Source of the DNA: Haliotis asinina
Lineage: Eukaryota; Mollusca; Gastropoda; Lepetellida; Haliotidae
DNA length: 64,000 nucleotides
Direction: 5' to 3'
Assembly: GCF_037392515.1 (NCBI RefSeq)
Contig: NC_090282.1
Span: 57,932,843 to 57,996,842, forward strand
The translations under genes were made by a program, and so were the position numbers. Positions 1 through 64,000 of this stretch are shown here, piece by piece (within the stretch, counting starts at the first letter, position 1; each line of letters opens with the position of its first letter). Below the pieces are notes generated by a model, which searched no databases, was not told the DNA's origin, and worked only from the letters and a program-made list of their open reading frames with translations.

Positions 1-377
1 ATGCATGCACACACACAAACACACTCACACATAGACGTCGCGCCATTTAATCTATGTTGATTAATGTAAGAATTGCAGAGACACTTGAAGTTCCGTTGAA
101 CGGCGACAGATCTTCTGCAGATACAGGGGCTTTGACAGGAAGAATTATCTTCACTGTCTATATATTTATTATATAACCTGCACAGTTTGTATACATGCTA
201 GTATATGCATACATATGTATATAATACACTCCAAACACAGTTGCGTCGGGATTAGAATATCCAGACGCTCTATACATGTACTAGTATATATTTCACAATA
301 TTCGACTACTGCAAGGGCTCTTTTTCAAAGTCTTTTTCAAAGTCTTTTTCACACGTCTTGTTATAGGTGTGTATGTG

Positions 378-610
378 TTTTTGGTTTGTTTAGTTGCCTC
401 ACTCAGCAATATTCCAGCTCGGAGGCGGCGGCCTGTAAATTATCGTGTCAGGGAGAGACAATCGAGTGATTCACAGCATGAACATCGATCTATGATGACT
501 CTGTCGTCCAAGTTAACGAACCTTACCACATAATCCTTTAGTCGCCTTTAACGACAAGCATGGGTTGGTGAAGATCAATTCATGTATGTGTGGAAAAAGA
601 ATCACTTGAA
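378..610 (+). repeat. Dispersed repeat, second family (called R2 here)
   Basis: About 230 bp with the hallmarks of a non-coding repeat seen several times in this window: CTCAGCAATATTCCAG near the left end, GATTCACAGCATGAACATCG in the middle and CGACAAGCATGGGTTG near the right end. Other copies are at 818-1000, 11900-12150 (minus), 31475-31712 (minus), 42088-42305 and 47585-47770. I see no coding capacity. It is probably a non-autonomous element, class unknown. Confidence 0.6.
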
Positions 611-687
611 AACATCACACAAAACGATTTCTTCTAGGATTAGACAGATTAGTACGAAAATGTACATTAACGTCTGTGTTCTTTCAG

Positions 688-800
688 GGGTGGTTGGGTA
701 GGTTACATTAGTGGTAAAAGCGTTCGCTCGTCACGCCGAAGACCCGGGTTCGATTCCCCGTGTGAAGCCCATTTCTGGTGCCCTACGTCGTGATATTATG
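688..800 (+). mobile_element. tRNA-derived SINE copy
   Basis: The head carries a degraded A-box-like stretch (GGTTACATTAGTGG) and an intact B-box (GGTTCGATTCC), then AGCCCATTTCTGGTG and the start of the GATATT body. This is the commonest repeat in the window. The copy is 3' truncated. Confidence 0.75.
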
Positions 801-817
801 AAGCAGAAATTAAACTT

Positions 818-1000
818 GATTGGTTGGTATGTTGTTTTACGCCGTACTCAGCAATATTCCATCTATCTGTAAGTAATCGAGTCTTGAACAGGCAGGCATG
901 GGTTACTAAACTTCTCGGATCCATGTGTACTATATGTGTGATGCCGACTTCTGGCGTAAACCATATTCACTCAATGACTCTCGGGTCAATCATGTACGTA
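818..1000 (+). repeat. R2-family repeat fragment
   Basis: Begins GTTGTTTTACGCCGTACTCA, continues with GCAATATTCCATC and ends in an ATGCCGACTTCTG-like tail. It is a partial, diverged relative of the copy at 378-610. Confidence 0.45.
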
Positions 1001-1984
1001 CACATGGACAAATTTTGCGGCCATTTAAGAAAAACTATATATTAAGGGACTGTATTAACTGCCTGGGTGTAAATGATTTGGTTGGTGGCCAAGAGAAATA
1101 ATTGGTTGCGTCAGAATCTATATGAACAGAGTAATGAAAATCGCACAATAGACTATATGAGAGTTTTCAAAACTTAAATTTTAAATACCGATACGATGCA
1201 CAAAGATATATACATGAGCCTGTTAAGTCCGAGGCGAAACTATATTTCATCGAAGATGCTATTTAGAAATAGACTTCAGCAACCGGTGCTTGTATATGAG
1301 GTTCCATTCGGTACTCTGACTTGCTGCCTTGGATTGTGCAGGTAAACATATCTTAGTTGCTTAGATCGACACTTAGGTGCAATAATACACGTAAACAACT
1401 TCGAGCAAAAAGTATTTATCAACAAGCTGCACATTTTAAAACTTTTAACCACCAGAAGTAAACGTTTTAACATGCTATGTGTTGGTAACTAAGAAACTGA
1501 CAAACAATGTTCTGTACAGTACTTGACAATGCAACCACATCGCGTCACAAAGAATGCAATCGCGATGGTACGTGTTCACTCAGATCATGAAACAATTTCT
1601 GAAACAATGATATAAAAATTGTTTTATGAAAGGTACATGTCCAATCGAGCAAGTGAATGTCTCAGATTACATTCTTTATAGCTATGTGCCACCTCCCTAA
1701 CTATGCCCAACGTGACGTATCGGCGAATCGGCATTAGTTCAGTAATCAACCACCAGGTGACACTGCACGGTGGATCTACCCCATTCTTTGTGAGGGTTGA
1801 ATATATTTTACTTATCAACACTTTCATTTCCGTTTCGACAGGATTAGTCAACCATATTTTCCGTTTGACACTTTTGTATATGTTCATACAGATATCCTTT
1901 GCGCACTCGATTCACTGCGCACGCTAATCCCCCCTATATGTGGTTTATGGATTGTGACGTAACCTGATACCCCTACATTGGACT
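1001..1984. other. Upstream intergenic sequence of gene A
   Basis: AT-rich sequence with only short overlapping open frames on both strands (for example 1624-1887 minus and 1703-1927 plus) and no recognisable domain. I see no gene here; the right end leads into the candidate promoter of gene A. Confidence 0.5.
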
Positions 1985-2045
1985 GCGCTGTTGCCATCCG
2001 CCATTTTTGATAAACATATTGTGTTGTCTGCCTGGCGACCTGTGT
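1985..2045 (+). promoter_or_regulatory. Candidate ciliary promoter of gene A (RFX-like and FOXJ1-like sites)
   Basis: Within 155 bp of the predicted start codon there is GTTGCCAT (1990-1997), matching half of an RFX X-box, a TAAACA forkhead core (2011-2016), and CCTGGCGAC (2031-2039), close to the opposite X-box half CCTGGCAAC. RFX and FOXJ1 factors drive ciliary genes in animals. The sites are short and could occur by chance; the call leans on their position next to a ciliary gene. Confidence 0.4.
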
Positions 2046-2139
2046 TTCATCGTAACCACCTGCTCCACAAGAAACAGTGATATCTAATCGCAACCTTGAA
2101 ACAAACTTCATCCAGATATCACGTCTCAAATTTCCAATA

Positions 2140-2180
2140 ATGACTAAGAGGAGATGCATATGTGAGATCTGCACGTGCGG
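2140..2180 (+). CDS. SAXO: Gene A exon 1 (Cys-rich N-terminus)
   Basis: 41 nt, too short for an ORF scan. Translates as MTKRRCICEICTCG with the last codon split, followed by the strong donor GTAAGTAG. The start is the first ATG of the frame and produces the Cys-rich motif typical of SAXO1/2 N-termini, which supports it strongly. Confidence 0.85.
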
Positions 2181-5100
2181 GTAAGTAGTTTATTATGACT
2201 TTAGTGTAAAATATCACTGGTCCCGTTGATAGGAGGTGTGAAGAGCAACTACGCGAAGAAAACTTCTATGGCTAAACCACACACGATTTCGTCGTTAATA
2301 TATTCTTTCAGTATATAACGGGTATCAACTACACAGTCCAAAACAGTTGTATAGCTTTTGTTAAGATGTTGTTCCTGTATAGTCAATTTTAAATAGTTCA
2401 AAAGACCACGAACTGTCGCTCGCCGTGGAAAGATTGTCGTTTTTACTATTTACCTGTCACACCCTTTTTCTTTTTCTAAGAAAATGCTATCTTTTTTCGC
2501 TAGTCTTATTTGGAACATGGTTCTATTCCCTAAATATGGCATAGCTAAACTAGACAAGTGTCAGAGAAAGTATCTACACGAGGTGACAGAAAATAATTCT
2601 GGTTTTGTGTTGCTGAATTTGAATTTAATTTCGAAGGTGCTCTATGTACTCAAATTGAAACCCTCGTCTATAATGTAGATGTTATCTAGATCTAGAAGAA
2701 CCATTCTTCTAGAACTTGATAGTGTTATTTTTTCTTTCGTATTGATTGATTTATGGTTACCAGGTAGTGATTCAAGTTTGGAGTGATGTAATATATTATA
2801 TTTGCTGTTGTCTTTGGTTGTACACAAGATTTTATCCAAGACAGCATGCAAGTGTCACAACACTGGTGTTTGAAAGAACTATTCAAACGCCTCTTCTAGA
2901 TGTCAGTAAATATTAACAAATTGAACACATTCCAATTCGTGTTATAATGGTGGAAACTTTGGAGATCTTAGTTCAAACTAAAGTTCTTTCAAATTGTTAA
3001 ATTATGATTAAAATTTAGCATACACCATGGATAAACAAAAACACTTTGTGAAGAGCATGGAGAAGAAATTCTCAAAATGTGTGACATTTCTGCTCTTAAA
3101 CATGACTAGTCAATTTTTGTGTGCTGTATCAAACCAGTAATCAGTGTTTGAGATTTTATCCAATTGCAATGTTTTGAGCATCGTATTACCAGATAAAACT
3201 GAAATACACAGTAATTTTTAGATATGTTTGTCTGTATTAAATGTCAAGACATTTTGTGTGACATCAGTGTTTGAGATTTTATCCAATTCTGTGTCTATAT
3301 AGGTTTCCTCCGGACTCAGTACTGAGTATTATACTTGGGGTAGTATTACAGCATATCTTGAATTGTGATGTCAGTAAAATTGGTTCATTTGTGTTTGTAC
3401 ATGCACCTATGACATCACATTAGCCATAAAATTAGCTTTTGTAATCAAAAGAGGAGTACTCATTCCTAAAAGTCACAATGTATGTAAATAATGATATTAT
3501 CCTTTTAATTTTGATGTTTCTTCTAATAGTTGAAAACCCATAAACACAGGCGATATTATATGTAACAACAGTATCTCAATTTTTTCAAACATTTTTTTCA
3601 AATGTATCTAAAGCTGATTTTGGATTGTGGATATTCATATGACAATTTCAGACCCATAAAGACCTGGCTTAGAATTGGTCTCTAACAACCTATTTGTCAT
3701 AAGAGTCAATTATTGTGGTTTGGAGGTCTGGCTCACATCACAATCTAATCACACTAATACAAGGGATTGGGAAGGGCAATGAGCAATTTTGCGCATTAGA
3801 ATAAAAAATGGTGCATTGAAATTTTGAGGTTTACTATTGATACAAGGGCAGTGGCCCATTCTAAATTCAGAAAATGGCAGATAATACTGCAAATTGGCCA
3901 TTGTGAAAGTTCTCTATCCTAACCCCTGTAATGCTGTAATACTAATCATGCTAATCATGCAGACTGATGCTAAAGAGATGCTAATCACTGGCTGATTTGG
4001 AGGAGATTTGATTATTTACAGACTGCCACCATATAGTTGGAATATTGTGCTGTGATAAACAACAAACAAACATGATAAATCCATAATGTGAATAAAAACT
4101 AAACCTCCATACATTATGATCAGTATTGTACTCTACTGTCTTCCAACTAGGCAGCGAAAGGGTCTTCTATCTCATAAATCTCCACTTCAGTTGTCAACAG
4201 AATGTGATTGTCTTTCTCATACCCAATACTAATTTTCTGATGTTCTTTCATTTTAATACTCAATCGTAGTTGGAAATTGAAGAACATTTACAAAAACCTT
4301 AGAGTTGTTTTTTTTCTGTAGCATATAAATCAAGCTAGAACTTACAAAAAAAGTAGAGATATAAATCACATTTCCATTTGGTGGGAGCAAGAAATGTATT
4401 CTGATTGAACAATGGCATCTAATTTATGTTTCAGTCAAAAATGTGAATACAAATCTTTGGCTCATACATAACACTCTAGTTCTCTGATTCAGTAAGTTAA
4501 CCATGTACTTACTACGTGAGAAGCTGCAGTACATGACAACCTGTCTAACCCAGGAGAACAACATGAGGTGAAACTTGAGTATGTCCAGATCTGAAATCAA
4601 TAAAGAAATAAAGCTGATAGTAGCACCCTGCCATCTCCCAGATAAGGTCTCGGGTATGTTTCCAAGAAGTCAGCTTTGAGGACCTGCTCTCAGCTTTATT
4701 GTCAGTTACACTGCTGGGTTTGGTTGTAGTGTCACAAGTAACAGTTAATCCCCTTTCTGGATAAGAAATGTCAAGCAACATTTCCAACACCACAGGGATC
4801 TAATGCTAATGTGTAAATCTGATAAAAAAGGCAATTTACAATAAAAAAAATATTTTCTAAATCGTTCCCTTTAATATATTTGATTGGATTGTAATGGTAC
4901 TGAAATAATAGCTCGTTCATATCTACTTTAGGACATATGATATATATTATATCAATTCATATGGTTGTATTAAATACTTTCCGTTTTAGTTTATATGTGA
5001 AAAAACATTGGTTATCATCATTTGTAGATATTTTAAGATCTATTAATATTATTGATGAATTGAACATAGCATTTACAAATGAAATGGGCAGTGGGGTAGC

Positions 5101-8100
5101 CATGTGGTTGAAGTGTTTGCTTGTCAGGTTGAAGACCCATGTTCAGTTCCCCACTTGGGTACGTGCGTGAACAATATTTTTAGTCTCTTTGTTGTGACAT
5201 TGCTAAATGTGGCATAAAACAAAGTCACACACTCAAAATTGAATGATAAAGGCTTTTATCATACATACTGGAAATCTTTGAAGAATAAAGTTATCCATTT
5301 TGAAATTTATGGGTGAATAAATTTGGAACAGAATCAAGAAACAGTTCAGTTTATATATGGAACAATTAGTGAGAGTTTGTAATTTCCTTTTCATTATTCA
5401 ACATGTGTTTTTAAAGTTGAAAAGACGATAGCATATGATTGATTGCGTTTCTTTGAACAGCAACCATTCCATTCATCATTGTAAATAGTGCTGTGACAGC
5501 AATGAGCACATGTAATGAACACTCCAGCATTGTATCTACACCTTTGCCCCTGTAACCATTTCAGCAGCTATTGATCTTCAGCTGATACATTTATTGACTT
5601 TGATTATCCAGGATTATTGATTTTCTGAAGTGATTAGATGTAATCAATGACACTATGATATATAGTACAACAACTACAAAGAAACATTTATCAGATTTAG
5701 CCTTCTGGAACAGCATAATACATTTCATGAAAGATTGGCAGACATTTATCACAAGGAGTAGCCGACCTAACCTAATAATATCTGATCATATCCAAGGTTG
5801 GTTCACGTATGTAGACGTGTGCTTTGTTTTCATGGTAGATCAGGGATGATAAGGAATGTTTATACATTTCAACAGGGTCAGGTAGTTTTTTAAAACTGTT
5901 AACTGGAAATTGATTTAAGGAACATGTATAATGAAAATGTTTTGGTTTTGAAAACTGGCAATGTTTTGAGCATCATATCACCAGATAAAACTGAAATACA
6001 CAGTAATTTTTAGATATGTTTGTCTGTATTAAATGTCAAGACATTTTGTGTGACAACCAGTCAGTGTCTCATAAACTGAGTGTGTTTGATTTCAAGCTGC
6101 TTTTAGTAATATTTCAGCAGGGGACATCAGAAATGGGCTTCACACATTGTACCCATGTGGAGAATCGAACCAGGATGTTCGGCATGAGTGAAGACTTTAA
6201 CCACAAGGCTACCCTACTCTCTCTTCCTTTAAAATGAACTTTTCTGGATCCCTGATAGGAAAGCAAGCACTGAACAATATACATTTTCCACTTGTTTACT
6301 TTCAACAAAGATCTGCATAAATGGGTAGCTGCATGGTTGGTAATGTTGGTTTTGAAACTATCACTCACTCGCTCGCTTAAACATGGAATAGTGTTTTTTG
6401 ATGCTGATGATTACCAAATATTTTCTGTTTGATTATTGTCACTCTGTGTTATAATTTTTCAGCCATTTTAATATCTCCCTAAATGTGTGGTTGGAATGTC
6501 ATGTGGTGTGTCATTGATTGTCTTAAGTATTTTAAATGAGCAGATCATTTTCATAACCTGGGAAAAAATTGTCATGTTTCACGATTGGAAATAATGAGAG
6601 AAATAAGTTTAATATTCCTGTCAGAAAAAAATGGATTTTAAGTGTTGTGATAAATACAAATGTGAAGTCTGAGTTGTACATTGGATTTTTCCTCACAGGC
6701 GCCATCGCTGCCCACATCGGCCGAATGTGACAATTGGGAGGGGAGATAGACCATGCTTGCTGTCTGAGTACAACACAACCTACAGGGCCCACCCTATTGT
6801 TCCTCGGGAGTCATGCAAACCCCCAGCGGTAGCCATCAAGGGAGAAGGGCCCCTGGAAGACCGGACTACGCACAGGTATGTGTACTTAACATTGAGATCT
6901 GTGTCAATATTAATACTTTATGGTTGACAATAGCGACTCTGATATTCTGATCAGTTAGGTAACAATTGATTTGGGGGAAGGTTTAGGGTTTTCTAAGAAT
7001 GTACCGCCTGTTATTTTGAATTACTTTTACATAGGCAGTTTAGAAAAAAAATGTGCCCATTTCTTGCAGACAGGTTTCCAAAGATTAAACTTTGTTCTTT
7101 ATTTTAGGTACATATAAGATTGAGTATTAGTGAAGGATATAATGATTTGATTACCATTAGAAGAATGTATGCCTGTCTCAAACCAAATCCTTCACTGAGG
7201 CCACGTACTGAATGAACAAATTGTAAAAAGATCTTCGCAACGTAAATGTTACACAAGAAATTCTGTTGGTGTAATCAGAATTGGCATTAATTTGAACTCT
7301 CAGTAGAACCTTAAAAAAGGAAGTGGCAATTGTCTTGGTTTGCTAGTTCAAGTATGATCAACATCATAGTATTGAGTCAGTATAGTTTTTACACAGCTTT
7401 TAGAAATTTTCCAGTAATATCACGACAGGGAGAACCAGGAAATGGGCTTCACTCAAAGTACATGTACTCATGTGTGGAATCAAAAAGGATATTTGGCTTG
7501 ATGGAAGAATGCTTTATCCACATAGCTACCCTACCACCCCGCTGATACCACAAATGAACCTTATGTATTCCCTAATGGCCACTGAGAGACTGACTATGCA
7601 GATTGATTGTCTCCCTTTGATGCTATTTATAGGTATGTTCTTGTCACTGTAAATTAATTGAGACCTTGCGGACGTGTAGATCTAAAAAATCTACTAAAGT
7701 TCCGTGGAGCGTCGGAGTCTAGTGGTAGTCTCCCGCTCAGGATCTGCTTTGAGCTGAGTGATGATGGTGTATCGTAGATCACTTGTATGGCGATTTGGGA
7801 GATTGAAGTGATTGTCTCTCTTGTGTGTGATGTCTGCAAAGTGTTCAGACAGCCTGGTTCTGAACGCCCTTTTGGTTTCACCTACATGTTGTTTGTTGCA
7901 GGAGTTGCAAGCGAGTAGATGCACTACACTGTGACTTTGGCAGTCGTTGTGATCACGGGTCGGGTATTTCCGGCCCGTGTGGGTACTGTAAAAGTACTGG
8001 GAGGAGTTGATATTTCTGCAAACTTTGCAGGAATGATCATTACATGGGTCGTCAATAAATTTGACTGATTTGCCCGCAACCTGGGGTGGTGGAATTGTTT

Positions 8101-11100
8101 AAGTAATTGCAGCTCTGACTAAGATGTGTTTCAGAGTTTTATTAAGGCAAAAGACTGTAATGGGTGGTGAAGGGAAGATTTCGCTGCAGCTTATTGAACC
8201 ACTGAGTAAATGCCATGTTTCTGAGCTCTAGGTTCATGGGATTGTAGTTGCAAACTAGCACTGGTTTTGAGTGTGAGACTGGTGCTTTTGTCCCAGTATG
8301 AACAACACACGTCAAATTCTAGGCTTCACCGGTACTCCACTGGTAGCCACCGGCATCCACAGACGTCATGGGTGTAACCACTGGCTGTCACCGGCACTAA
8401 CACTGGCAGCCATGGACCTACACTGGCCACATCACCGGTTCCACTGGTAACCACCGGAATCACCGATGATACCACTGGCGGCCACCAACACCCTACCGGC
8501 AGCAGGCGGCGTGTGTATTGTTCACCAGCCCCACCTCCTGCCCCAGCTCGGACCGTCGGCCACTACCTCCGGCTCTCCTGGGGTATATATACACCCAGTC
8601 ACCACTAGATTCTGATGAAACTAGCCACCTCCTGTGCTAGCATCACAGCATCTCCTCGCCGATTCCGGTCTCTACCTATTTGCCTGTTGCCAGTATCTAG
8701 TAAGGCTTTTCATTAGACTTAAGTAATTACCTCATACATATGTCATGCTTGCAGCTTTAGACAGTATCATCCTTCACTACACATCTCATTGTTTACTTAA
8801 GTTCTTATGATCAATAAATATCATACTGTTGTCGTCAATTATTGACTGGCACCAATGTCAATAATAATCATTAATGAACGTAATTACTGTAGCAGACCTT
8901 TTTACACATCCGCCTAGCAACAAGGTGGTATTTGTTTACATTTGGGTTTCCGCTGAAATATTGATTGGATAGGGCATTGTTTCTTGGTTAGAGATTGGAA
9001 GAATTGTATAGACTTAAGAACTGTTCACTTTCTTCACTATGTTCATGTGTCTAGTACATCCACAGAAAAAAGTGGCTTGATTTTCATGATTGATCCTTGA
9101 TTCGAAAAATCAGTTGATCTATGATTGATGATCAGTCATAGCTCAGACCTTTACAGACCTTGAGTTGACAAGACCAAAATTAGAACTGATTATCATTTCT
9201 GTAGACACAGTTTTAGTGGAAGTGTACTAGTAGCCTAATCACATGGTATAACACAGGATTATTTCTCAGTTTTTCATCTGAATTTTGAAAATCACACACA
9301 AAAATAACCTGATCATTTGCCATTTTCTCTAACAAAAAATAATATTAATACATATTTGTACAGGATAGTTCAAATAGCAGGATATCATTATGATGTTCAC
9401 TTTTGATTTGGAATATATGAAAAAGGTGAAATATTAGTTGTAATTAAGACATATTTATATCATCAGTCTTTTTTAATTGCCCAAGAAGAATCATATCACT
9501 TGTTTCTTGAATTAATCATACCATCATTTGACATGCAGCAAATTCTGGAGTACTAAAGCCTAATTTTTGAAATATGGTTTGATGCTGAAAGAATCTAAGG
9601 ACTGACTATTATCTAACTTTAGAGCAATTACTGTGAACTGCTACAACCCAAAATATCTGCAAGAGAGGATGTGTCATATGCTGAATTTTGTGCCCTGGTT
9701 TTGCGGGAAAGAAAAATCACCGTTTGATTACCCAAATTAAGTGAAGTTCACCAGTGGCATGTGTATTCTGAAATTCACGAAATAATCAAGTGGACTGATT
9801 TATTTTATCTTTAAGTGATTCATGACTTCACGAAGATGGCACAATTTGATTTTTGTGTCATATTATTTGATAGTGTGAATTTCTTTACATGTACATGTAT
9901 CTGCTGGTCCAAATATATTCTTCTGTCAGTGTTATTCAAACTAATGCTCGGGATGTCTTTGTTGGTTCTACTAGTGTTTATGTTTGTTCCTAGATATTGT
10001 CATATATTTCAGAGTGGACTATATACCCCACGCTGTCGAGCGCCCTCAGTTCCATGTCCCCGATGAGTACAAACGGCCTGCAGGGGAGCACGATATGATG
10101 ACATCATACCACAAAGATTACACAGGTAGGTGGATAAATGTAATGAGTCAAGAACTTTATTGGAGAAACTGCAACAGTTCTTGCTTGAATGTGTAACACC
10201 ACTGAGCATGTCAAAATATTGTGCAGCTCTATGTTATGTAAAATAACTAGATTTGGTGAAGGCAATAACTGCCAGTGATCCCCATAGTTTTTATTTCTTT
10301 ATTAAACAGACAAGTAACCATATTTGTCTCTGAATGTAACAGGGGTAGCGTAGTGGTTAGAGCGTTTGCTTGTCATGCTGAAGACTGGGGTTCGATTCTC
10401 CTTTTATACAATATGTGGTGCTTATTTCAGGTGTCCCCTGTCATGATATTGCTGGACTATTGCTAAAAACAACGTACAAACATACTCACTGAATGTAACA
10501 CGTCATAGCTTAGATTATCTTCCCTGAATGGGTACTGAATGTTTGGGTGTAATGGTCTGAAAGTAAATGAGTAGCATTTAAACCCCATTATTATGATGTA
10601 CTATTGATAGTGGAATATATTCTGTATTAATATCCCAAGGTACAAATAAACAAGTAGAAAAGTGCAACGTTGGTGAAAATTATAGAGATTCATTAACCAT
10701 AACATTACTTAAGCAGAAAAATGTCTCATTAGACAAATGTCCTAGATCAGCTGAATCTGGAAGTAGAATCCTGATTCACTCTTCTCATTACAGAAGTTTT
10801 AGTCAACAAAAACTAGAATGGTTAAAAACTCCACAATAGTTAAAAAATGGAGTAGTAAATCATCCTCAATTGCTTTGTGGGAAAACAGAGACCCGTAACA
10901 CTGTTTATGATTATTCAGTTTACATCAATAAATTCTGGTGTTTAAGAATGTAATTTTAGGAATATCCAAATTCATGCAGTATATATAAGTCAACACTGAG
11001 AAATACAAAATGATAAAAATGTAATTTTGAATCTCCAAAATTTTGGACTAATCCTGATCAGATTGTTTACTAAATGCTTGAAGAAGTATATGCCCTTCAG

Positions 11101-14100
11101 CTCCTTAGTGTGCACTGCTGTGATATAATACTTGGCAATTTCACTCAAACATATCAGATTCTCATTGAAGAGGTGCTGTATATCTTATCTGTTGCCATTC
11201 AAACCCTTGCTATTCAAATTTACACTGACTGAAAAACCCACAGTGGTTACTGCGACCAATTCATGATAACAATTTGTTGCCCCTGACAACCTGCTTTGTT
11301 GTTGTGTCAGAGAGCGTGTGCTCCTGGTATCCACGATATGCAAAGTGTGAATGTGTGTATACCTTCATGCTTGCATGAATAAATAATGACACACCTGTCT
11401 GGTGTGACACTAGGTAATGACATACATGCTTTGACTGATTGTAACTCATGCAAGTTTGCATATCACGGCAGTTTTTCTTGGGCTGTTCCTTATTTGATTA
11501 CTTTTGTTTTTTTCACTGTTTTGTGAGTTTTTTTTGTAACTGTATCACATCAACCTATCGTAACACTTGGTGAATAAATTTTGTTTGCTGTAAGTAAGAC
11601 AGAAACTTTCCATCCCACAAGTAGCACACTGCAGATATCAGATTCATATATAACTTGGAAAATGTTCTACAGTGTGAAAAATAATTAAAAAATGAAGCAT
11701 ATGTATTTGCATTTAATATTGTTTATTGTGTATAAAAATAACGGTGAAGGAAAATGACACAGAAGAAGTAAAAAAAGCCCCTTTAATGTCTCTTGTACAA
11801 TGGCACACAACCACTGAAAAATAAACTATAGTTGAGCAAAACACTTCTATTTGATAAACAAGAACTTTCAAACACAACATGTTCAAATATCATTTAGAAG
11901 TTCATCCATCCATCCATTTTGACCTCTGAAGATCCAGGTCAGAAATGGTCTTCAACAATCCATGGTTGTTGTAAGAGGCGATTAAAAGGATCTGGTGGTA
12001 AGACTTGATGACACATATTGTATCCCAATCATACAGAATGATGCTCATGCTATTGTCCTCTGGATTGTCTGGTCCAGTCTCAATTATATACAGACCACCG
12101 CCATAGAGCCTGAATATTGCTGAGTGTGGTGTTGTACAACAAACCAAACAATCACAGGATGCTCACCATGTTGATTTTGTCCACAGAGAAGCAGGGAGCT
12201 CCAGCTAAGGCCATCAAGCAACAAGGCATGCACCATGTTCCTGGGAAGTTCGAAGGGGAACCCACATACAAAAGTGAGTACATATCATTGAGCAGGCAGA
12301 TAGTTATAATCTTCAATGGAAGAAATAGTGACATAAAGCCAGGTTGTCTAAGGTACCACAATCTGTTGTTCACAGATATACCAGAAACAAGGAATAATTG
12401 TTCTGAATCACTCACTAGACCTCCTTGTTTCCGGGGATGTCAGTGTCATACCTGTTGTTTTAGTGAAAGGGTTAGAACTGCATCATGTCAGGTTTTCCTC
12501 CAACATCAGCTCTTTGACATGAAATTGGGCAATGGGGTAGCTTAGTGGTCTCAGCATATGCTTGTCATGCTGAAGACCCAGGTTTGATTCCCCATATGGT
12601 TACAGTGTGTGTTACATACCTGGTGTCCCCAGTTGTGATATTGCTGGAATATGGCTAAAGTGGCTTAACACATTAATCTCTAGTCTGTCTCACAGTCCCT
12701 GAACTACATCATTTTGCTGACTGCCAAGCCTTCTCTGCAGTGCTAAAGCCTTAAATGAAGCAAGTCTAGATTTCTTAAGGTTCAGGAATCTGTTTCTTCG
12801 GCTCCTTTTCCATTAAAATGGGTTTGTTTGTTACTTTCAAAATTATCTATATTCAGAGACAAGGCCTGAGTCTAATTGATCTCCTTTACATGTATGCTCA
12901 TAGTCGCAGGCACAAGAAGCTCTAACCTCCTGCTGGTAATTAAGAACACCAGGAGACACCGGTTTCTTGTGCCTATTTTGCGTGGAAACCTTTTTTTAAA
13001 TACCACTGATGTAGCTGCGAGATAACTTGTGGTGGCAAATTCAAGCAGTGATTAAGAATTGTTGTGTGTTCATAGGTATGTTTGTCTAGAAGGGAAATGG
13101 CTGGATATTATGAAATCAGTCGGTAGCATCTTAAATGTTTCCACTGAAGCATAAATTATTTGCATAGATTTGACCTGTGCATATTTGATTTAATGGATGT
13201 ATATTTTCCCTGACTTAAGATTTCTTAATGCTTCTGTTTCTAGGTGACTACAGAAAGTGGGACATGGCTGGTCGTCCAAACAGATATGGTGATGTTTCCA
13301 CCTGGCACCCTCCTCAGCAGCCTTTTGAAGGCCAGAGCACGTTCACTCGGGATTACCAGCGCTACAACCAGGCTCCCAGAACCTCCATGAAACCAGTGGA
13401 GGCAGCCAAAATGTCTGATGCTCCTTTTGATGGAAACACAGGCTACAATGCTGCATACATTAAACATCCTCTTCAGGCAAAGTTTGTGAAAGAGAAGGAC
13501 ACCTACAAACCATCTGGTGTCCGCTTCGACGGCCTGTCCACCTTCAAGAGAGACTACCAAGGAGCTTATGCACCAAAAACGGAAAGCTGCAAGCCTGATG
13601 CTCAGGCATTCCAATCTCAGGCACCTCTTGAAGACATGACAACCTTTAAGAATGACTACCGGAGATGGGAAGCTGATCGTCCATATGTACGTGACCCAGA
13701 GCAGTACAAGAAGCCAGTTGGCGACATGGACATGAACACTACACATCATTTGGCTTTCAAGGAATATCCTTTACAGCGTGCCTTAGCCAAGAGGCCCCAC
13801 TCTGCCAATGTCATGAAGGCTGGACCTTTCAATGGAGTAACAAACTACTCCACGGACTTCCGCCCGTGGGACCTTGGCCAGAGGAGCCGTCCAGTGATGA
13901 AGCAAGACTACCTACCCAACACTGCACCATTTGAGGGCATGTCCACCCAGAAGTCTCACTACATTCCCCACCCTCTCAACCCCAACCAAAGCTGCAAACC
14001 TTCCAATGACTTCGTCCAGAGCCAAGGTCCCTTTGATGACAACACCATGTACAGGATGGACTACACCCCGAAGGCATCGGAGCCCTGCCCTGCTGCAATC

Positions 14101-14238
14101 ATCGACACCACACGGTCCACTTACAAATTTGTGGAACTTGATACTCGTGGCCACAAGCTTTATCAACCTGTTTTTGAGTCTGTCACACCGCTTAACAGAG
14201 GCACCCCTCAAGCTAAAATGCAAACTCTTGTTGCATAG
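2140..14238 (+). CDS. SAXO: Gene A: SAXO-family stabilizer of axonemal microtubules, 5 exons, about 470 aa
   Basis: Join of 2140-2180, 6699-6875, 10013-10125, 12187-12273 and 13244-14238; phases at the joins are 2, 2, 1, 1 and the total is 1413 nt ending in TAG. SAXO proteins bind and stabilise microtubules of cilia, flagella, basal bodies and centrioles (family knowledge). The N-terminus shows the hallmark Cys-rich motif CICEICTCG across exon 1 and RHRCPH at the start of exon 2, then LLSEY. The rest is Mn-type modules of about 33-34 residues with patterns such as PFDGNTGYNAAY, MKPVEAAK and KRPHSANVM. Length is close to vertebrate SAXO1 (about 470 aa). All splice sites are GT-AG. It could be called SAXO1 or SAXO2; the sequence alone does not decide. 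The 3' half (exons 3-5) was duplicated to make gene B. Confidence 0.9.
3166..3263 (+). repeat. 98-bp direct repeat, copy 1
   Basis: The stretch from GCAATGTTTTGAGCAT to CATTTTGTGTGACA recurs almost unchanged at 5958-6055, about 2.8 kb away in the same intron. Class unknown; it may be a fragment of a dispersed element. Confidence 0.7.
3680..4075 (-). repeat. Degraded R2-family repeat
   Basis: Reads on the minus strand. The right end GACTGCCACCATATAG...GGAATATTGTGC and the left part with CTGGCTTAGAATTGGTCTCTAA are diverged versions of the R2 copies at 11900-12150 and 31475-31712. Boundaries are approximate. Confidence 0.35.
5091..5237 (+). mobile_element. tRNA-derived SINE copy
   Basis: Begins GTGGGGTAGCCATGTGGTTGA (A-box region), followed by a mutated B-box (GTTCAGTTCCCC) and a short tail with GTGGCATAAAAC and CACACACTC. 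An old copy in intron 1 of gene A. Confidence 0.65.
5958..6055 (+). repeat. 98-bp direct repeat, copy 2
   Basis: Near-identical partner of 3166-3263, with a few substitutions (GAGCATCATATCACC instead of GAGCATCGTATTACC). Confidence 0.7.
6105..6217 (-). mobile_element. tRNA-derived SINE copy, minus strand
   Basis: Reverse-complement SINE: AATATTTCAGCAGGGGACATC, AAATGGGCTTCACACATTGT, GAATCGAACC (B-box complement) and AAGGCTACCCTAC (A-box complement). In intron 1 of gene A, antisense to the gene. Confidence 0.7.
6699..6875 (+). CDS. SAXO: Gene A exon 2
   Basis: 177 nt between CCTCACAG and GTATGT, phase 2 at both ends. It completes the Cys-rich motif (GRHRCPHRP) and carries LLSEYNTTYRAHPIVPRESC, the segment that aligns with LSEYSKRYHTHPIPARESY encoded by the second exon of genes B and C. 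It ends DRTTHR with the Arg codon split. Confidence 0.88.
7391..7543 (-). mobile_element. tRNA-derived SINE copy, minus strand
   Basis: Shows CCAGTAATATCACGACAGGG, AAATGGGCTTCACTC and CACATAGCTACCCTACCACC, the reverse complement of SINE body and head. Diverged copy. Confidence 0.65.
7654..8105 (-). pseudogene. Penelope-like retroelement fragment with GIY-YIG endonuclease domain
   Basis: Minus-strand frames encode HLLACNSCNKQHVGETKRAF then RTRLSEHFADITHKRDNH, the pattern of the GIY-YIG endonuclease that ends Penelope-like reverse transcriptases, where the VGET block and RLSEH are typical. Upstream on the same strand are NDCQSHSVVH and a Cys-rich stretch (SCKVCRN) that also fit the family. No reverse transcriptase region is present and the frame is broken near 7694-7881, so this is a 5'-truncated dead copy in intron 2 of gene A. 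Confidence 0.7.
8310..8510. repeat. Imperfect CACCGG/CCACTGG-rich simple sequence
   Basis: A GC-rich island in AT-rich surroundings made of irregular repeats of CCACTGG, CACCGG and GCCACC. No fixed period and no convincing frame. Confidence 0.45.
8511..8870 (+). mobile_element. LTR-like stretch, possible solo LTR remnant
   Basis: Follows the order of a retrotransposon LTR: GC-rich lead, TATA box (GGGTATATATACACC at about 8581), then AATAAA (about 8814-8819) and an end near TTATTGAC followed by TGGCACCAATG, which could be a primer-binding-site remnant. No partner LTR or gag/pol frame is visible and it sits beside the Penelope fragment, so the call is tentative. Confidence 0.2.
10013..10125 (+). 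CDS. SAXO: Gene A exon 3
   Basis: 113 nt between CATATATTTCAG and GTAGGT. Read in phase 2 it gives VDYIPHAVERPQFHVPDEYK and then RPAGEHDMMTSYHKDYTG. The copy at 29809-29921 (gene B) differs by Ala-to-Asp and Glu-to-Lys in HAVER/HDVKR. The frame is fixed by the DYIPH module pattern. Confidence 0.88.
10342..10490 (+). mobile_element. tRNA-derived SINE copy (shared by both units)
   Basis: GGGGTAGCGTAGTGGTTAGA (A-box), GGTTCGATTCTCC (B-box), GATATTGCTGGACTATTGCT and CATACTCACT. Its counterpart is at 30138-30290, so it predates the segmental duplication. Confidence 0.8.
11900..12150 (-). repeat. R2-family repeat, minus strand
   Basis: Runs from GATCCAGGTCAGAAATGGTC through TTGTAAGAGGCGATTAAA and CAGACCACCGCCATAGAGCC to ATTGCTGAGTGTGGTG. 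It duplicates the copy at 31475-31712 and ends about 40 bp before exon 4. Confidence 0.65.
12187..12273 (+). CDS. SAXO: Gene A exon 4
   Basis: 87 nt between TTGTCCACAG and GTGAGT, phase 1 at both ends. Encodes EKQGAPAKAIKQQG and MHHVPGKFEGEPTYK, a module with the FEGEPTY turn typical of the family. The gene B copy (31751-31837) differs by one silent change (ACA/ACT). Confidence 0.87.
12274..13243 (+). other. SAXO: Gene A intron 4
   Basis: About 1 kb with one SINE (12534-12672). It ends CTTCTGTTTCTAG. The in-frame ATG at 13228 lies inside this intron and is not a start codon. Confidence 0.78.
12534..12672 (+). mobile_element. tRNA-derived SINE copy (shared by both units)
   Basis: GGGGTAGCTTAGTGGTCTCA, GGTTTGATTCCCC and GATATTGCTGGAATATGGCT. 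Counterpart at 32091-32231. Confidence 0.78.
13244..14238 (+). CDS. SAXO: Gene A exon 5 (main Mn-module exon, stop)
   Basis: 995 nt from the acceptor TTCTAG to TAG at 14236-14238. It opens DYRKWDMAGRPNRYGDVST, then one 618-bp block (13303-13920) of six modules from WHPPQQPFEGQSTF to KQDYLPN, then two further modules (TAPFEGMSTQKSHY, GPFDDNTMYRMDY) and a short tail ending QAKMQTLVA. The 618-bp block occurs three times in gene B. Confidence 0.92.
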
Positions 14239-16140
14239 TTACTGCCTTTTGAAAGACTAATAACCACATGTACAGTTTGTATCCTTCCATGGCTGTGGCG
14301 AATTCTGATTTTAATATTGATCTAAGTAAGAAGTAGTAAAATACATTCATCTTTTTTTTAAAGCTAGAAATGTAATGTTACAATGCATGCACATTCAAAT
14401 TATAGGGTAAATTCTGAATTCTAAATGTTATTTTTTCATGTTTTTGGTCACTAGAGAGAAGTTCATAAGCTCAGCCAACCACTGATACATGGTGGGAGGA
14501 TTTTTGTAGACACATAGTATTAATGTGTTGCAGCATTGGAAGACTATTATTCCGTCCAGAGTTATCTGCCTTGCTACAGCAGGCTTCTCCATTCTGCCAA
14601 ATGTGTGATTCTGCCATAGTTAATAATATAGACATATTTTTAAACGCATTTTTATCATATTCTGTAGGAAGTCTTGTAGATTCACTGCCTTCATAGAGCC
14701 ACTTGACTGATATATAAATCTGTTATATTTGTTGCCTAGAAGGAAACTATTTTATAGTCCTTCCATTGGTAATATTTCACAGTTAATTTTATTTATGAAT
14801 ATTCATATATAACTGTATGTTTTGTTCAGAAAGAAATACTTCGAATTTTTATTGGAAAAGCATTTTCGAGAATTGTTTTGACCAGTTTTTCTTTTCCAGG
14901 AAGGAAGATATGTTTCATTCATTCCATTGTTAGTGACTCTTCTTTAAGTTTTCTTGCAAATTTATGAATGATTTTATTATTAGGAAAAAAGTCTATGCAG
15001 ATTTATAACTGCCAGGCCTGGTAGCTGGCTTGTTTATTATTTTGATATGTGTATGTTACTCATATGTCCAACATACTGTGATATTCAAGTGTAAATACTG
15101 TCAATCAACAAATTTAAATTCTCTTTAAGGAACATTGTTATTTATTGAGGAATTGTTGAATTTGTCAAGATGGGGGTAGAGTGATTATCTTCAATTTCGA
15201 TATTTCGATAATGAAGGATTTTGTTTGAAGATATTCATGATATTAGTACACCAGTCTTTATCTTTACATGTCTGAATTTTTCCAGCACTTTTGTTGTGAA
15301 AATCAAAGAAGAATTCCAGTTCGTTCACTGTTTCAATTTCTAACATTTAAGCCCTGTGTGTTAGGTATTGTATTAAATCACCAGAGTTTTTGTTTTTATA
15401 AGGTTTTTTAATATAGAAACAATAATTATAATCCAGTAAAGAATTTGTTAAGGCAAAACAGAACAAATGGTTGATATTATGATAAAGAAAAGCAAGATCT
15501 GTAAGACTGTTTCATGTTTTCCCATGTATTCTTGTTACTTAATCATGAGTATCAGTTTTCGATTGAGGACTTTCATTTATGGTTTGTTCAGGAAAAGATA
15601 TCGGAAATATTAGAGAATCCCTTTTCTTGATATTTTAAAGAATAAAAGCGTGTTGTTTACGTAACTGAAGTTACAAAGATCATGCTACTATTAAGTCCAG
15701 CAACACAATTGTTATCCTTGTTCAGTAAGATAATTATATTTCAATGAAAACCATTAGGAAAATTGACATTTCATGTAAGATGTAATCTGTTGTAATGTTT
15801 GTAATATTGATAAATATAAAATGATTCCTATTTCACAATGTTCAAACCTGTTTCATTAGTGTAGAAGTGACTGAGTGCATTGGTAACTGCACACTGATGA
15901 TAGATACATGTGCTTGTATGTTATGTACAAATATTTGTCTCGTGTTGAGAGAATGTAGAGACATTTCAGTGCTGAAATGAACATCACTGTCATTGTAAAT
16001 AAATGTAACTAATTATCTATGTGAACTTTACTCTATCAATTATTGGTACCACATCTGTGATCTGGTTTTGATGTTCTCATCAGAACACTGGGTATTCATT
16101 GGAAAAGATATCTCGCAATAAAACATGCAAATGTCACATC
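14239..16140 (+). other. SAXO: Gene A 3' untranslated region
   Basis: About 1.9 kb, AT-rich, without a credible frame and well conserved with 35022-38270 downstream of gene B apart from the transposon there. The end is placed after the AATAAA at 16117-16122, which is followed by a GT-rich stretch (GTTGTTTTTTGTGTC). Earlier AATAAA hexamers (for example near 15642) could give shorter forms. Confidence 0.6.
16117..16122 (+). promoter_or_regulatory. Candidate poly(A) signal of gene A
   Basis: AATAAA in CTCGCAATAAAACATGC followed within about 30 nt by a T/GT-rich element. The context is conserved at 38248-38253 downstream of gene B. Confidence 0.55.
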
Positions 16141-16189
16141 TTTCCGAGTTGTTTTTTGTGTCTGAGGGTAAGTGATATGGGATAAGTAT

Positions 16190-16357
16190 GGTAAGGCATC
16201 CAAGTGGTTAAGGTGTTCGCTTGTCATGCCAAAGACATTGGTTTAATTCCTACATTGGCACAATGTGTGAAGTCCATTTATTGTATCCCTGGCCATGATA
16301 TCGCTGGAATATTGCTATTTATTGCTGAAATATTGCAAGAGACTAAGACTGAACTCA
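16190..16357 (+). mobile_element. tRNA-derived SINE copy (shared by both units)
   Basis: Head GGTAAGGCATCCAAGTGGTTA, then GGTTTAATTCC, GATATCGCTGGAATATTGCT and CTGAACTCACTC. It has a short internal duplication of TATTGCT. Counterpart at 38320-38492. Confidence 0.75.
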
Positions 16358-16421
16358 CTCTGCTTGAAAAGTGGTCCATTAATGGGTCAAATTAATCTTC
16401 AGCAAAGCCGAAAGTAATTTT

Positions 16422-16623
16422 GGGAAAGTTTCCACCCGTAACCCCGTTTTATTTTATCATTCTATAATAAAGAACAAAATTTTCTTAGCAAAAATCTTTA
16501 ACACCAACCATTACCCTAACCCTAAACCACATTCTTACTCTAATCCTAAGACCCTAAAACCTCGAAATAATCCTAATAAATAGGATACTTCTCAAGCGGG
16601 GGTTACGGGCGGAACTCTTACCC
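16422..16623. mobile_element. Candidate MITE, unit 1 only
   Basis: About 200 bp with imperfect inverted ends: the left end starts GGGAAAGTTTCCACCCGTAA and the right end ends TTACGGGCGGAACTCTTACC, complementary with a few mismatches. The interior is AT-rich and contains a CCCTAACCCTAA stretch. The corresponding place in unit 2 has unrelated sequence, so the target site cannot be read cleanly. Confidence 0.4.
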
Positions 16624-17795
16624 ATGGATTCACTTAATGAACTGGTAACCTTGTAATCTATTGAAAGATTTCTAGAATTACAGTAGAGAGTGAAATAAAT
16701 ACCACTCACGTGTACTGCACTCTATTTACTACTTCCTTGTTGTAATTATGTCTTGTCAATCGTGTTTTCCAATTTTAACTTTCAAGAAAGTAAGAAAGTC
16801 AACAAAGACAATATGTGGCATCATCATTAATGCGCAGTTTGGATACGATGACATGTGTCTCCCAAGTCAGCGAGCCTGACTACCAAATGAGGTAATTCTG
16901 TTAGTTGCCTCCAACAAGCATGGTTGCTGAAGGTCAATTCTAAACTGAGTGTATCACGTGAGCATGATACTGTCGCAGGAACTACAGACAGTTGATTCTA
17001 TCTGATGTATTTTATTCGAAAGATGATAAACCTGTGGATCACAACAACATACTATAGGTGTTGCCGGACATGGCTGTCCATAGACAATATTAAGGTTAAA
17101 TAATTTGTCAAAATATTCAAAGTGTTCAAAATATATTTGGTGGGATTAATTGTACTTTATACAATTAAAAATAATCATTTGCAATTCTCCCAAAACATGG
17201 TTGGATGTTATGTTGAATAAAAGTCAAACATGAGAAATAAACATCATCTACATAATTACCACAGTCATTCAAAATTCACAACATACCTGTGGACCACAAC
17301 AACATCCTGTTGTTGCCTGACATGTTGTGTGCTGGGCACATGTAGCTTTTATAGAGAGCAGTCATATGACCTTCCTCTGCAACACTTGCATCGGCTGTAT
17401 GTGCCAAGGCACAGGATGTACCTGTCAGACCACAAGTAAGGTGAACTGTCTGTGCCAACATGGGTGAGTGCTGAAAGTAAGGTGCAGTGTTAATGACAAA
17501 ACATTTTAGCCTGTGATACTAGCAGAAATCATTATTTCTTGATTATAATGTTTATAGTAAATCATTAACATCTATAAATCAGCCCATAACCTTGGTAATA
17601 CCACAATTATTTGATGACAGACTACATTGGGATTGTTACGAGCGCTTCTGACAATTTAAATCATCAGCGCGTCGATTCTGCAGGCGACAAGTTTGAACAT
17701 GCCGGGAATCTTTAACGCGAGGGAGAAAGCATAAAGGGAGACGGCTAAATGGAAAGCGCGCGTAAATTTCCAAACTCTCAACTGAAGGCGTGTGG
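16624..17795. other. Intergenic sequence, no gene seen
   Basis: Holds an R2-like fragment at about 16835-16960 (GTTTGGATACGATGACATGT, AGCGAGCCTGACTACC) and a stretch at about 16945-17517 absent from unit 2, in which CCTGTGGATCACAACAACAT recurs in variant form. ORFs of about 60-70 codons on both strands show no family features. Confidence 0.5.
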
Positions 17796-17796
17796 T

Positions 17797-17854
17797 TCGG
17801 TAGCCTGTTGGTTAAAAGTTTTCGCTCGTCACAATGAAGACCCGGGTTAACTTT

Positions 17855-17870
<16 letters not shown>
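17797..17870 (+). mobile_element. 5' half of a SINE split by a LINE insertion
   Basis: GTTCGGTAGCCTGTTGGTTAA and GAAGACCCGGGTTAACTTTCCC followed by GTGTGT; the body resumes at about 20690 (TGTGAAGCCCATTTCTGGAG). The undivided copy is in unit 2 at 39517-39677. Confidence 0.75.
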
Positions 17871-20685
<2,815 letters not shown>

Positions 20686-20689
20686 AAAT

Positions 20690-20765
20690 GTGAAGCCCAT
20701 TTCTGGAGTCCCCCCGCCATGATATTGCTGGAATAAGGCGCCTTAAAACTCAACTCACTCACTCC
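20690..20765 (+). mobile_element. 3' half of the SINE split by the LINE
   Basis: TGTGAAGCCCATTTCTGGAG, GATATTGCTGGAATAAGGCG and AACTCAACTCACTCACTC; continues the fragment at 17797-17870. Confidence 0.75.
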
Positions 20766-21270
20766 GAGCTCGGCGTGGGCCTTTTATTCTGTTAAACACA
20801 TTACTAGGGAACATGTTAATTTTGGGATTACGCTTACGCAAAGTAAAAGTCATATTGGAACACAAATTTACCATTTGTCATCACCGACCAACCATTGTCT
20901 ATGACGCACTGTCTATTTTTGGTTCACTCTTTGAGATGATAAACCTTGTCAGGCGGATTGACATGTGCATGTTTGAAAATGTAGCAAGCTGTGGGACATT
21001 TCAGAACCCTGATGATAAAAATCTAAAAATGATGCAATGCAAGAGCTAAAGTATAACTGTGAAATACGTTTAAATCAACTGCATGCAAATCATGGAGTGA
21101 TTGAATCTGAACAAGACCTTATATTTAATTAATTGGTCACAGACCTGCACTCCCACTAAAACCGCACAACGATAAACGCAGAAGAAAACACGTGTGGTCT
21201 TTGTGTGCACCAAATAGATATAATCTACATCCATGGAGATCCGGATTAAAAGTGCTCTTACGGGTGGTTG

Positions 21271-21371
21271 AACTGACACAGGTCATCGGTGGTCAGGCTC
21301 GTTGACCTGACTGACACAGGTCATCGGTGGTCAGGATCGTTGACCTGACTGACACAGGTCATCGGTGGTCA
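21271..21371. repeat. 38-bp tandem repeat, about 2.7 copies
   Basis: Repeats of GACACAGGTCATCGGTGGTC joined by AGGCTCGTTGACCTGACT. Present in the same place in unit 2 (40842-40955). No spacer structure. Confidence 0.85.
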
Positions 21372-21374
21372 TGC

Positions 21375-21455
21375 AGTCTAAGTAAACTTAGTCTCAATGT
21401 TATTCGTTACACTCCACTCAGTAGGCTCAGTACTGAGAGTAGGTTTACTTAGACT
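21375..21455. repeat. 81-bp foldback (inverted repeat), unit 1
   Basis: Arms of about 22 bp, AGTCTAAGTAAACTTAGTCT at the left and its imperfect complement at the right (ending GTTTACTTAGACT), around a loop of about 37 bp that includes a smaller GGCTCAGTACTGAG inverted stretch. The unit 2 copy (40959-41039) has only one arm mismatch. Confidence 0.75.
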
Positions 21456-23090
21456 GGTGCTCATGATGTCACTCTCTGGTTTGTCTGGCCTTATTAACAG
21501 AAAGCCCTCGTATTAGGTCCTGGGCCAAACCCTTTAATTGTAGAATTTACCCCCAAGACTGAGGTGATTGGTTTTTCTGCCTAACTGTGCCAGAAAGTGA
21601 CATGTGTTTTCCTTAAAATATATGTTTGTTGAGGCGTCAGCCAACAAATATACAGTAGTGTTATCAACTATTCATGACCACTTCCATTCAATAGTTTAAT
21701 TACATACTTGCAATGACATACTCGCACAAAAACACATACAGCTGTGTAAAGTGTTATAGTGTCTAATTTAGAACAGCCATCGTCCACATACTTCTAGAAA
21801 ACCCAAACTATGTAACCAAGCAACATGGGACTTATTTGTTATTATTTAATCTGCATTCTTAATCTTTATCGCTCCCACAGTATACAGCGTCTTGTCAGCT
21901 ACCCTGTTCCTCTTTGTCACTCCCATTAATTACTGTACATGAATATGGCATTTATGGCCTTTGTTGGTCATCCCTCTTGGCTGTGTCTGTCATCACATCA
22001 ACTGTAGATGGAAGTGCTATTGCTTCTCTATCTGTCCATTGTTGAAACTTTGCTTGTCCATTGTTGTTAAAAACTGTATGTATATGTATGCTCACATCTA
22101 TACTATTTGTGTGGAGGTCCGGTATTCCCACTGTCTGTGTAAGGACGACCTCGAACAGGATTATGCCGGTCGTAGGAAACGCCCTTGGCCCAGATTTTCA
22201 AAGCTCTCTTAGTGCTAAAATAGCCGTGTAAGTGCCATACATTAACATGACCTTACGAGTTTCTTAGCGCAAACAGAGCTTCTAAAATCTAGGCCCTGGG
22301 CTTGAGCTGTAAGTCCGTTCTCCTCATACATGTACATTTGTTTCTCACGTCTTGTGTAAGCAACTAAAGAAGTTGGTACTCAACTTTGCCTACGTCTTCA
22401 ACTCGACGTATTCTTATTAATTTGTGTCAGTGCAACAGTGTCATATGCCTCCTTATATTGACACACAATGCCATTCGTACCTACTCGGCTTGCCGGAATG
22501 ACACGAGTAGTTACGAATGACACAATGCCTGGCAATATGTCCTAACGACCACAATAGCAACAGAAAAACAAACACATGGGACGAAACCGGATTCAGCTGT
22601 ATGTTATCTTTGACCGGCTTTCTGTACACCGACTGAGTCAGGTGAAAATCAGAAAAAATTGAAAATTGCGTAAAAGTCTTGAATGTGGGAAACTGGCCCC
22701 GGGTCTTGACAAGACGTCCTAATATGTTAAACCCATGACTACCCCAAAAGTGGAACTCATTTAGCTGCATGGTTTGCAACCATAGTCACCGTAAACCGAA
22801 GGACGAAGAGACCAGTTCTTCCTCGGATCTTCACGTGTACTACTGTGCCGAAAATAGCCGTCGAAACACAGCATATCTCAAGTCCATAATACAACCGAAT
22901 TTTCACCCTCGAATATCCATCTTTTTCTTTCGGCGAGATTCCAGCTGTATGACAACGATCTGTAGTTAATTAATCGACAATCCAGTGATAGACACCATAT
23001 ACATCGATCCAGGTAACTGTTATACCATGTTATGTGCAACCAGATCAGCCAATACGCCACCCCATCCCTTAATCGTCTTAATTAGAGTCG
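21456..23090. other. Intergenic sequence, no gene seen
   Basis: Aligns with 41040-42650 of unit 2 with several indels. Short frames (for example 22453-22779 minus, also partly open in unit 2) have no recognisable domain and are disrupted between the units, which argues against coding. Confidence 0.5.
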
Positions 23091-23191
23091 CGGTGAGGTA
23101 GCTTAAAGGTTAAAGCGTCCGCTCGTCAAGCCAAAGACCCGGGTTTGATTCCCCTCTTAGGTGCAATATGTGAGGTCTATTCCTGGTGCCC
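23091..23191 (+). mobile_element. Truncated SINE (unit 1)
   Basis: Begins GAGGTAGCTTAAAGGTTAAA and contains GGGTTTGATTCCCC and CTATTCCTGGTGCCCC, then breaks off into the segment that is inverted relative to unit 2. The full copy is at 42649-42807. Confidence 0.72.
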
Positions 23192-23320
23192 CGGTGGGTG
23201 TTGAGTCATGAATGGTCTGTAGGTGTTTGCGGAAGGGTAGACACGTAGAATCCCAACTGTCTTAAGCGGTCTTTGTGTTGTTAATACAACACAGACATTC
23301 ACAAGTCAACAGCATTCGTT
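23192..23320. other. Segment inverted relative to unit 2
   Basis: From GAGTCATGAATGGTCTGTAG to AAGTCAACAGCATTCGTT this is the reverse complement, with few mismatches, of about 43261-43383 in unit 2. The left breakpoint lies inside a SINE. Confidence 0.75.
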
Positions 23321-23574
23321 GGTATAAAATATAATTGTGGCTACCTCAGGGGTTTGAGAAATAGACACTGCTAAAAGTTGTCCAAAACGTTTGTGTGTGT
23401 GTTGAAAAACAGTAAATTTCTCCGTTTTTTATCGTGGCTCTTGACACTGTGTACATCTTAATGTTATAATAAATTCGCAGGAACGAAACAATATTTGACT
23501 AGTTGTAATTCAATGACAGGAAACAATAACAAAACCACGACAGTCGGCCCAATAAAGGGCTGGTAAAACTAACA

Positions 23575-23606
23575 ACACACACTCGCAAGCACACAAACAC
23601 GCACGT

Positions 23607-23650
<44 letters not shown>
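23575..23650. repeat. (CA)n microsatellite
   Basis: ACACACTCGCAAGCACACAA, GTGCGTGCGCGCGCGC and then about 30 bp of pure CA. The shorter counterpart is near 45250-45290. Confidence 0.85.
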
Positions 23651-24284
23651 AAACTACCACCACCAAACGCTACATACAATGAAAAACTCTTAATAGATAA
23701 AATGTGCCTACATATGAAACATAATAATTAAATCTATATAATCACAATATATAATTAATATATAAATGGGGAAGAGTTAAAAAATAGAAAAAAATGGAAA
23801 AGTCATTTACGACAGTAATAATGTCACAGGCGGCATGAACCACCCACATACTGTATACACTATTGTGTCTTTTATTAAATTAATTTTAACAATCAAACTT
23901 ATACAGTAGCTCAGTATTTGAGTTGCACAGTCGGCCATAATTGGAGCTGTTTATGATATAATAATGAGGATAGTTTAGGCAAATGAAGCACCCCTTAAAC
24001 ATGCTGGACTAAACTTCTTCCTAAAGACCGATAAAGCCGCTGGACACCAACGACAAGTTGATAATGCTTGACAAGAACGTTATTGACATAAAGCACATGC
24101 TTCATTTAGAGTTCACTCGACATCCTGAACAGAACACTTCTGACCAGCGTCCATGGTCGAAACTCGAACACAAATGACGTGCCATTGTGTTGTTATGACT
24201 TCTGTGTGGAAATAATTGAAGAAGAGCACAAGAGATTTGTCGGTGGATTTTACAGAGCACTCGTTACGCTCACAACATATCTTC

Positions 24285-24345
24285 CCACCGTTGCTAAGGA
24301 GGGAAGTCTAAACACGCAGACGACGCTTGCCTAGAAACGACTCAA
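24285..24345 (+). promoter_or_regulatory. Candidate ciliary promoter of gene B (duplicated gene C promoter)
   Basis: GTTGCTAAGG (24290-24299) resembles an RFX half site, AGTCTAAACACG (about 24305-24316) has a TAAACA forkhead core, and CCTAGAAACG (24330-24339) corresponds to CCTAGCAACG in the gene C copy. Thus one RFX-like half site carries C-to-A in the conserved GCAAC core. The sites lie about 100-150 bp upstream of the candidate start. Confidence 0.4.
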
Positions 24346-24438
24346 TGGTGTCCCGCCGCAAAAACTTCGCCGCAGTGCTCGGACTTGGGATGTGTTGATC
24401 AGGCTTGTTACATAAGTGGGATTTAAGAAAGGGTCAAA

Positions 24439-24449
24439 ATGGCGAGAAG
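24439..24449 (+). CDS. SAXO: Gene B exon 1, candidate
   Basis: ATGGCGAGAAG followed by the donor GTAAGC: 11 nt coding MAR plus two bases, phase 2 as exon 2 requires. The same ATG and donor are kept at 46018-46028 in gene C, about 100-150 bp below RFX-like sites. A different or additional 5' exon cannot be excluded. Confidence 0.45.
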
Positions 24450-27400
24450 GTAAGCTGCAGTTATCGTTAGTACATTCATGTGGTGTAGGTAATGTTAGTG
24501 TCGTGTGCACAACAAAGGAAAATAGGGTCGTGTGCAAATGACCTCTTATCGTCAGTATGTCTAAGCAATGTTACCCTTACTAGCCACGTGACAAGTACGT
24601 GACATGGGATTTGTGCCGTGCCGAAAGCTTCATTTAACACGCAGTAGATGAAATTGCTGTCAGAAGTGTTTGGTAGATAATTCTGATGTTCAAACAGCTA
24701 GTACCTGTTTCTGGACGTATAACTAAGCGTCTCAATGTAAACATAAGTTTCACATTTCCTACAACATATCATATTTCAGGTTTACATGTCACGTACATTT
24801 TACTTATCATGACGGTATTTACTTATTAAATGTTACATTGAAGAAACGTTTGTTAATATATATTCATAACCGCCATACTGGAGAGAACAGGCCCCCCTTT
24901 TCAGAATGACTGGAATAAGTGAATATAAGATCATTATCGTAGCATATGACAAAGCGCCTTTGAGCAGTTTTCCGGATGAAGGCGCTATTACCATGCCTAA
25001 ATTATTGTTATTATAACGTATGTGTCACTATGAAAATAACCCTGATACTATGAGAACACTGATTTCGGTGACGACTGTCAACTTTACTCTACTATCATGG
25101 GTTATATATCTTATCTAATATCTGTTGTACAGTGTTGTGGGGGTAGCCTAGTGATAAAGGCGTTCGCTATCACGCCGAAGGCCTGGGTTCCATTCCCTAC
25201 ATGGGTACAATGTGTGAAGCGATTTCTGGTGTCCCTTGTCGTGATATTGCTGGAATATTGCTTGGATGTGCCTCTGTATATATGCTTACATAAAGTTGGA
25301 TGTGCCTCTGTATACATGCTTACATAGAGTTGGATGTGCCTCTGTATACATGCTTACGTGCAACCGGCTCTATTTCCGTACACATGAACGCGTTCAGTGG
25401 GGGTATACCTCCCCATGCATTTCGCATGATGCCGGATGTGTCTCTGAATGCATGTACACCAGGCATGGTGCATATTTATATGCATTTCGATGGCCGAACA
25501 CAGCTGCTTGTTACTTGAAGTTCCTAAGATGTTCCTTAATACAACGGGATGCACATATATCACTATATTTACCATGCTTTACATAGGAGAATGTGGAAAT
25601 ACCTTGTTTTTTCATTGTAAATATGTTACCACAGTAAAAAGAATAGTAAAAAAGTTGTTACTTGAAAAAATACAATAGGGAAAAAACTGCATATTTTAAA
25701 AAATATTCCGAGGTCAATCTGGACGTATTTAGTGATGAACCGAGTGATTCACTGATATAGATAGAATCTAACGTCCAAATTATCATTAAACCATAACCGA
25801 CACACCTATTTAAAACCTCGTGAATTCCATGTACCTGCAATGAACGTATCTCTATCTGTTTTCACGCCCAGAAATTACAGCTGGTCGTGTAACCAAGAGC
25901 AAAGTCAATAACATGTTCTACACTAGTCTGGTATCTAGGGACGCTACTTCAGCAGATATACCATGTAAATTCGACTTGCGTGTTATATACTACACTACAC
26001 AGATGGCACGTGACAAAACGGTAAAACACTCTTGGTTCAGGTGGCAATACACATCTCTCGTGATTAACCGCCATCACCTCACTAAACTGATATACCAAAG
26101 CATTGTTTTGAGGAAATATACGCTATGCATATAGTATGACCTCGTGGAACATTGGGCTAAGGTCATTATAAACCCACTGTCATGCTTCGACACGCACCTG
26201 CGTATTTCAAACAATGATTGACACAAGGTATAGCACAACATACTGGTTAATTTTAATTATGTTTCATCCATTCATGGCCGTTGACAACTATCGCCTTAAT
26301 AAAAATGAACATTTTATGCCCTGGGTAGGAAGAAATTAATTTCATGACAAGACCTCGTATGCCAATGAAATCGAATGCTTTCCAATTCAAACTTGTACAG
26401 AGAGTGTTTCAGGCGGTCTGTTGTACATGTATGTCAGAATAAGCTGTAGCCTACACAATATAATACACTTGGCAGTTGTGGCACTTAGCTGTTTATGCCT
26501 ACGACAGTGGCTTATGTAGTGCTGTTGCTACCAACACCTACCTGAACAAAATACAAACGGTATAGCCGTTCAGAATACAGCTCCTTGACATATGAGGGTG
26601 TTATTATTCTCGTTAGGTAATTACCATTGTCATCATTAACTGTTAAATATTATTAGAACAAGTCTTTTTTTCACCGAGTCGACTGGGTTGTTTTTTAGAC
26701 CGACAATCATAATTGTGAATACACATAAAGAAATGCCGATGCTGCATATTTCAATACTTATGTATTCATTTTCACATGTTCATGTTCTGGTCATTTTCGT
26801 GCGGAGGGTGAGATAGCTAGTTATTACCCAGAACTGGTCACAATGTCGTGTGAACAGCTTGCAGAGACTTTGGACTGGCTATGTTGGATCAGCACGATAC
26901 AGCAAATTACTGTGACTGCAAACTTGAGTGCTTCTTTCTCATCATGAACTAGCATCTCACCGACATATATAATCTTTTATTCCTCCATGGTGAAGAGTAC
27001 AGAAAGAGAACAGTATTTATGTACATATGTCAGAATTTTCATACACATTTGAGCTAATCTCACGTTTGAATTTAATCAGTCAAAGACACTAGTGACATTG
27101 AGTCACTGGAACACAACTCTGTACATCATGCTGATGTATTTTACACACAGTATTGTAAACTCTGTCAGGTCCTCTTTGATTAGGGGAAAGTCGGTTGTAC
27201 ATGACAGCAAGCATTCAGTCAGTTCCGTTGGGTTCATGCTGTGAAGTTTTCCGCTGAACTCAATTGGTCCGACATTGATTAGGCTTAACCACAGTTCGTC
27301 CCGAGTTGCCTCTGTGTATCCACATACAACTACAGCGTGAGTGAGGGGGTCATCATACATTAAACCACACCGATGACACAGTCTTGTTTCACACAAGTCT

Positions 27401-30400
27401 ATCGCTGTCGCGCAAGCTTTGATAACAAAGTTAGCTTGCTGTCTGAGTGATGCGTCAAGCAATGACACTGTCCATGCAGGATGGACTTCAAGCCGGCGAT
27501 GTATCCGGTGGAACTTGTGAAGGCCAGGGTCATCTGCCAGCCGACGGTTCCACTGTGCCACATGATACTCTCTGACTGTCGTCTTCACTATTCTCCTCCA
27601 CTTCGAACGCCCCAAGAGGCATCCTGATTCTGGGAATTTGTCCAAGTGACAATAGAGTAGGTATTTCTTGAGCACCCTGACTACATCAGGCACATATCCG
27701 ACCGATGACAATGAGACGTTGTGGAACTAGCACATCAACCGGGATACGAACAGTTTGTGAGGGAGATATTTGTGGTTCATGTTCAAGAGACCACCCAGGA
27801 AACACAACTTCCGCTGATCTATAACTGCCTCTAGGGGCACCACTCCAAGGAGTCCAAGACATCTATCAGTTCGAGTGGTACGAGGTAGGTCTTGGATTGA
27901 CTTTATGACGTGTCTGTAAGATCTTTCAAGCATTAAGATCTCAACTTTGGAAAGATTAGTCCACAACTCCGACCTGTACAGGGCTTTGGGAAGAAACACA
28001 CGGCTTACAACTGTCAGGCTGATGATTGGGTTTGGACAACACAGGGGAGAGTGATATGCCACGGTAAGAGTTCGGATCTTTCTTTGATTTATTACCACCT
28101 TTGTACAGGGGCACCAGGATGCTCTCACGCCAAGCTGTCGGGATATGTCCAAATTCAAGAATGATGTTGTAGAGAGTTGCCAAGTGAAACATCGTGGTTC
28201 TGCCACCATGCTTTAGGTGTTCATATACGATCTTGTCAGCACCACCAGCTTTATTGTTCTCCAGCTTGGCACAGCACTCAGTGATTTCCGACTCTGTGAA
28301 TTCCATTGGTTGTGGATCACGTTCTTCCTTGCATTTAACACGGATCTCCTCAACTAGGGATTCTACCTGCTTACAGAAGGAAGAATTGAAATTGTCTCGG
28401 TCTTTGGTAGCATATACATCCTGAAAATGGCTAGCCCAAGCATCAAATATGGCTTCTGGATCACTGTACACTGTTCTTTCTCATGATGAACTAGCATCTC
28501 AGCGACATGCCGTTAAACATATCATTTGATGTTTCAGACAAAATGGTATAATCCATGTTGACGACAACGCACCGTTTCTGTCCGAGTACTCTAAGCGGTA
28601 CCACACCCACCCGATTCCCGCACGGGAGAGTTACAAACCCACCTACGAGCCTGTGAGGGTGGACGCGAACATGGAGACCAAGACAACTACCGGGTAAGAG
28701 GGGTAGAGCAGTCACGCCCCGGGGGCTCATGGGCTGCAGAGATGCTGTAACCTGATGTGTGATTGTGATCGTACAGGTGGCTTTGGGGATAATTCGGATG
28801 AGATGTAGCATGTGGATATTGAATCACAAACCTTGGTTATAGTTTAACAGTGGTTGAATAAATTTGCTTAGTGTTGTAGTCATCAATAAGTAAGATATTT
28901 CGAAGCCGTGACTCTCTCACGGGCAGGTGACGGTAGGACGCAACACACTTGAGGATAGTTGCGCACCCCTCACACGTGCATGTGTTGTCATGTGACGTGC
29001 GTGATTCCTATGTGTGCGTGTGGTGTCATGTGATGTGCGTGACACCTATCTGTGTGTGTGTGGTGTCTTGTAATGTGCGTGACTCCTATGTGTGTGCCAT
29101 TTGATATAAATGAAACAAATAATACAAAACAGTTGCACTTGATGAGGATGTAATGAACCTAGTAATGGCCCTGGTCGTAGTGTTTCTGACAGACTCAGCT
29201 TAGATGTACGGGGTATATTTGTTTCATCTATTTTCTATGTGTAAGAGAACGCAAACTTAAAATAACAAGACCACACTAACATTAGACAAAATGAACCTTG
29301 TCTGTAAAGTTTAATTTTGACGTGGCCTAACTTGTGAAATATGGTTTGATGCTGAAAGAATCCATGGACTGACTATTATCTAACTTAAGAGCAATTAATG
29401 TGAACTGCTACAACCCAAAATATCTGCATGTTATCAAGAGAAGTTGTGCCGTCATATGTTCTGTCATATGCTGAATTTTGTACCCCGGTTTTGCGGGAAA
29501 GAAAAATCACTGTTTGATTACCCAAATTAAGTGAAGTTCACCAGTGGCATGTGTATTCTGAAATTCACGAAATAATCAAGTGGACTGATTTTTTTTATCT
29601 TTAAGTGATTTATGACTTCACGAAGATGGCACAATTTGATTTTTGTGTCATATTATTTGATAGTGTGAATTTCTTTACATGTACATGTATCTGCTGGTCC
29701 AAATATATTCTTCTGTCAGTGTTATTCAAACTAATGCTTGGGATGTCTTTGTTGTCTTTGGTTCTACTGGTGTTTCTGTTTGTTCCTAGATATTGTCATA
29801 TATTTCAGAGTGGACTATATACCCCACGACGTCAAGCGCCCTCAGTTCCATGTCCCCGATGAGTACAAACGGCCTGCAGGGGAGCACGATATGATGACAT
29901 CATACCACAAAGATTACACAGGTAGGTGGATAAATGTAATGAGTTAAGAACTTTATTGGAGAAACTGCAACAGTTCTTGCTTGAATGTGTAACACCACTG
30001 AGCATGTCAAAATATTGTGCAGCTCTATGTTATATAAAATAACTAGATTTGGTGAAGGCAAAACCTGCCAGTGATCCCCATAGTTTTTATTTGTTTATTA
30101 AACAGAAACGTAACCATATTTGTCTCTGAATGTAACAGGGGTAGCGTAGTGGTTAGAGCGTTCGCTTGTCATGCTGAAGACTGGGGTTCGATTCTCCTCG
30201 TATACAATATGTGGTACTTATTTCAGGTGTCCCCTGTCATGATATTGCTGGACTATTGCTAAAAGCAACATACAAACATACTCACTCCCTGAATGTAACA
30301 CACTATAGCTTAGATTATCTTCCCTGAAAGGCCACTGAATGTTTGGGTGTAATGGTCTGAAAGTAAATGAGTAGCATTTAAACCATTATTATGATGTACT

Positions 30401-33400
30401 ATTGATATTGGAATATATTCTGTATGAATATCCCAGCGTACAAATAAAGAAGTAGAAAAGTGCAATGTTGGTGAAAATAATAGAGATTCATCAACCATAA
30501 CATTACTTAAGCAGAAAAATGTCTCATTAGGCAAATGTCTTAGATCAGCTGAATCAACACTGAGTAATAGAAGATGATAAAAATGTAATTTTGAATCTTC
30601 AAAATTTAGGACTAATCCTGATCAGATTGTTTACTAACGCTTGAAGAAGCATATTCCCTTCAGCTCTTTAGTGTGCACTGCTGTGATATAATACTTGGCA
30701 ATTTCACTCAAACATATCAGATTCAAAAGACATTGAAGAGGTGCTGTATATCTTATCTATTGCCATTCAAACCTTTGCTATTCAAATTTACACTGACTGA
30801 AAAACCCACAGTGGTTACTGCGACCAATTCATGATAACAATTTGTTGCCCCTGATAACCTGCTTTGTTGTTGTGTCAGAGAGCGTGTGCTCCTGGTATCC
30901 ACGATATGCAAAGTGTGAACGTGTGTATACCTTCATGCTTGCATGAATATATAATGACACACCTGTCTGGTGTGACACTAGGTAATGACATACATGCTTT
31001 GATTGTAACTCATGCAAGTTTGCATATCACGGCAGTTTTTCTTGGGCTGTTCCTTATTTGATTACTTTTGGGGTTTTTTTTACTGTTTTGTGAGGTTTTT
31101 TGTAACTGTACGTATCACATCAACCTATCATAACACTTGGTTTTGTTTGCTATAAGTAAGGCAGAAAATAACTTTCTATCCCACAAGTAGCACACTGCAG
31201 ATATCAGAATCATATGTAACTTGGAAAATATTCTACAGTGTGAAAAATAATTAAAAAATGAAGCATATGTATTTGCATTTAATATTGTTTATTGTGTATA
31301 AAAATAATGGTGAAGGAAAATGACACAGAGAAGAAAAAAATCCCCTTTAATATCTCTTGTACAGTGGCACACAACCACTGAAAAATAAACCATATTGGAG
31401 CAAAACATTTCTATTTGATAAACAAGAACTTTCAAACACAACATGTTCAAATATCATTTAGAAGTTCATCCATCCATCCATTTTGACCTCTGAAGATCCA
31501 GGTCAGAAATGGTCTTCAACAATCCATGGTTGTTGTAAGAGGCGATTAAAGGGATCTGGTGGTAAGATGTGATGACACATATTGTATCCCAATCATATAG
31601 AATGATGCTCATGCTATTGTCCTCTGGATTGTCTGGTCCAGACTTGATTATTTACAGACCACCGCCATATAGCTTGAACATTGCTGAGTGCGGTGTTGTA
31701 CAACAAACCAAACAATCACAGGATGCTCACCATGTTGATTTTGTCCACAGAGAAGCAGGGAGCTCCAGCTAAGGCCATCAAGCAACAAGGCATGCACCAT
31801 GTTCCTGGGAAGTTCGAAGGGGAACCCACTTACAAAAGTAAGTACATATCATTGAGCAGGTAGATAGTTATAATCTTCAATGGAAGAAATAGTGACATAA
31901 AGCCAGGTTGTCTAAGGCACCACAATCTATTGGTCACAGATATACCAGAAACAAGGAACAATTGTTTTGAATCACACACTAGACCTCCTTGTTTCCGGGG
32001 ATGTCAGTGTCATACCTGTTGTTTTCGTGAAAGGGTTAGAACTGCATCATGTCAGGTTTTCCTCCAACATCACTCAACATGAAATGGGGCAGTGGGGTAG
32101 CTTAGTGGTCTCAGCATATGCTTGTCATGCTGAAGACCCAGGTTTGATTCCCCATATGGTTACGGTGTGTGTTACATACCTGGTGTCCCCAGTTGTGATA
32201 TTGCTGGAATATGGCCAAAGTGGCTTAACACATTAATCTCTAGTCTGTCTCACAGTCCCTGAACTACATCATTTTGCTGACTGCCAAGCCTTCTCTGCAG
32301 TGCTAAAGCCTTAAATGAAGCAAGTCTAGATTTCTTAAGGTTCATGAATCTGTTTCTTCGGCTCCTTTTCCATTAAAATGGGTCTGTTTGTTACTTTCAA
32401 AATTATCTATATTCAGAGACTAAGTCTGAGTCTAATATATCTCCTTAACACGTATGCTCACAGTCGCAGGCACAAGAAGCTCTCATCTCCTGCTGGTAAC
32501 TAAGAACACCAGGAGACATTGGTTTCCTATTTTGCGTGTGAAACCTTTTTTTAAATACCACTGATGTAGCTGCGAGATAACTTGCAAATTCAAGCAGTGA
32601 TTAAGAATTGTTGTTTGTTCATAGGTATGTTTGTCTGGAAGGGAAATGGCTGGATATTATGTATCAGTGTCAGAAATCAGTCGGTAGCATCTTAAATGTT
32701 TCCACTGAAGCATAAATTATTTGCATCGATTTGACCTGTGCATATTTGATTTAATGAATGTATATTTTCCCTGACTTAAGATTTCATGTGAAATGCTTCT
32801 GTTTCTAGGTGACTACAAAAAGTGGGACATGGCTGGTCGTCCAAACAGATATGGTGATGTTTCCACCTGGCACCCTCCCCAGCAGCCTTTTGAAGGCCAG
32901 AGCACGTTCACTCGGGATTACCAGAGCTACAACCAGGCTCCCAGAACCTCCATGAAACCAGTGGAGGCAGCCAAAATGTCTGATGCTCCTTTTGATGGAA
33001 ACACAGGCTACAATGCTGCATACATTAAACATCCTCTTCAGGCAAAGTTTGTGAAAGAGAAGGACACCTACAAACCATCTGGTGTCCGCTTCGACGGCCT
33101 GTCCACCTTCAAGAGAGACTACCAAGGAGCTTCTGCACCCAAAACGGAAAGCTGCAAGCCTGATGCTCAGGCATTCCAATCTCAGGCACCTCTTGAAGAC
33201 ATGACAACCTTTAAGAATGACTACCGGAGATGGGAAGCTGATCGTCCACATGTACGTGACCCAGAGCAGTACAAGAAGCCAGTTGGCGACATGGACATGA
33301 ACACTACACATCATTTGGCATTCAAGGAATATCCTTTACAGCGTGCCTTAGCCAAGAGGCCCCACTCTGCCAATGTCATGAAGGCTGGATCTTTCAATGG

Positions 33401-35021
33401 AGTAACAAACTACTCCGCGGACTTCCGCCCATGGGACCTTGGCCAGAGGAGCCGTCCAGTGATGAAGCAAGACTACCTACCCAACTGGCACCCTCCCCAG
33501 CAGCCTTTCGAAGGCCAGAGCACGTTCACTCGGGATTACCAGGGCCACAACCAGGCTCCCAGAAAATCCATGAAACCAGTGGAGGCAGCCAAAATGTCTG
33601 ATGCTCCTTTTGATGGAAACACAGGCTACAATGCTGCCTACATTAAACATCCTCTTCAGGCAAAGTTTGTGAAAGAGAAGGACACCTACAAACCATCTGG
33701 TGTCCGCTTCGACGGCCTGTCCACCTTCAAGAGAGACTACCAAGGAGCTTCTGCACCCAAAACGGAAAGCTGCAAGCCTGATGCTCAGGCATTCCAATCT
33801 CAGGCACCTCTTGAAGACATGACAACCTTTAAGAATGACTACCGGAGATGGGAAGCTGATCGTCCACATGTACGTGACCCAGAGCAGTACAAGAAGCCAG
33901 TTGGCGACATGGACATGAACACTACACATCATTTGGCATTCAAGGAATATCCTTTACAGCGTGCCTTAGCCAAGAGGCCCCACTCTGCCAATGTCATGAA
34001 GGCTGGATCTTTCAATGGAGTAACAAACTACTCCGCGGACTTCCGCCCATGGGACCTTGGCCAGAGGAGCCGTCCAGTGATGAAGCAAGACTACCTACCC
34101 AACTGGCACCCTCCCCAGCAGCCTTTCGAAGGCCAGAGCACGTTCACTCGGGATTACCAGGGCCAGAACCAGGCTCCCAGAAAATCCATGAAACCAGTGG
34201 AGGCAGCCAAAATGTCTGATGCTCCTTTTGATGGAAACACAGGCTACAATGCTGCCTACATTAAACATCCTCTTCAGGCAAAGTTTGTGAAAGAGAAGGA
34301 CACCTACAAACCATCTGGTGTCCGCTTCGACGGCCTGTCCACCTTCAAGAGAGACTACCAAGGAGCTTCTGCACCCAAAACGGAAAGCTGCAAGCCTGAT
34401 GCTCAGGCATTCCAATCTCAGGCACCTCTTGAAGACATGACAACCTTTAAGAATGACTACCGGAGATGGGAAGCTGATCGTCCACATGTACGTGACCCAG
34501 AGCAGTACAAGAAGCCAGTTGGCGACATGGACATGAACACTACACATCATTTGGCATTCAAGGAATATCCTTTACAGCGTGCCTTAGCCAAGAGGCCCCA
34601 CTCTGCCAATGTCATGAAGGCTGGATCTTTCAATGGAGTAACAAACTACTCCGCGGACTTCCGCCCATGGGACCTTGGCCAGAGGAGCCGTCCAGTGATG
34701 AGGCAAGACTACCTACCCAACACTGCACCATTTGAGGGCATGTCCACCCAGAAGTCTCACTACATTCCCCACCCTCTCAACCCCAACCAAAGCTGCAAAC
34801 CTTCCAATGACTTCGTCCAGAGCCAAGGTCCCTTTGATGGCAACACCATGTACAGGATGGAGTACACCCCGAAGGCATCGGAGCCCTGCCCTGCTGCTAT
34901 CATTGACACCACACCGTCCACTTGCAAATTTGTGGAACTTGATACTCGTGGTGACAAGCTTTATCAACCTGTTTTTGAGTCTGTCACCCCTCAAGCTAAA
35001 ATGCAAACTCTTGTTGCATAG
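24439..35021 (+). CDS. SAXO: Gene B: chimeric SAXO-family gene (C 5' exons joined to A 3' exons), about 859 aa
   Basis: Proposed join of 24439-24449, 28538-28693, 29809-29921, 31751-31837 and 32809-35021: 2580 nt in frame to TAG at 35019-35021, phases 2, 2, 1, 1. Exons 1-2 are duplicates of the gene C 5' exons (46018-46028, 50754-50909); exons 3-5 duplicate those of gene A. The protein should therefore have the N-terminus of C (starting MARR, no Cys-rich motif) and the module domain of A, enlarged by two extra 618-bp blocks. All splice sites remain canonical and the long exon is open, which suggests use, but no expression evidence is available here. A LINE fragment sits just upstream of exon 2 and a transposon sits in the 3' UTR. 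Exon 1 is the least certain part. Confidence 0.78.
25138..25262 (+). mobile_element. tRNA-derived SINE copy (shared by both units)
   Basis: GGGGTAGCCTAGTGATAAAG, GGGTTCCATTCCC and GATATTGCTGGAATATTGCT. It runs directly into the minisatellite. Counterpart at 46785-46940. Confidence 0.78.
25263..25360. repeat. 34-bp minisatellite, 3 copies (contracted allele in unit 1)
   Basis: Three copies of TTGGATGTGCCTCTGTATAC followed by ATGCTTACATAGAG. Related to the array of nearly 1 kb at about 48000-48960 in unit 2. Confidence 0.8.
26932..26966. repeat. Target-site duplication, left copy (35 bp)
   Basis: Begins TTCTTTCTCATCATGAACTA and recurs at 28474-28508 with two mismatches, flanking the LINE fragment. 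Unit 2 has it once, at 50691-50725, so it marks the insertion site. Confidence 0.82.
26967..28473 (-). pseudogene. Second non-LTR retrotransposon fragment, unit 1 only
   Basis: Minus-strand frames 27956-28471 (reverse transcriptase N-terminal part: KAGGADKIVYEHLKHGG, then PTAWRESILVPLYKGG and NSYRGISLSP), 27727-28209 and 27103-27711 (C-terminal part with CHRCG). The central palm region including YADD is missing between the first two, so the copy is internally deleted, 5' truncated and frameshifted. It is bounded by a 35-bp duplication and absent from unit 2. It differs in sequence from the LINE at 18001-20685. Confidence 0.82.
28474..28508. repeat. Target-site duplication, right copy (35 bp)
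   Basis: Partner of 26932-26966. Its right end is about 30 bp from the acceptor of gene B exon 2, so the insertion falls in the branch-point neighbourhood while the duplication preserves the last stretch of the intron. Confidence 0.82.
28538..28693 (+). CDS. SAXO: Gene B exon 2 (C-type)
   Basis: 156 nt between GATGTTTCAG and GTAAGA, phase 2 at both ends. Encodes QNGIIHVDDNAPF, then LSEYSKRYHTHPIPARESYK and a final TTTG. It differs from the gene C copy at two of 156 nt, both amino-acid changing: His for Asp in IIHVDD and His for Pro in RYHTH. Confidence 0.85.
28985..29100. repeat. About 41-bp GT-rich minisatellite, 3 copies
   Basis: Repeats of GTCATGTGATGTGCGTGAC plus CCTATGTGTGTGTG. Four copies in unit 2 at 51190-51355. 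Confidence 0.75.
29320..29331. other. Junction of the tandem segmental duplication
   Basis: Left of about 29325 the sequence follows 51541-51583 (AATTTTGAYGTGG); right of it the sequence follows 9559 onward (CCTAA, then GAAATATGGTTTGATGCTG). At most 1-2 bp of shared sequence is present at the join and no repeat spans it, which suggests end joining or template switching, not recombination between repeats. Confidence 0.82.
29809..29921 (+). CDS. SAXO: Gene B exon 3 (A-type)
   Basis: 113 nt between CATATATTTCAG and GTAGGT. VDYIPHDVKRPQFHVPDEYK replaces HAVER of gene A. Joined to exon 2 it gives a Gly codon (GG|A) at the splice where gene A has Arg (AG|A). Confidence 0.86.
30138..30290 (+). mobile_element. 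tRNA-derived SINE copy
   Basis: Duplicate of 10342-10490: GGGGTAGCGTAGTGGTTAGA and GGTTCGATTCTCC, ending CATACTCACTCC. Confidence 0.78.
31475..31712 (-). repeat. R2-family repeat, minus strand
   Basis: Duplicate of 11900-12150, ending ATTGCTGAGTGCGGTG just before exon 4. Confidence 0.65.
31751..31837 (+). CDS. SAXO: Gene B exon 4 (A-type)
   Basis: 87 nt between TTGTCCACAG and GTAAGT. The protein is the same as gene A exon 4. The donor here is GTAAGT, a better consensus than GTGAGT in gene A. Confidence 0.86.
31838..32808 (+). other. SAXO: Gene B intron 4
   Basis: About 1 kb with one SINE (32091-32231); close match to gene A intron 4. Confidence 0.78.
32091..32231 (+). mobile_element. tRNA-derived SINE copy
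   Basis: Duplicate of 12534-12672: GGGGTAGCTTAGTGGTCTCA and GATATTGCTGGAATATGGCC. Confidence 0.76.
32809..35021 (+). CDS. SAXO: Gene B exon 5 (expanded A-type module exon, stop)
   Basis: 2213 nt from acceptor GTTTCTAG to TAG at 35019-35021. The same start and end as gene A exon 5, but the 618-bp six-module block is present three times (32868-33485, 33486-34103, 34104-34721). Near the C-terminus it lacks 18 nt present in gene A (VTPQAK against VTPLNRGTPQAK). The ATG at 32793 lies in the intron and is not used. Confidence 0.9.
32868..34721 (+). repeat. SAXO: 618-bp coding tandem repeat, 3 copies
   Basis: Each unit is 206 codons (six modules) from WHPPQQP to KQDYLPN (RQDYLPN in the third). Units 2 and 3 share RDYQG(H/Q)NQAPRKS, whereas unit 1 has RDYQSYNQAPRTS like gene A (RDYQRYNQAPRTS). 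They look like a recent in-frame unequal exchange inside the exon. Confidence 0.93.
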
Positions 35022-36247
35022 TTACTGCCTTTTGAAAGACTAATAACCACATGTACAGTTTGTATCCTTCCATGGCTGTGGTGAATTCTGAGTTTATTAT
35101 TGATCTAAGTAAGAAGTAGTAAAATACATTCATCTTTTTTTTAAAGCTAGAAATAAATGAATGTAACGTTACAATGCACACACAAGTTCATCATGTGGAC
35201 ATTCATAAATTATAGGGTAACTTTTGAATATTAAAAGCTATTTTTTTCATATTTTTTGTCACTAGAGAGAATTTCATAACCTCAGCCCAAAACTGATACA
35301 TGATGGGAGGATCTTTGTAGACACAGTATTAATGTGTAACAACATTTTGAGACTATTATTCCGTCCAGAGTTATCTCCCTTGCTGCAGGAGACTTCTTCA
35401 TTCTGCCAAATGTGTGATTGTGCTTACATGACACAGATGTTTTTCTACCATAGTTGATAATGTAGACATATTTTTAACTACATTTTTGTATTTATCTGTA
35501 GGAAGTCTTGTAGATTCACTGCCTTTATAGAGCCACTTGACTGATATATAAATCTGTTATATTTGTTTCCTAGAAGGAAACTATTGTATAGTCGTTCCAT
35601 TGGTAATATTTCACAATTAATGAATATTCATATAGAGCTGTATGTTTTGTTCAGAAAGAAAAACTTCGAATTTTTATTGGAAAAGCATTTTTGAGAATTG
35701 TTTTGACCAGTTTTTCTTTTCCATTGTTAGTGACTCTTTGCAAGTTTTCTTGCAAATTTTATGAATGATTTTATTATTAAGAAAAAGGTCTATGCAGATT
35801 TAAGTGCCAGGGCCTGGCAGCTGGTTTGTAGTTTATTATTTTGATATGTGCATGTTACTCATATATGGCCATCATACTGTGATATTCAAGTGTAAATACT
35901 GTCAATCAACAAATTTAAATTTTCTTTAAGGAATTTGTTATTTATTGAGCAATTGTTGAATTTGTTAAGATCGGGGGAGAGTGATTATCTTCAATTTCGA
36001 TATTTCGATAATGAAGGATTTTGTTTGAAGATATTCATGATATCAGTACACCAATCTTTATCGTTACATGTCTGAATTTTTCCAGCGCTTTTGTTGTGAA
36101 AATCAAAGAAGAATTCCAGTTCGTCCACTGTTTCAATTTCCAACATTTAAGCCCTGTGTGTTAGGTATTGTATTAAATCACCAGAGTTTTTGTTTTTATA
36201 AGGTTTTTTGATGAAAAAAAACAATAATTATAATCCAGTAAAGAATT

Positions 36248-37537
36248 TGTTAAAGGTCACATGCAACCAAAAAATCAAACATAATTAAAACACATTTATC
36301 ACTTATTCATGACATATAATATACATTTCTGCTTTTAAAAAAGCAAATAAACGCAATTATAAGCGTAAAATCGCGATTCAAAAGTGCAATATTTTGTACT
36401 TGGGCTTACTTCCCCCGAAACGAAGCCCTCGGGAGACCGAACCCAGTCACAGCTGGTGGATATGCACTCAAGTGTAACAACGGCTTCCGATTGGCTGTTT
36501 CATTTGCTTATATGCTGAGGGTTCATTGTGTGTACAGAAAGATGATCTTTTTGATTGGCATTTTAGAAGTATAGCCAGTCACAAGAAAGTAAGATTCTTT
36601 ATGGATAACAACTTCTTTTTGTGTGCTTGTTGCGTCGTTTCAGTATGGATTCATATACTGTTGTCAAACAAAATCATATACACGAAAAGAAGTCGTTATC
36701 CATTAAGAACGTATATAGAGATGTTGGGTTTGGAAAATACATGTTCTCTGAATTTGTGCTCGATCCAATAAAAATCATGTCAGTAGAGATGGTAAACTAC
36801 TGCGTGGCTGGAATCTGTCATTCGTCCAAGTACAAAGCAGGACTTAAAACTGACAAGAGTTTGCACCAGTTTCCTTCAGATCCAGTCATCCGATAAAATG
36901 AATGTAGTTTGTTTGCAACCCACAGACATAAAAACATGTCATGTGTATCACACGTGCCTAATTACATAATGTGGCAGACACGGGACTCGGGTGCACGAGT
37001 CATAAATCAACTTATTTTCTTTATGTCGCATTGTCTGATAGGTGTTAAGTTCAAATTGCACGTGGTCAATGATTGAAGCTGTGTATTGCAAGTTGTCTTT
37101 AGCAGACAGGCAGACAGACATATAGGTGTAAATAAACCAGACACTGAGCTTTCTCTGTGACAGTGACTGCTTACCACAATCAACAAGTTGTTTTACGTAA
37201 CGAGTAGATTATTTACTTGTTTGTGTACACAACCAAGATTAGACTCCTGCTCATGACCTCAGACGCTGGGCATGCATGCTGTTTCAAGCTCCGCGAACCT
37301 ATTCACTGCGCATGCGTCATGGACGCAGCGCAGCACAGCTGTTGAAACCAGTTTTCCCCCCAGCGCTGGGGGGAATTTAGTGAAACGTTTGAACTCCGAT
37401 TTCTCGGGCTTTTTTTTCATCGCGTTTTTTTCAACTTTATAGGTTGAATTGGCATTTTTTATGATTTGTTTCGGTAAGTGCATACCGAAAGGTACCAGAA
37501 TCTGCAAAGTTGTGTTTTACGTTGCATGTGACCTTTA
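36248..37537. mobile_element. TTAA-flanked DNA transposon with THAP-domain fragment, unit 2 only
   Basis: Unit 1 reads TTTGTTAAGGC at this place; unit 2 has TTAA, then AGGTCACATGCAAC, about 1.26 kb, then GTTGCATGTGACCT, then TTAA. So there is a 14-bp perfect terminal inverted repeat and a TTAA target duplication, as in piggyBac-type insertions. The interior has a THAP-like frame (36789-36896) and a 22-bp perfect palindrome (37354-37375), and no transposase. Probably non-autonomous; it lies in the gene B 3' UTR. Confidence 0.82.
36789..36896 (+). pseudogene. THAP zinc-finger fragment (35 codons)
   Basis: MVNYCVAGICHSSKY followed by KSLHQFPSDPVIR then TAA. The CxxxxC, HQFP and DPxxR spacing is the first half of a THAP (C2CH) DNA-binding domain, found in P-element-type transposases and related host proteins. 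The second Cys-His pair and everything after is missing here, unless a further exon exists. Carried inside the TTAA element. Confidence 0.6.
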
Positions 37538-38247
37538 AGGCAAAGCAGAACAAATGCTTGATATTATGATAAAGAAAAGCAAGATCTGTAAGACTGTTTC
37601 ATGTTTTCTTATGTATTCTTGTTACTTAATCATGAGTATCAGTTTTAGATTGAGGGCTTTCATTTATGGTTTATTGAGGAAAAGATATCGGAAATATTAG
37701 AGAATCCCTTTTTTTGATATTTTAAAGAATAAAAGCGTGTTGTTTACGCAACTGAAGTTACAAGGATCATGCTATAAACTATTAAGTCCAGCAACACAAT
37801 TGTTATCCTTGTTCAGTAAGATAATTATATTTCAATGAAAACCATTAGGAAAATTGACATTTCATGTAAGATGTAATCTGTTGTAATGTTTGTAATATTG
37901 ATAAATATAAAATGATTCCTATTTCACAATGTTCAAACCTGTTTCATGAGTGTAGAAGTGACTGAGTGCATTGGTAACTGCACACTGATGATAGATACAT
38001 GTGCTTGTATGTTATGTACAAATATTTGTCTCGTGTTGAGAGAATGTAGAGACATTTCAGTGCTGAAATGAACATCACGGTCATTGAAACTGACGATTCT
38101 GTCTTTGTAAATAAATGTAACTAATTATCTGAACTTTATTATTTGGAATTATGTGAAGTTTACTCTATCAATTATTGGTTCCAATAATGTGATCTGGTTT
38201 TGATGTTCTCATCAGAACACTGGGTATTCATTGGAAATGTATCTCGC

Positions 38248-38253
38248 AATAAA
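38248..38253 (+). promoter_or_regulatory. Candidate poly(A) signal of gene B
   Basis: AATAAA in CTCGCAATAAAACATGC with downstream GTTGTTTTTTGTGTCC, as in gene A. Confidence 0.52.
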
Positions 38254-38319
38254 ACATGCAAATGTCACATCTTTCCGAGTTGTTTTTTGTGTCCGAGGGT
38301 AAGTGATATGGGATAAGGA

Positions 38320-38492
38320 TGGTAAGGTATCCAAGTGGTTAAGGTGTTCGCTTGTCATGCCAAAGACCTTGGTTTAATTCCTACATTGGCACAATGTGTG
38401 AAGTCCATTTATAGTATGCCTTGCCATGATATTGCTGGAATATTGCTATTTATTGCTGAAATATTGCAAGAGACTAAAACTGAACTCACTCA
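38320..38492 (+). mobile_element. tRNA-derived SINE copy
   Basis: Duplicate of 16190-16357, with GATATTGCTGGAATATTGCT and CTGAACTCACTC. Confidence 0.74.
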
Positions 38493-38559
38493 TATGAGAC
38501 AGTTCTGCTTTAAAAGTGTTTCATCTATGGGTCAAACTAACCTTCAGCAAAGCCGAAAG

Positions 38560-39516
38560 TAATGTTTGTCATACTGTGAAATTAACAAGTGCAGATTTTC
38601 ACAAGTCATTGATACTGGCAGTTATGACAACTAAGAACTGACGTTGTTGGAGTCAAGATGCTACTAACAAGAACATTTAAGTGTTCTGATAGGTCAAGGT
38701 TTATAACCGTAACTGGAGCCTCCATGGATACAAACCCCTAAAAACGATATCCTGGTGTTACTGAGGATGTGCACAGTTCAATTCTACTGGATTTCACGAG
38801 AATTTCAAGGATCCTTTAATAAACCTGCAGGACATCCTGCCATTAGATCAGTCACTTGCCAGGTGCCTTATAGCAAGTCTCCTATAGAGGTCAAGGATTT
38901 GGTTATGAAAAGTCACCATGTCACAGAGCAAAGACCATGGATTCACTTAATGAACTGGTAACCTCCTATTGAAAGATTTCTAGCATTACAGTAGAGAGTG
39001 AAATAAATAGCACTCACGTGTACTGCACTCTATTTACTACTTCCTTGTTGTAATTAAGTCTTTCAAGAAAGTATGAAAGTCAACAAAGACAATATGTGGC
39101 ATCATCATTAATGAGCAGTTTGGATACAATGACATGTGTCGCCCAAGTCAGGGAGTCTGACTACCAAATGAGGTAATTCTGTTAGTTGCCTCCAACAAAC
39201 ATGGTTGCTGAAGATCAATTCTAAATGCCACTGCTAGCAGAAACCATTATTTCTTGATTATAATGTTTATAGTAAATCAATAATATCTATAAATCAGCCC
39301 ATAACCTTGGTAATACCACAATTATTTGATGACAGACTACATTGGGATTTTTACGAGCGCTTCTGACTATTTAAATCATCCGCGCGTCGATTCTGCAGGC
39401 GACAAGTTTGAACATGCCGGGAATCTTTAACGCGAGGGAGAAAGAATAAAGGGAGACAAATCTTGACGGCTAAATGGAAAGTGCGCAAAAATTTCCAAAC
39501 TCTCAACTGAAGGCGT
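38560..39516. other. Intergenic sequence, no gene seen
   Basis: 38560-38930 has no counterpart in unit 1, where a MITE-like element occupies the place. The rest aligns with 16624-17795 minus the 16945-17517 stretch. A 68-codon frame at 38755-38961 has no recognisable features. Confidence 0.5.
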
Positions 39517-39677
39517 GTGGTTCGATAGCCTGTTGGTTAAAAGCCTTCGCTCGTCACACCGAAGACCCCGATTAACTTTCCCATGTGTGTACATGTGTGT
39601 GTGTGAAGCCCATTTCTGGAGTCCCCCGCCATGATATTGCTGGAATAAGGCGCCTTAAAACTCAACTCACTCACTCT
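39517..39677 (+). mobile_element. tRNA-derived SINE copy, unbroken
   Basis: GTTCGATAGCCTGTTGGTTAA, GTGTGTGTGTGAAGCCCATT and GATATTGCTGGAATAAGGCG, ending CACTCACTC. The empty-site version of the SINE that is split by a LINE in unit 1. Confidence 0.76.
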
Positions 39678-40134
39678 GAGCTCGGCGTGGGCCTTTTATT
39701 CTGTTAAACACTAGGAACATGTTAATTTTGGGATTAAGCTTTTTGAGCAAAGTAAAACTCATCTTGGAACACAAATTTACCATTTCTCATCACCGACCAA
39801 CCATTATCTATGACACACTGTCTATTTTTGGTTTCACTGTTTCAGATGATAAACCTTGCCAGGCTGATTGACATGTGCATGTTTGAAAATGTAGCAAGCT
39901 GTGGGTCATTTCAGAACCCTGATGATAAACATTTTAAAATGATGCAATGCAAGAGCTAAAATCAACTGCATGCAAATCATCGAGTGATTGAATCTGAACA
40001 AGACCTTAATTGGTCACACACCTGCACTCTCCCTAAAACCGCACAACGATAAACGCAAAAAAAAACCACAAAAAACACGTGTGGTCTTTGTGTGCACCAA
40101 GTAGATATAATCTACATCCACGAAGATCCGGATT

Positions 40135-40830
40135 ACATGTCAAAACATTGACTAGAGAACAGTCTCGTTTCCTGTTCACTTGGTTCCGTCCTATTGCGCA
40201 ACTTAGTGCGATAGCCAGTCCAGAATGTTTAAACTATGTCAGCTAACTGGGTGCATAAATATTAATCAGTATGATTTGATAAGTCTATCCACGTGAATAT
40301 TGCAACACTAAGCTCCTTCTAATCCTAGCAAACACGTCGTACGGTGTGCTCTGTCGTAAAGCGAGCTCTGACAAACGGAAACCTAGAAATCGATGAAATC
40401 TCAAAACGAGGCTCTGCCGCTAGAAAAGTTTGGCGATCTCTGACGGAACTGATATTCCATCAACCTCGTTGTGCGTCACAGGACTACGGTGAATAAGCGC
40501 AAAAAATACCTAACAGGTTTAACCAGTGAGCCAGATGCATTGTGACTTATTTTACGACCTCATCAAACAGGGACAGTCTGCAATTCCATAGTTAAGATAT
40601 GCTGCCTGAACCTCGACATAAAGTATAGAAAGACGGTGTTCTTAAAGTTTATAATTACAATTCATTTATAAATATCATTTTCTTATGAAACAAGGAATTG
40701 AAATTCAGTTTAACTAGAATTGTTTGAAGTGTCGATTTACACTTTCACACGAGAAAATTCGGATCGGCTGAAAAGTAGGTCATAGTCTGAATAGGTTAAT
40801 GAGACTTATGTTTTGGTTTGAACTGCTCTT
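40135..40830. other. Unit 2-specific block
   Basis: About 0.7 kb between GATCCGGATTA and CTCTTACGGGT, which are nearly adjacent in unit 1 (21240-21265). No frame, inverted ends or known repeat recognised; insertion or deletion in the other unit cannot be told apart. Confidence 0.55.
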
Positions 40831-40841
40831 ACGGGTAGTCA

Positions 40842-40955
40842 TGCTCGTTGACCTGACTGACACAAGTCATCGGTGGTCAGGCTCGTTGACCTGACTGACA
40901 CAGGTCATCGGTGGTCAGGCTCGTTGACCTGACTGACACAGGTCATCGGTGGTCA
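40842..40955. repeat. 38-bp tandem repeat, about 3 copies
   Basis: Counterpart of 21271-21371, with the core GTCATCGGTGGTCAGGCTCG. Confidence 0.83.
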
Positions 40956-40958
40956 TGC

Positions 40959-41039
40959 AGTCTAAGTAAACTTAGTCTCAATGTTATTCGTTACACTCCA
41001 CTCAGTAGGCTCAGTACTGAGACTAGGTTTACTTAGACT
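40959..41039. repeat. 81-bp foldback (inverted repeat), unit 2
   Basis: Left arm AGTCTAAGTAAACTTAGTCTCA-type, 22 bp, and a right arm complementary with one mismatch. Same loop as in unit 1. Confidence 0.76.
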
Positions 41040-42648
41040 GGTGCTCATGATGTCACTCTCTGGTTTGTCTGGCCTGATTAACAGAAAGCCCTCGTATTAG
41101 GTCCTGGGCCAAACCCTTTAATTGTAGAATTTACCTCCAAGACTGAGGTGATTGGTTTTTCTGCTTAATTGTGCCAGAAAGTGACATGTGTTTTCCTTAA
41201 AATATATGTTTGTTGAGGCATCAGACAACAAATATACAGTAGTATTATCAACTATTCATGACCACTTAAATTCAATAGTTTACATACTTGCAATGAATAC
41301 ACTGCTTGAACTCTTGCCAACCGTCTACAATGTACTGGTACAAAAACACATACAACAAAATCTAGGCCCTGGGCTTGAGCTGGAAGTCCGTTCACCTCAT
41401 ACATGTATATTTGTTTCTCACGTCTTGCGTAAGCAACTAAAGAACTCAACTTTGCCTACGTCTTCAACTCGACGTATTCTTAATGTTCGTCTTAATTATG
41501 AGCTAATTCCCCGTCAACCATATGAACGCAGTGTAGCAAATGCTATGCTGGATGGCCGCTCGATGTCTACACGACCAGTTTCATGTCTTTACTTTGTGTC
41601 AGTGCAAAAGTGTCATATGCTTCGGAATCAGAATCCTTATATTGACACACAATGCCATTCGTACCTACTCGGCTTGCCGGAATGACACGAGTAGTTACGA
41701 ATGACACAATGCCTGGCAATATGTCCTAACGACCACAATAGCAACAGAAAAACAAACACATGGGACGAAACCGGATTCAGCTGTATGTTATCTTTGACCG
41801 GCTTTCTGTACACCGACTGAGTCAGGTGAAAATCAGAAGCCTTGGCATTGCGTAAAAGTCTTGAAAGTGGGAAACTGACATGACGTCCTAACATGTTAAA
41901 CCCATGACTATCCCAAAAGTGGAACACATTTAGCTGCATGTTTTGTAACCACAGTCACCGTAAACCGAAGGACGAAGATAAGCATTTACCTGAAAAGGAG
42001 ATTAAAAAAAATGGGAATCTGAAATAGATTTGATTTATTTACAAACATTATTGAAACTGTGTGAAACAGCAGTTTCTGTGATTTGGTTTGTTTGTTTGTT
42101 GTTTAGCGCCGCACCAGCAATATTTCAGCTATATGGCGACGGTCTGTGAATAATAGTCTGCACAAGACAATCCAGTGATCAACAGCATGAGCATCATCTA
42201 CGTAATTGGTTACGATGACATGTGTCAACCAAGTCAGCGAGTCTGACCACCCGATCCCGTCAGTCACCTCCTACGACAAAATTTGGTTGCTGAAGACCAG
42301 TTCTTCCTCGGATCTTCACGTGTACTACTGTGCCGAAAATAGCCGTCGAAACACAGCAAACCTCAAGTCCATAATACAACCGAATTTTCCACCCTCGAAT
42401 ATACATCTTTTTCTGTGTTTAATTAGCATTATACAGTGGTGTTGCTTTCCAGAGACATCTCGTTTTGATGCCGCTGTTGCTGATCATCGCTTTCGGCGAG
42501 ATTCCAGCTGTATGACCACGATCTGTAATTAATTAATCGACAATCCAGTGATAGACACCATATACATCGATCCAGGTAACTGTTATACCATGACATGTGC
42601 AACCAGATCAGCCAATACGCCACCCCATCCCTTAATCATATTAATGTC
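41040..42648. other. Intergenic sequence with an R2 repeat, no gene seen
   Basis: Aligns with 21456-23090. The 165-codon frame at 41188-41685 is not preserved in unit 1 and has no family features. An R2 repeat lies at 42088-42305 (AGCGCCGCACCAGCAATATT, CAGCATGAGCATCATCTACG); unit 1 lacks it and part of its surroundings. Confidence 0.5.
42088..42305 (+). repeat. R2-family repeat
   Basis: TTTGTTTGTTGTTTAGCGCC, GCAATATTTCAGCTATATGG and GACAATCCAGTGATCAACAG, then AAGTCAGCGAGTCTGACCAC and GGTTGCTGAAGACCAG. The best preserved copy in the window. Confidence 0.65.
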
Positions 42649-42807
42649 GCGGTGAGGTAGCCTGAAGGTTAAAGCGTCCGCTCGTCAAGCCAAAGACCCG
42701 GGTTTGATTCCCCACTTGGGTGCAATATGTGAGGCCTATTCCTGGTGCCCCCTGTCGTGATATTGCTGGAATATTGCTCATGCGGCGTAAAACTATATTA
42801 CTCACTA
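42649..42807 (+). mobile_element. tRNA-derived SINE copy, full length
   Basis: GAGGTAGCCTGAAGGTTAAA, GGGTTTGATTCCCC, GATATTGCTGGAATATTGCT and GCGGCGTAAAACTATATTAC. The partner in unit 1 is cut at 23191. Confidence 0.8.
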
Positions 42808-43079
42808 ATCGCCTTACACGACAAACACTGAGGACCAGTTCTAACCCACATTTACAGGGGCTGTGTGTGAACCACAGGAATGGACACAGAGTGAAGAAAC
42901 TGATGCAGGCTATTCTTTGCTGACGCTCGAATAAGCTAAAGGGTTTACCCATGTGCTGATCCTTTTGTCTTGACACTTTGTTAAACTGATCCCTGAAACT
43001 CAGGTGAAATTGAAGTGTGCACTTTCTCAAAACGCTGCATCCACCCCATTTACCTGTTATTAGTGTGAATGACACTGAG

Positions 43080-44044
43080 TCAGAAATAGGTTCTTCGAAA
43101 TGTCCCCAACAGAATGTTGGCTTCGTGCGATACTGATATTTCGTTCTTCACAGATAAGCCAGTATAACACTCAATGGCTGTAGACGGGCGTGTCTCCTGC
43201 TCATAAAATTGATCTGATTCAACGTTACTTGTATCCATCACGCAAACCTTTGCTCCATTTAATAACGAATGCTGTTGACTTGTACCTATCTGTGTTGTAT
43301 TAACAACACAAAGAACGCTTAAGACAGTTAGGATTCTACGTGTCTACCCTTCCGCAAACACCTACAGACCATTCATGACTCCACCCGGACTACGGCCAAT
43401 ACAGCGTCGTTAAGACCAGATCGACATTATAAAGAAAAGATGTCCCACAGTTATTTGGACAACACAGGGAACCGGCATTGCGTAAACCTTTAATACCCAC
43501 AGGGACAACACTTTCTCCATAACGATCTGGTGTGGCAACAGCGGTTACGGCGACAATAAACACAAAACACATCTCTTGATGGCCTATTTGCTGCAGAGCA
43601 TCGTTGCCTGTCGTACTTTACGCGTCAATCCGCTTTCGATCCAGGTTATTGATCCTATTTTGAAAGTTGGAATAATTTCTGGTCTCCTGGAGACCTGCAG
43701 GACAGTGTGAGGAGCGTCTGTCACCACTGGTGTCTCTCTGATTCTGAGAAGCTCACAACAACGCATCTCCATGGGAACATAGGCGTGGTTGAGCTTCGCG
43801 CTGGAAGCATCCAAAATATTTCCTATATGAATGCTGCATGACATAAAATCTGACTGGAACAATGATGGCTGGTTGTTGTTATTTGATACAGATCTAACTG
43901 TTGACTCGCGACTGACTTATGGTACAAATCAAATTGTCTCGCTTTAGTTGGCGAAAATTAAGAATACTGTGAAAGGTACAATGGCACTCTCTATGCTGAA
44001 ACAATGATTGTGCAATATCACACGTAGATGTTGGGTTTGTGACA
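43080..44044. other. Unit 2-specific block with two small unexplained minus-strand frames
   Basis: Includes the segment inverted relative to unit 1 (about 43261-43383). On the minus strand 43584-43862 (92 codons) and 43390-43572 (60 codons, hydrophobic start MCFVFIVAVTAVATP, and a CCPNNC motif) are open in different frames. I do not recognise either; the second could be a secreted-peptide exon or chance. Confidence 0.3.
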
Positions 44045-44480
44045 TATGGGTTCGGTGAGACCCTGTAGGATCTGACACATGACTTCAGTGAGACCCTGTA
44101 GGATCTGACACATGGGTTCAGTGAGACCCTGTAGGATTTGAAACCTGAATTCAGTGAGACCCTGTAGGATCTGACACATGGGTTCAGTGAGACCTTGTAC
44201 GATTTGACACCTGAATTCAGTGAGACCTGTAGGATTTGACACATGGATTAAGAGAGAGTCTTTGGGATATAACACATAGATTCAGTGAGGCCACATAGAG
44301 TATAACACATGGGTTAAGTGGTACTCTGTAGGGTATAACACATTGATTCAGTGAGGCCATGTATCGAAAAACATATGGATTCAGTGAGACCCTGTAGGGT
44401 ATAAGATGGATTCAGTGAGACCCTCTCGGGTTTGAAACAATAATTCAGAGAGACCTTCAAGGGTTTGCAACGGGGATTCC
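44045..44480. repeat. 33-bp minisatellite, about 13 degenerate copies
   Basis: Unit TTCAGTGAGACCCTGTAGGA followed by TCTGACACATGGG. Copies are close to consensus at the left and decay to the right. The Leu/Tyr-rich minus-strand frames over it are products of the repeat. Unit 1 lacks the array. Confidence 0.85.
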
Positions 44481-45660
44481 CTGAGGCTGTTTGACATTTT
44501 TTTAAAAATCTATGTTAATCTTGAATCAAAGTTTTGACTGACATGAAATAGATACGCAAATTAGAAGTCACGCTTCCTTGGCCGTTCGCTGAGTTGACAG
44601 TTACAAATCCATTTGATAACGTTGGTGACAGTCATGAACGAAACTGATGTTGTTACAGTTGCCGTTGTTTCGGGCAAGCTCACGTGTACATGCACAGTAC
44701 ATAACTGCAATCTTCACCAAAGGCGAAGAGTAACGCACTCATATGTAAGCTGATTCAGTGTCGGACGTGATTACATTTCTCCCCCTTCTGTGTGTGACGG
44801 TAGGTTACATGTGATCGTCATAACGACGGGGATAATAAAACTATAATAATATTTATTCAGCCCATGTAAATACCATTGGGAAATCCGTCTACACCATCCA
44901 CACAGTATTGTGTTGGCTCAGGGTTGTTTGGGTAAGGTGCCTGTGTTGTGGTTGTAGATAATCTGGATAAAACTCAGTACTAGAGGTTCGTAAATACCCG
45001 ATATCCGTTGGGGTTAAATCAGTGTTAAATGTACTAGATGTCCAGGGGACATCTGTATGTCGTGACTACGTTTGGTGTCATACGACGTTGGGTGTAATGC
45101 GCTAATCCATGTGGCTTTTGGCATTGTACATCTTAATGTTATAATAAATTCGCTGTAACAAACAATATTTGACTAGTCGTAATTCAATGACAGGAAACAA
45201 TAACAAAACCACGACAGTCAGCCCAATAAAGGGATCCTAAAACTGACAAGACACACTCGTACGCACACAAACACGCACACACTCTCACATTACCACCACC
45301 AAACGCTACATAGAATGAAAAACTGTTAATAGATACAATGTGCCAACAAATGAAACAATAATTAAATCTGTATAATAAAAATGATATCTAAATGGGGAAA
45401 AAATAAAAAATAAAAATGGGAAAGAAATTTACGGCAGTAATAATGTGACAGGCGGCCTGAACCACCCACATATTGTATACATTATTGTGTATTTTATGAA
45501 ATTTATTTTAACAGTCAAACTTATACAGTAGCTTAGGATAGTTTAGGCAAAAGAAGCACCCCTTAAACATGCTGGACTAAACGTCTTCCTAAAGACCGAT
45601 AAAGCCGCTGGACACCAGCGACAAGTTGATAATGCGTGACAAGAACATTATTGACATATA
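44481..45660. other. Intergenic sequence upstream of gene C
   Basis: Up to about 45115 it has no counterpart in unit 1; after that it follows 23450 onward. No gene, inverted ends or known repeat seen. Confidence 0.45.
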
Positions 45661-45864
45661 ACACATGCTTCATTTAGTGTTCACTCGACCTGGCAATTAC
45701 ATCCTGAATAGAACACTTCTGACCAGCGTCCATGGTCGAGACTCGAACACAAATGAAGTACCATTGTGTTGTTATGACTTCTGTGTGGAAATAATTGAAG
45801 AAGAGCGAAATAGATTTGTCGGTCGATTTTACAGTGCACTCGTTACGCTCACAACATATCTTCC

Positions 45865-45920
45865 CACCGTTGCTAAGGAAGGAAGTCTAAACACGCAGAC
45901 GACGCTTGCCTAGCAACGAC
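45865..45920 (+). promoter_or_regulatory. Candidate ciliary promoter of gene C
   Basis: GTTGCTAAGG (45869-45878) and CCTAGCAACG (45909-45918) are opposite-facing RFX-like half sites about 40 bp apart, with a TAAACA core between them (in GTCTAAACACGC). They lie about 100-150 bp upstream of the candidate start at 46018. Position and pairing support the call; no experiment is implied. Confidence 0.45.
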
Positions 45921-46017
45921 TCAGTGGCGTCCCGCCGCAATACCTTCGCCGCAGTGCTCGGACTTGCGATGTGTTGATCAGGCTTGTTACATAAGTGGGA
46001 TTTAAGAAAGGGCCAAA

Positions 46018-46028
46018 ATGGCGAGAAG
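46018..46028 (+). CDS. SAXO: Gene C exon 1, candidate
   Basis: ATGGCGAGAAG then donor GTAAGC, the same as in gene B, giving MARR across the splice. Phase 2 fits exon 2. Supported by conservation of the ATG-donor pair between units and by the nearby RFX-like sites. Confidence 0.45.
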
Positions 46029-49000
46029 GTAAGCCTCAATTATCGTTAGTACATTTATGTGGTGTAGGGAGAGGCGCTCTATCTGGTAATGTTAATGTCG
46101 TCTGCACAACAAAGGAAAATGGGGTCGTGTGCAAATGGCCTCTTCGCTTCAATGCTGAAGTATACTATCGTCAGTATGTCTTATGAATGTTACCTTTACA
46201 AGCCATTCAGGAGATTCTCAGTGTTGTCAAATAACCCATATGGAAGCGACAAACACGCTCACAAATGCTCCCAGTGCGCGGGTAAGCTAATGTGGCAGAC
46301 GACAGGTGACATGGGATTTGTGTCGTGCCGAAAGCTTCATTTAACACACACCAGATGAAATTGCTGTCAGAAGTGTTTGGTAGATATTTCTCATGTTCAA
46401 ACAGCTAGTACCTGTTTCTGGACTTATAATTAAGCGTCTCAATGTAAACATAAGTTTCACATTTCCTACAACATAGTTCAGGTTTACATGTCACATACAT
46501 TTTACTTATCATGCTGGTATTTACTTGTTACATTGAAGAAACGTTTGATAATGGATATTCACAACCACCATACTGGAGAGAACAGGCCCCCCTTTTCAGA
46601 ATGACTGGAATAAGTGAATATAAGATCATTATCTTCGCATATGACTAAGCGCCTTTGAGCAGTTTTCCGGATGAAGGCGCTATTACCATGCCTAAATTAT
46701 TGTTATAATAACGTATGTGTCACTATGAAAATAGCCCTAATACTATGAGTTATATATCTTATCTATTATCTGTTCTACAGTGCTGTGGGGTAGCCTAGTG
46801 GTAAAGGCGTTCGCAATCACGCCGAAGACCCGGGTTCCATTCCCTACATGGGTACAATGTGTGATGCCATTTCTGGTGTCCCTTGCCGTGATATTTGCTG
46901 GAATATTGCTAAAAGCGGTGTAAAACCATACTCACACAATTCACTCTTCAGTGCAGTTAATTCTTCCGTCAAACTGATACAGCGATTTCACGACTTTTGT
47001 CAAATCCTTGAGTCTGTTTTTTCACAATAACATACCCCACTAGTATAGGCATGTTATTATTATTCTGTGCCTCGAGAAGTACCTTGAAAACCTCCTCACA
47101 AGGCAGTCACTTTATTGATATGCAAAATTAAATACAGACATATCAAAAAGCAAATCGATTAGATGTATTTACGTCTGATCTCATAGACATGTGATCAGAG
47201 GATGAAATAGTTTTATTGAGCAGTTATTGAACAAATATTGTTAAAACCATAACTAAATGAACGAATCGTAGATAAAGCTGTATACGCGACGTTCGTCATG
47301 AATTATGTGAAATGACGTCACAATTATAGGGTTCCTTTGTTTATGACGTCACACCACCACCTATGCCGTAGTAATGATTGTCGCAACGAGGAAGTAGCGT
47401 CGCTTGGTCGTCTGTTCCTCACAGTCTTTGTACGCAATGTCAGAATTGGTGAGTTTGAAAAAAATAAGACCTGTATACAGTATACATGTATATTTACAGT
47501 ACGCAAACGCAATAACAACAAGAGTGGAACTGTAACTTGATAAGCGGCGAACTTTCCACGTCTTAGTATGTTAGTATAGCCCGACATGACAGATTTGTTT
47601 GTTTGTCGCCTAAGGCCGAACGTCGTAATTTTCAAGCTGTATGTAGATATTATAGTGTTTGACATCATGAACATCGATCTACGCTGGTCAGATACAGTGG
47701 CATGTATCAACCGAACGAGCTTGACCACCCGACTAATGAGAACTGGGTCGTTCGCTCGCCCGTGCTCTTCCTGTTGATCAGGGGTTTATCTGGTCAAGAT
47801 TCGATTCCTTAAAGGCGGATTGTGGGGTGTAATGCGCCAGTAACCCGCGATTGACTTTTATAGCCAAGTGCATGGTTTGAGTAACATTTGTTTGGCGGGA
47901 TGTTACCTCATGACATGATCTGACTGCGTAATCTTTTCAGTGTATATTTTGATTAATATGTTTAGAATCGACCAAGATCGCACGAGGGAGTTGTAGGTTG
48001 TATTTCCGAATACATGCCTGTGTGCATTGGGTGTATCTCTGTATATACTTGCATGGAATGGAGCGTTTCGCGGTAAACATGATTATATAGATAAGGGCGT
48101 ATCTCCTTAGGGGTGTACCTCAGTATATTCTTATATGGAGTTGGGCGTATATCATTATATGGTTACATGGAGATGTATCCCCGTATATATATTTACACTT
48201 ACAGGGGTGTAGCTCCGTATACATGCTTACATAAAGTCTGATGTATCCCCGTAATTCATGCTGTCATAGAGAGAGGTGTATCCCCAAAACAGGCTTACAT
48301 AGAAAGGGATGTATCTCCGTTTACATGCTTACATGGAGTGGGAGTTTCACCGTACGCTTACATGGAGTTGGTTGTATCCCCGTATTCATGCTTTCATAGA
48401 GAGAGGTGTATCTCCAAAACATGCTTACATAGAAAGGGGTACCGGTGTATCTCCGTTTACATGCTTACATGGAGTGGGAGTTTCACCGTATGCTTACATG
48501 GAGTTGGTTGTATCCCCGTATTCATGCTTTCATAGAGAGAGGTGTATCTCCAAAACATGCTTACATAGAAAGGGGTACCGGTGTATCTCCGTTTACATGC
48601 TTACATGGAGTGGGAGTTTCACCGTATGCTTACATGGAGTTGGTTGTATCCCCGTATTCATGCTTTCATAGAGAGAGGTGTATCTCCAAAACATGCTTAC
48701 ATAGAAAGGGGTGTATCTCCGTTTACATGCTTACATGGAGTGGCATATATCCCCGTATACATGCTTACACCCAGAAGAGGGGTATATTTACGTATATATG
48801 CGCGTGTGAGTGTGTATCTCCGTTTACATCATCACATGGAGTGGGAGTTTCACCGTATGTTTACATGGAGTTGGGTGTATGTTCGTATACATACTTGCAC
48901 TGAGCGTGGCGTATCCCTGTGCACGTGCTTACATAGAGTTGGATGTGCCTCTGTATACATGCTTACGTGCAACCGGCTCTATTTCCGTACACATGAACGC

Positions 49001-52000
49001 GTTCACTGGGGGTATACCTCCCCATGCATTTCGCATGATGCCGGATGTGTCTCTGAATGCATGTACACCAGGCATGGTGCATATTTATATGCATTTCGAT
49101 GGCCGAACACAGCTGCTTGTTACTTGAGGTTCCTAAGATGTTCTTGAATACAACGGGATGCACATTTACCACTGTTATCTTTTTACCATGCTTTACATAG
49201 GGAAATGTGGAAATACCTTGTTTTTTCATTGTAAATATGTTACCACAGTAAAAAGAATATTAAGAAAGTTTCTACTTGAAAAGTACAATAGGGAAAAAAA
49301 CTGCATATTTTAAAAAAATATTCCGAGATCAATCCAGACTTATTTAGTGATGAACCGAGTGACTCACAGATATAGATAGAATCTCACGTCCAAATTATCA
49401 TTAAAACATAACCGACACACCTCGTGAATTCCATGCACCTGCAATGAACGTATCTCTATCTGTTTTCACGCCCAGAAATTACTGCTGGTCGTGTAACCAA
49501 GAGCAAAGTCAATAACATGTTCTACACTAGTCTGGTATCTAGGGACGCTACTTCAGTAGATATACCATGTAAATTCGGCTTGCGTGTGATATACTACACT
49601 ACACAGATGGCACGTAATGACAGGTTGTAAATAATTGAAGGCCACTTGTAGCCCTTCGTCTCAAAGGACGTCATAAACGTGAAATACAGCTAATAGAGGT
49701 CATAACTGAGAGTTATATTCACAGTCAGAGTAAGCACACTTGTAATATTAATTAACTGACATAATATGACAAACAGCTTGAGCAACGACGAATACAACGA
49801 TGATGCATAGTGTTGTCATTGTTGTTGTTGTTGTTCTTGATATACCAAAGCATTGTTTTGAGGAAATATACGCTGTGCATATAGTATGACGTCGCGGAAC
49901 ATTGGGCTAAGGTCATTATAAACCCACTGTCATGCTTCGACACGCACCTGTGCTCGTGTATTTCAAACAATGATTGACACAAGGTATAGCACAACATATT
50001 GGTTAATTTTAATTATGTTTCATCCATTCATGGCCGTTGACAACTATCGCCTTAATAAAAATGAATATTTTATGCTCTGGGTAGGAAGAAATCAATTTCA
50101 TGACAAGACCTCGTATGCCAATGAAATCGAATGCTTTGCAATTCAAACTTGTACAGAGAGTCGGCTTCGTGTTTCAGCCGGTCTGTTGTGCATGTGTGAC
50201 AGAATAAGCTGTAGCCTACACAATATAATACACTTGGCAGTTGTGGCACTTAGCTGTTTATGCCCACGACAGGTGGCTTATGTAGTGCTGTTGCTACCAA
50301 CACCTACCTGAACAAAATACAAATGGCGCAGCCGTTTAGAATACAGCTCCTTGACATACGAGGGTGTTATTATTCTCGTTGGGTAACTACCATTGTCATC
50401 ATTAACTGTTAAATATTGTTAGAACAAGCCTTTTTTCAATGAGTCGACTGGATTGTGTTTTTCAGACCGACTATCATAACCGTGAATAGACATAAAGAAA
50501 TGCCGATGCTGCATATTTCAATACGTTATGTATTCATGTTTACATGTTCATGTTCTGGTCATTATTCGTGCGGAGGGTGAGGTAGCTAGTTATTACTCAG
50601 TAACTGGTAACAACGTCGTGTGAACAGCTTGTAGAGACCTTGGACTGGCTATGTTCGATCAGCACGCTACAGAATATTACTGTGAGTGCTTCTTTCTCAT
50701 GATGAACTAGCATCTCAACGACATACAGTTAAACGTATCATTTGATGTTTCAGACAAAATGGTATAATCGATGTTGACGACAACGCACCGTTTCTGTCCG
50801 AGTACTCTAAGCGGTACCCCACCCACCCGATTCCCGCACGGGAGAGTTACAAACCCACCTACGAGCCTGTGAGGGTGGACGCGAACATGGAGACCAAGAC
50901 AACTACCGGGTAAGAGGGGTAGAGCAGTCACGCCCCGGGGGCTCATGGGCTGCAGGGACGCTGCCTAATGTGTGATTCTAAACGTACAGGTGGCTTTGGG
51001 GATAATTCGGATGAGATGTAGCCTGTGGCCAATCGAATCACAAACCTTGGTTATAGTTTAACAGTGGTTGAATTAATTTGCTTAGTGTTGTAGTCATCAA
51101 TAAGTAAGATATTTCGAAGCCGTGACTCTCTCACGGGCAGGTGACGGTAGGACGCAACACACTTGAGGATAGTTGCGCACCCCTCAGTCGTGGATGTGTT
51201 GTCATGTGACGTGCGTGATTCCTATGTGTGCGTGTTGTCATGTGATGTGAGGGACACCTATCTGTGTGTGTGTGTGGTGTCATGTGATGTGCGTGGCACC
51301 TATCTGTGTGTGTGTGTGGTGTCATGTGATGTGCGTGACTCCTATGTGTGTGCCATTTGATATAAATGAAACAAATAATACAAAACAGTTGCACTTGATG
51401 AGGATGTAATGAACCTAGTAATGGCCCTGGTCGCAGTGTTTCTGACAGACTCAGCTTAGATGTACGGGGTATATATTTGTTTCATCTATTTTCTATGTGT
51501 AAGAGAACGCAAACTTAGAATAACAAGACCACACTAACATTAGACAAAATGAACCTTGTCTGTAAAGTTTAATTTTGATGTGGTCAAGAACACATTGTAA
51601 CCTCTAATGGTGCCTCTAACGGTACAGACTGTTACAATACTTCGGTTGAATAATATATTAGCAGTGGGTGCCTCCTGCACGCTGCAGTAGGTAAATAGTG
51701 TTAGTTATTTATGATAATGTCCCTTGGTCACCTTTGAGATTTATGTGAAGTAACAACCTATCAACTGTTATGGTCAGGCAAGTAATGCCGCACGCAACGC
51801 AGATCCAGTCTGCCGGACTAATATGAATGGAGACATATGACATACCGTGCGCCACATATGGTTACTTCATTGCTTTTAAATATTGTATGAGAGGGACATT
51901 ATACCAGTTTACAACCCATGCTCACACCAGCCTATTCTGGTCATAGAAGGCCATCAAATGGATCTCAGAGTCAGACTCGGTTCGTCACAATATCAGTCAC

Positions 52001-55000
52001 TTTTTACATGATTAGGACTCTTGTTTACACGTCACGATTACACAGCTGGAATATTGATGCATCAACAAACAATAAGCAAAAAACCCACAGTCGATAATTT
52101 CGTTTTGATGTTCGTGTTGTTTTGTCACAACGTCCATTTCCGGTTGCTCTTGATGACATCTTACACTCTTATGAACATAATATCAACGTTTTCTGTAAAC
52201 ATTTCCGAAAGATACCTGAACGTAAAGAAGGGGGTTGTGTTAATTATTTTCCAAGTTCATAAAACGGGCTTATCAATGAATTATAACATTTCAGGCATTT
52301 CATGGTGAACAATAATTCCTAATTGTTTTAATACTGTTCTTTGAATGCGGTATAGTGGATTTCGCTTTACAGCATAGTCATGCCAATTGAAAATATCATA
52401 CCATGTGTGTCGGGCGGTATGATCATTGCAACCTTATTTTGTGAATTAATTGTACCTTAAAGTAAACGCGTATCATGTTACAGATTAGTTGACAGGTCAG
52501 GTTCAGTGATGCATAGTTCTAAATACTGTGTCTATTTTCTAACCCCAGACAAGACTACCCTGAATGGGAGCTGCCTGAACGGAAGCCCAGAGAACGAGCT
52601 TTATGGAATCCTCCGAAAGATCCCTTCATAGGATCATCAACAGCTAAAGATGATTTTAAGGGAAGCTATTTGCCGAAACAAAAGAGCTATAAACCGAATT
52701 CTGACCCATACAGATCTGATGCACCACTTGAAAGCAAGACTACCTCTAGATCTGATTATCCAGAGCACAAGATAGAGCCCCGTCAAAAGCGACAAACTCA
52801 GGCATACCAGAAACCAGAAGGTCGCATGGAAGGAGATACCATCAATCGTCTGAACTATCCTGAACATGAACTGACGCCAAGGCAAAGTTTTAAACCAGCA
52901 AATGCTGTTCTCAGTTCGAAAGACCCTTTCGACAGCAAAACTGTGACTCGATCGGAGTATCCTGAGCACCCAGTAGAACCTAGAAAGAGGTGGGAACCTC
53001 AGCAGTATGTGAAACCAGATGGGAAAATGGATGGAGCTTCTACTACCAAAACAGAATTTCCTGAGCATCCTTTACAGCCACGGCAGAGTTACAAACCGGT
53101 GAACGCTGCACTAAAATCTGAAGATCCTTTTGATGGCAGCACAACAAACCGAAAAGAGTATCCAGAGCATCAGATTGAACCGCGGAGAAAGCGAGAGGTT
53201 CAGCAATATGTCAAACCAGAAGGAACAATGGAAGGCAATACATCCAACCGTCTTGATTTTCCTGAACATACAATTTCTCCGAGGAAGAGTTATAAACCAA
53301 CCAGTACCTTTCAGAAATCGGAGGACCCATTTGATGATAAAACTACATCGAGACGTGATTTTCCAGAGCATGCAGTAGAACCACGGAAACGACGGGATGT
53401 TCAATTTTATGTTAAACCTGTTGACAAAATGGAAGGTGTATCGACTAGTAAAGCTGAGTTTCCTGAGCACGAGATAACCCCGCGGCAAAGCTACAAACCT
53501 TCACACATTGTTCAGAGGTCAGAGGATCCATTTGAGAAGCAAACAACGTCAAAGTCGGATTATCCTGAACATACAATCACTCCACGCCAAAAGAGACAGC
53601 CAAGGCAGTATGTTCAACCTGAAGGCAAGATGGATGGTACCACTACAACGAAGTCTGCTTTCCCGCTGTACGAAATCTCACCTAGAAAGAGCTACAAACC
53701 TGCAAACAGCGTTCTGAAGTCTGAGGACCCATTTTATTGTACCACAACTGCTAGGCAAGACTATCCAGAACATGCCGTTGAACCAAGGAAAAGAAGGGAA
53801 CAGCAGAAGTATGCCAGACCAGAAGGGAAGATGGAGGGTGTCTCGACCACCAGATCAGAATTTCCTGAACATGAACTGCAAAAGAGACAGAGTTTTAAAC
53901 CTGCTAACACTGTCCATCAATCTACTGATCGATTTGAAGATAAGACCACCACTCGGCAAGACTTTCCTGAATATGATGTGGAACCAAGGAAACGCAGAGA
54001 ATACAATAAGTATGTCAAACCAGAAGGTATCATGGACGGTATATCAACAAACCGGGCTGAGTTCCCAGAACATCAAATCACACAAAGGCAAAGCTTCAAG
54101 CCTGCTCATAATGTTTACAAGTCGGATGATCCGTTCAATGATAACACTACCTCTAGGTCAGTATTATCAGTTTTCCCAAGAACATATGGACACAAAATAT
54201 TTTAGTTAAGAGTTTGAAATGTAGTGGTAGTTATTCCATAGTGTTTGTTATTACGTGTATTTTGTATATAATTAGAACTCCTCTCATATAATTTTAGTTT
54301 TAGTTGCATGACCAGTTGTATTCCTGTAGAGCTGTTTTGTGATTCCCTTAACAGGCAAGAATTTCCTGAGCACAAAATTGAGCCTAGAGAGAGACGTCAA
54401 CCTCAACGGTATGTGAGACCAGAAGGAGTCATGGAGAAGAACACATCAAATCAGTTGGATTATCCTGAACATGAATTATCACCACGAAAGAGTTATAAGC
54501 CTTCAAACACTGTACAACGATCTGAGGAACCATTAGATGACACAACGACATCTAGAAAAGATTATCCTGAACATAAGGTTGAACCTAGGCAAAGAAGACT
54601 CAGGGAACAATATGTGAAGCCTGAAGGCACGATGGAGGGTATATCTACAAACCATTCGGAGTATCCTGAGCATGAGCTTACTCCAAGACAGAGTTTCAAA
54701 CCTGTAAATGCCGCTGTGAAATCAGATGATCCATTTGAAGATAAAACTACAGCCAGGTTAGTACAGTCTAAACGTGATGAGACACTGAACTGAAGTTTAG
54801 CAGTTGCAGTCAATGTATTTGGGTTTTTACAGATGTTACAACTGATATAATTGATAATTTAACGCATATACTCTGGTCAAGTGTCTTGTTCATGTCATTG
54901 GGTTTTTTCTGTTTAAAAACATATTCTGAAATCAGATTGAAAATAGATATGAAGATAATAGGTTAACATATAGTATCCAGAGTTCATTGTTCATTTGGAG

Positions 55001-58000
55001 AACTGTTCTCCCTTCAGATCAGACTTCCCTGAACATCAGATTGAGCCAAGACAGAGGCGACAGCCTCAGCAATACGTCAAACCAGAAGGGAAAATGGACG
55101 GGGATACCACTAATCGCTCAGAATTCCCTCAACATGAACTCACACCCAGGCAAAGTTTTAAGCCAGTGAACTCTGTGCAGAGATCTGATGATCCCTTTGA
55201 TGATAAAACTACAACGAGACAGGATTATCCTGAACACACGATTGAACCTCGAAAGAAGAGGGAGCAGGTACCTTATGTGAAGCCAGAAGGTGTGATGGAT
55301 AGTAACACATCCAACCGTTTGGACTATCCTGAACATGCACTTCCCACTCGTCAGAGTTATAAACCCACGAATTCAGTTCAGCAGTCAACTGATCCCTTTG
55401 AAGATAGGACAACAGCTAGACAGGACTTTCCTGAACACATCATTGAGCCTCGGCAAAGAAGAGCACCAGAGAAGTATGTGAAGCCTGAAGGAAAGATGGA
55501 ATGTTTGTCCACAAATAGACTGGAATATCCTGAACACCAGCTTACACCAAGACAGAGCTTCAAGCCTGCAAATACTGTCCTGAAGTCTGATGATCCATTT
55601 GAAGATAAGACAACAGCCAGGTTAGTAAGGAAGGAAGATGATTGGGATATTAAGCCCCAATACCGTTAAGATTGGAAGTGGATGAAACTATTTGAGAAAT
55701 TTGATGATTTCTGTTTGAAACGATATCTGTTCAACAGTAATGAATGACGTTCATCGCTTTTTGCATTTGTTATGATATGTAGTGTTTTCCCAAGCAGATA
55801 CAATGTGTCAAAAGTCACCTGCTTACCCGGTAACTTTGCACTCTTATATTTACTCTGATTGGTGGTTCACATTGTGAAAACACTTTCTGAAAAAACCAAT
55901 GGGTGTTTGAGCTGCAGGTGTAGATTGTAATACTCCAAAGGACCATTGAAAAAAATGTTATTGTCGTACATAACTCGACTAATCGTTCACATTCAGATCA
56001 GACTTCCTTGAACATCAGATTGAGCCAAGACAGAGGCGACAGCCTCAGCAATACGTCAAACCAGAAGGGAAAATGGACGGGGATACCACTAATCGCTCAG
56101 AATTCCCTCAACATGAAATTACACCCAGGCAAAGTTTTAAGCCAGAGAATTCTGTGCAGAGATCTGAAGATCCCTTTGATGATAAAACTACAACGAGACA
56201 GGATTATCCTGAACACACGATTGAACCTCGAAAGAAGAGGGAGCAGGTACCTTATGTGAAGCCAGAAGGTGTGATGGATAGTAACACATCCAACCGTTTG
56301 GACTATCCTGAACATGCACTTCCCACTCGTCAGAGTTATAAACCCACGAATTCAGTTCAGCAGTCAACTGATCCCTTTGAAGATAGGACAACAGCTAGAC
56401 AGGACTTTCCTGAACACATCATTGAGCCTCGGCAAAGAAGAGCACCAGAGAAGTATGTGAAGCCTGAAGGAAAGATGGAATGTTTGTCCACAAATAGACT
56501 GGAATATCCTGAACACCAGCTTACACCAAGACAGAGCTTCAAGCCTGCAAATACTGTCCTGAAGTCTGATGATCCATTTGAAGATAAGACAACAGCCAGG
56601 TTAGTAAGGATTGGATCTGGTCAAGATTTTAGAAAGCAGTATAGATATTAGGACATGTTATAATCTCTGTTGATCTTGCTGTATATTTGGTGACATCAGA
56701 TGTTCTCAGCAAATAGCATGTGATACTAAGGCATGGCTGTGAAAGCAAATACGTTGTATTATGTAACAAAAACATATTGCCATTTCAGATATTTTAAACA
56801 CACATATAGGCATATGGTTTGTATGCTAATGATACTTATCATAAATGTCACGACATACAGGCCTCGATGATTGTTTCATCGATAACTTAATTAATCATTC
56901 ACCTACAGATCAGACTTCCCTGAACATCAGATTGAGCCAAGGCAAGTGCGACAACTACGGCAGTACATCAGACCAGAAGGAAAAATGGAAGTAGCTACAA
57001 CCAATCGTTCAGAATTTCCTCAGCATGAAATTACACCCAGGCAAAGTTTTAAGCCAGTGAACTCTGTGCAGAGATCTGATGATCCCTTTGATGATAAAAC
57101 TACAACGAGACAGGATTATCCTGAACACGTGATTGAGCCTCGAAGGAGGAGGGAGCAAGTACAATATATGAAGCCAGAAGGTGTGATGGATAGTAACACA
57201 TCCAACCGTTTGGACTATCCTGAACATGCACTTTCACCTCGAGAAAGTTTCAGACCTATTGACACAGTACAAAAATCCACTGTGCCCTTTGACGATCAAA
57301 CAACAGCAAGAGTGGACTATCCAGAGCATCAGATTGAGCCAAGACAAAGGAGGGAGCCTTTGAAGTATGTGAAACCAGATGGAGAAATGGAGAGCATCAC
57401 CACCAACCGATCGGACTTTCCACAACATGAACTCACTCCACGTGAAAGTTTCAAGCCTGCGACCACAGCTCTACATACTGATGTACCATTTGATGGCAAC
57501 ACCACCAATCGGGCTGATTATCCAGAACATGAAATTCAGACACGGGTCAAACGGCTTCCACAAGAGTACGTAAAGCCTGAGGGGAAGATGGAAGGCTCAA
57601 CAACTAACAGGTGTGATTACCCCGAGCATGCCATTTCTCAAAGAGTGAGTTATAAGCCCGTTAATTCTGTCCAGAAGTCTGATGATCCTTTTGATGATAA
57701 GACCACTACTCGTGAAGATTACCCTGAGCACAATATAGAGCCAAGAGGTAAACGGGAGGCCCAACCATACATCAAACCCGAAGGTGTAATGGAAAGCACC
57801 ACATCCAATCGATTGGATTACCCTGAACATGCATTGTCTCAACGGGAGAGTTTCAAACCCACTGATACAGTTCAAAGGTCGAATGTACCTTTTGATGATC
57901 AGACGACAGCGAGAATGGACTATCCAGAGCATCAGATTGAGCCAAGACAAAGGAGGGAGCCTTTGAAGTATGTGAAACCAGATGGAGAAATGGAGAGCAT

Positions 58001-61000
58001 CACCACCAACCGATCGGACTTTCCACAACATGAACTCACTCCACGTGAAAGTTTCAAGCCTGCGACCACAGCTCTACATACTGATGTACCATTTGATGGC
58101 AACACCACCAATCGGGCTGATTATCCAGAACATGAAATTCAGACACGGGTCAAACGGCTTCCACAAGAGTACGTAAAGCCTGAGGGGAAGATGGAAGGCT
58201 CAACAACTAACAGGTGTGATTACCCCGAGCATGCCATTTCTCAAAGAGTGAGTTATAAGCCCGTTAATTCTGTCCAGAAGTCTGATGATCCTTTTGATGA
58301 TAAGACCACTACTCGTGAAGATTACCCTGAGCACAATATAGAGCCAAGAGGTAAACGGGAGGCCCAACCATACATCAAACCCGAAGGTGTAATGGAAAGC
58401 ACCACATCCAATCGATTGGATTACCCTGAACATGCATTGTCTCAACGGGAGAGTTTCAAACCCACTGATACAGTTCAAAGGTCGAATGTACCTTTTGATG
58501 ATCAGACGACAGCGAGAATGGACTATCCAGAGCATCAGATTGAGCCAAGACAAAGGAGGGAGCCTTTGAAGTATGTGAAACCAGATGGAGAAATGGAGAG
58601 CATCACCACCAACCGATCGGACTTTCCACAACATGAACTCACTCCACGTGAAAGTTTCAAGCCTGCGACCACAGCTCTACATACTGATGTACCATTTGAT
58701 GGCAACACCACCAATCGGGCTGATTATCCAGAACATGAAATTCAGACACGGGTCAAACGGCTTCCACAAGAGTACGTAAAGCCTGAGGGGAAGATGGAAG
58801 GCTCAACAACTAACAGGTGTGATTACCCCGAGCATGCCATTTCTCAAAGAGTGAGTTATAAGCCCGTTAATTCTGTCCAGAAGTCTGATGATCCTTTTGA
58901 TGATAAGACCACTACTCGTGAAGATTACCCTGAGCACAATATAGAGCCAAGAGGTAAACGGGAGGCCCAACCATACATCAAACCCGAAGGTGTAATGGAA
59001 AGCACCACATCCAATCGATTGGATTACCCTGAACATGCATTGTCTCAACGGGAGAGTTTCAAACCCACTGATACAGTTCAAAGGTCGAATGTACCTTTTG
59101 ATGATCAGACGACAGCGAGAATGGACTATCCAGAGCATCAGATTGAGCCAAGACAAAGGAGGGAGCCTTTGAAGTATGTGAAACCAGATGGAGAAATGGA
59201 GAGCATCACCACCAACCGATCGGACTTTCCACAACATGAACTCACTCCACGTGAAAGTTTCAAGCCTGCGACCACAGCTCTACATACTGATGTACCATTT
59301 GATGGCAACACCACCAATCGGGCTGATTATCCAGAACATGAAATTCAGACACGGGTCAAACGGCTTCCACAAGAGTACGTAAAGCCTGAGGGGAAGATGG
59401 AAGGCTCAACAACTAACAGGTGTGATTACCCCGAGCATGCCATTTCTCAAAGAGTGAGTTATAAGCCCGTTAATTCTGTCCAGAAGTCTGATGATCCGTT
59501 TGATGATAAGACCACTACTCGTGAAGATTACCCTGAGCACAATATAGAGCCAAGAGGTAAACGGGAGGCCCAACCATACATCAAGCCTGAAGGTGTAATG
59601 GAAAGCACCACATCCAATCGATTGGATTACCCTGAACATGCATTGTCTCAACGGGAGAGTTTCAAACCCACTGATACAGTTCAAAGGTCGAATGTACCTT
59701 TTGATGATCAGACGACAGCGAGAATGGACTACCGAGAGCATCAGATTGAGCCCAGAAGAATCAAAGAACCGGCTCAGTATGTAAGACCAGAAGGCAAATT
59801 TGAAACAATGTCCACAAACAGATCTGAATTCATCGAACATGAAATCACTCCAAGGGAAAGTTATAAGCCACGCAACGCACCTCTTCAAACAGGAGTTCCT
59901 TTAGATGATAAAACTACGAACAAGATGGATTATTGTGAACATAAGGTTGAGCCTAGAGTAGCTATTCAGAAGGATCCTTACAAGAAGCCAGAAGGTGATA
60001 TGAATTTCAGAACTACCAACAGGGACAACTACACTGAAAAGGCAGCAGTCAGGGAGCCAGTCAAACGTCCAGAGTCAGCACATATAATGCAAATAAAGGG
60101 GCAGTTTCAATCAGTTTCAAGCTATGGATCTGATTTTAAGGGCTATGGCATTACCCCTCGTGAAGTATTCAACAAGAAGGAACATTATCAGCGACCAACA
60201 GTGCCTATGGCGACAGCTTCTAGTCAACAACTTGACTATCCACAACATCAACTACCACCAAAGGTTCCTCACAAAGTGGTTCCATACACAGCTCCAACTG
60301 TGAAATTTGATGGGAGTACAACAACTTCTGACAGTTTCAAGGGGGATTTTGTTCCAAGGCAAAAGAGTTATAAGCCCAGTGGGGAACCCTATCGATCAAA
60401 TGTTCCATTAGATGGAACCACCACCGCCAGGAATGATTACCAAGAACACAAGATTGAACCACGCAAAGTTGTTGTTCCTGAACCCTACAGAAAGCCTGAT
60501 GGCTCGATGGACTTTAGCACAATAAATCAGCAGCAGTTTACTTCGAAAGCATCGCCAAGAGAAACCATCAAGCGACCAGAGTCATCCCATATTATGGAAA
60601 TGAAGGGTAAATTTGAAGGTTCTACGCGGTATAAAGCTGACTTTATATCCCATGAAGTACATCCAAGGGAGCCTGTCAAGAAAAGCCAGGACTATGTACC
60701 ACCAGCTGTGAAGATGGAAGACAATACCACCAATAGAATGGCCTTCACTGAGAAAAGCATTGAACCAAGGCAAAGTTTCAAGCCACCCACCGATGTTCCA
60801 AAGCTTCATATTCCTTTTGATGGTAGAACTGGTTACAGTGATACCTATGTCGGTCACGAAATCCAGCCCAAACAGCTGAAGGCAAAATCAGAGTATGTTG
60901 CCCCAGTCACGAAATTCTCTGGTTCAACAACAACTGGTGACAGCTACAAAGGAGTGTGTGCCCCTAAACAGCAGAGTTACAGACCCAGCGTTGAGCCTTA

Positions 61001-62135
61001 CACATCTGGTGTTCCTTTGGAGGGTATAACTACAGCCAGACAGGATTTTAAGGCACATAAAGTGGAGCCAAGGTGGGTCAAAGAGAGACAGGCTTATACA
61101 ACACCCGAGGGAGGATTTGATTTCAACACAACGAACAGAATAAACTTTACAGTTAAGGACACACCACGACTACAGACTGTTACCAAACCTTTGTCATCCG
61201 GAGTTATGAAGAGTGATGGTCAGTTTGAGGGCTCAACCAGTTATGGTGCTGACTTTAAAAGCTATGACATCGCCTCCCGACCTGTAAAGAAGAATCAAGA
61301 ATATGTGTCTCCAACAGTACCTATGGCCAGTGACACGACAAGCACAAGAGACTTCACCAAACATACTTTGACTCAGAGGCAGAATTTCAAACCAACGGTC
61401 ACAGTTCAAAAGTCACAGGAACCTTTCATAGGTAGCACGGGTTATAGGGATACATATAAGGAACATCAGTTATCTCAAAAGACAACCAGACAGAAGGAGG
61501 AATATAATCATCCAAAAGTACCATTCCATGGCGTCACAACAAATATGCAAGACTTCACAGGAACGACTGCTCCCAAAAGATCAGCACTTAAGCCAGTTGA
61601 AAATACAGTAAGGTCAAGTGCTCCTATAGAGAGTACCACCACCGCAAGGCGTGATTACGGTAATCACCAGGTAGGGAGTCGACCTGTGAAGAGACAAGAT
61701 GTTTATGTCCGTCCTGAGGGACAGATGGATCTGAGAACGACAAACAATGAGTACTTTAAACAGCCGGAAACTACAGGGAGACAGGCCTCTAAAAGACCCA
61801 CGTCATCTGGAGCACTCAAGTTCGAAGGGAAAATTGACTTTGGAACAAACTACAGCAACAGTTTTCAGAAGTCAGAAGCAGCAAATCCTCCTCAACGGAA
61901 AGTAAAAGAAGCCTTTGTCCCGAATCCTATACCTTTTCAGGGTATTACAACTCATCAGAGTGAGTTCATTAACCGCCATGGCTCCAAAGCCAACAGCTTC
62001 AAACCTGCTGCAGTTCCCTTCTCGAGTCACGCAAAGTTCGATAGCTCTACAACCTACAGTGCTGATTTTCACAAAGGAACTCCTCCTTGGATGAAGAACG
62101 TCCCTGGACCAGCTACAGTTGGTGCACAAGCGTGA
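46018..62135 (+). CDS. SAXO: Gene C: giant SAXO-family protein, 7 exons, about 2,869 aa
   Basis: Join of 46018-46028, 50754-50909, 52549-54156, 54355-54756, 55018-55620, 55997-56599 and 56909-62135: 8610 nt in frame to TGA at 62133-62135, every intron in phase 2. After LSEYSKRYPTHP the protein is almost wholly Mn-type modules of 33-34 residues in alternating pairs: type a (DYPEHxIEPR...YVKPEGxM...TTNR) and type b (DYPEHxLTPRQSFKP...DPFDDKTTTR). I count roughly 80 modules against about 12 described for human SAXO1. The last third is more diverse and carries KRPxS modules like those of gene A. No signal peptide, membrane segment or Cys-rich start is seen. It probably lies along axonemal microtubules (family knowledge plus inference). 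The copy number of the near-identical internal repeats should be treated as provisional. Exon 1 is the weakest call. Confidence 0.87.
46785..46940 (+). mobile_element. tRNA-derived SINE copy
   Basis: GGGGTAGCCTAGTGGTAAAG, CCCGGGTTCCATTCCC, GCTGGAATATTGCTAAAAGC and GGTGTAAAACCATACTCACA. Close to the family consensus; counterpart of 25138-25262, which is cut short by the minisatellite. Confidence 0.82.
47585..47770 (+). repeat. R2-family repeat fragment
   Basis: TTGTTTGTCGCCTAAGGCCG, ATCATGAACATCGATCTACG and ACCGAACGAGCTTGACCACC are diverged R2 landmarks. Confidence 0.45.
48000..48960. repeat. Large minisatellite with higher-order structure
   Basis: Basic unit of about 34 bp (GTGTATCCCCGTATACATGC plus TTACATGGAGTTGG). 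Between about 48309 and 48716 four variants form a 136-bp higher-order unit repeated three times almost exactly. Unit 1 keeps only three basic copies (25263-25360). The long frames over it (for example 48445-48903) are repeat products. Confidence 0.88.
48961..50753. other. Intronic sequence matching unit 1
   Basis: Aligns with 25361-26950 except about 49615-49840, which is different. No frame conserved between the units, so no gene called. Confidence 0.5.
50754..50909 (+). CDS. SAXO: Gene C exon 2
   Basis: 156 nt between GATGTTTCAG and GTAAGA. QNGIIDVDDNAPF, then LSEYSKRYPTHPIPARESYK, ending METKTTTG with the Gly codon split. Aligns with the LLSEY...HPIVPRES part of gene A exon 2 but without the preceding GRHRCPH. 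Confidence 0.88.
50910..52548 (+). other. SAXO: Gene C intron 2, containing the right duplication breakpoint
   Basis: About 1.6 kb; matches gene B intron 2 up to about 51583 and is single copy beyond. It contains the 41-bp minisatellite at 51190-51355. A 95-codon frame at 52021-52308 has no family features. It ends TTTCTAACCCCAG. Confidence 0.8.
51190..51355. repeat. About 41-bp GT-rich minisatellite, 4 copies
   Basis: Same unit as 28985-29100 with one more copy: GTCATGTGATGTGCGTG then CACCTATCTGTGTGTGTG. Confidence 0.75.
52549..54156 (+). CDS. SAXO: Gene C exon 3 (16 modules)
   Basis: 1608 nt, exactly 8 x 201 nt. Starts QDYPEWELPERKPRERALW and ends NDNTTSR with the Arg codon split (AG|GT). 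The first pair of modules is divergent (STAKDDFKGSYLPKQKSYKP); the rest alternate between types a and b. The acceptor is AACCCCAG and the donor GTCAGT. Confidence 0.92.
54355..54756 (+). CDS. SAXO: Gene C exon 4 (4 modules)
   Basis: 402 nt, exactly 2 x 201 nt, between CCTTAACAG and GTTAGT. QEFPEHKIEPRERRQPQRYV to DDPFEDKTTAR. Phase 2 at both ends. Confidence 0.92.
55018..55620 (+). CDS. SAXO: Gene C exon 5 (6 modules)
   Basis: 603 nt, exactly 3 x 201 nt, between TCTCCCTTCAG and GTTAGTAAGG. SDFPEHQIEPRQRRQPQQYV to DDPFEDKTTAR. Nearly identical to exon 6. Confidence 0.93.
55997..56599 (+). CDS. SAXO: Gene C exon 6 (6 modules, near-duplicate of exon 5)
   Basis: 603 nt between TTCACATTCAG and GTTAGTAAGG. 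It differs from exon 5 at only a handful of sites, for example SDFLEHQ for SDFPEHQ, EITPRQSFKPEN for ELTPRQSFKPVN and RSEDPF for RSDDPF. The flanking introns do not match those of exon 5 beyond the first bases of the donor. Confidence 0.93.
56909..62135 (+). CDS. SAXO: Gene C exon 7 (long module exon, stop)
   Basis: 5227 nt from acceptor TTCACCTACAG to TGA. Four modules (to 57311), then four near-identical 603-bp blocks (57312-59723), then about 23 diverse modules and a tail PPWMKNVPGPATVGAQA. KRPxS-type modules (KRPESAHIM, KRPESSHIM, TKPLSSGVM, KRPTSSGAL) recur about every 5-6 modules and match KRPHSANVM of genes A and B. The ATG at 56946 is internal, not a start. Confidence 0.93.
57312..59723 (+). 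repeat. SAXO: 603-bp coding tandem repeat, 4 copies
   Basis: Units 57312-57914, 57915-58517, 58518-59120 and 59121-59723, each 201 codons (six modules) from (V/M)DYPEHQIEPRQRREPLKY to NVPFDDQTTAR. Units 1-3 read the same apart from the first codon; unit 4 has a few silent changes (CCG for CCT, AAGCCT for AAACCC). Such identity implies recent expansion or ongoing homogenisation. Confidence 0.95.
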
Positions 62136-62164
62136 ATGAATGAACTGAACTGATCCATAAACTG

Positions 62165-62170
62165 AATAAA
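62165..62170 (+). promoter_or_regulatory. Candidate proximal poly(A) signal of gene C
   Basis: AATAAA in AACTGAATAAACCAAG, 30 nt after the stop codon. Confidence 0.35.
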
Positions 62171-62995
62171 CCAAGAACCTCACACTGTGCCTGCAATAAT
62201 CACTATACATACCTTGCTTTTTCAGTCCGCTTTGCCCAACAAACTCTCAGCAAAGGCAATATGCCCCACTAACACAATTCTCATCTTATTTCGCAATACA
62301 CGTTTTACCTCCATAATTTATAGGAACAGTTATTTATAACGATGTTATATGACCCACGAATTGTCTTTTTTCCAGTTTTGTTTTCTTAGGTTTAATTTCT
62401 TTTTATTGTTACATTAGTTAATTGGTTTGGCCTTTTCGTGATGTTAACACTCTGCCGCAGAAAGGCATTTTTCATTTTCTTTCATCAGACAATGGAGGTT
62501 GAGGTTGAATTTCATTTGCCTTTTACTTTTTGTGTTTTCATTAGTATATACTTGCTATTCTGTATTTGCGGTTGCTTGATATATTTATTGTGATGTGAAA
62601 ATTATGTTATACAGACATTTATTTATTTTGTTTTTTGACAGTATAGTTGGTTCTTCTCTATTGTTATCTGAAGGCACATGCTGCTTCTCCACATTAGCGA
62701 TGGCCTTACCCAAGGGAAGTAACCCTGTGTAGCGTGGTATTTCAACATTTTACCAAGACCTGATTCATTCAAATTTTATGTTACTACGCAAGTTAGGTTC
62801 TTTTTTTAGAACATGATCAAGGAAATCTTTCAGGAAATCTTCCATATATGTAACTTTCTTGTGGGATATTTCTGTAGATTTTGCAATACAATATGTTTCT
62901 GTTTAACATTTTTTCTGAAAACGAATGTTTGGTGTTTTACACTATGCTGGCATACATAAAAGTGATAACGCATTTCATGTTGGTATTCAGAAATG

Positions 62996-63001
62996 AATAA
63001 A
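62996..63001 (+). promoter_or_regulatory. Candidate distal poly(A) signal of gene C
   Basis: AATAAA in GAAATGAATAAAAAGTGTGC, followed by a GTGTGCTTATTTT stretch. Confidence 0.45.
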
Positions 63002-63020
63002 AAGTGTGCTTATTTTAACA

Positions 63021-64000
63021 AAAGTGATTTCAATTAAACAACATGTGTAAATGCAGACAGGTCTTCCTTTCAGGGGCACACGAAGCTCTTTAGCTATGTT
63101 TCACAGCTTAGTCTATGCATTGCTCACCCTAGGGCTTAGTGATGCAACGCACTTCTTCATCTCCAGTTAGTTTAGATAGTACTTTGATGTAGCACTTATC
63201 ACAATCTGCCCATCTCAGATGATTGTTCAAACTTTCGTTTCGATTTCGAACTTTCTATTACTGAGAAATCTCATACTCATTCGGAAATCTTCGGAAATTT
63301 CAATGTTTTCGGAAATTTCCGAAAATTACTGAAATTCACGATGGTGCTTTCCCGTCTGAATATGATATCATGTTGCATGATGTATATTCACAATGAATAT
63401 GTTTTATTTATATTCCATCGGAAGTATCAAACTTGAGGTACATAATATTCGAAAACTCAATGTTTCGCATTATAACGAAATACTCTGTCATCTTCGCCTC
63501 ATTTTAACAGTATTTTCGAGATTCGAGGTCATTTCATCACCACATGCATTTTAATCCATATTGTCGTGCCAAAAGCTTAGATTTCGATGGAATATTTGAT
63601 AACATATTGGCTGAAATCTGTGATAGATGTCCATAAAATATTCATTAATGGTTGTTGGTATAATAAATATTAACCCTTGTAGATCTTTTCTTGCTTTTTT
63701 GTTGTCATTTCTTATATGTATGTAACTAACAAGAATCAGGTAGAGCAAGAGCAGCACTAGCCATTTGTAGATAGTACAGACAGTAAAGTTAGTTGCGGTC
63801 ATAGTATACCATCTGTATTTTATGATGTAGAAACACTAGTAGCTCCAAGTACTTCTTTTGTAGTCCGAGAGCGTTTGCTACTGTTAGGCTGAGCTCCACA
63901 TGCTGACATAGTGGCGCACATGCACCGACGCTCACACACACATCGCTCACACTCACACACAGAGAACTCACTCTCACACATATACACTCACGCTAGCAAA
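63021..64000. other. Downstream intergenic sequence, no gene seen
   Basis: AT-rich, with a cluster of TTCGGAAATTTC-like short repeats at about 63270-63340 and a CA/CTCACA-rich simple stretch at about 63925-63995. Short minus-strand frames (63551-63802, 63789-63977) show no domain. Confidence 0.5.

What the first reader, a model, noticed from the sequence alone, without database searches (positions are those of the whole stretch)
9559..51583. Tandem duplication created a chimeric SAXO gene between its two parents
The order is A complete, then C-type exons 1-2 joined to A-type exons 3-5 (gene B), then C complete. This is exactly what a head-to-tail duplication running from intron 2 of A to intron 2 of C must produce. 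Exon 2 of B ends in phase 2 and exon 3 of A starts in phase 2, so the new gene is in frame: it takes the promoter and N-terminus of C and the module domain of A. Both parents are intact beside it, so the event can be read directly. I do not know of a description of this case.
Basis: partly seen in the sequence, partly recalled or inferred. Interest (0 to 1): 0.9.

Follow-up and report, generated by a model that had tools for sequence, protein, structure and literature searches.

The report
Hybrid cilia gene from tandem duplication
In an abalone-like snail, a ~20-kb stretch running from inside one cilium-microtubule gene to inside its neighbour was copied head to tail, leaving an apparently intact hybrid gene between its two intact parents; the way such genes arise is already known, but here the event can be read directly from the sequence.

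Summary
Unit 1 (9558-29325) and unit 2 (29325-51583) are collinear head-to-tail copies. Unit 1 begins in intron 2 of gene A; unit 2 ends in intron 2 of gene C. The one new junction, at 29325, joins C-type to A-type intron 2 with 1 bp shared. A (470 aa) and C (at least 2865 aa, exon 1 unresolved) are open. B reads C-type exon 2 into A-type exons 3-5 in frame, with GT-AG splice sites. All three match Pfam SAXO1-2; the 16 genome matches found all lie in this window. Noncoding divergence between units is 4.6%. If B alone were unconstrained, the absence of frameshifts in its compared exons would have P about 0.008. Expression is untested and exon 1 of B and C is not settled.

Chimeric genes from tandem duplication are documented in Drosophila, so this is a new member of a known kind. 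Beyond the finding: B then gained a 618-bp internal amplification (one to three copies, six microtubule-binding modules each). The recent duplications seen in C are also six modules, and A carries a six-module period. Six 8-nm modules equal the 48-nm axonemal repeat. That link is suggestive only; mammalian SAXO1 and the N-terminal part of C do not show it.

The parts
2140..14238 (+). Gene A: SAXO, exons 2140-2180, 6699-6875, 10013-10125, 12187-12273, 13244-14238; 470 aa; N-terminal cysteine motif; 12 Mn modules (11 cores plus N-terminal SEY element)
   Evidence: Pfam SAXO1-2 on the exon 5 frame E 2.7e-36; modules; motif 1 compared with the expression in PMC3280300: 12 of 15 positions agree
9558..29325 (+). 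Unit 1 of the tandem duplication (A intron 2 to C-type intron 2)
29325..51583 (+). Unit 2 of the tandem duplication (A-type intron 2 to C intron 2)
29325..29325 (.). Novel junction between units; 1-bp shared G; no N in the window
28538..28693 (+). Gene B exon 2 (C-type); 2 substitutions from C exon 2 in 153 bp compared, both amino-acid changing
29809..29921 (+). Gene B exon 3 (A-type)
31751..31837 (+). Gene B exon 4 (A-type)
32809..35021 (+). Gene B exon 5 (A-type), module region, open to the stop codon
   Evidence: Pfam SAXO1-2 E 3.5e-76
32863..34721 (+). 618-bp (206 aa, six Mn modules) in-frame internal repeat, three copies in B against one in A
26305..26324 (+). Gene B exon 1, candidate 1 (C counterpart 50061-50080), open in both copies; unconfirmed
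26776..26807 (+). Gene B exon 1, candidate 2 (C counterpart 50536-50576), start codon not conserved and one 1-bp indel inside; unconfirmed
50754..62135 (+). Gene C without exon 1: exons 50754-50909, 52549-54156, 54355-54756, 55018-55620, 55997-56599, 56909-62135 (numbered 2-7); 2865 aa, 84 cores
   Evidence: Pfam SAXO1-2 on two frames of C
56962..59920 (+). Six-module (603-bp) tandem repeats inside C exon 7

Best explanation
A tandem duplication of about 20 kb, with breakpoints in intron 2 of gene A and intron 2 of gene C, produced gene B between its two intact parents. B consists of the C 5' part and the A 3' part. The join shows 1 bp of shared sequence, as in end joining or a replication-template switch rather than crossing-over in homologous sequence. 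Both introns interrupt the Mn core at the same place and phase (TTxx|xDY, phase 2), so splicing across the new intron restores both the reading frame and a complete hybrid module. B then expanded internally by two more copies of a 206-residue, six-module block, from 12 to 24 modules by my count. B most likely encodes a microtubule-lumen stabiliser of cilia or sperm flagella. Shown: the anatomy, the junction, the open frames and the family match. Inferred: one-step origin, C-like expression, protein function, selection on B.
For: Collinear units and clean junction. Best local alignment of A 9300-9800 with C 51350-51800 scores 22, away from the breakpoints; no shuffles were made for that pair, but with the same scoring, shuffled intron pairs of 198-376 bp reached 21-28. 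Open frames and GT-AG splice sites in A, in B exons 2-5 and in C exons 2-7. Noncoding divergence 4.6% over 11,731 sites with 9 indels per kb, 17 blocks between 92.2 and 97.5% identical. Frameshift-length indels expected in 1326 bp of B coding sequence: 4.9 if B alone were unconstrained, observed 0, P 0.008; 9.8 if both copies were, 0 of 20,000 draws without one. A/B exons 3-5: dS 0.0375, dN 0.0142 over 392 codons. SAXO1-2 matches in all three genes; 16 of 16 genome matches lie in this window.
Against: No transcript or protein evidence was available. Exon 1 of B and C is unresolved, so B could lack a proper start. The amino-acid evidence for constraint on B alone is weak: P 0.04 at the noncoding rate, 0.18 at the synonymous rate. 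B differs from A by one 18-bp in-frame gap near the C-terminus and by GHK to GDK at a tail position where A and mammalian SAXO1 agree. Gene conversion with A could also keep B's frame open. The two-step duplication-plus-deletion history is not excluded.
Confidence: 0.9

Rival explanations
1. Two steps: a larger duplication of both whole genes, then a deletion from C intron 2 to the second A intron 2.
For: Would leave an identical final sequence; Sdic in Drosophila arose from a segmental duplication followed by fusing deletions (PMC7475035, passages).
Against: Needs two events where one suffices. It need leave no trace, so nothing in the window speaks against it except parsimony.
Confidence: 0.07
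2. Assembly artefact: two haplotypes of the region placed in tandem.
For: 4.6% divergence is not impossible for alleles of a highly polymorphic marine animal (recalled).
Against: No N in the window; the joined flanks share 1 bp, so an overlap-based misjoin has nothing to overlap; the units differ by large insertions, including one with a reverse-transcriptase match in unit 1 only.
Confidence: 0.02
3. Unequal crossing-over between homologous stretches of intron 2 of A and C (the anti-Lepore type).
For: A and C are family members with intron 2 at the same module position and phase.
Against: The two breakpoint regions show no alignment at the breakpoints; best local score 22, within the range of shuffled pairs elsewhere.
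Confidence: 0.04
4. B is a non-functional by-product: frame still open by chance or by conversion from A. (This concerns B's fate, so it does not exclude the duplication history above.)
For: Unresolved exon 1; dN/dS about 0.38 between A and B; candidate exon 1 number 2 is not conserved.
Against: No frameshift in 1326 bp at 9 indels per kb; the later internal amplification is in frame in both added copies.
Confidence: 0.2

Closest known systems
Chimeric genes formed by tandem duplication in Drosophila yakuba (PMC5460883, passages read)
   Same: Duplication that ignores gene boundaries joins the 5' end of one gene to the 3' end of another; 76 chimeric genes reported from 15 lines.
   Different: Those are polymorphic and many are called very young; here the copies differ by 4.6% and the parents are two members of one family joined in introns of the same phase.
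Sdic of Drosophila melanogaster (PMC7475035, passages read)
   Same: Segmental duplication spanning two adjacent genes gives a chimeric gene, linked to sperm competition, that later expands.
   Different: Sdic fused through later deletions and expanded as whole genes; B appears fused at the duplication junction itself and expanded inside exon 5.
Anti-Lepore haemoglobin and CYP11B hybrid genes (recalled, no call)
   Same: Hybrid of two related neighbours lying between both intact parents.
   Different: Those arise by unequal crossing-over in homologous sequence; none seen at this junction.
SAXO1/SAXO2 (PMC3280300 and PMC9564825, passages; chain 8ou0_D)
   Same: Mn modules 33-34 residues apart; A has the N-terminal cysteine motif and 12 modules, the number reported for mouse Saxo1.
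   Different: No cysteine motif was found for B and C, whose exon 1 is unresolved; B has 24 modules and C about 85.

Membership tests
SAXO proteins | Repeated Mn/Mn-like modules with T/S and F/Y six positions apart | tested here: met
   A 11, B 23, C 84 cores at 33-38 residue spacing; two cores each in A and B were added by hand and one tail match each in A and B was dropped; plus an N-terminal SEY element in each. Pfam SAXO1-2 in all three
SAXO proteins | N-terminal cysteine motif 1 (expression given in PMC3280300) | tested here: inconclusive
   A: RRCICEICTCGRHRC agrees at 12 of 15 positions. B and C: not found by the C.C..C.C scan of the window or the relaxed scan of 14000-29000 and 36000-52000, but their exon 1 is unresolved
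SAXO proteins | Microtubule binding and axonemal location | not testable with these tools
   needs protein experiments
Chimeric gene by tandem duplication | One novel junction between head-to-tail copies whose outer borders are ancestral | tested here: met
   that the outer borders are ancestral rests on parsimony, no outgroup was available
Chimeric gene by tandem duplication | Hybrid is transcribed across the junction | not testable with these tools
   no RNA data
Anti-Lepore type unequal crossing-over | Crossover within homologous sequence of the two parents | tested here: not met
   no alignment of the two source regions at the breakpoints; best local score 22, shuffled pairs under the same scoring 21-28

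The most novel reading that the evidence does not exclude
SAXO genes grow in steps of six modules because six 8-nm modules match the 48-nm repeat of the axonemal doublet. B gained exactly +6 and +6, starting from a duplication with 1 bp shared at its ends by my reading; the recent duplications seen in C are six modules; and A and the C-terminal part of C carry an older six-module period. The genome would then hold a record of selection for axonemal register, and C (84-85 modules, about 670-680 nm if fully extended) would be an extreme case.
Probability: 0.25. Interest if true: 0.7.

Novelty: new member of a known kind. Interest (0 to 1): 0.42.

Why it matters
The event can be read with little reconstruction: both parents, the hybrid, the junction and the later internal growth of the hybrid are all in 64 kb. 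It shows why intron placement matters: because intron 2 of A and introns 2-6 of C sit at one position and phase of the repeated module, a break in two such introns can give a whole, in-frame protein. If the six-module steps hold up in other species, SAXO genes would give a sequence-based handle on how axonemal proteins keep the 48-nm register.

Tried and rejected
Homology-driven crossover was rejected because the breakpoint regions do not align at the breakpoints. A repeated element at the A-side breakpoint was not supported: the 398-bp flank has one match, itself. The same test for the C-side flank did not complete. Other copies of the unit: only the 1.2-kb stretch 29000-30200 was searched; 4 of 41 matches are the expected ones here, and the other 37 are short matches (about 55-65 bp) of one dispersed stretch.

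The automatic chain covers 57% of unit 1 and left out two collinear blocks (13298-15451 and 26088-26967) because of its overlap rule. I put these back by hand, trimmed. The tripled region of B exon 5 was left out of the noncoding counts.

The six-module idea was tested for failure. The mammalian SAXO1 stretch (8ou0_D, 405 residues pieced from the alignment, ends missing) shows no significant six-module period (P 0.11 for lag 6 alone, 0.51 over lags 1-7). C modules 0-19 show only a two-module period (similarity at lags 2, 4, 6: 0.552, 0.548, 0.553). A is significant (P 0.0056 over lags 1-7) and so are C modules 60-83 (P 0.0008 over lags 1-12); these parts of C were chosen by me after seeing (all). 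SPM1 homologues have 5 to 13 repeats, and the six motifs of FAP363 span two protofilaments (PMC8144581, passages), which argues against a strict rule. The spacing at the B repeat joints is 38 instead of 34 residues. C's total of 84 or 85 is not clearly a multiple of six, depending on whether the N-terminal element is counted.

Exon 1 of B and C: scans for the cysteine motif and for ATG exons of the right phase did not decide it.

Full report
What was checked. The 64-kb window lies at G000:C3:57932843-57996842 of a 1.14-Gb genome in 159 contigs. The genome has 6 matches to the egg-lysin family, two of them with stop codons inside, and one exon of these genes matches egg- and sperm-lysin chains in the PDB, best E 1.7e-11. 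That such lysins are proteins of abalone and their relatives is recalled. I therefore call the organism abalone-like; its name was not given and I did not establish the species.

Duplication. BLASTN of the window against itself gives same-strand, collinear matches that pair 9558-29325 with 29325-51583. The units are 19.8 and 22.3 kb. Insertions lie on both sides, among them one in unit 1 (about 18.3-20.6 kb) with a reverse-transcriptase match. At the base level, the sequence right of 29325 matches A from 9558 on, the sequence left of 29325 matches C up to 51583, and one base (G) is shared. The two source regions do not align at the breakpoints; their best local score is 22, and shuffled pairs of shorter sequences under the same scoring reached 21-28. 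Over 17 aligned blocks with coding positions removed, 11,731 sites differ by 4.6% (K80 0.048) with 9 indels per kb, and block identity runs from 92.2 to 97.5%. This fits one event; it was not formally tested against several.

Genes. A has five exons and 470 codons, including a cysteine motif that agrees at 12 of 15 positions with the one published for SAXO (motif from PMC3280300, passages). C, without its unresolved exon 1, has six exons and 2865 codons. B joins C-type exon 2 (28538-28693) to A-type exons 3-5 (29809-29921, 31751-31837, 32809-35021). The splice leaves two codon bases before and one after, and the frame runs without a stop to the end of exon 5. All three match Pfam SAXO1-2. A whole-genome search with that family lists 16 matches, all 16 in this window (the tool searches exon by exon and calls such counts lower bounds).

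Why the hybrid is in frame. Intron 2 of A and intron 2 of C both cut the Mn core between the threonine pair and the DY pair in phase 2 (A: TTHR|VDY; C: TTTG|QDY; the codon before the bar is split), as do introns 3-6 of C (TTSR|QEF, then TTAR|SDF three times). A's other introns sit elsewhere or in another phase. A join between two introns of this kind splices in frame and makes a complete hybrid module; B has TTTG|VDY. This is read from the sequence; that it eased survival of the gene is inference.

Is B kept? Noncoding sequence between the units has 86 frameshift-length indels, of 105 indels in all, in 11,627 aligned sites. For the 1326 bp of B coding sequence compared (exons 3-5 with A, exon 2 with C), 4.9 would be expected if only B were free to change, and none is seen (P 0.008). 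There is one 18-bp in-frame difference besides the amplification. Amino-acid changes give weaker support (dS 0.0375, dN 0.0142; P 0.04 or 0.18 depending on the neutral rate used). Exon 1 remains open: one candidate is not conserved between the copies, the other is open in both, and no transcript was available.

What happened next in B. Exon 5 of B holds three copies of a 618-bp block that A has once. The two joints read the same sequence over the 60 bases printed, share one base with the source by my reading, and keep the frame. Each block is 206 residues with six Mn cores. With the N-terminal SEY element counted, as the 12 modules given for mouse Saxo1 seem to require, A has 12 and B 24.

A wider pattern. 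C has 84 cores. Its exons 3-6 are 1608, 402, 603 and 603 bp, exactly 8, 2, 3 and 3 times 201 bp, that is multiples of two modules. Taking the nearest of equally good matches, 47 of the 84 modules of C have their best match six modules away; in B it is 22 of 23, and in A 6 of 11. By shuffling module order, the six-module period is significant in A (P 0.0056 over lags 1-7) and in C modules 60-83 (P 0.0008 over lags 1-12). It is not significant in mammalian SAXO1 (P 0.51), and C modules 0-19 show no separate signal for it. Published work places Mn motifs 8 nm apart and gives the doublet a 48-nm repeat (PMC9564825, passages), so six modules equal one repeat. An ordinary alternative is that an old six-module duplication makes later unequal crossovers step by six. 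That serves for C, and less well for B, whose first duplication shows little shared sequence at its ends (not tested against shuffles).

Literature. Formation of chimeric genes by tandem duplication is established (PMC5460883, passages: 76 chimeric genes in 15 D. yakuba lines; Sdic, PMC7475035, passages). A search for a mollusc case (12 of 45 papers listed) and searches on SAXO module numbers (3 of 3, 2 of 2, 15 of 16 and 9 of 10 listed) showed no paper whose title or opening abstract describes this gene or a six-module step. These searches cover open papers only and do not show absence from print.

Verdict. The kind of event is known; the case is unusually legible. The six-module pattern is the part I would follow further.

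Noticed in passing
55018-55620 and 55997-56599: Two neighbouring exons of C are 99% identical over 603 bp while the introns around them do not align above shuffled controls; exon-limited gene conversion is the likeliest reading, independent intron gain a bolder one.
   Followed up: partly
52549-56599: Lengths of C exons 3-6 are exact multiples of 201 bp (two modules), with their introns at the same place in the module.
   Followed up: partly
18300-20566 and about 26970-28474: Insertions present in unit 1 only. The first has a reverse-transcriptase match on the minus strand at 19304-19906; the second lies in the presumed intron 1 of B, and its two minus-strand frames tested gave no Pfam match at E 0.01.
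   Followed up: partly
22451-22650 (copy at 41635 to about 41834): A 200-bp stretch about 6 kb upstream of B exon 2 is identical between units against 4.6% average divergence; possible regulatory element, other gene or conversion tract.
   Followed up: no
48219-48769: A 136-bp, about four-copy tandem repeat that looks built of 34-bp units, longer than the 34-bp array at 25262-25357 in unit 1.
   Followed up: no
30138-30200: A stretch of about 60 bp matches 37 places outside this window, of 41 matches in all, probably a short interspersed element (the tool calls repeat counts lower bounds).
   Followed up: no
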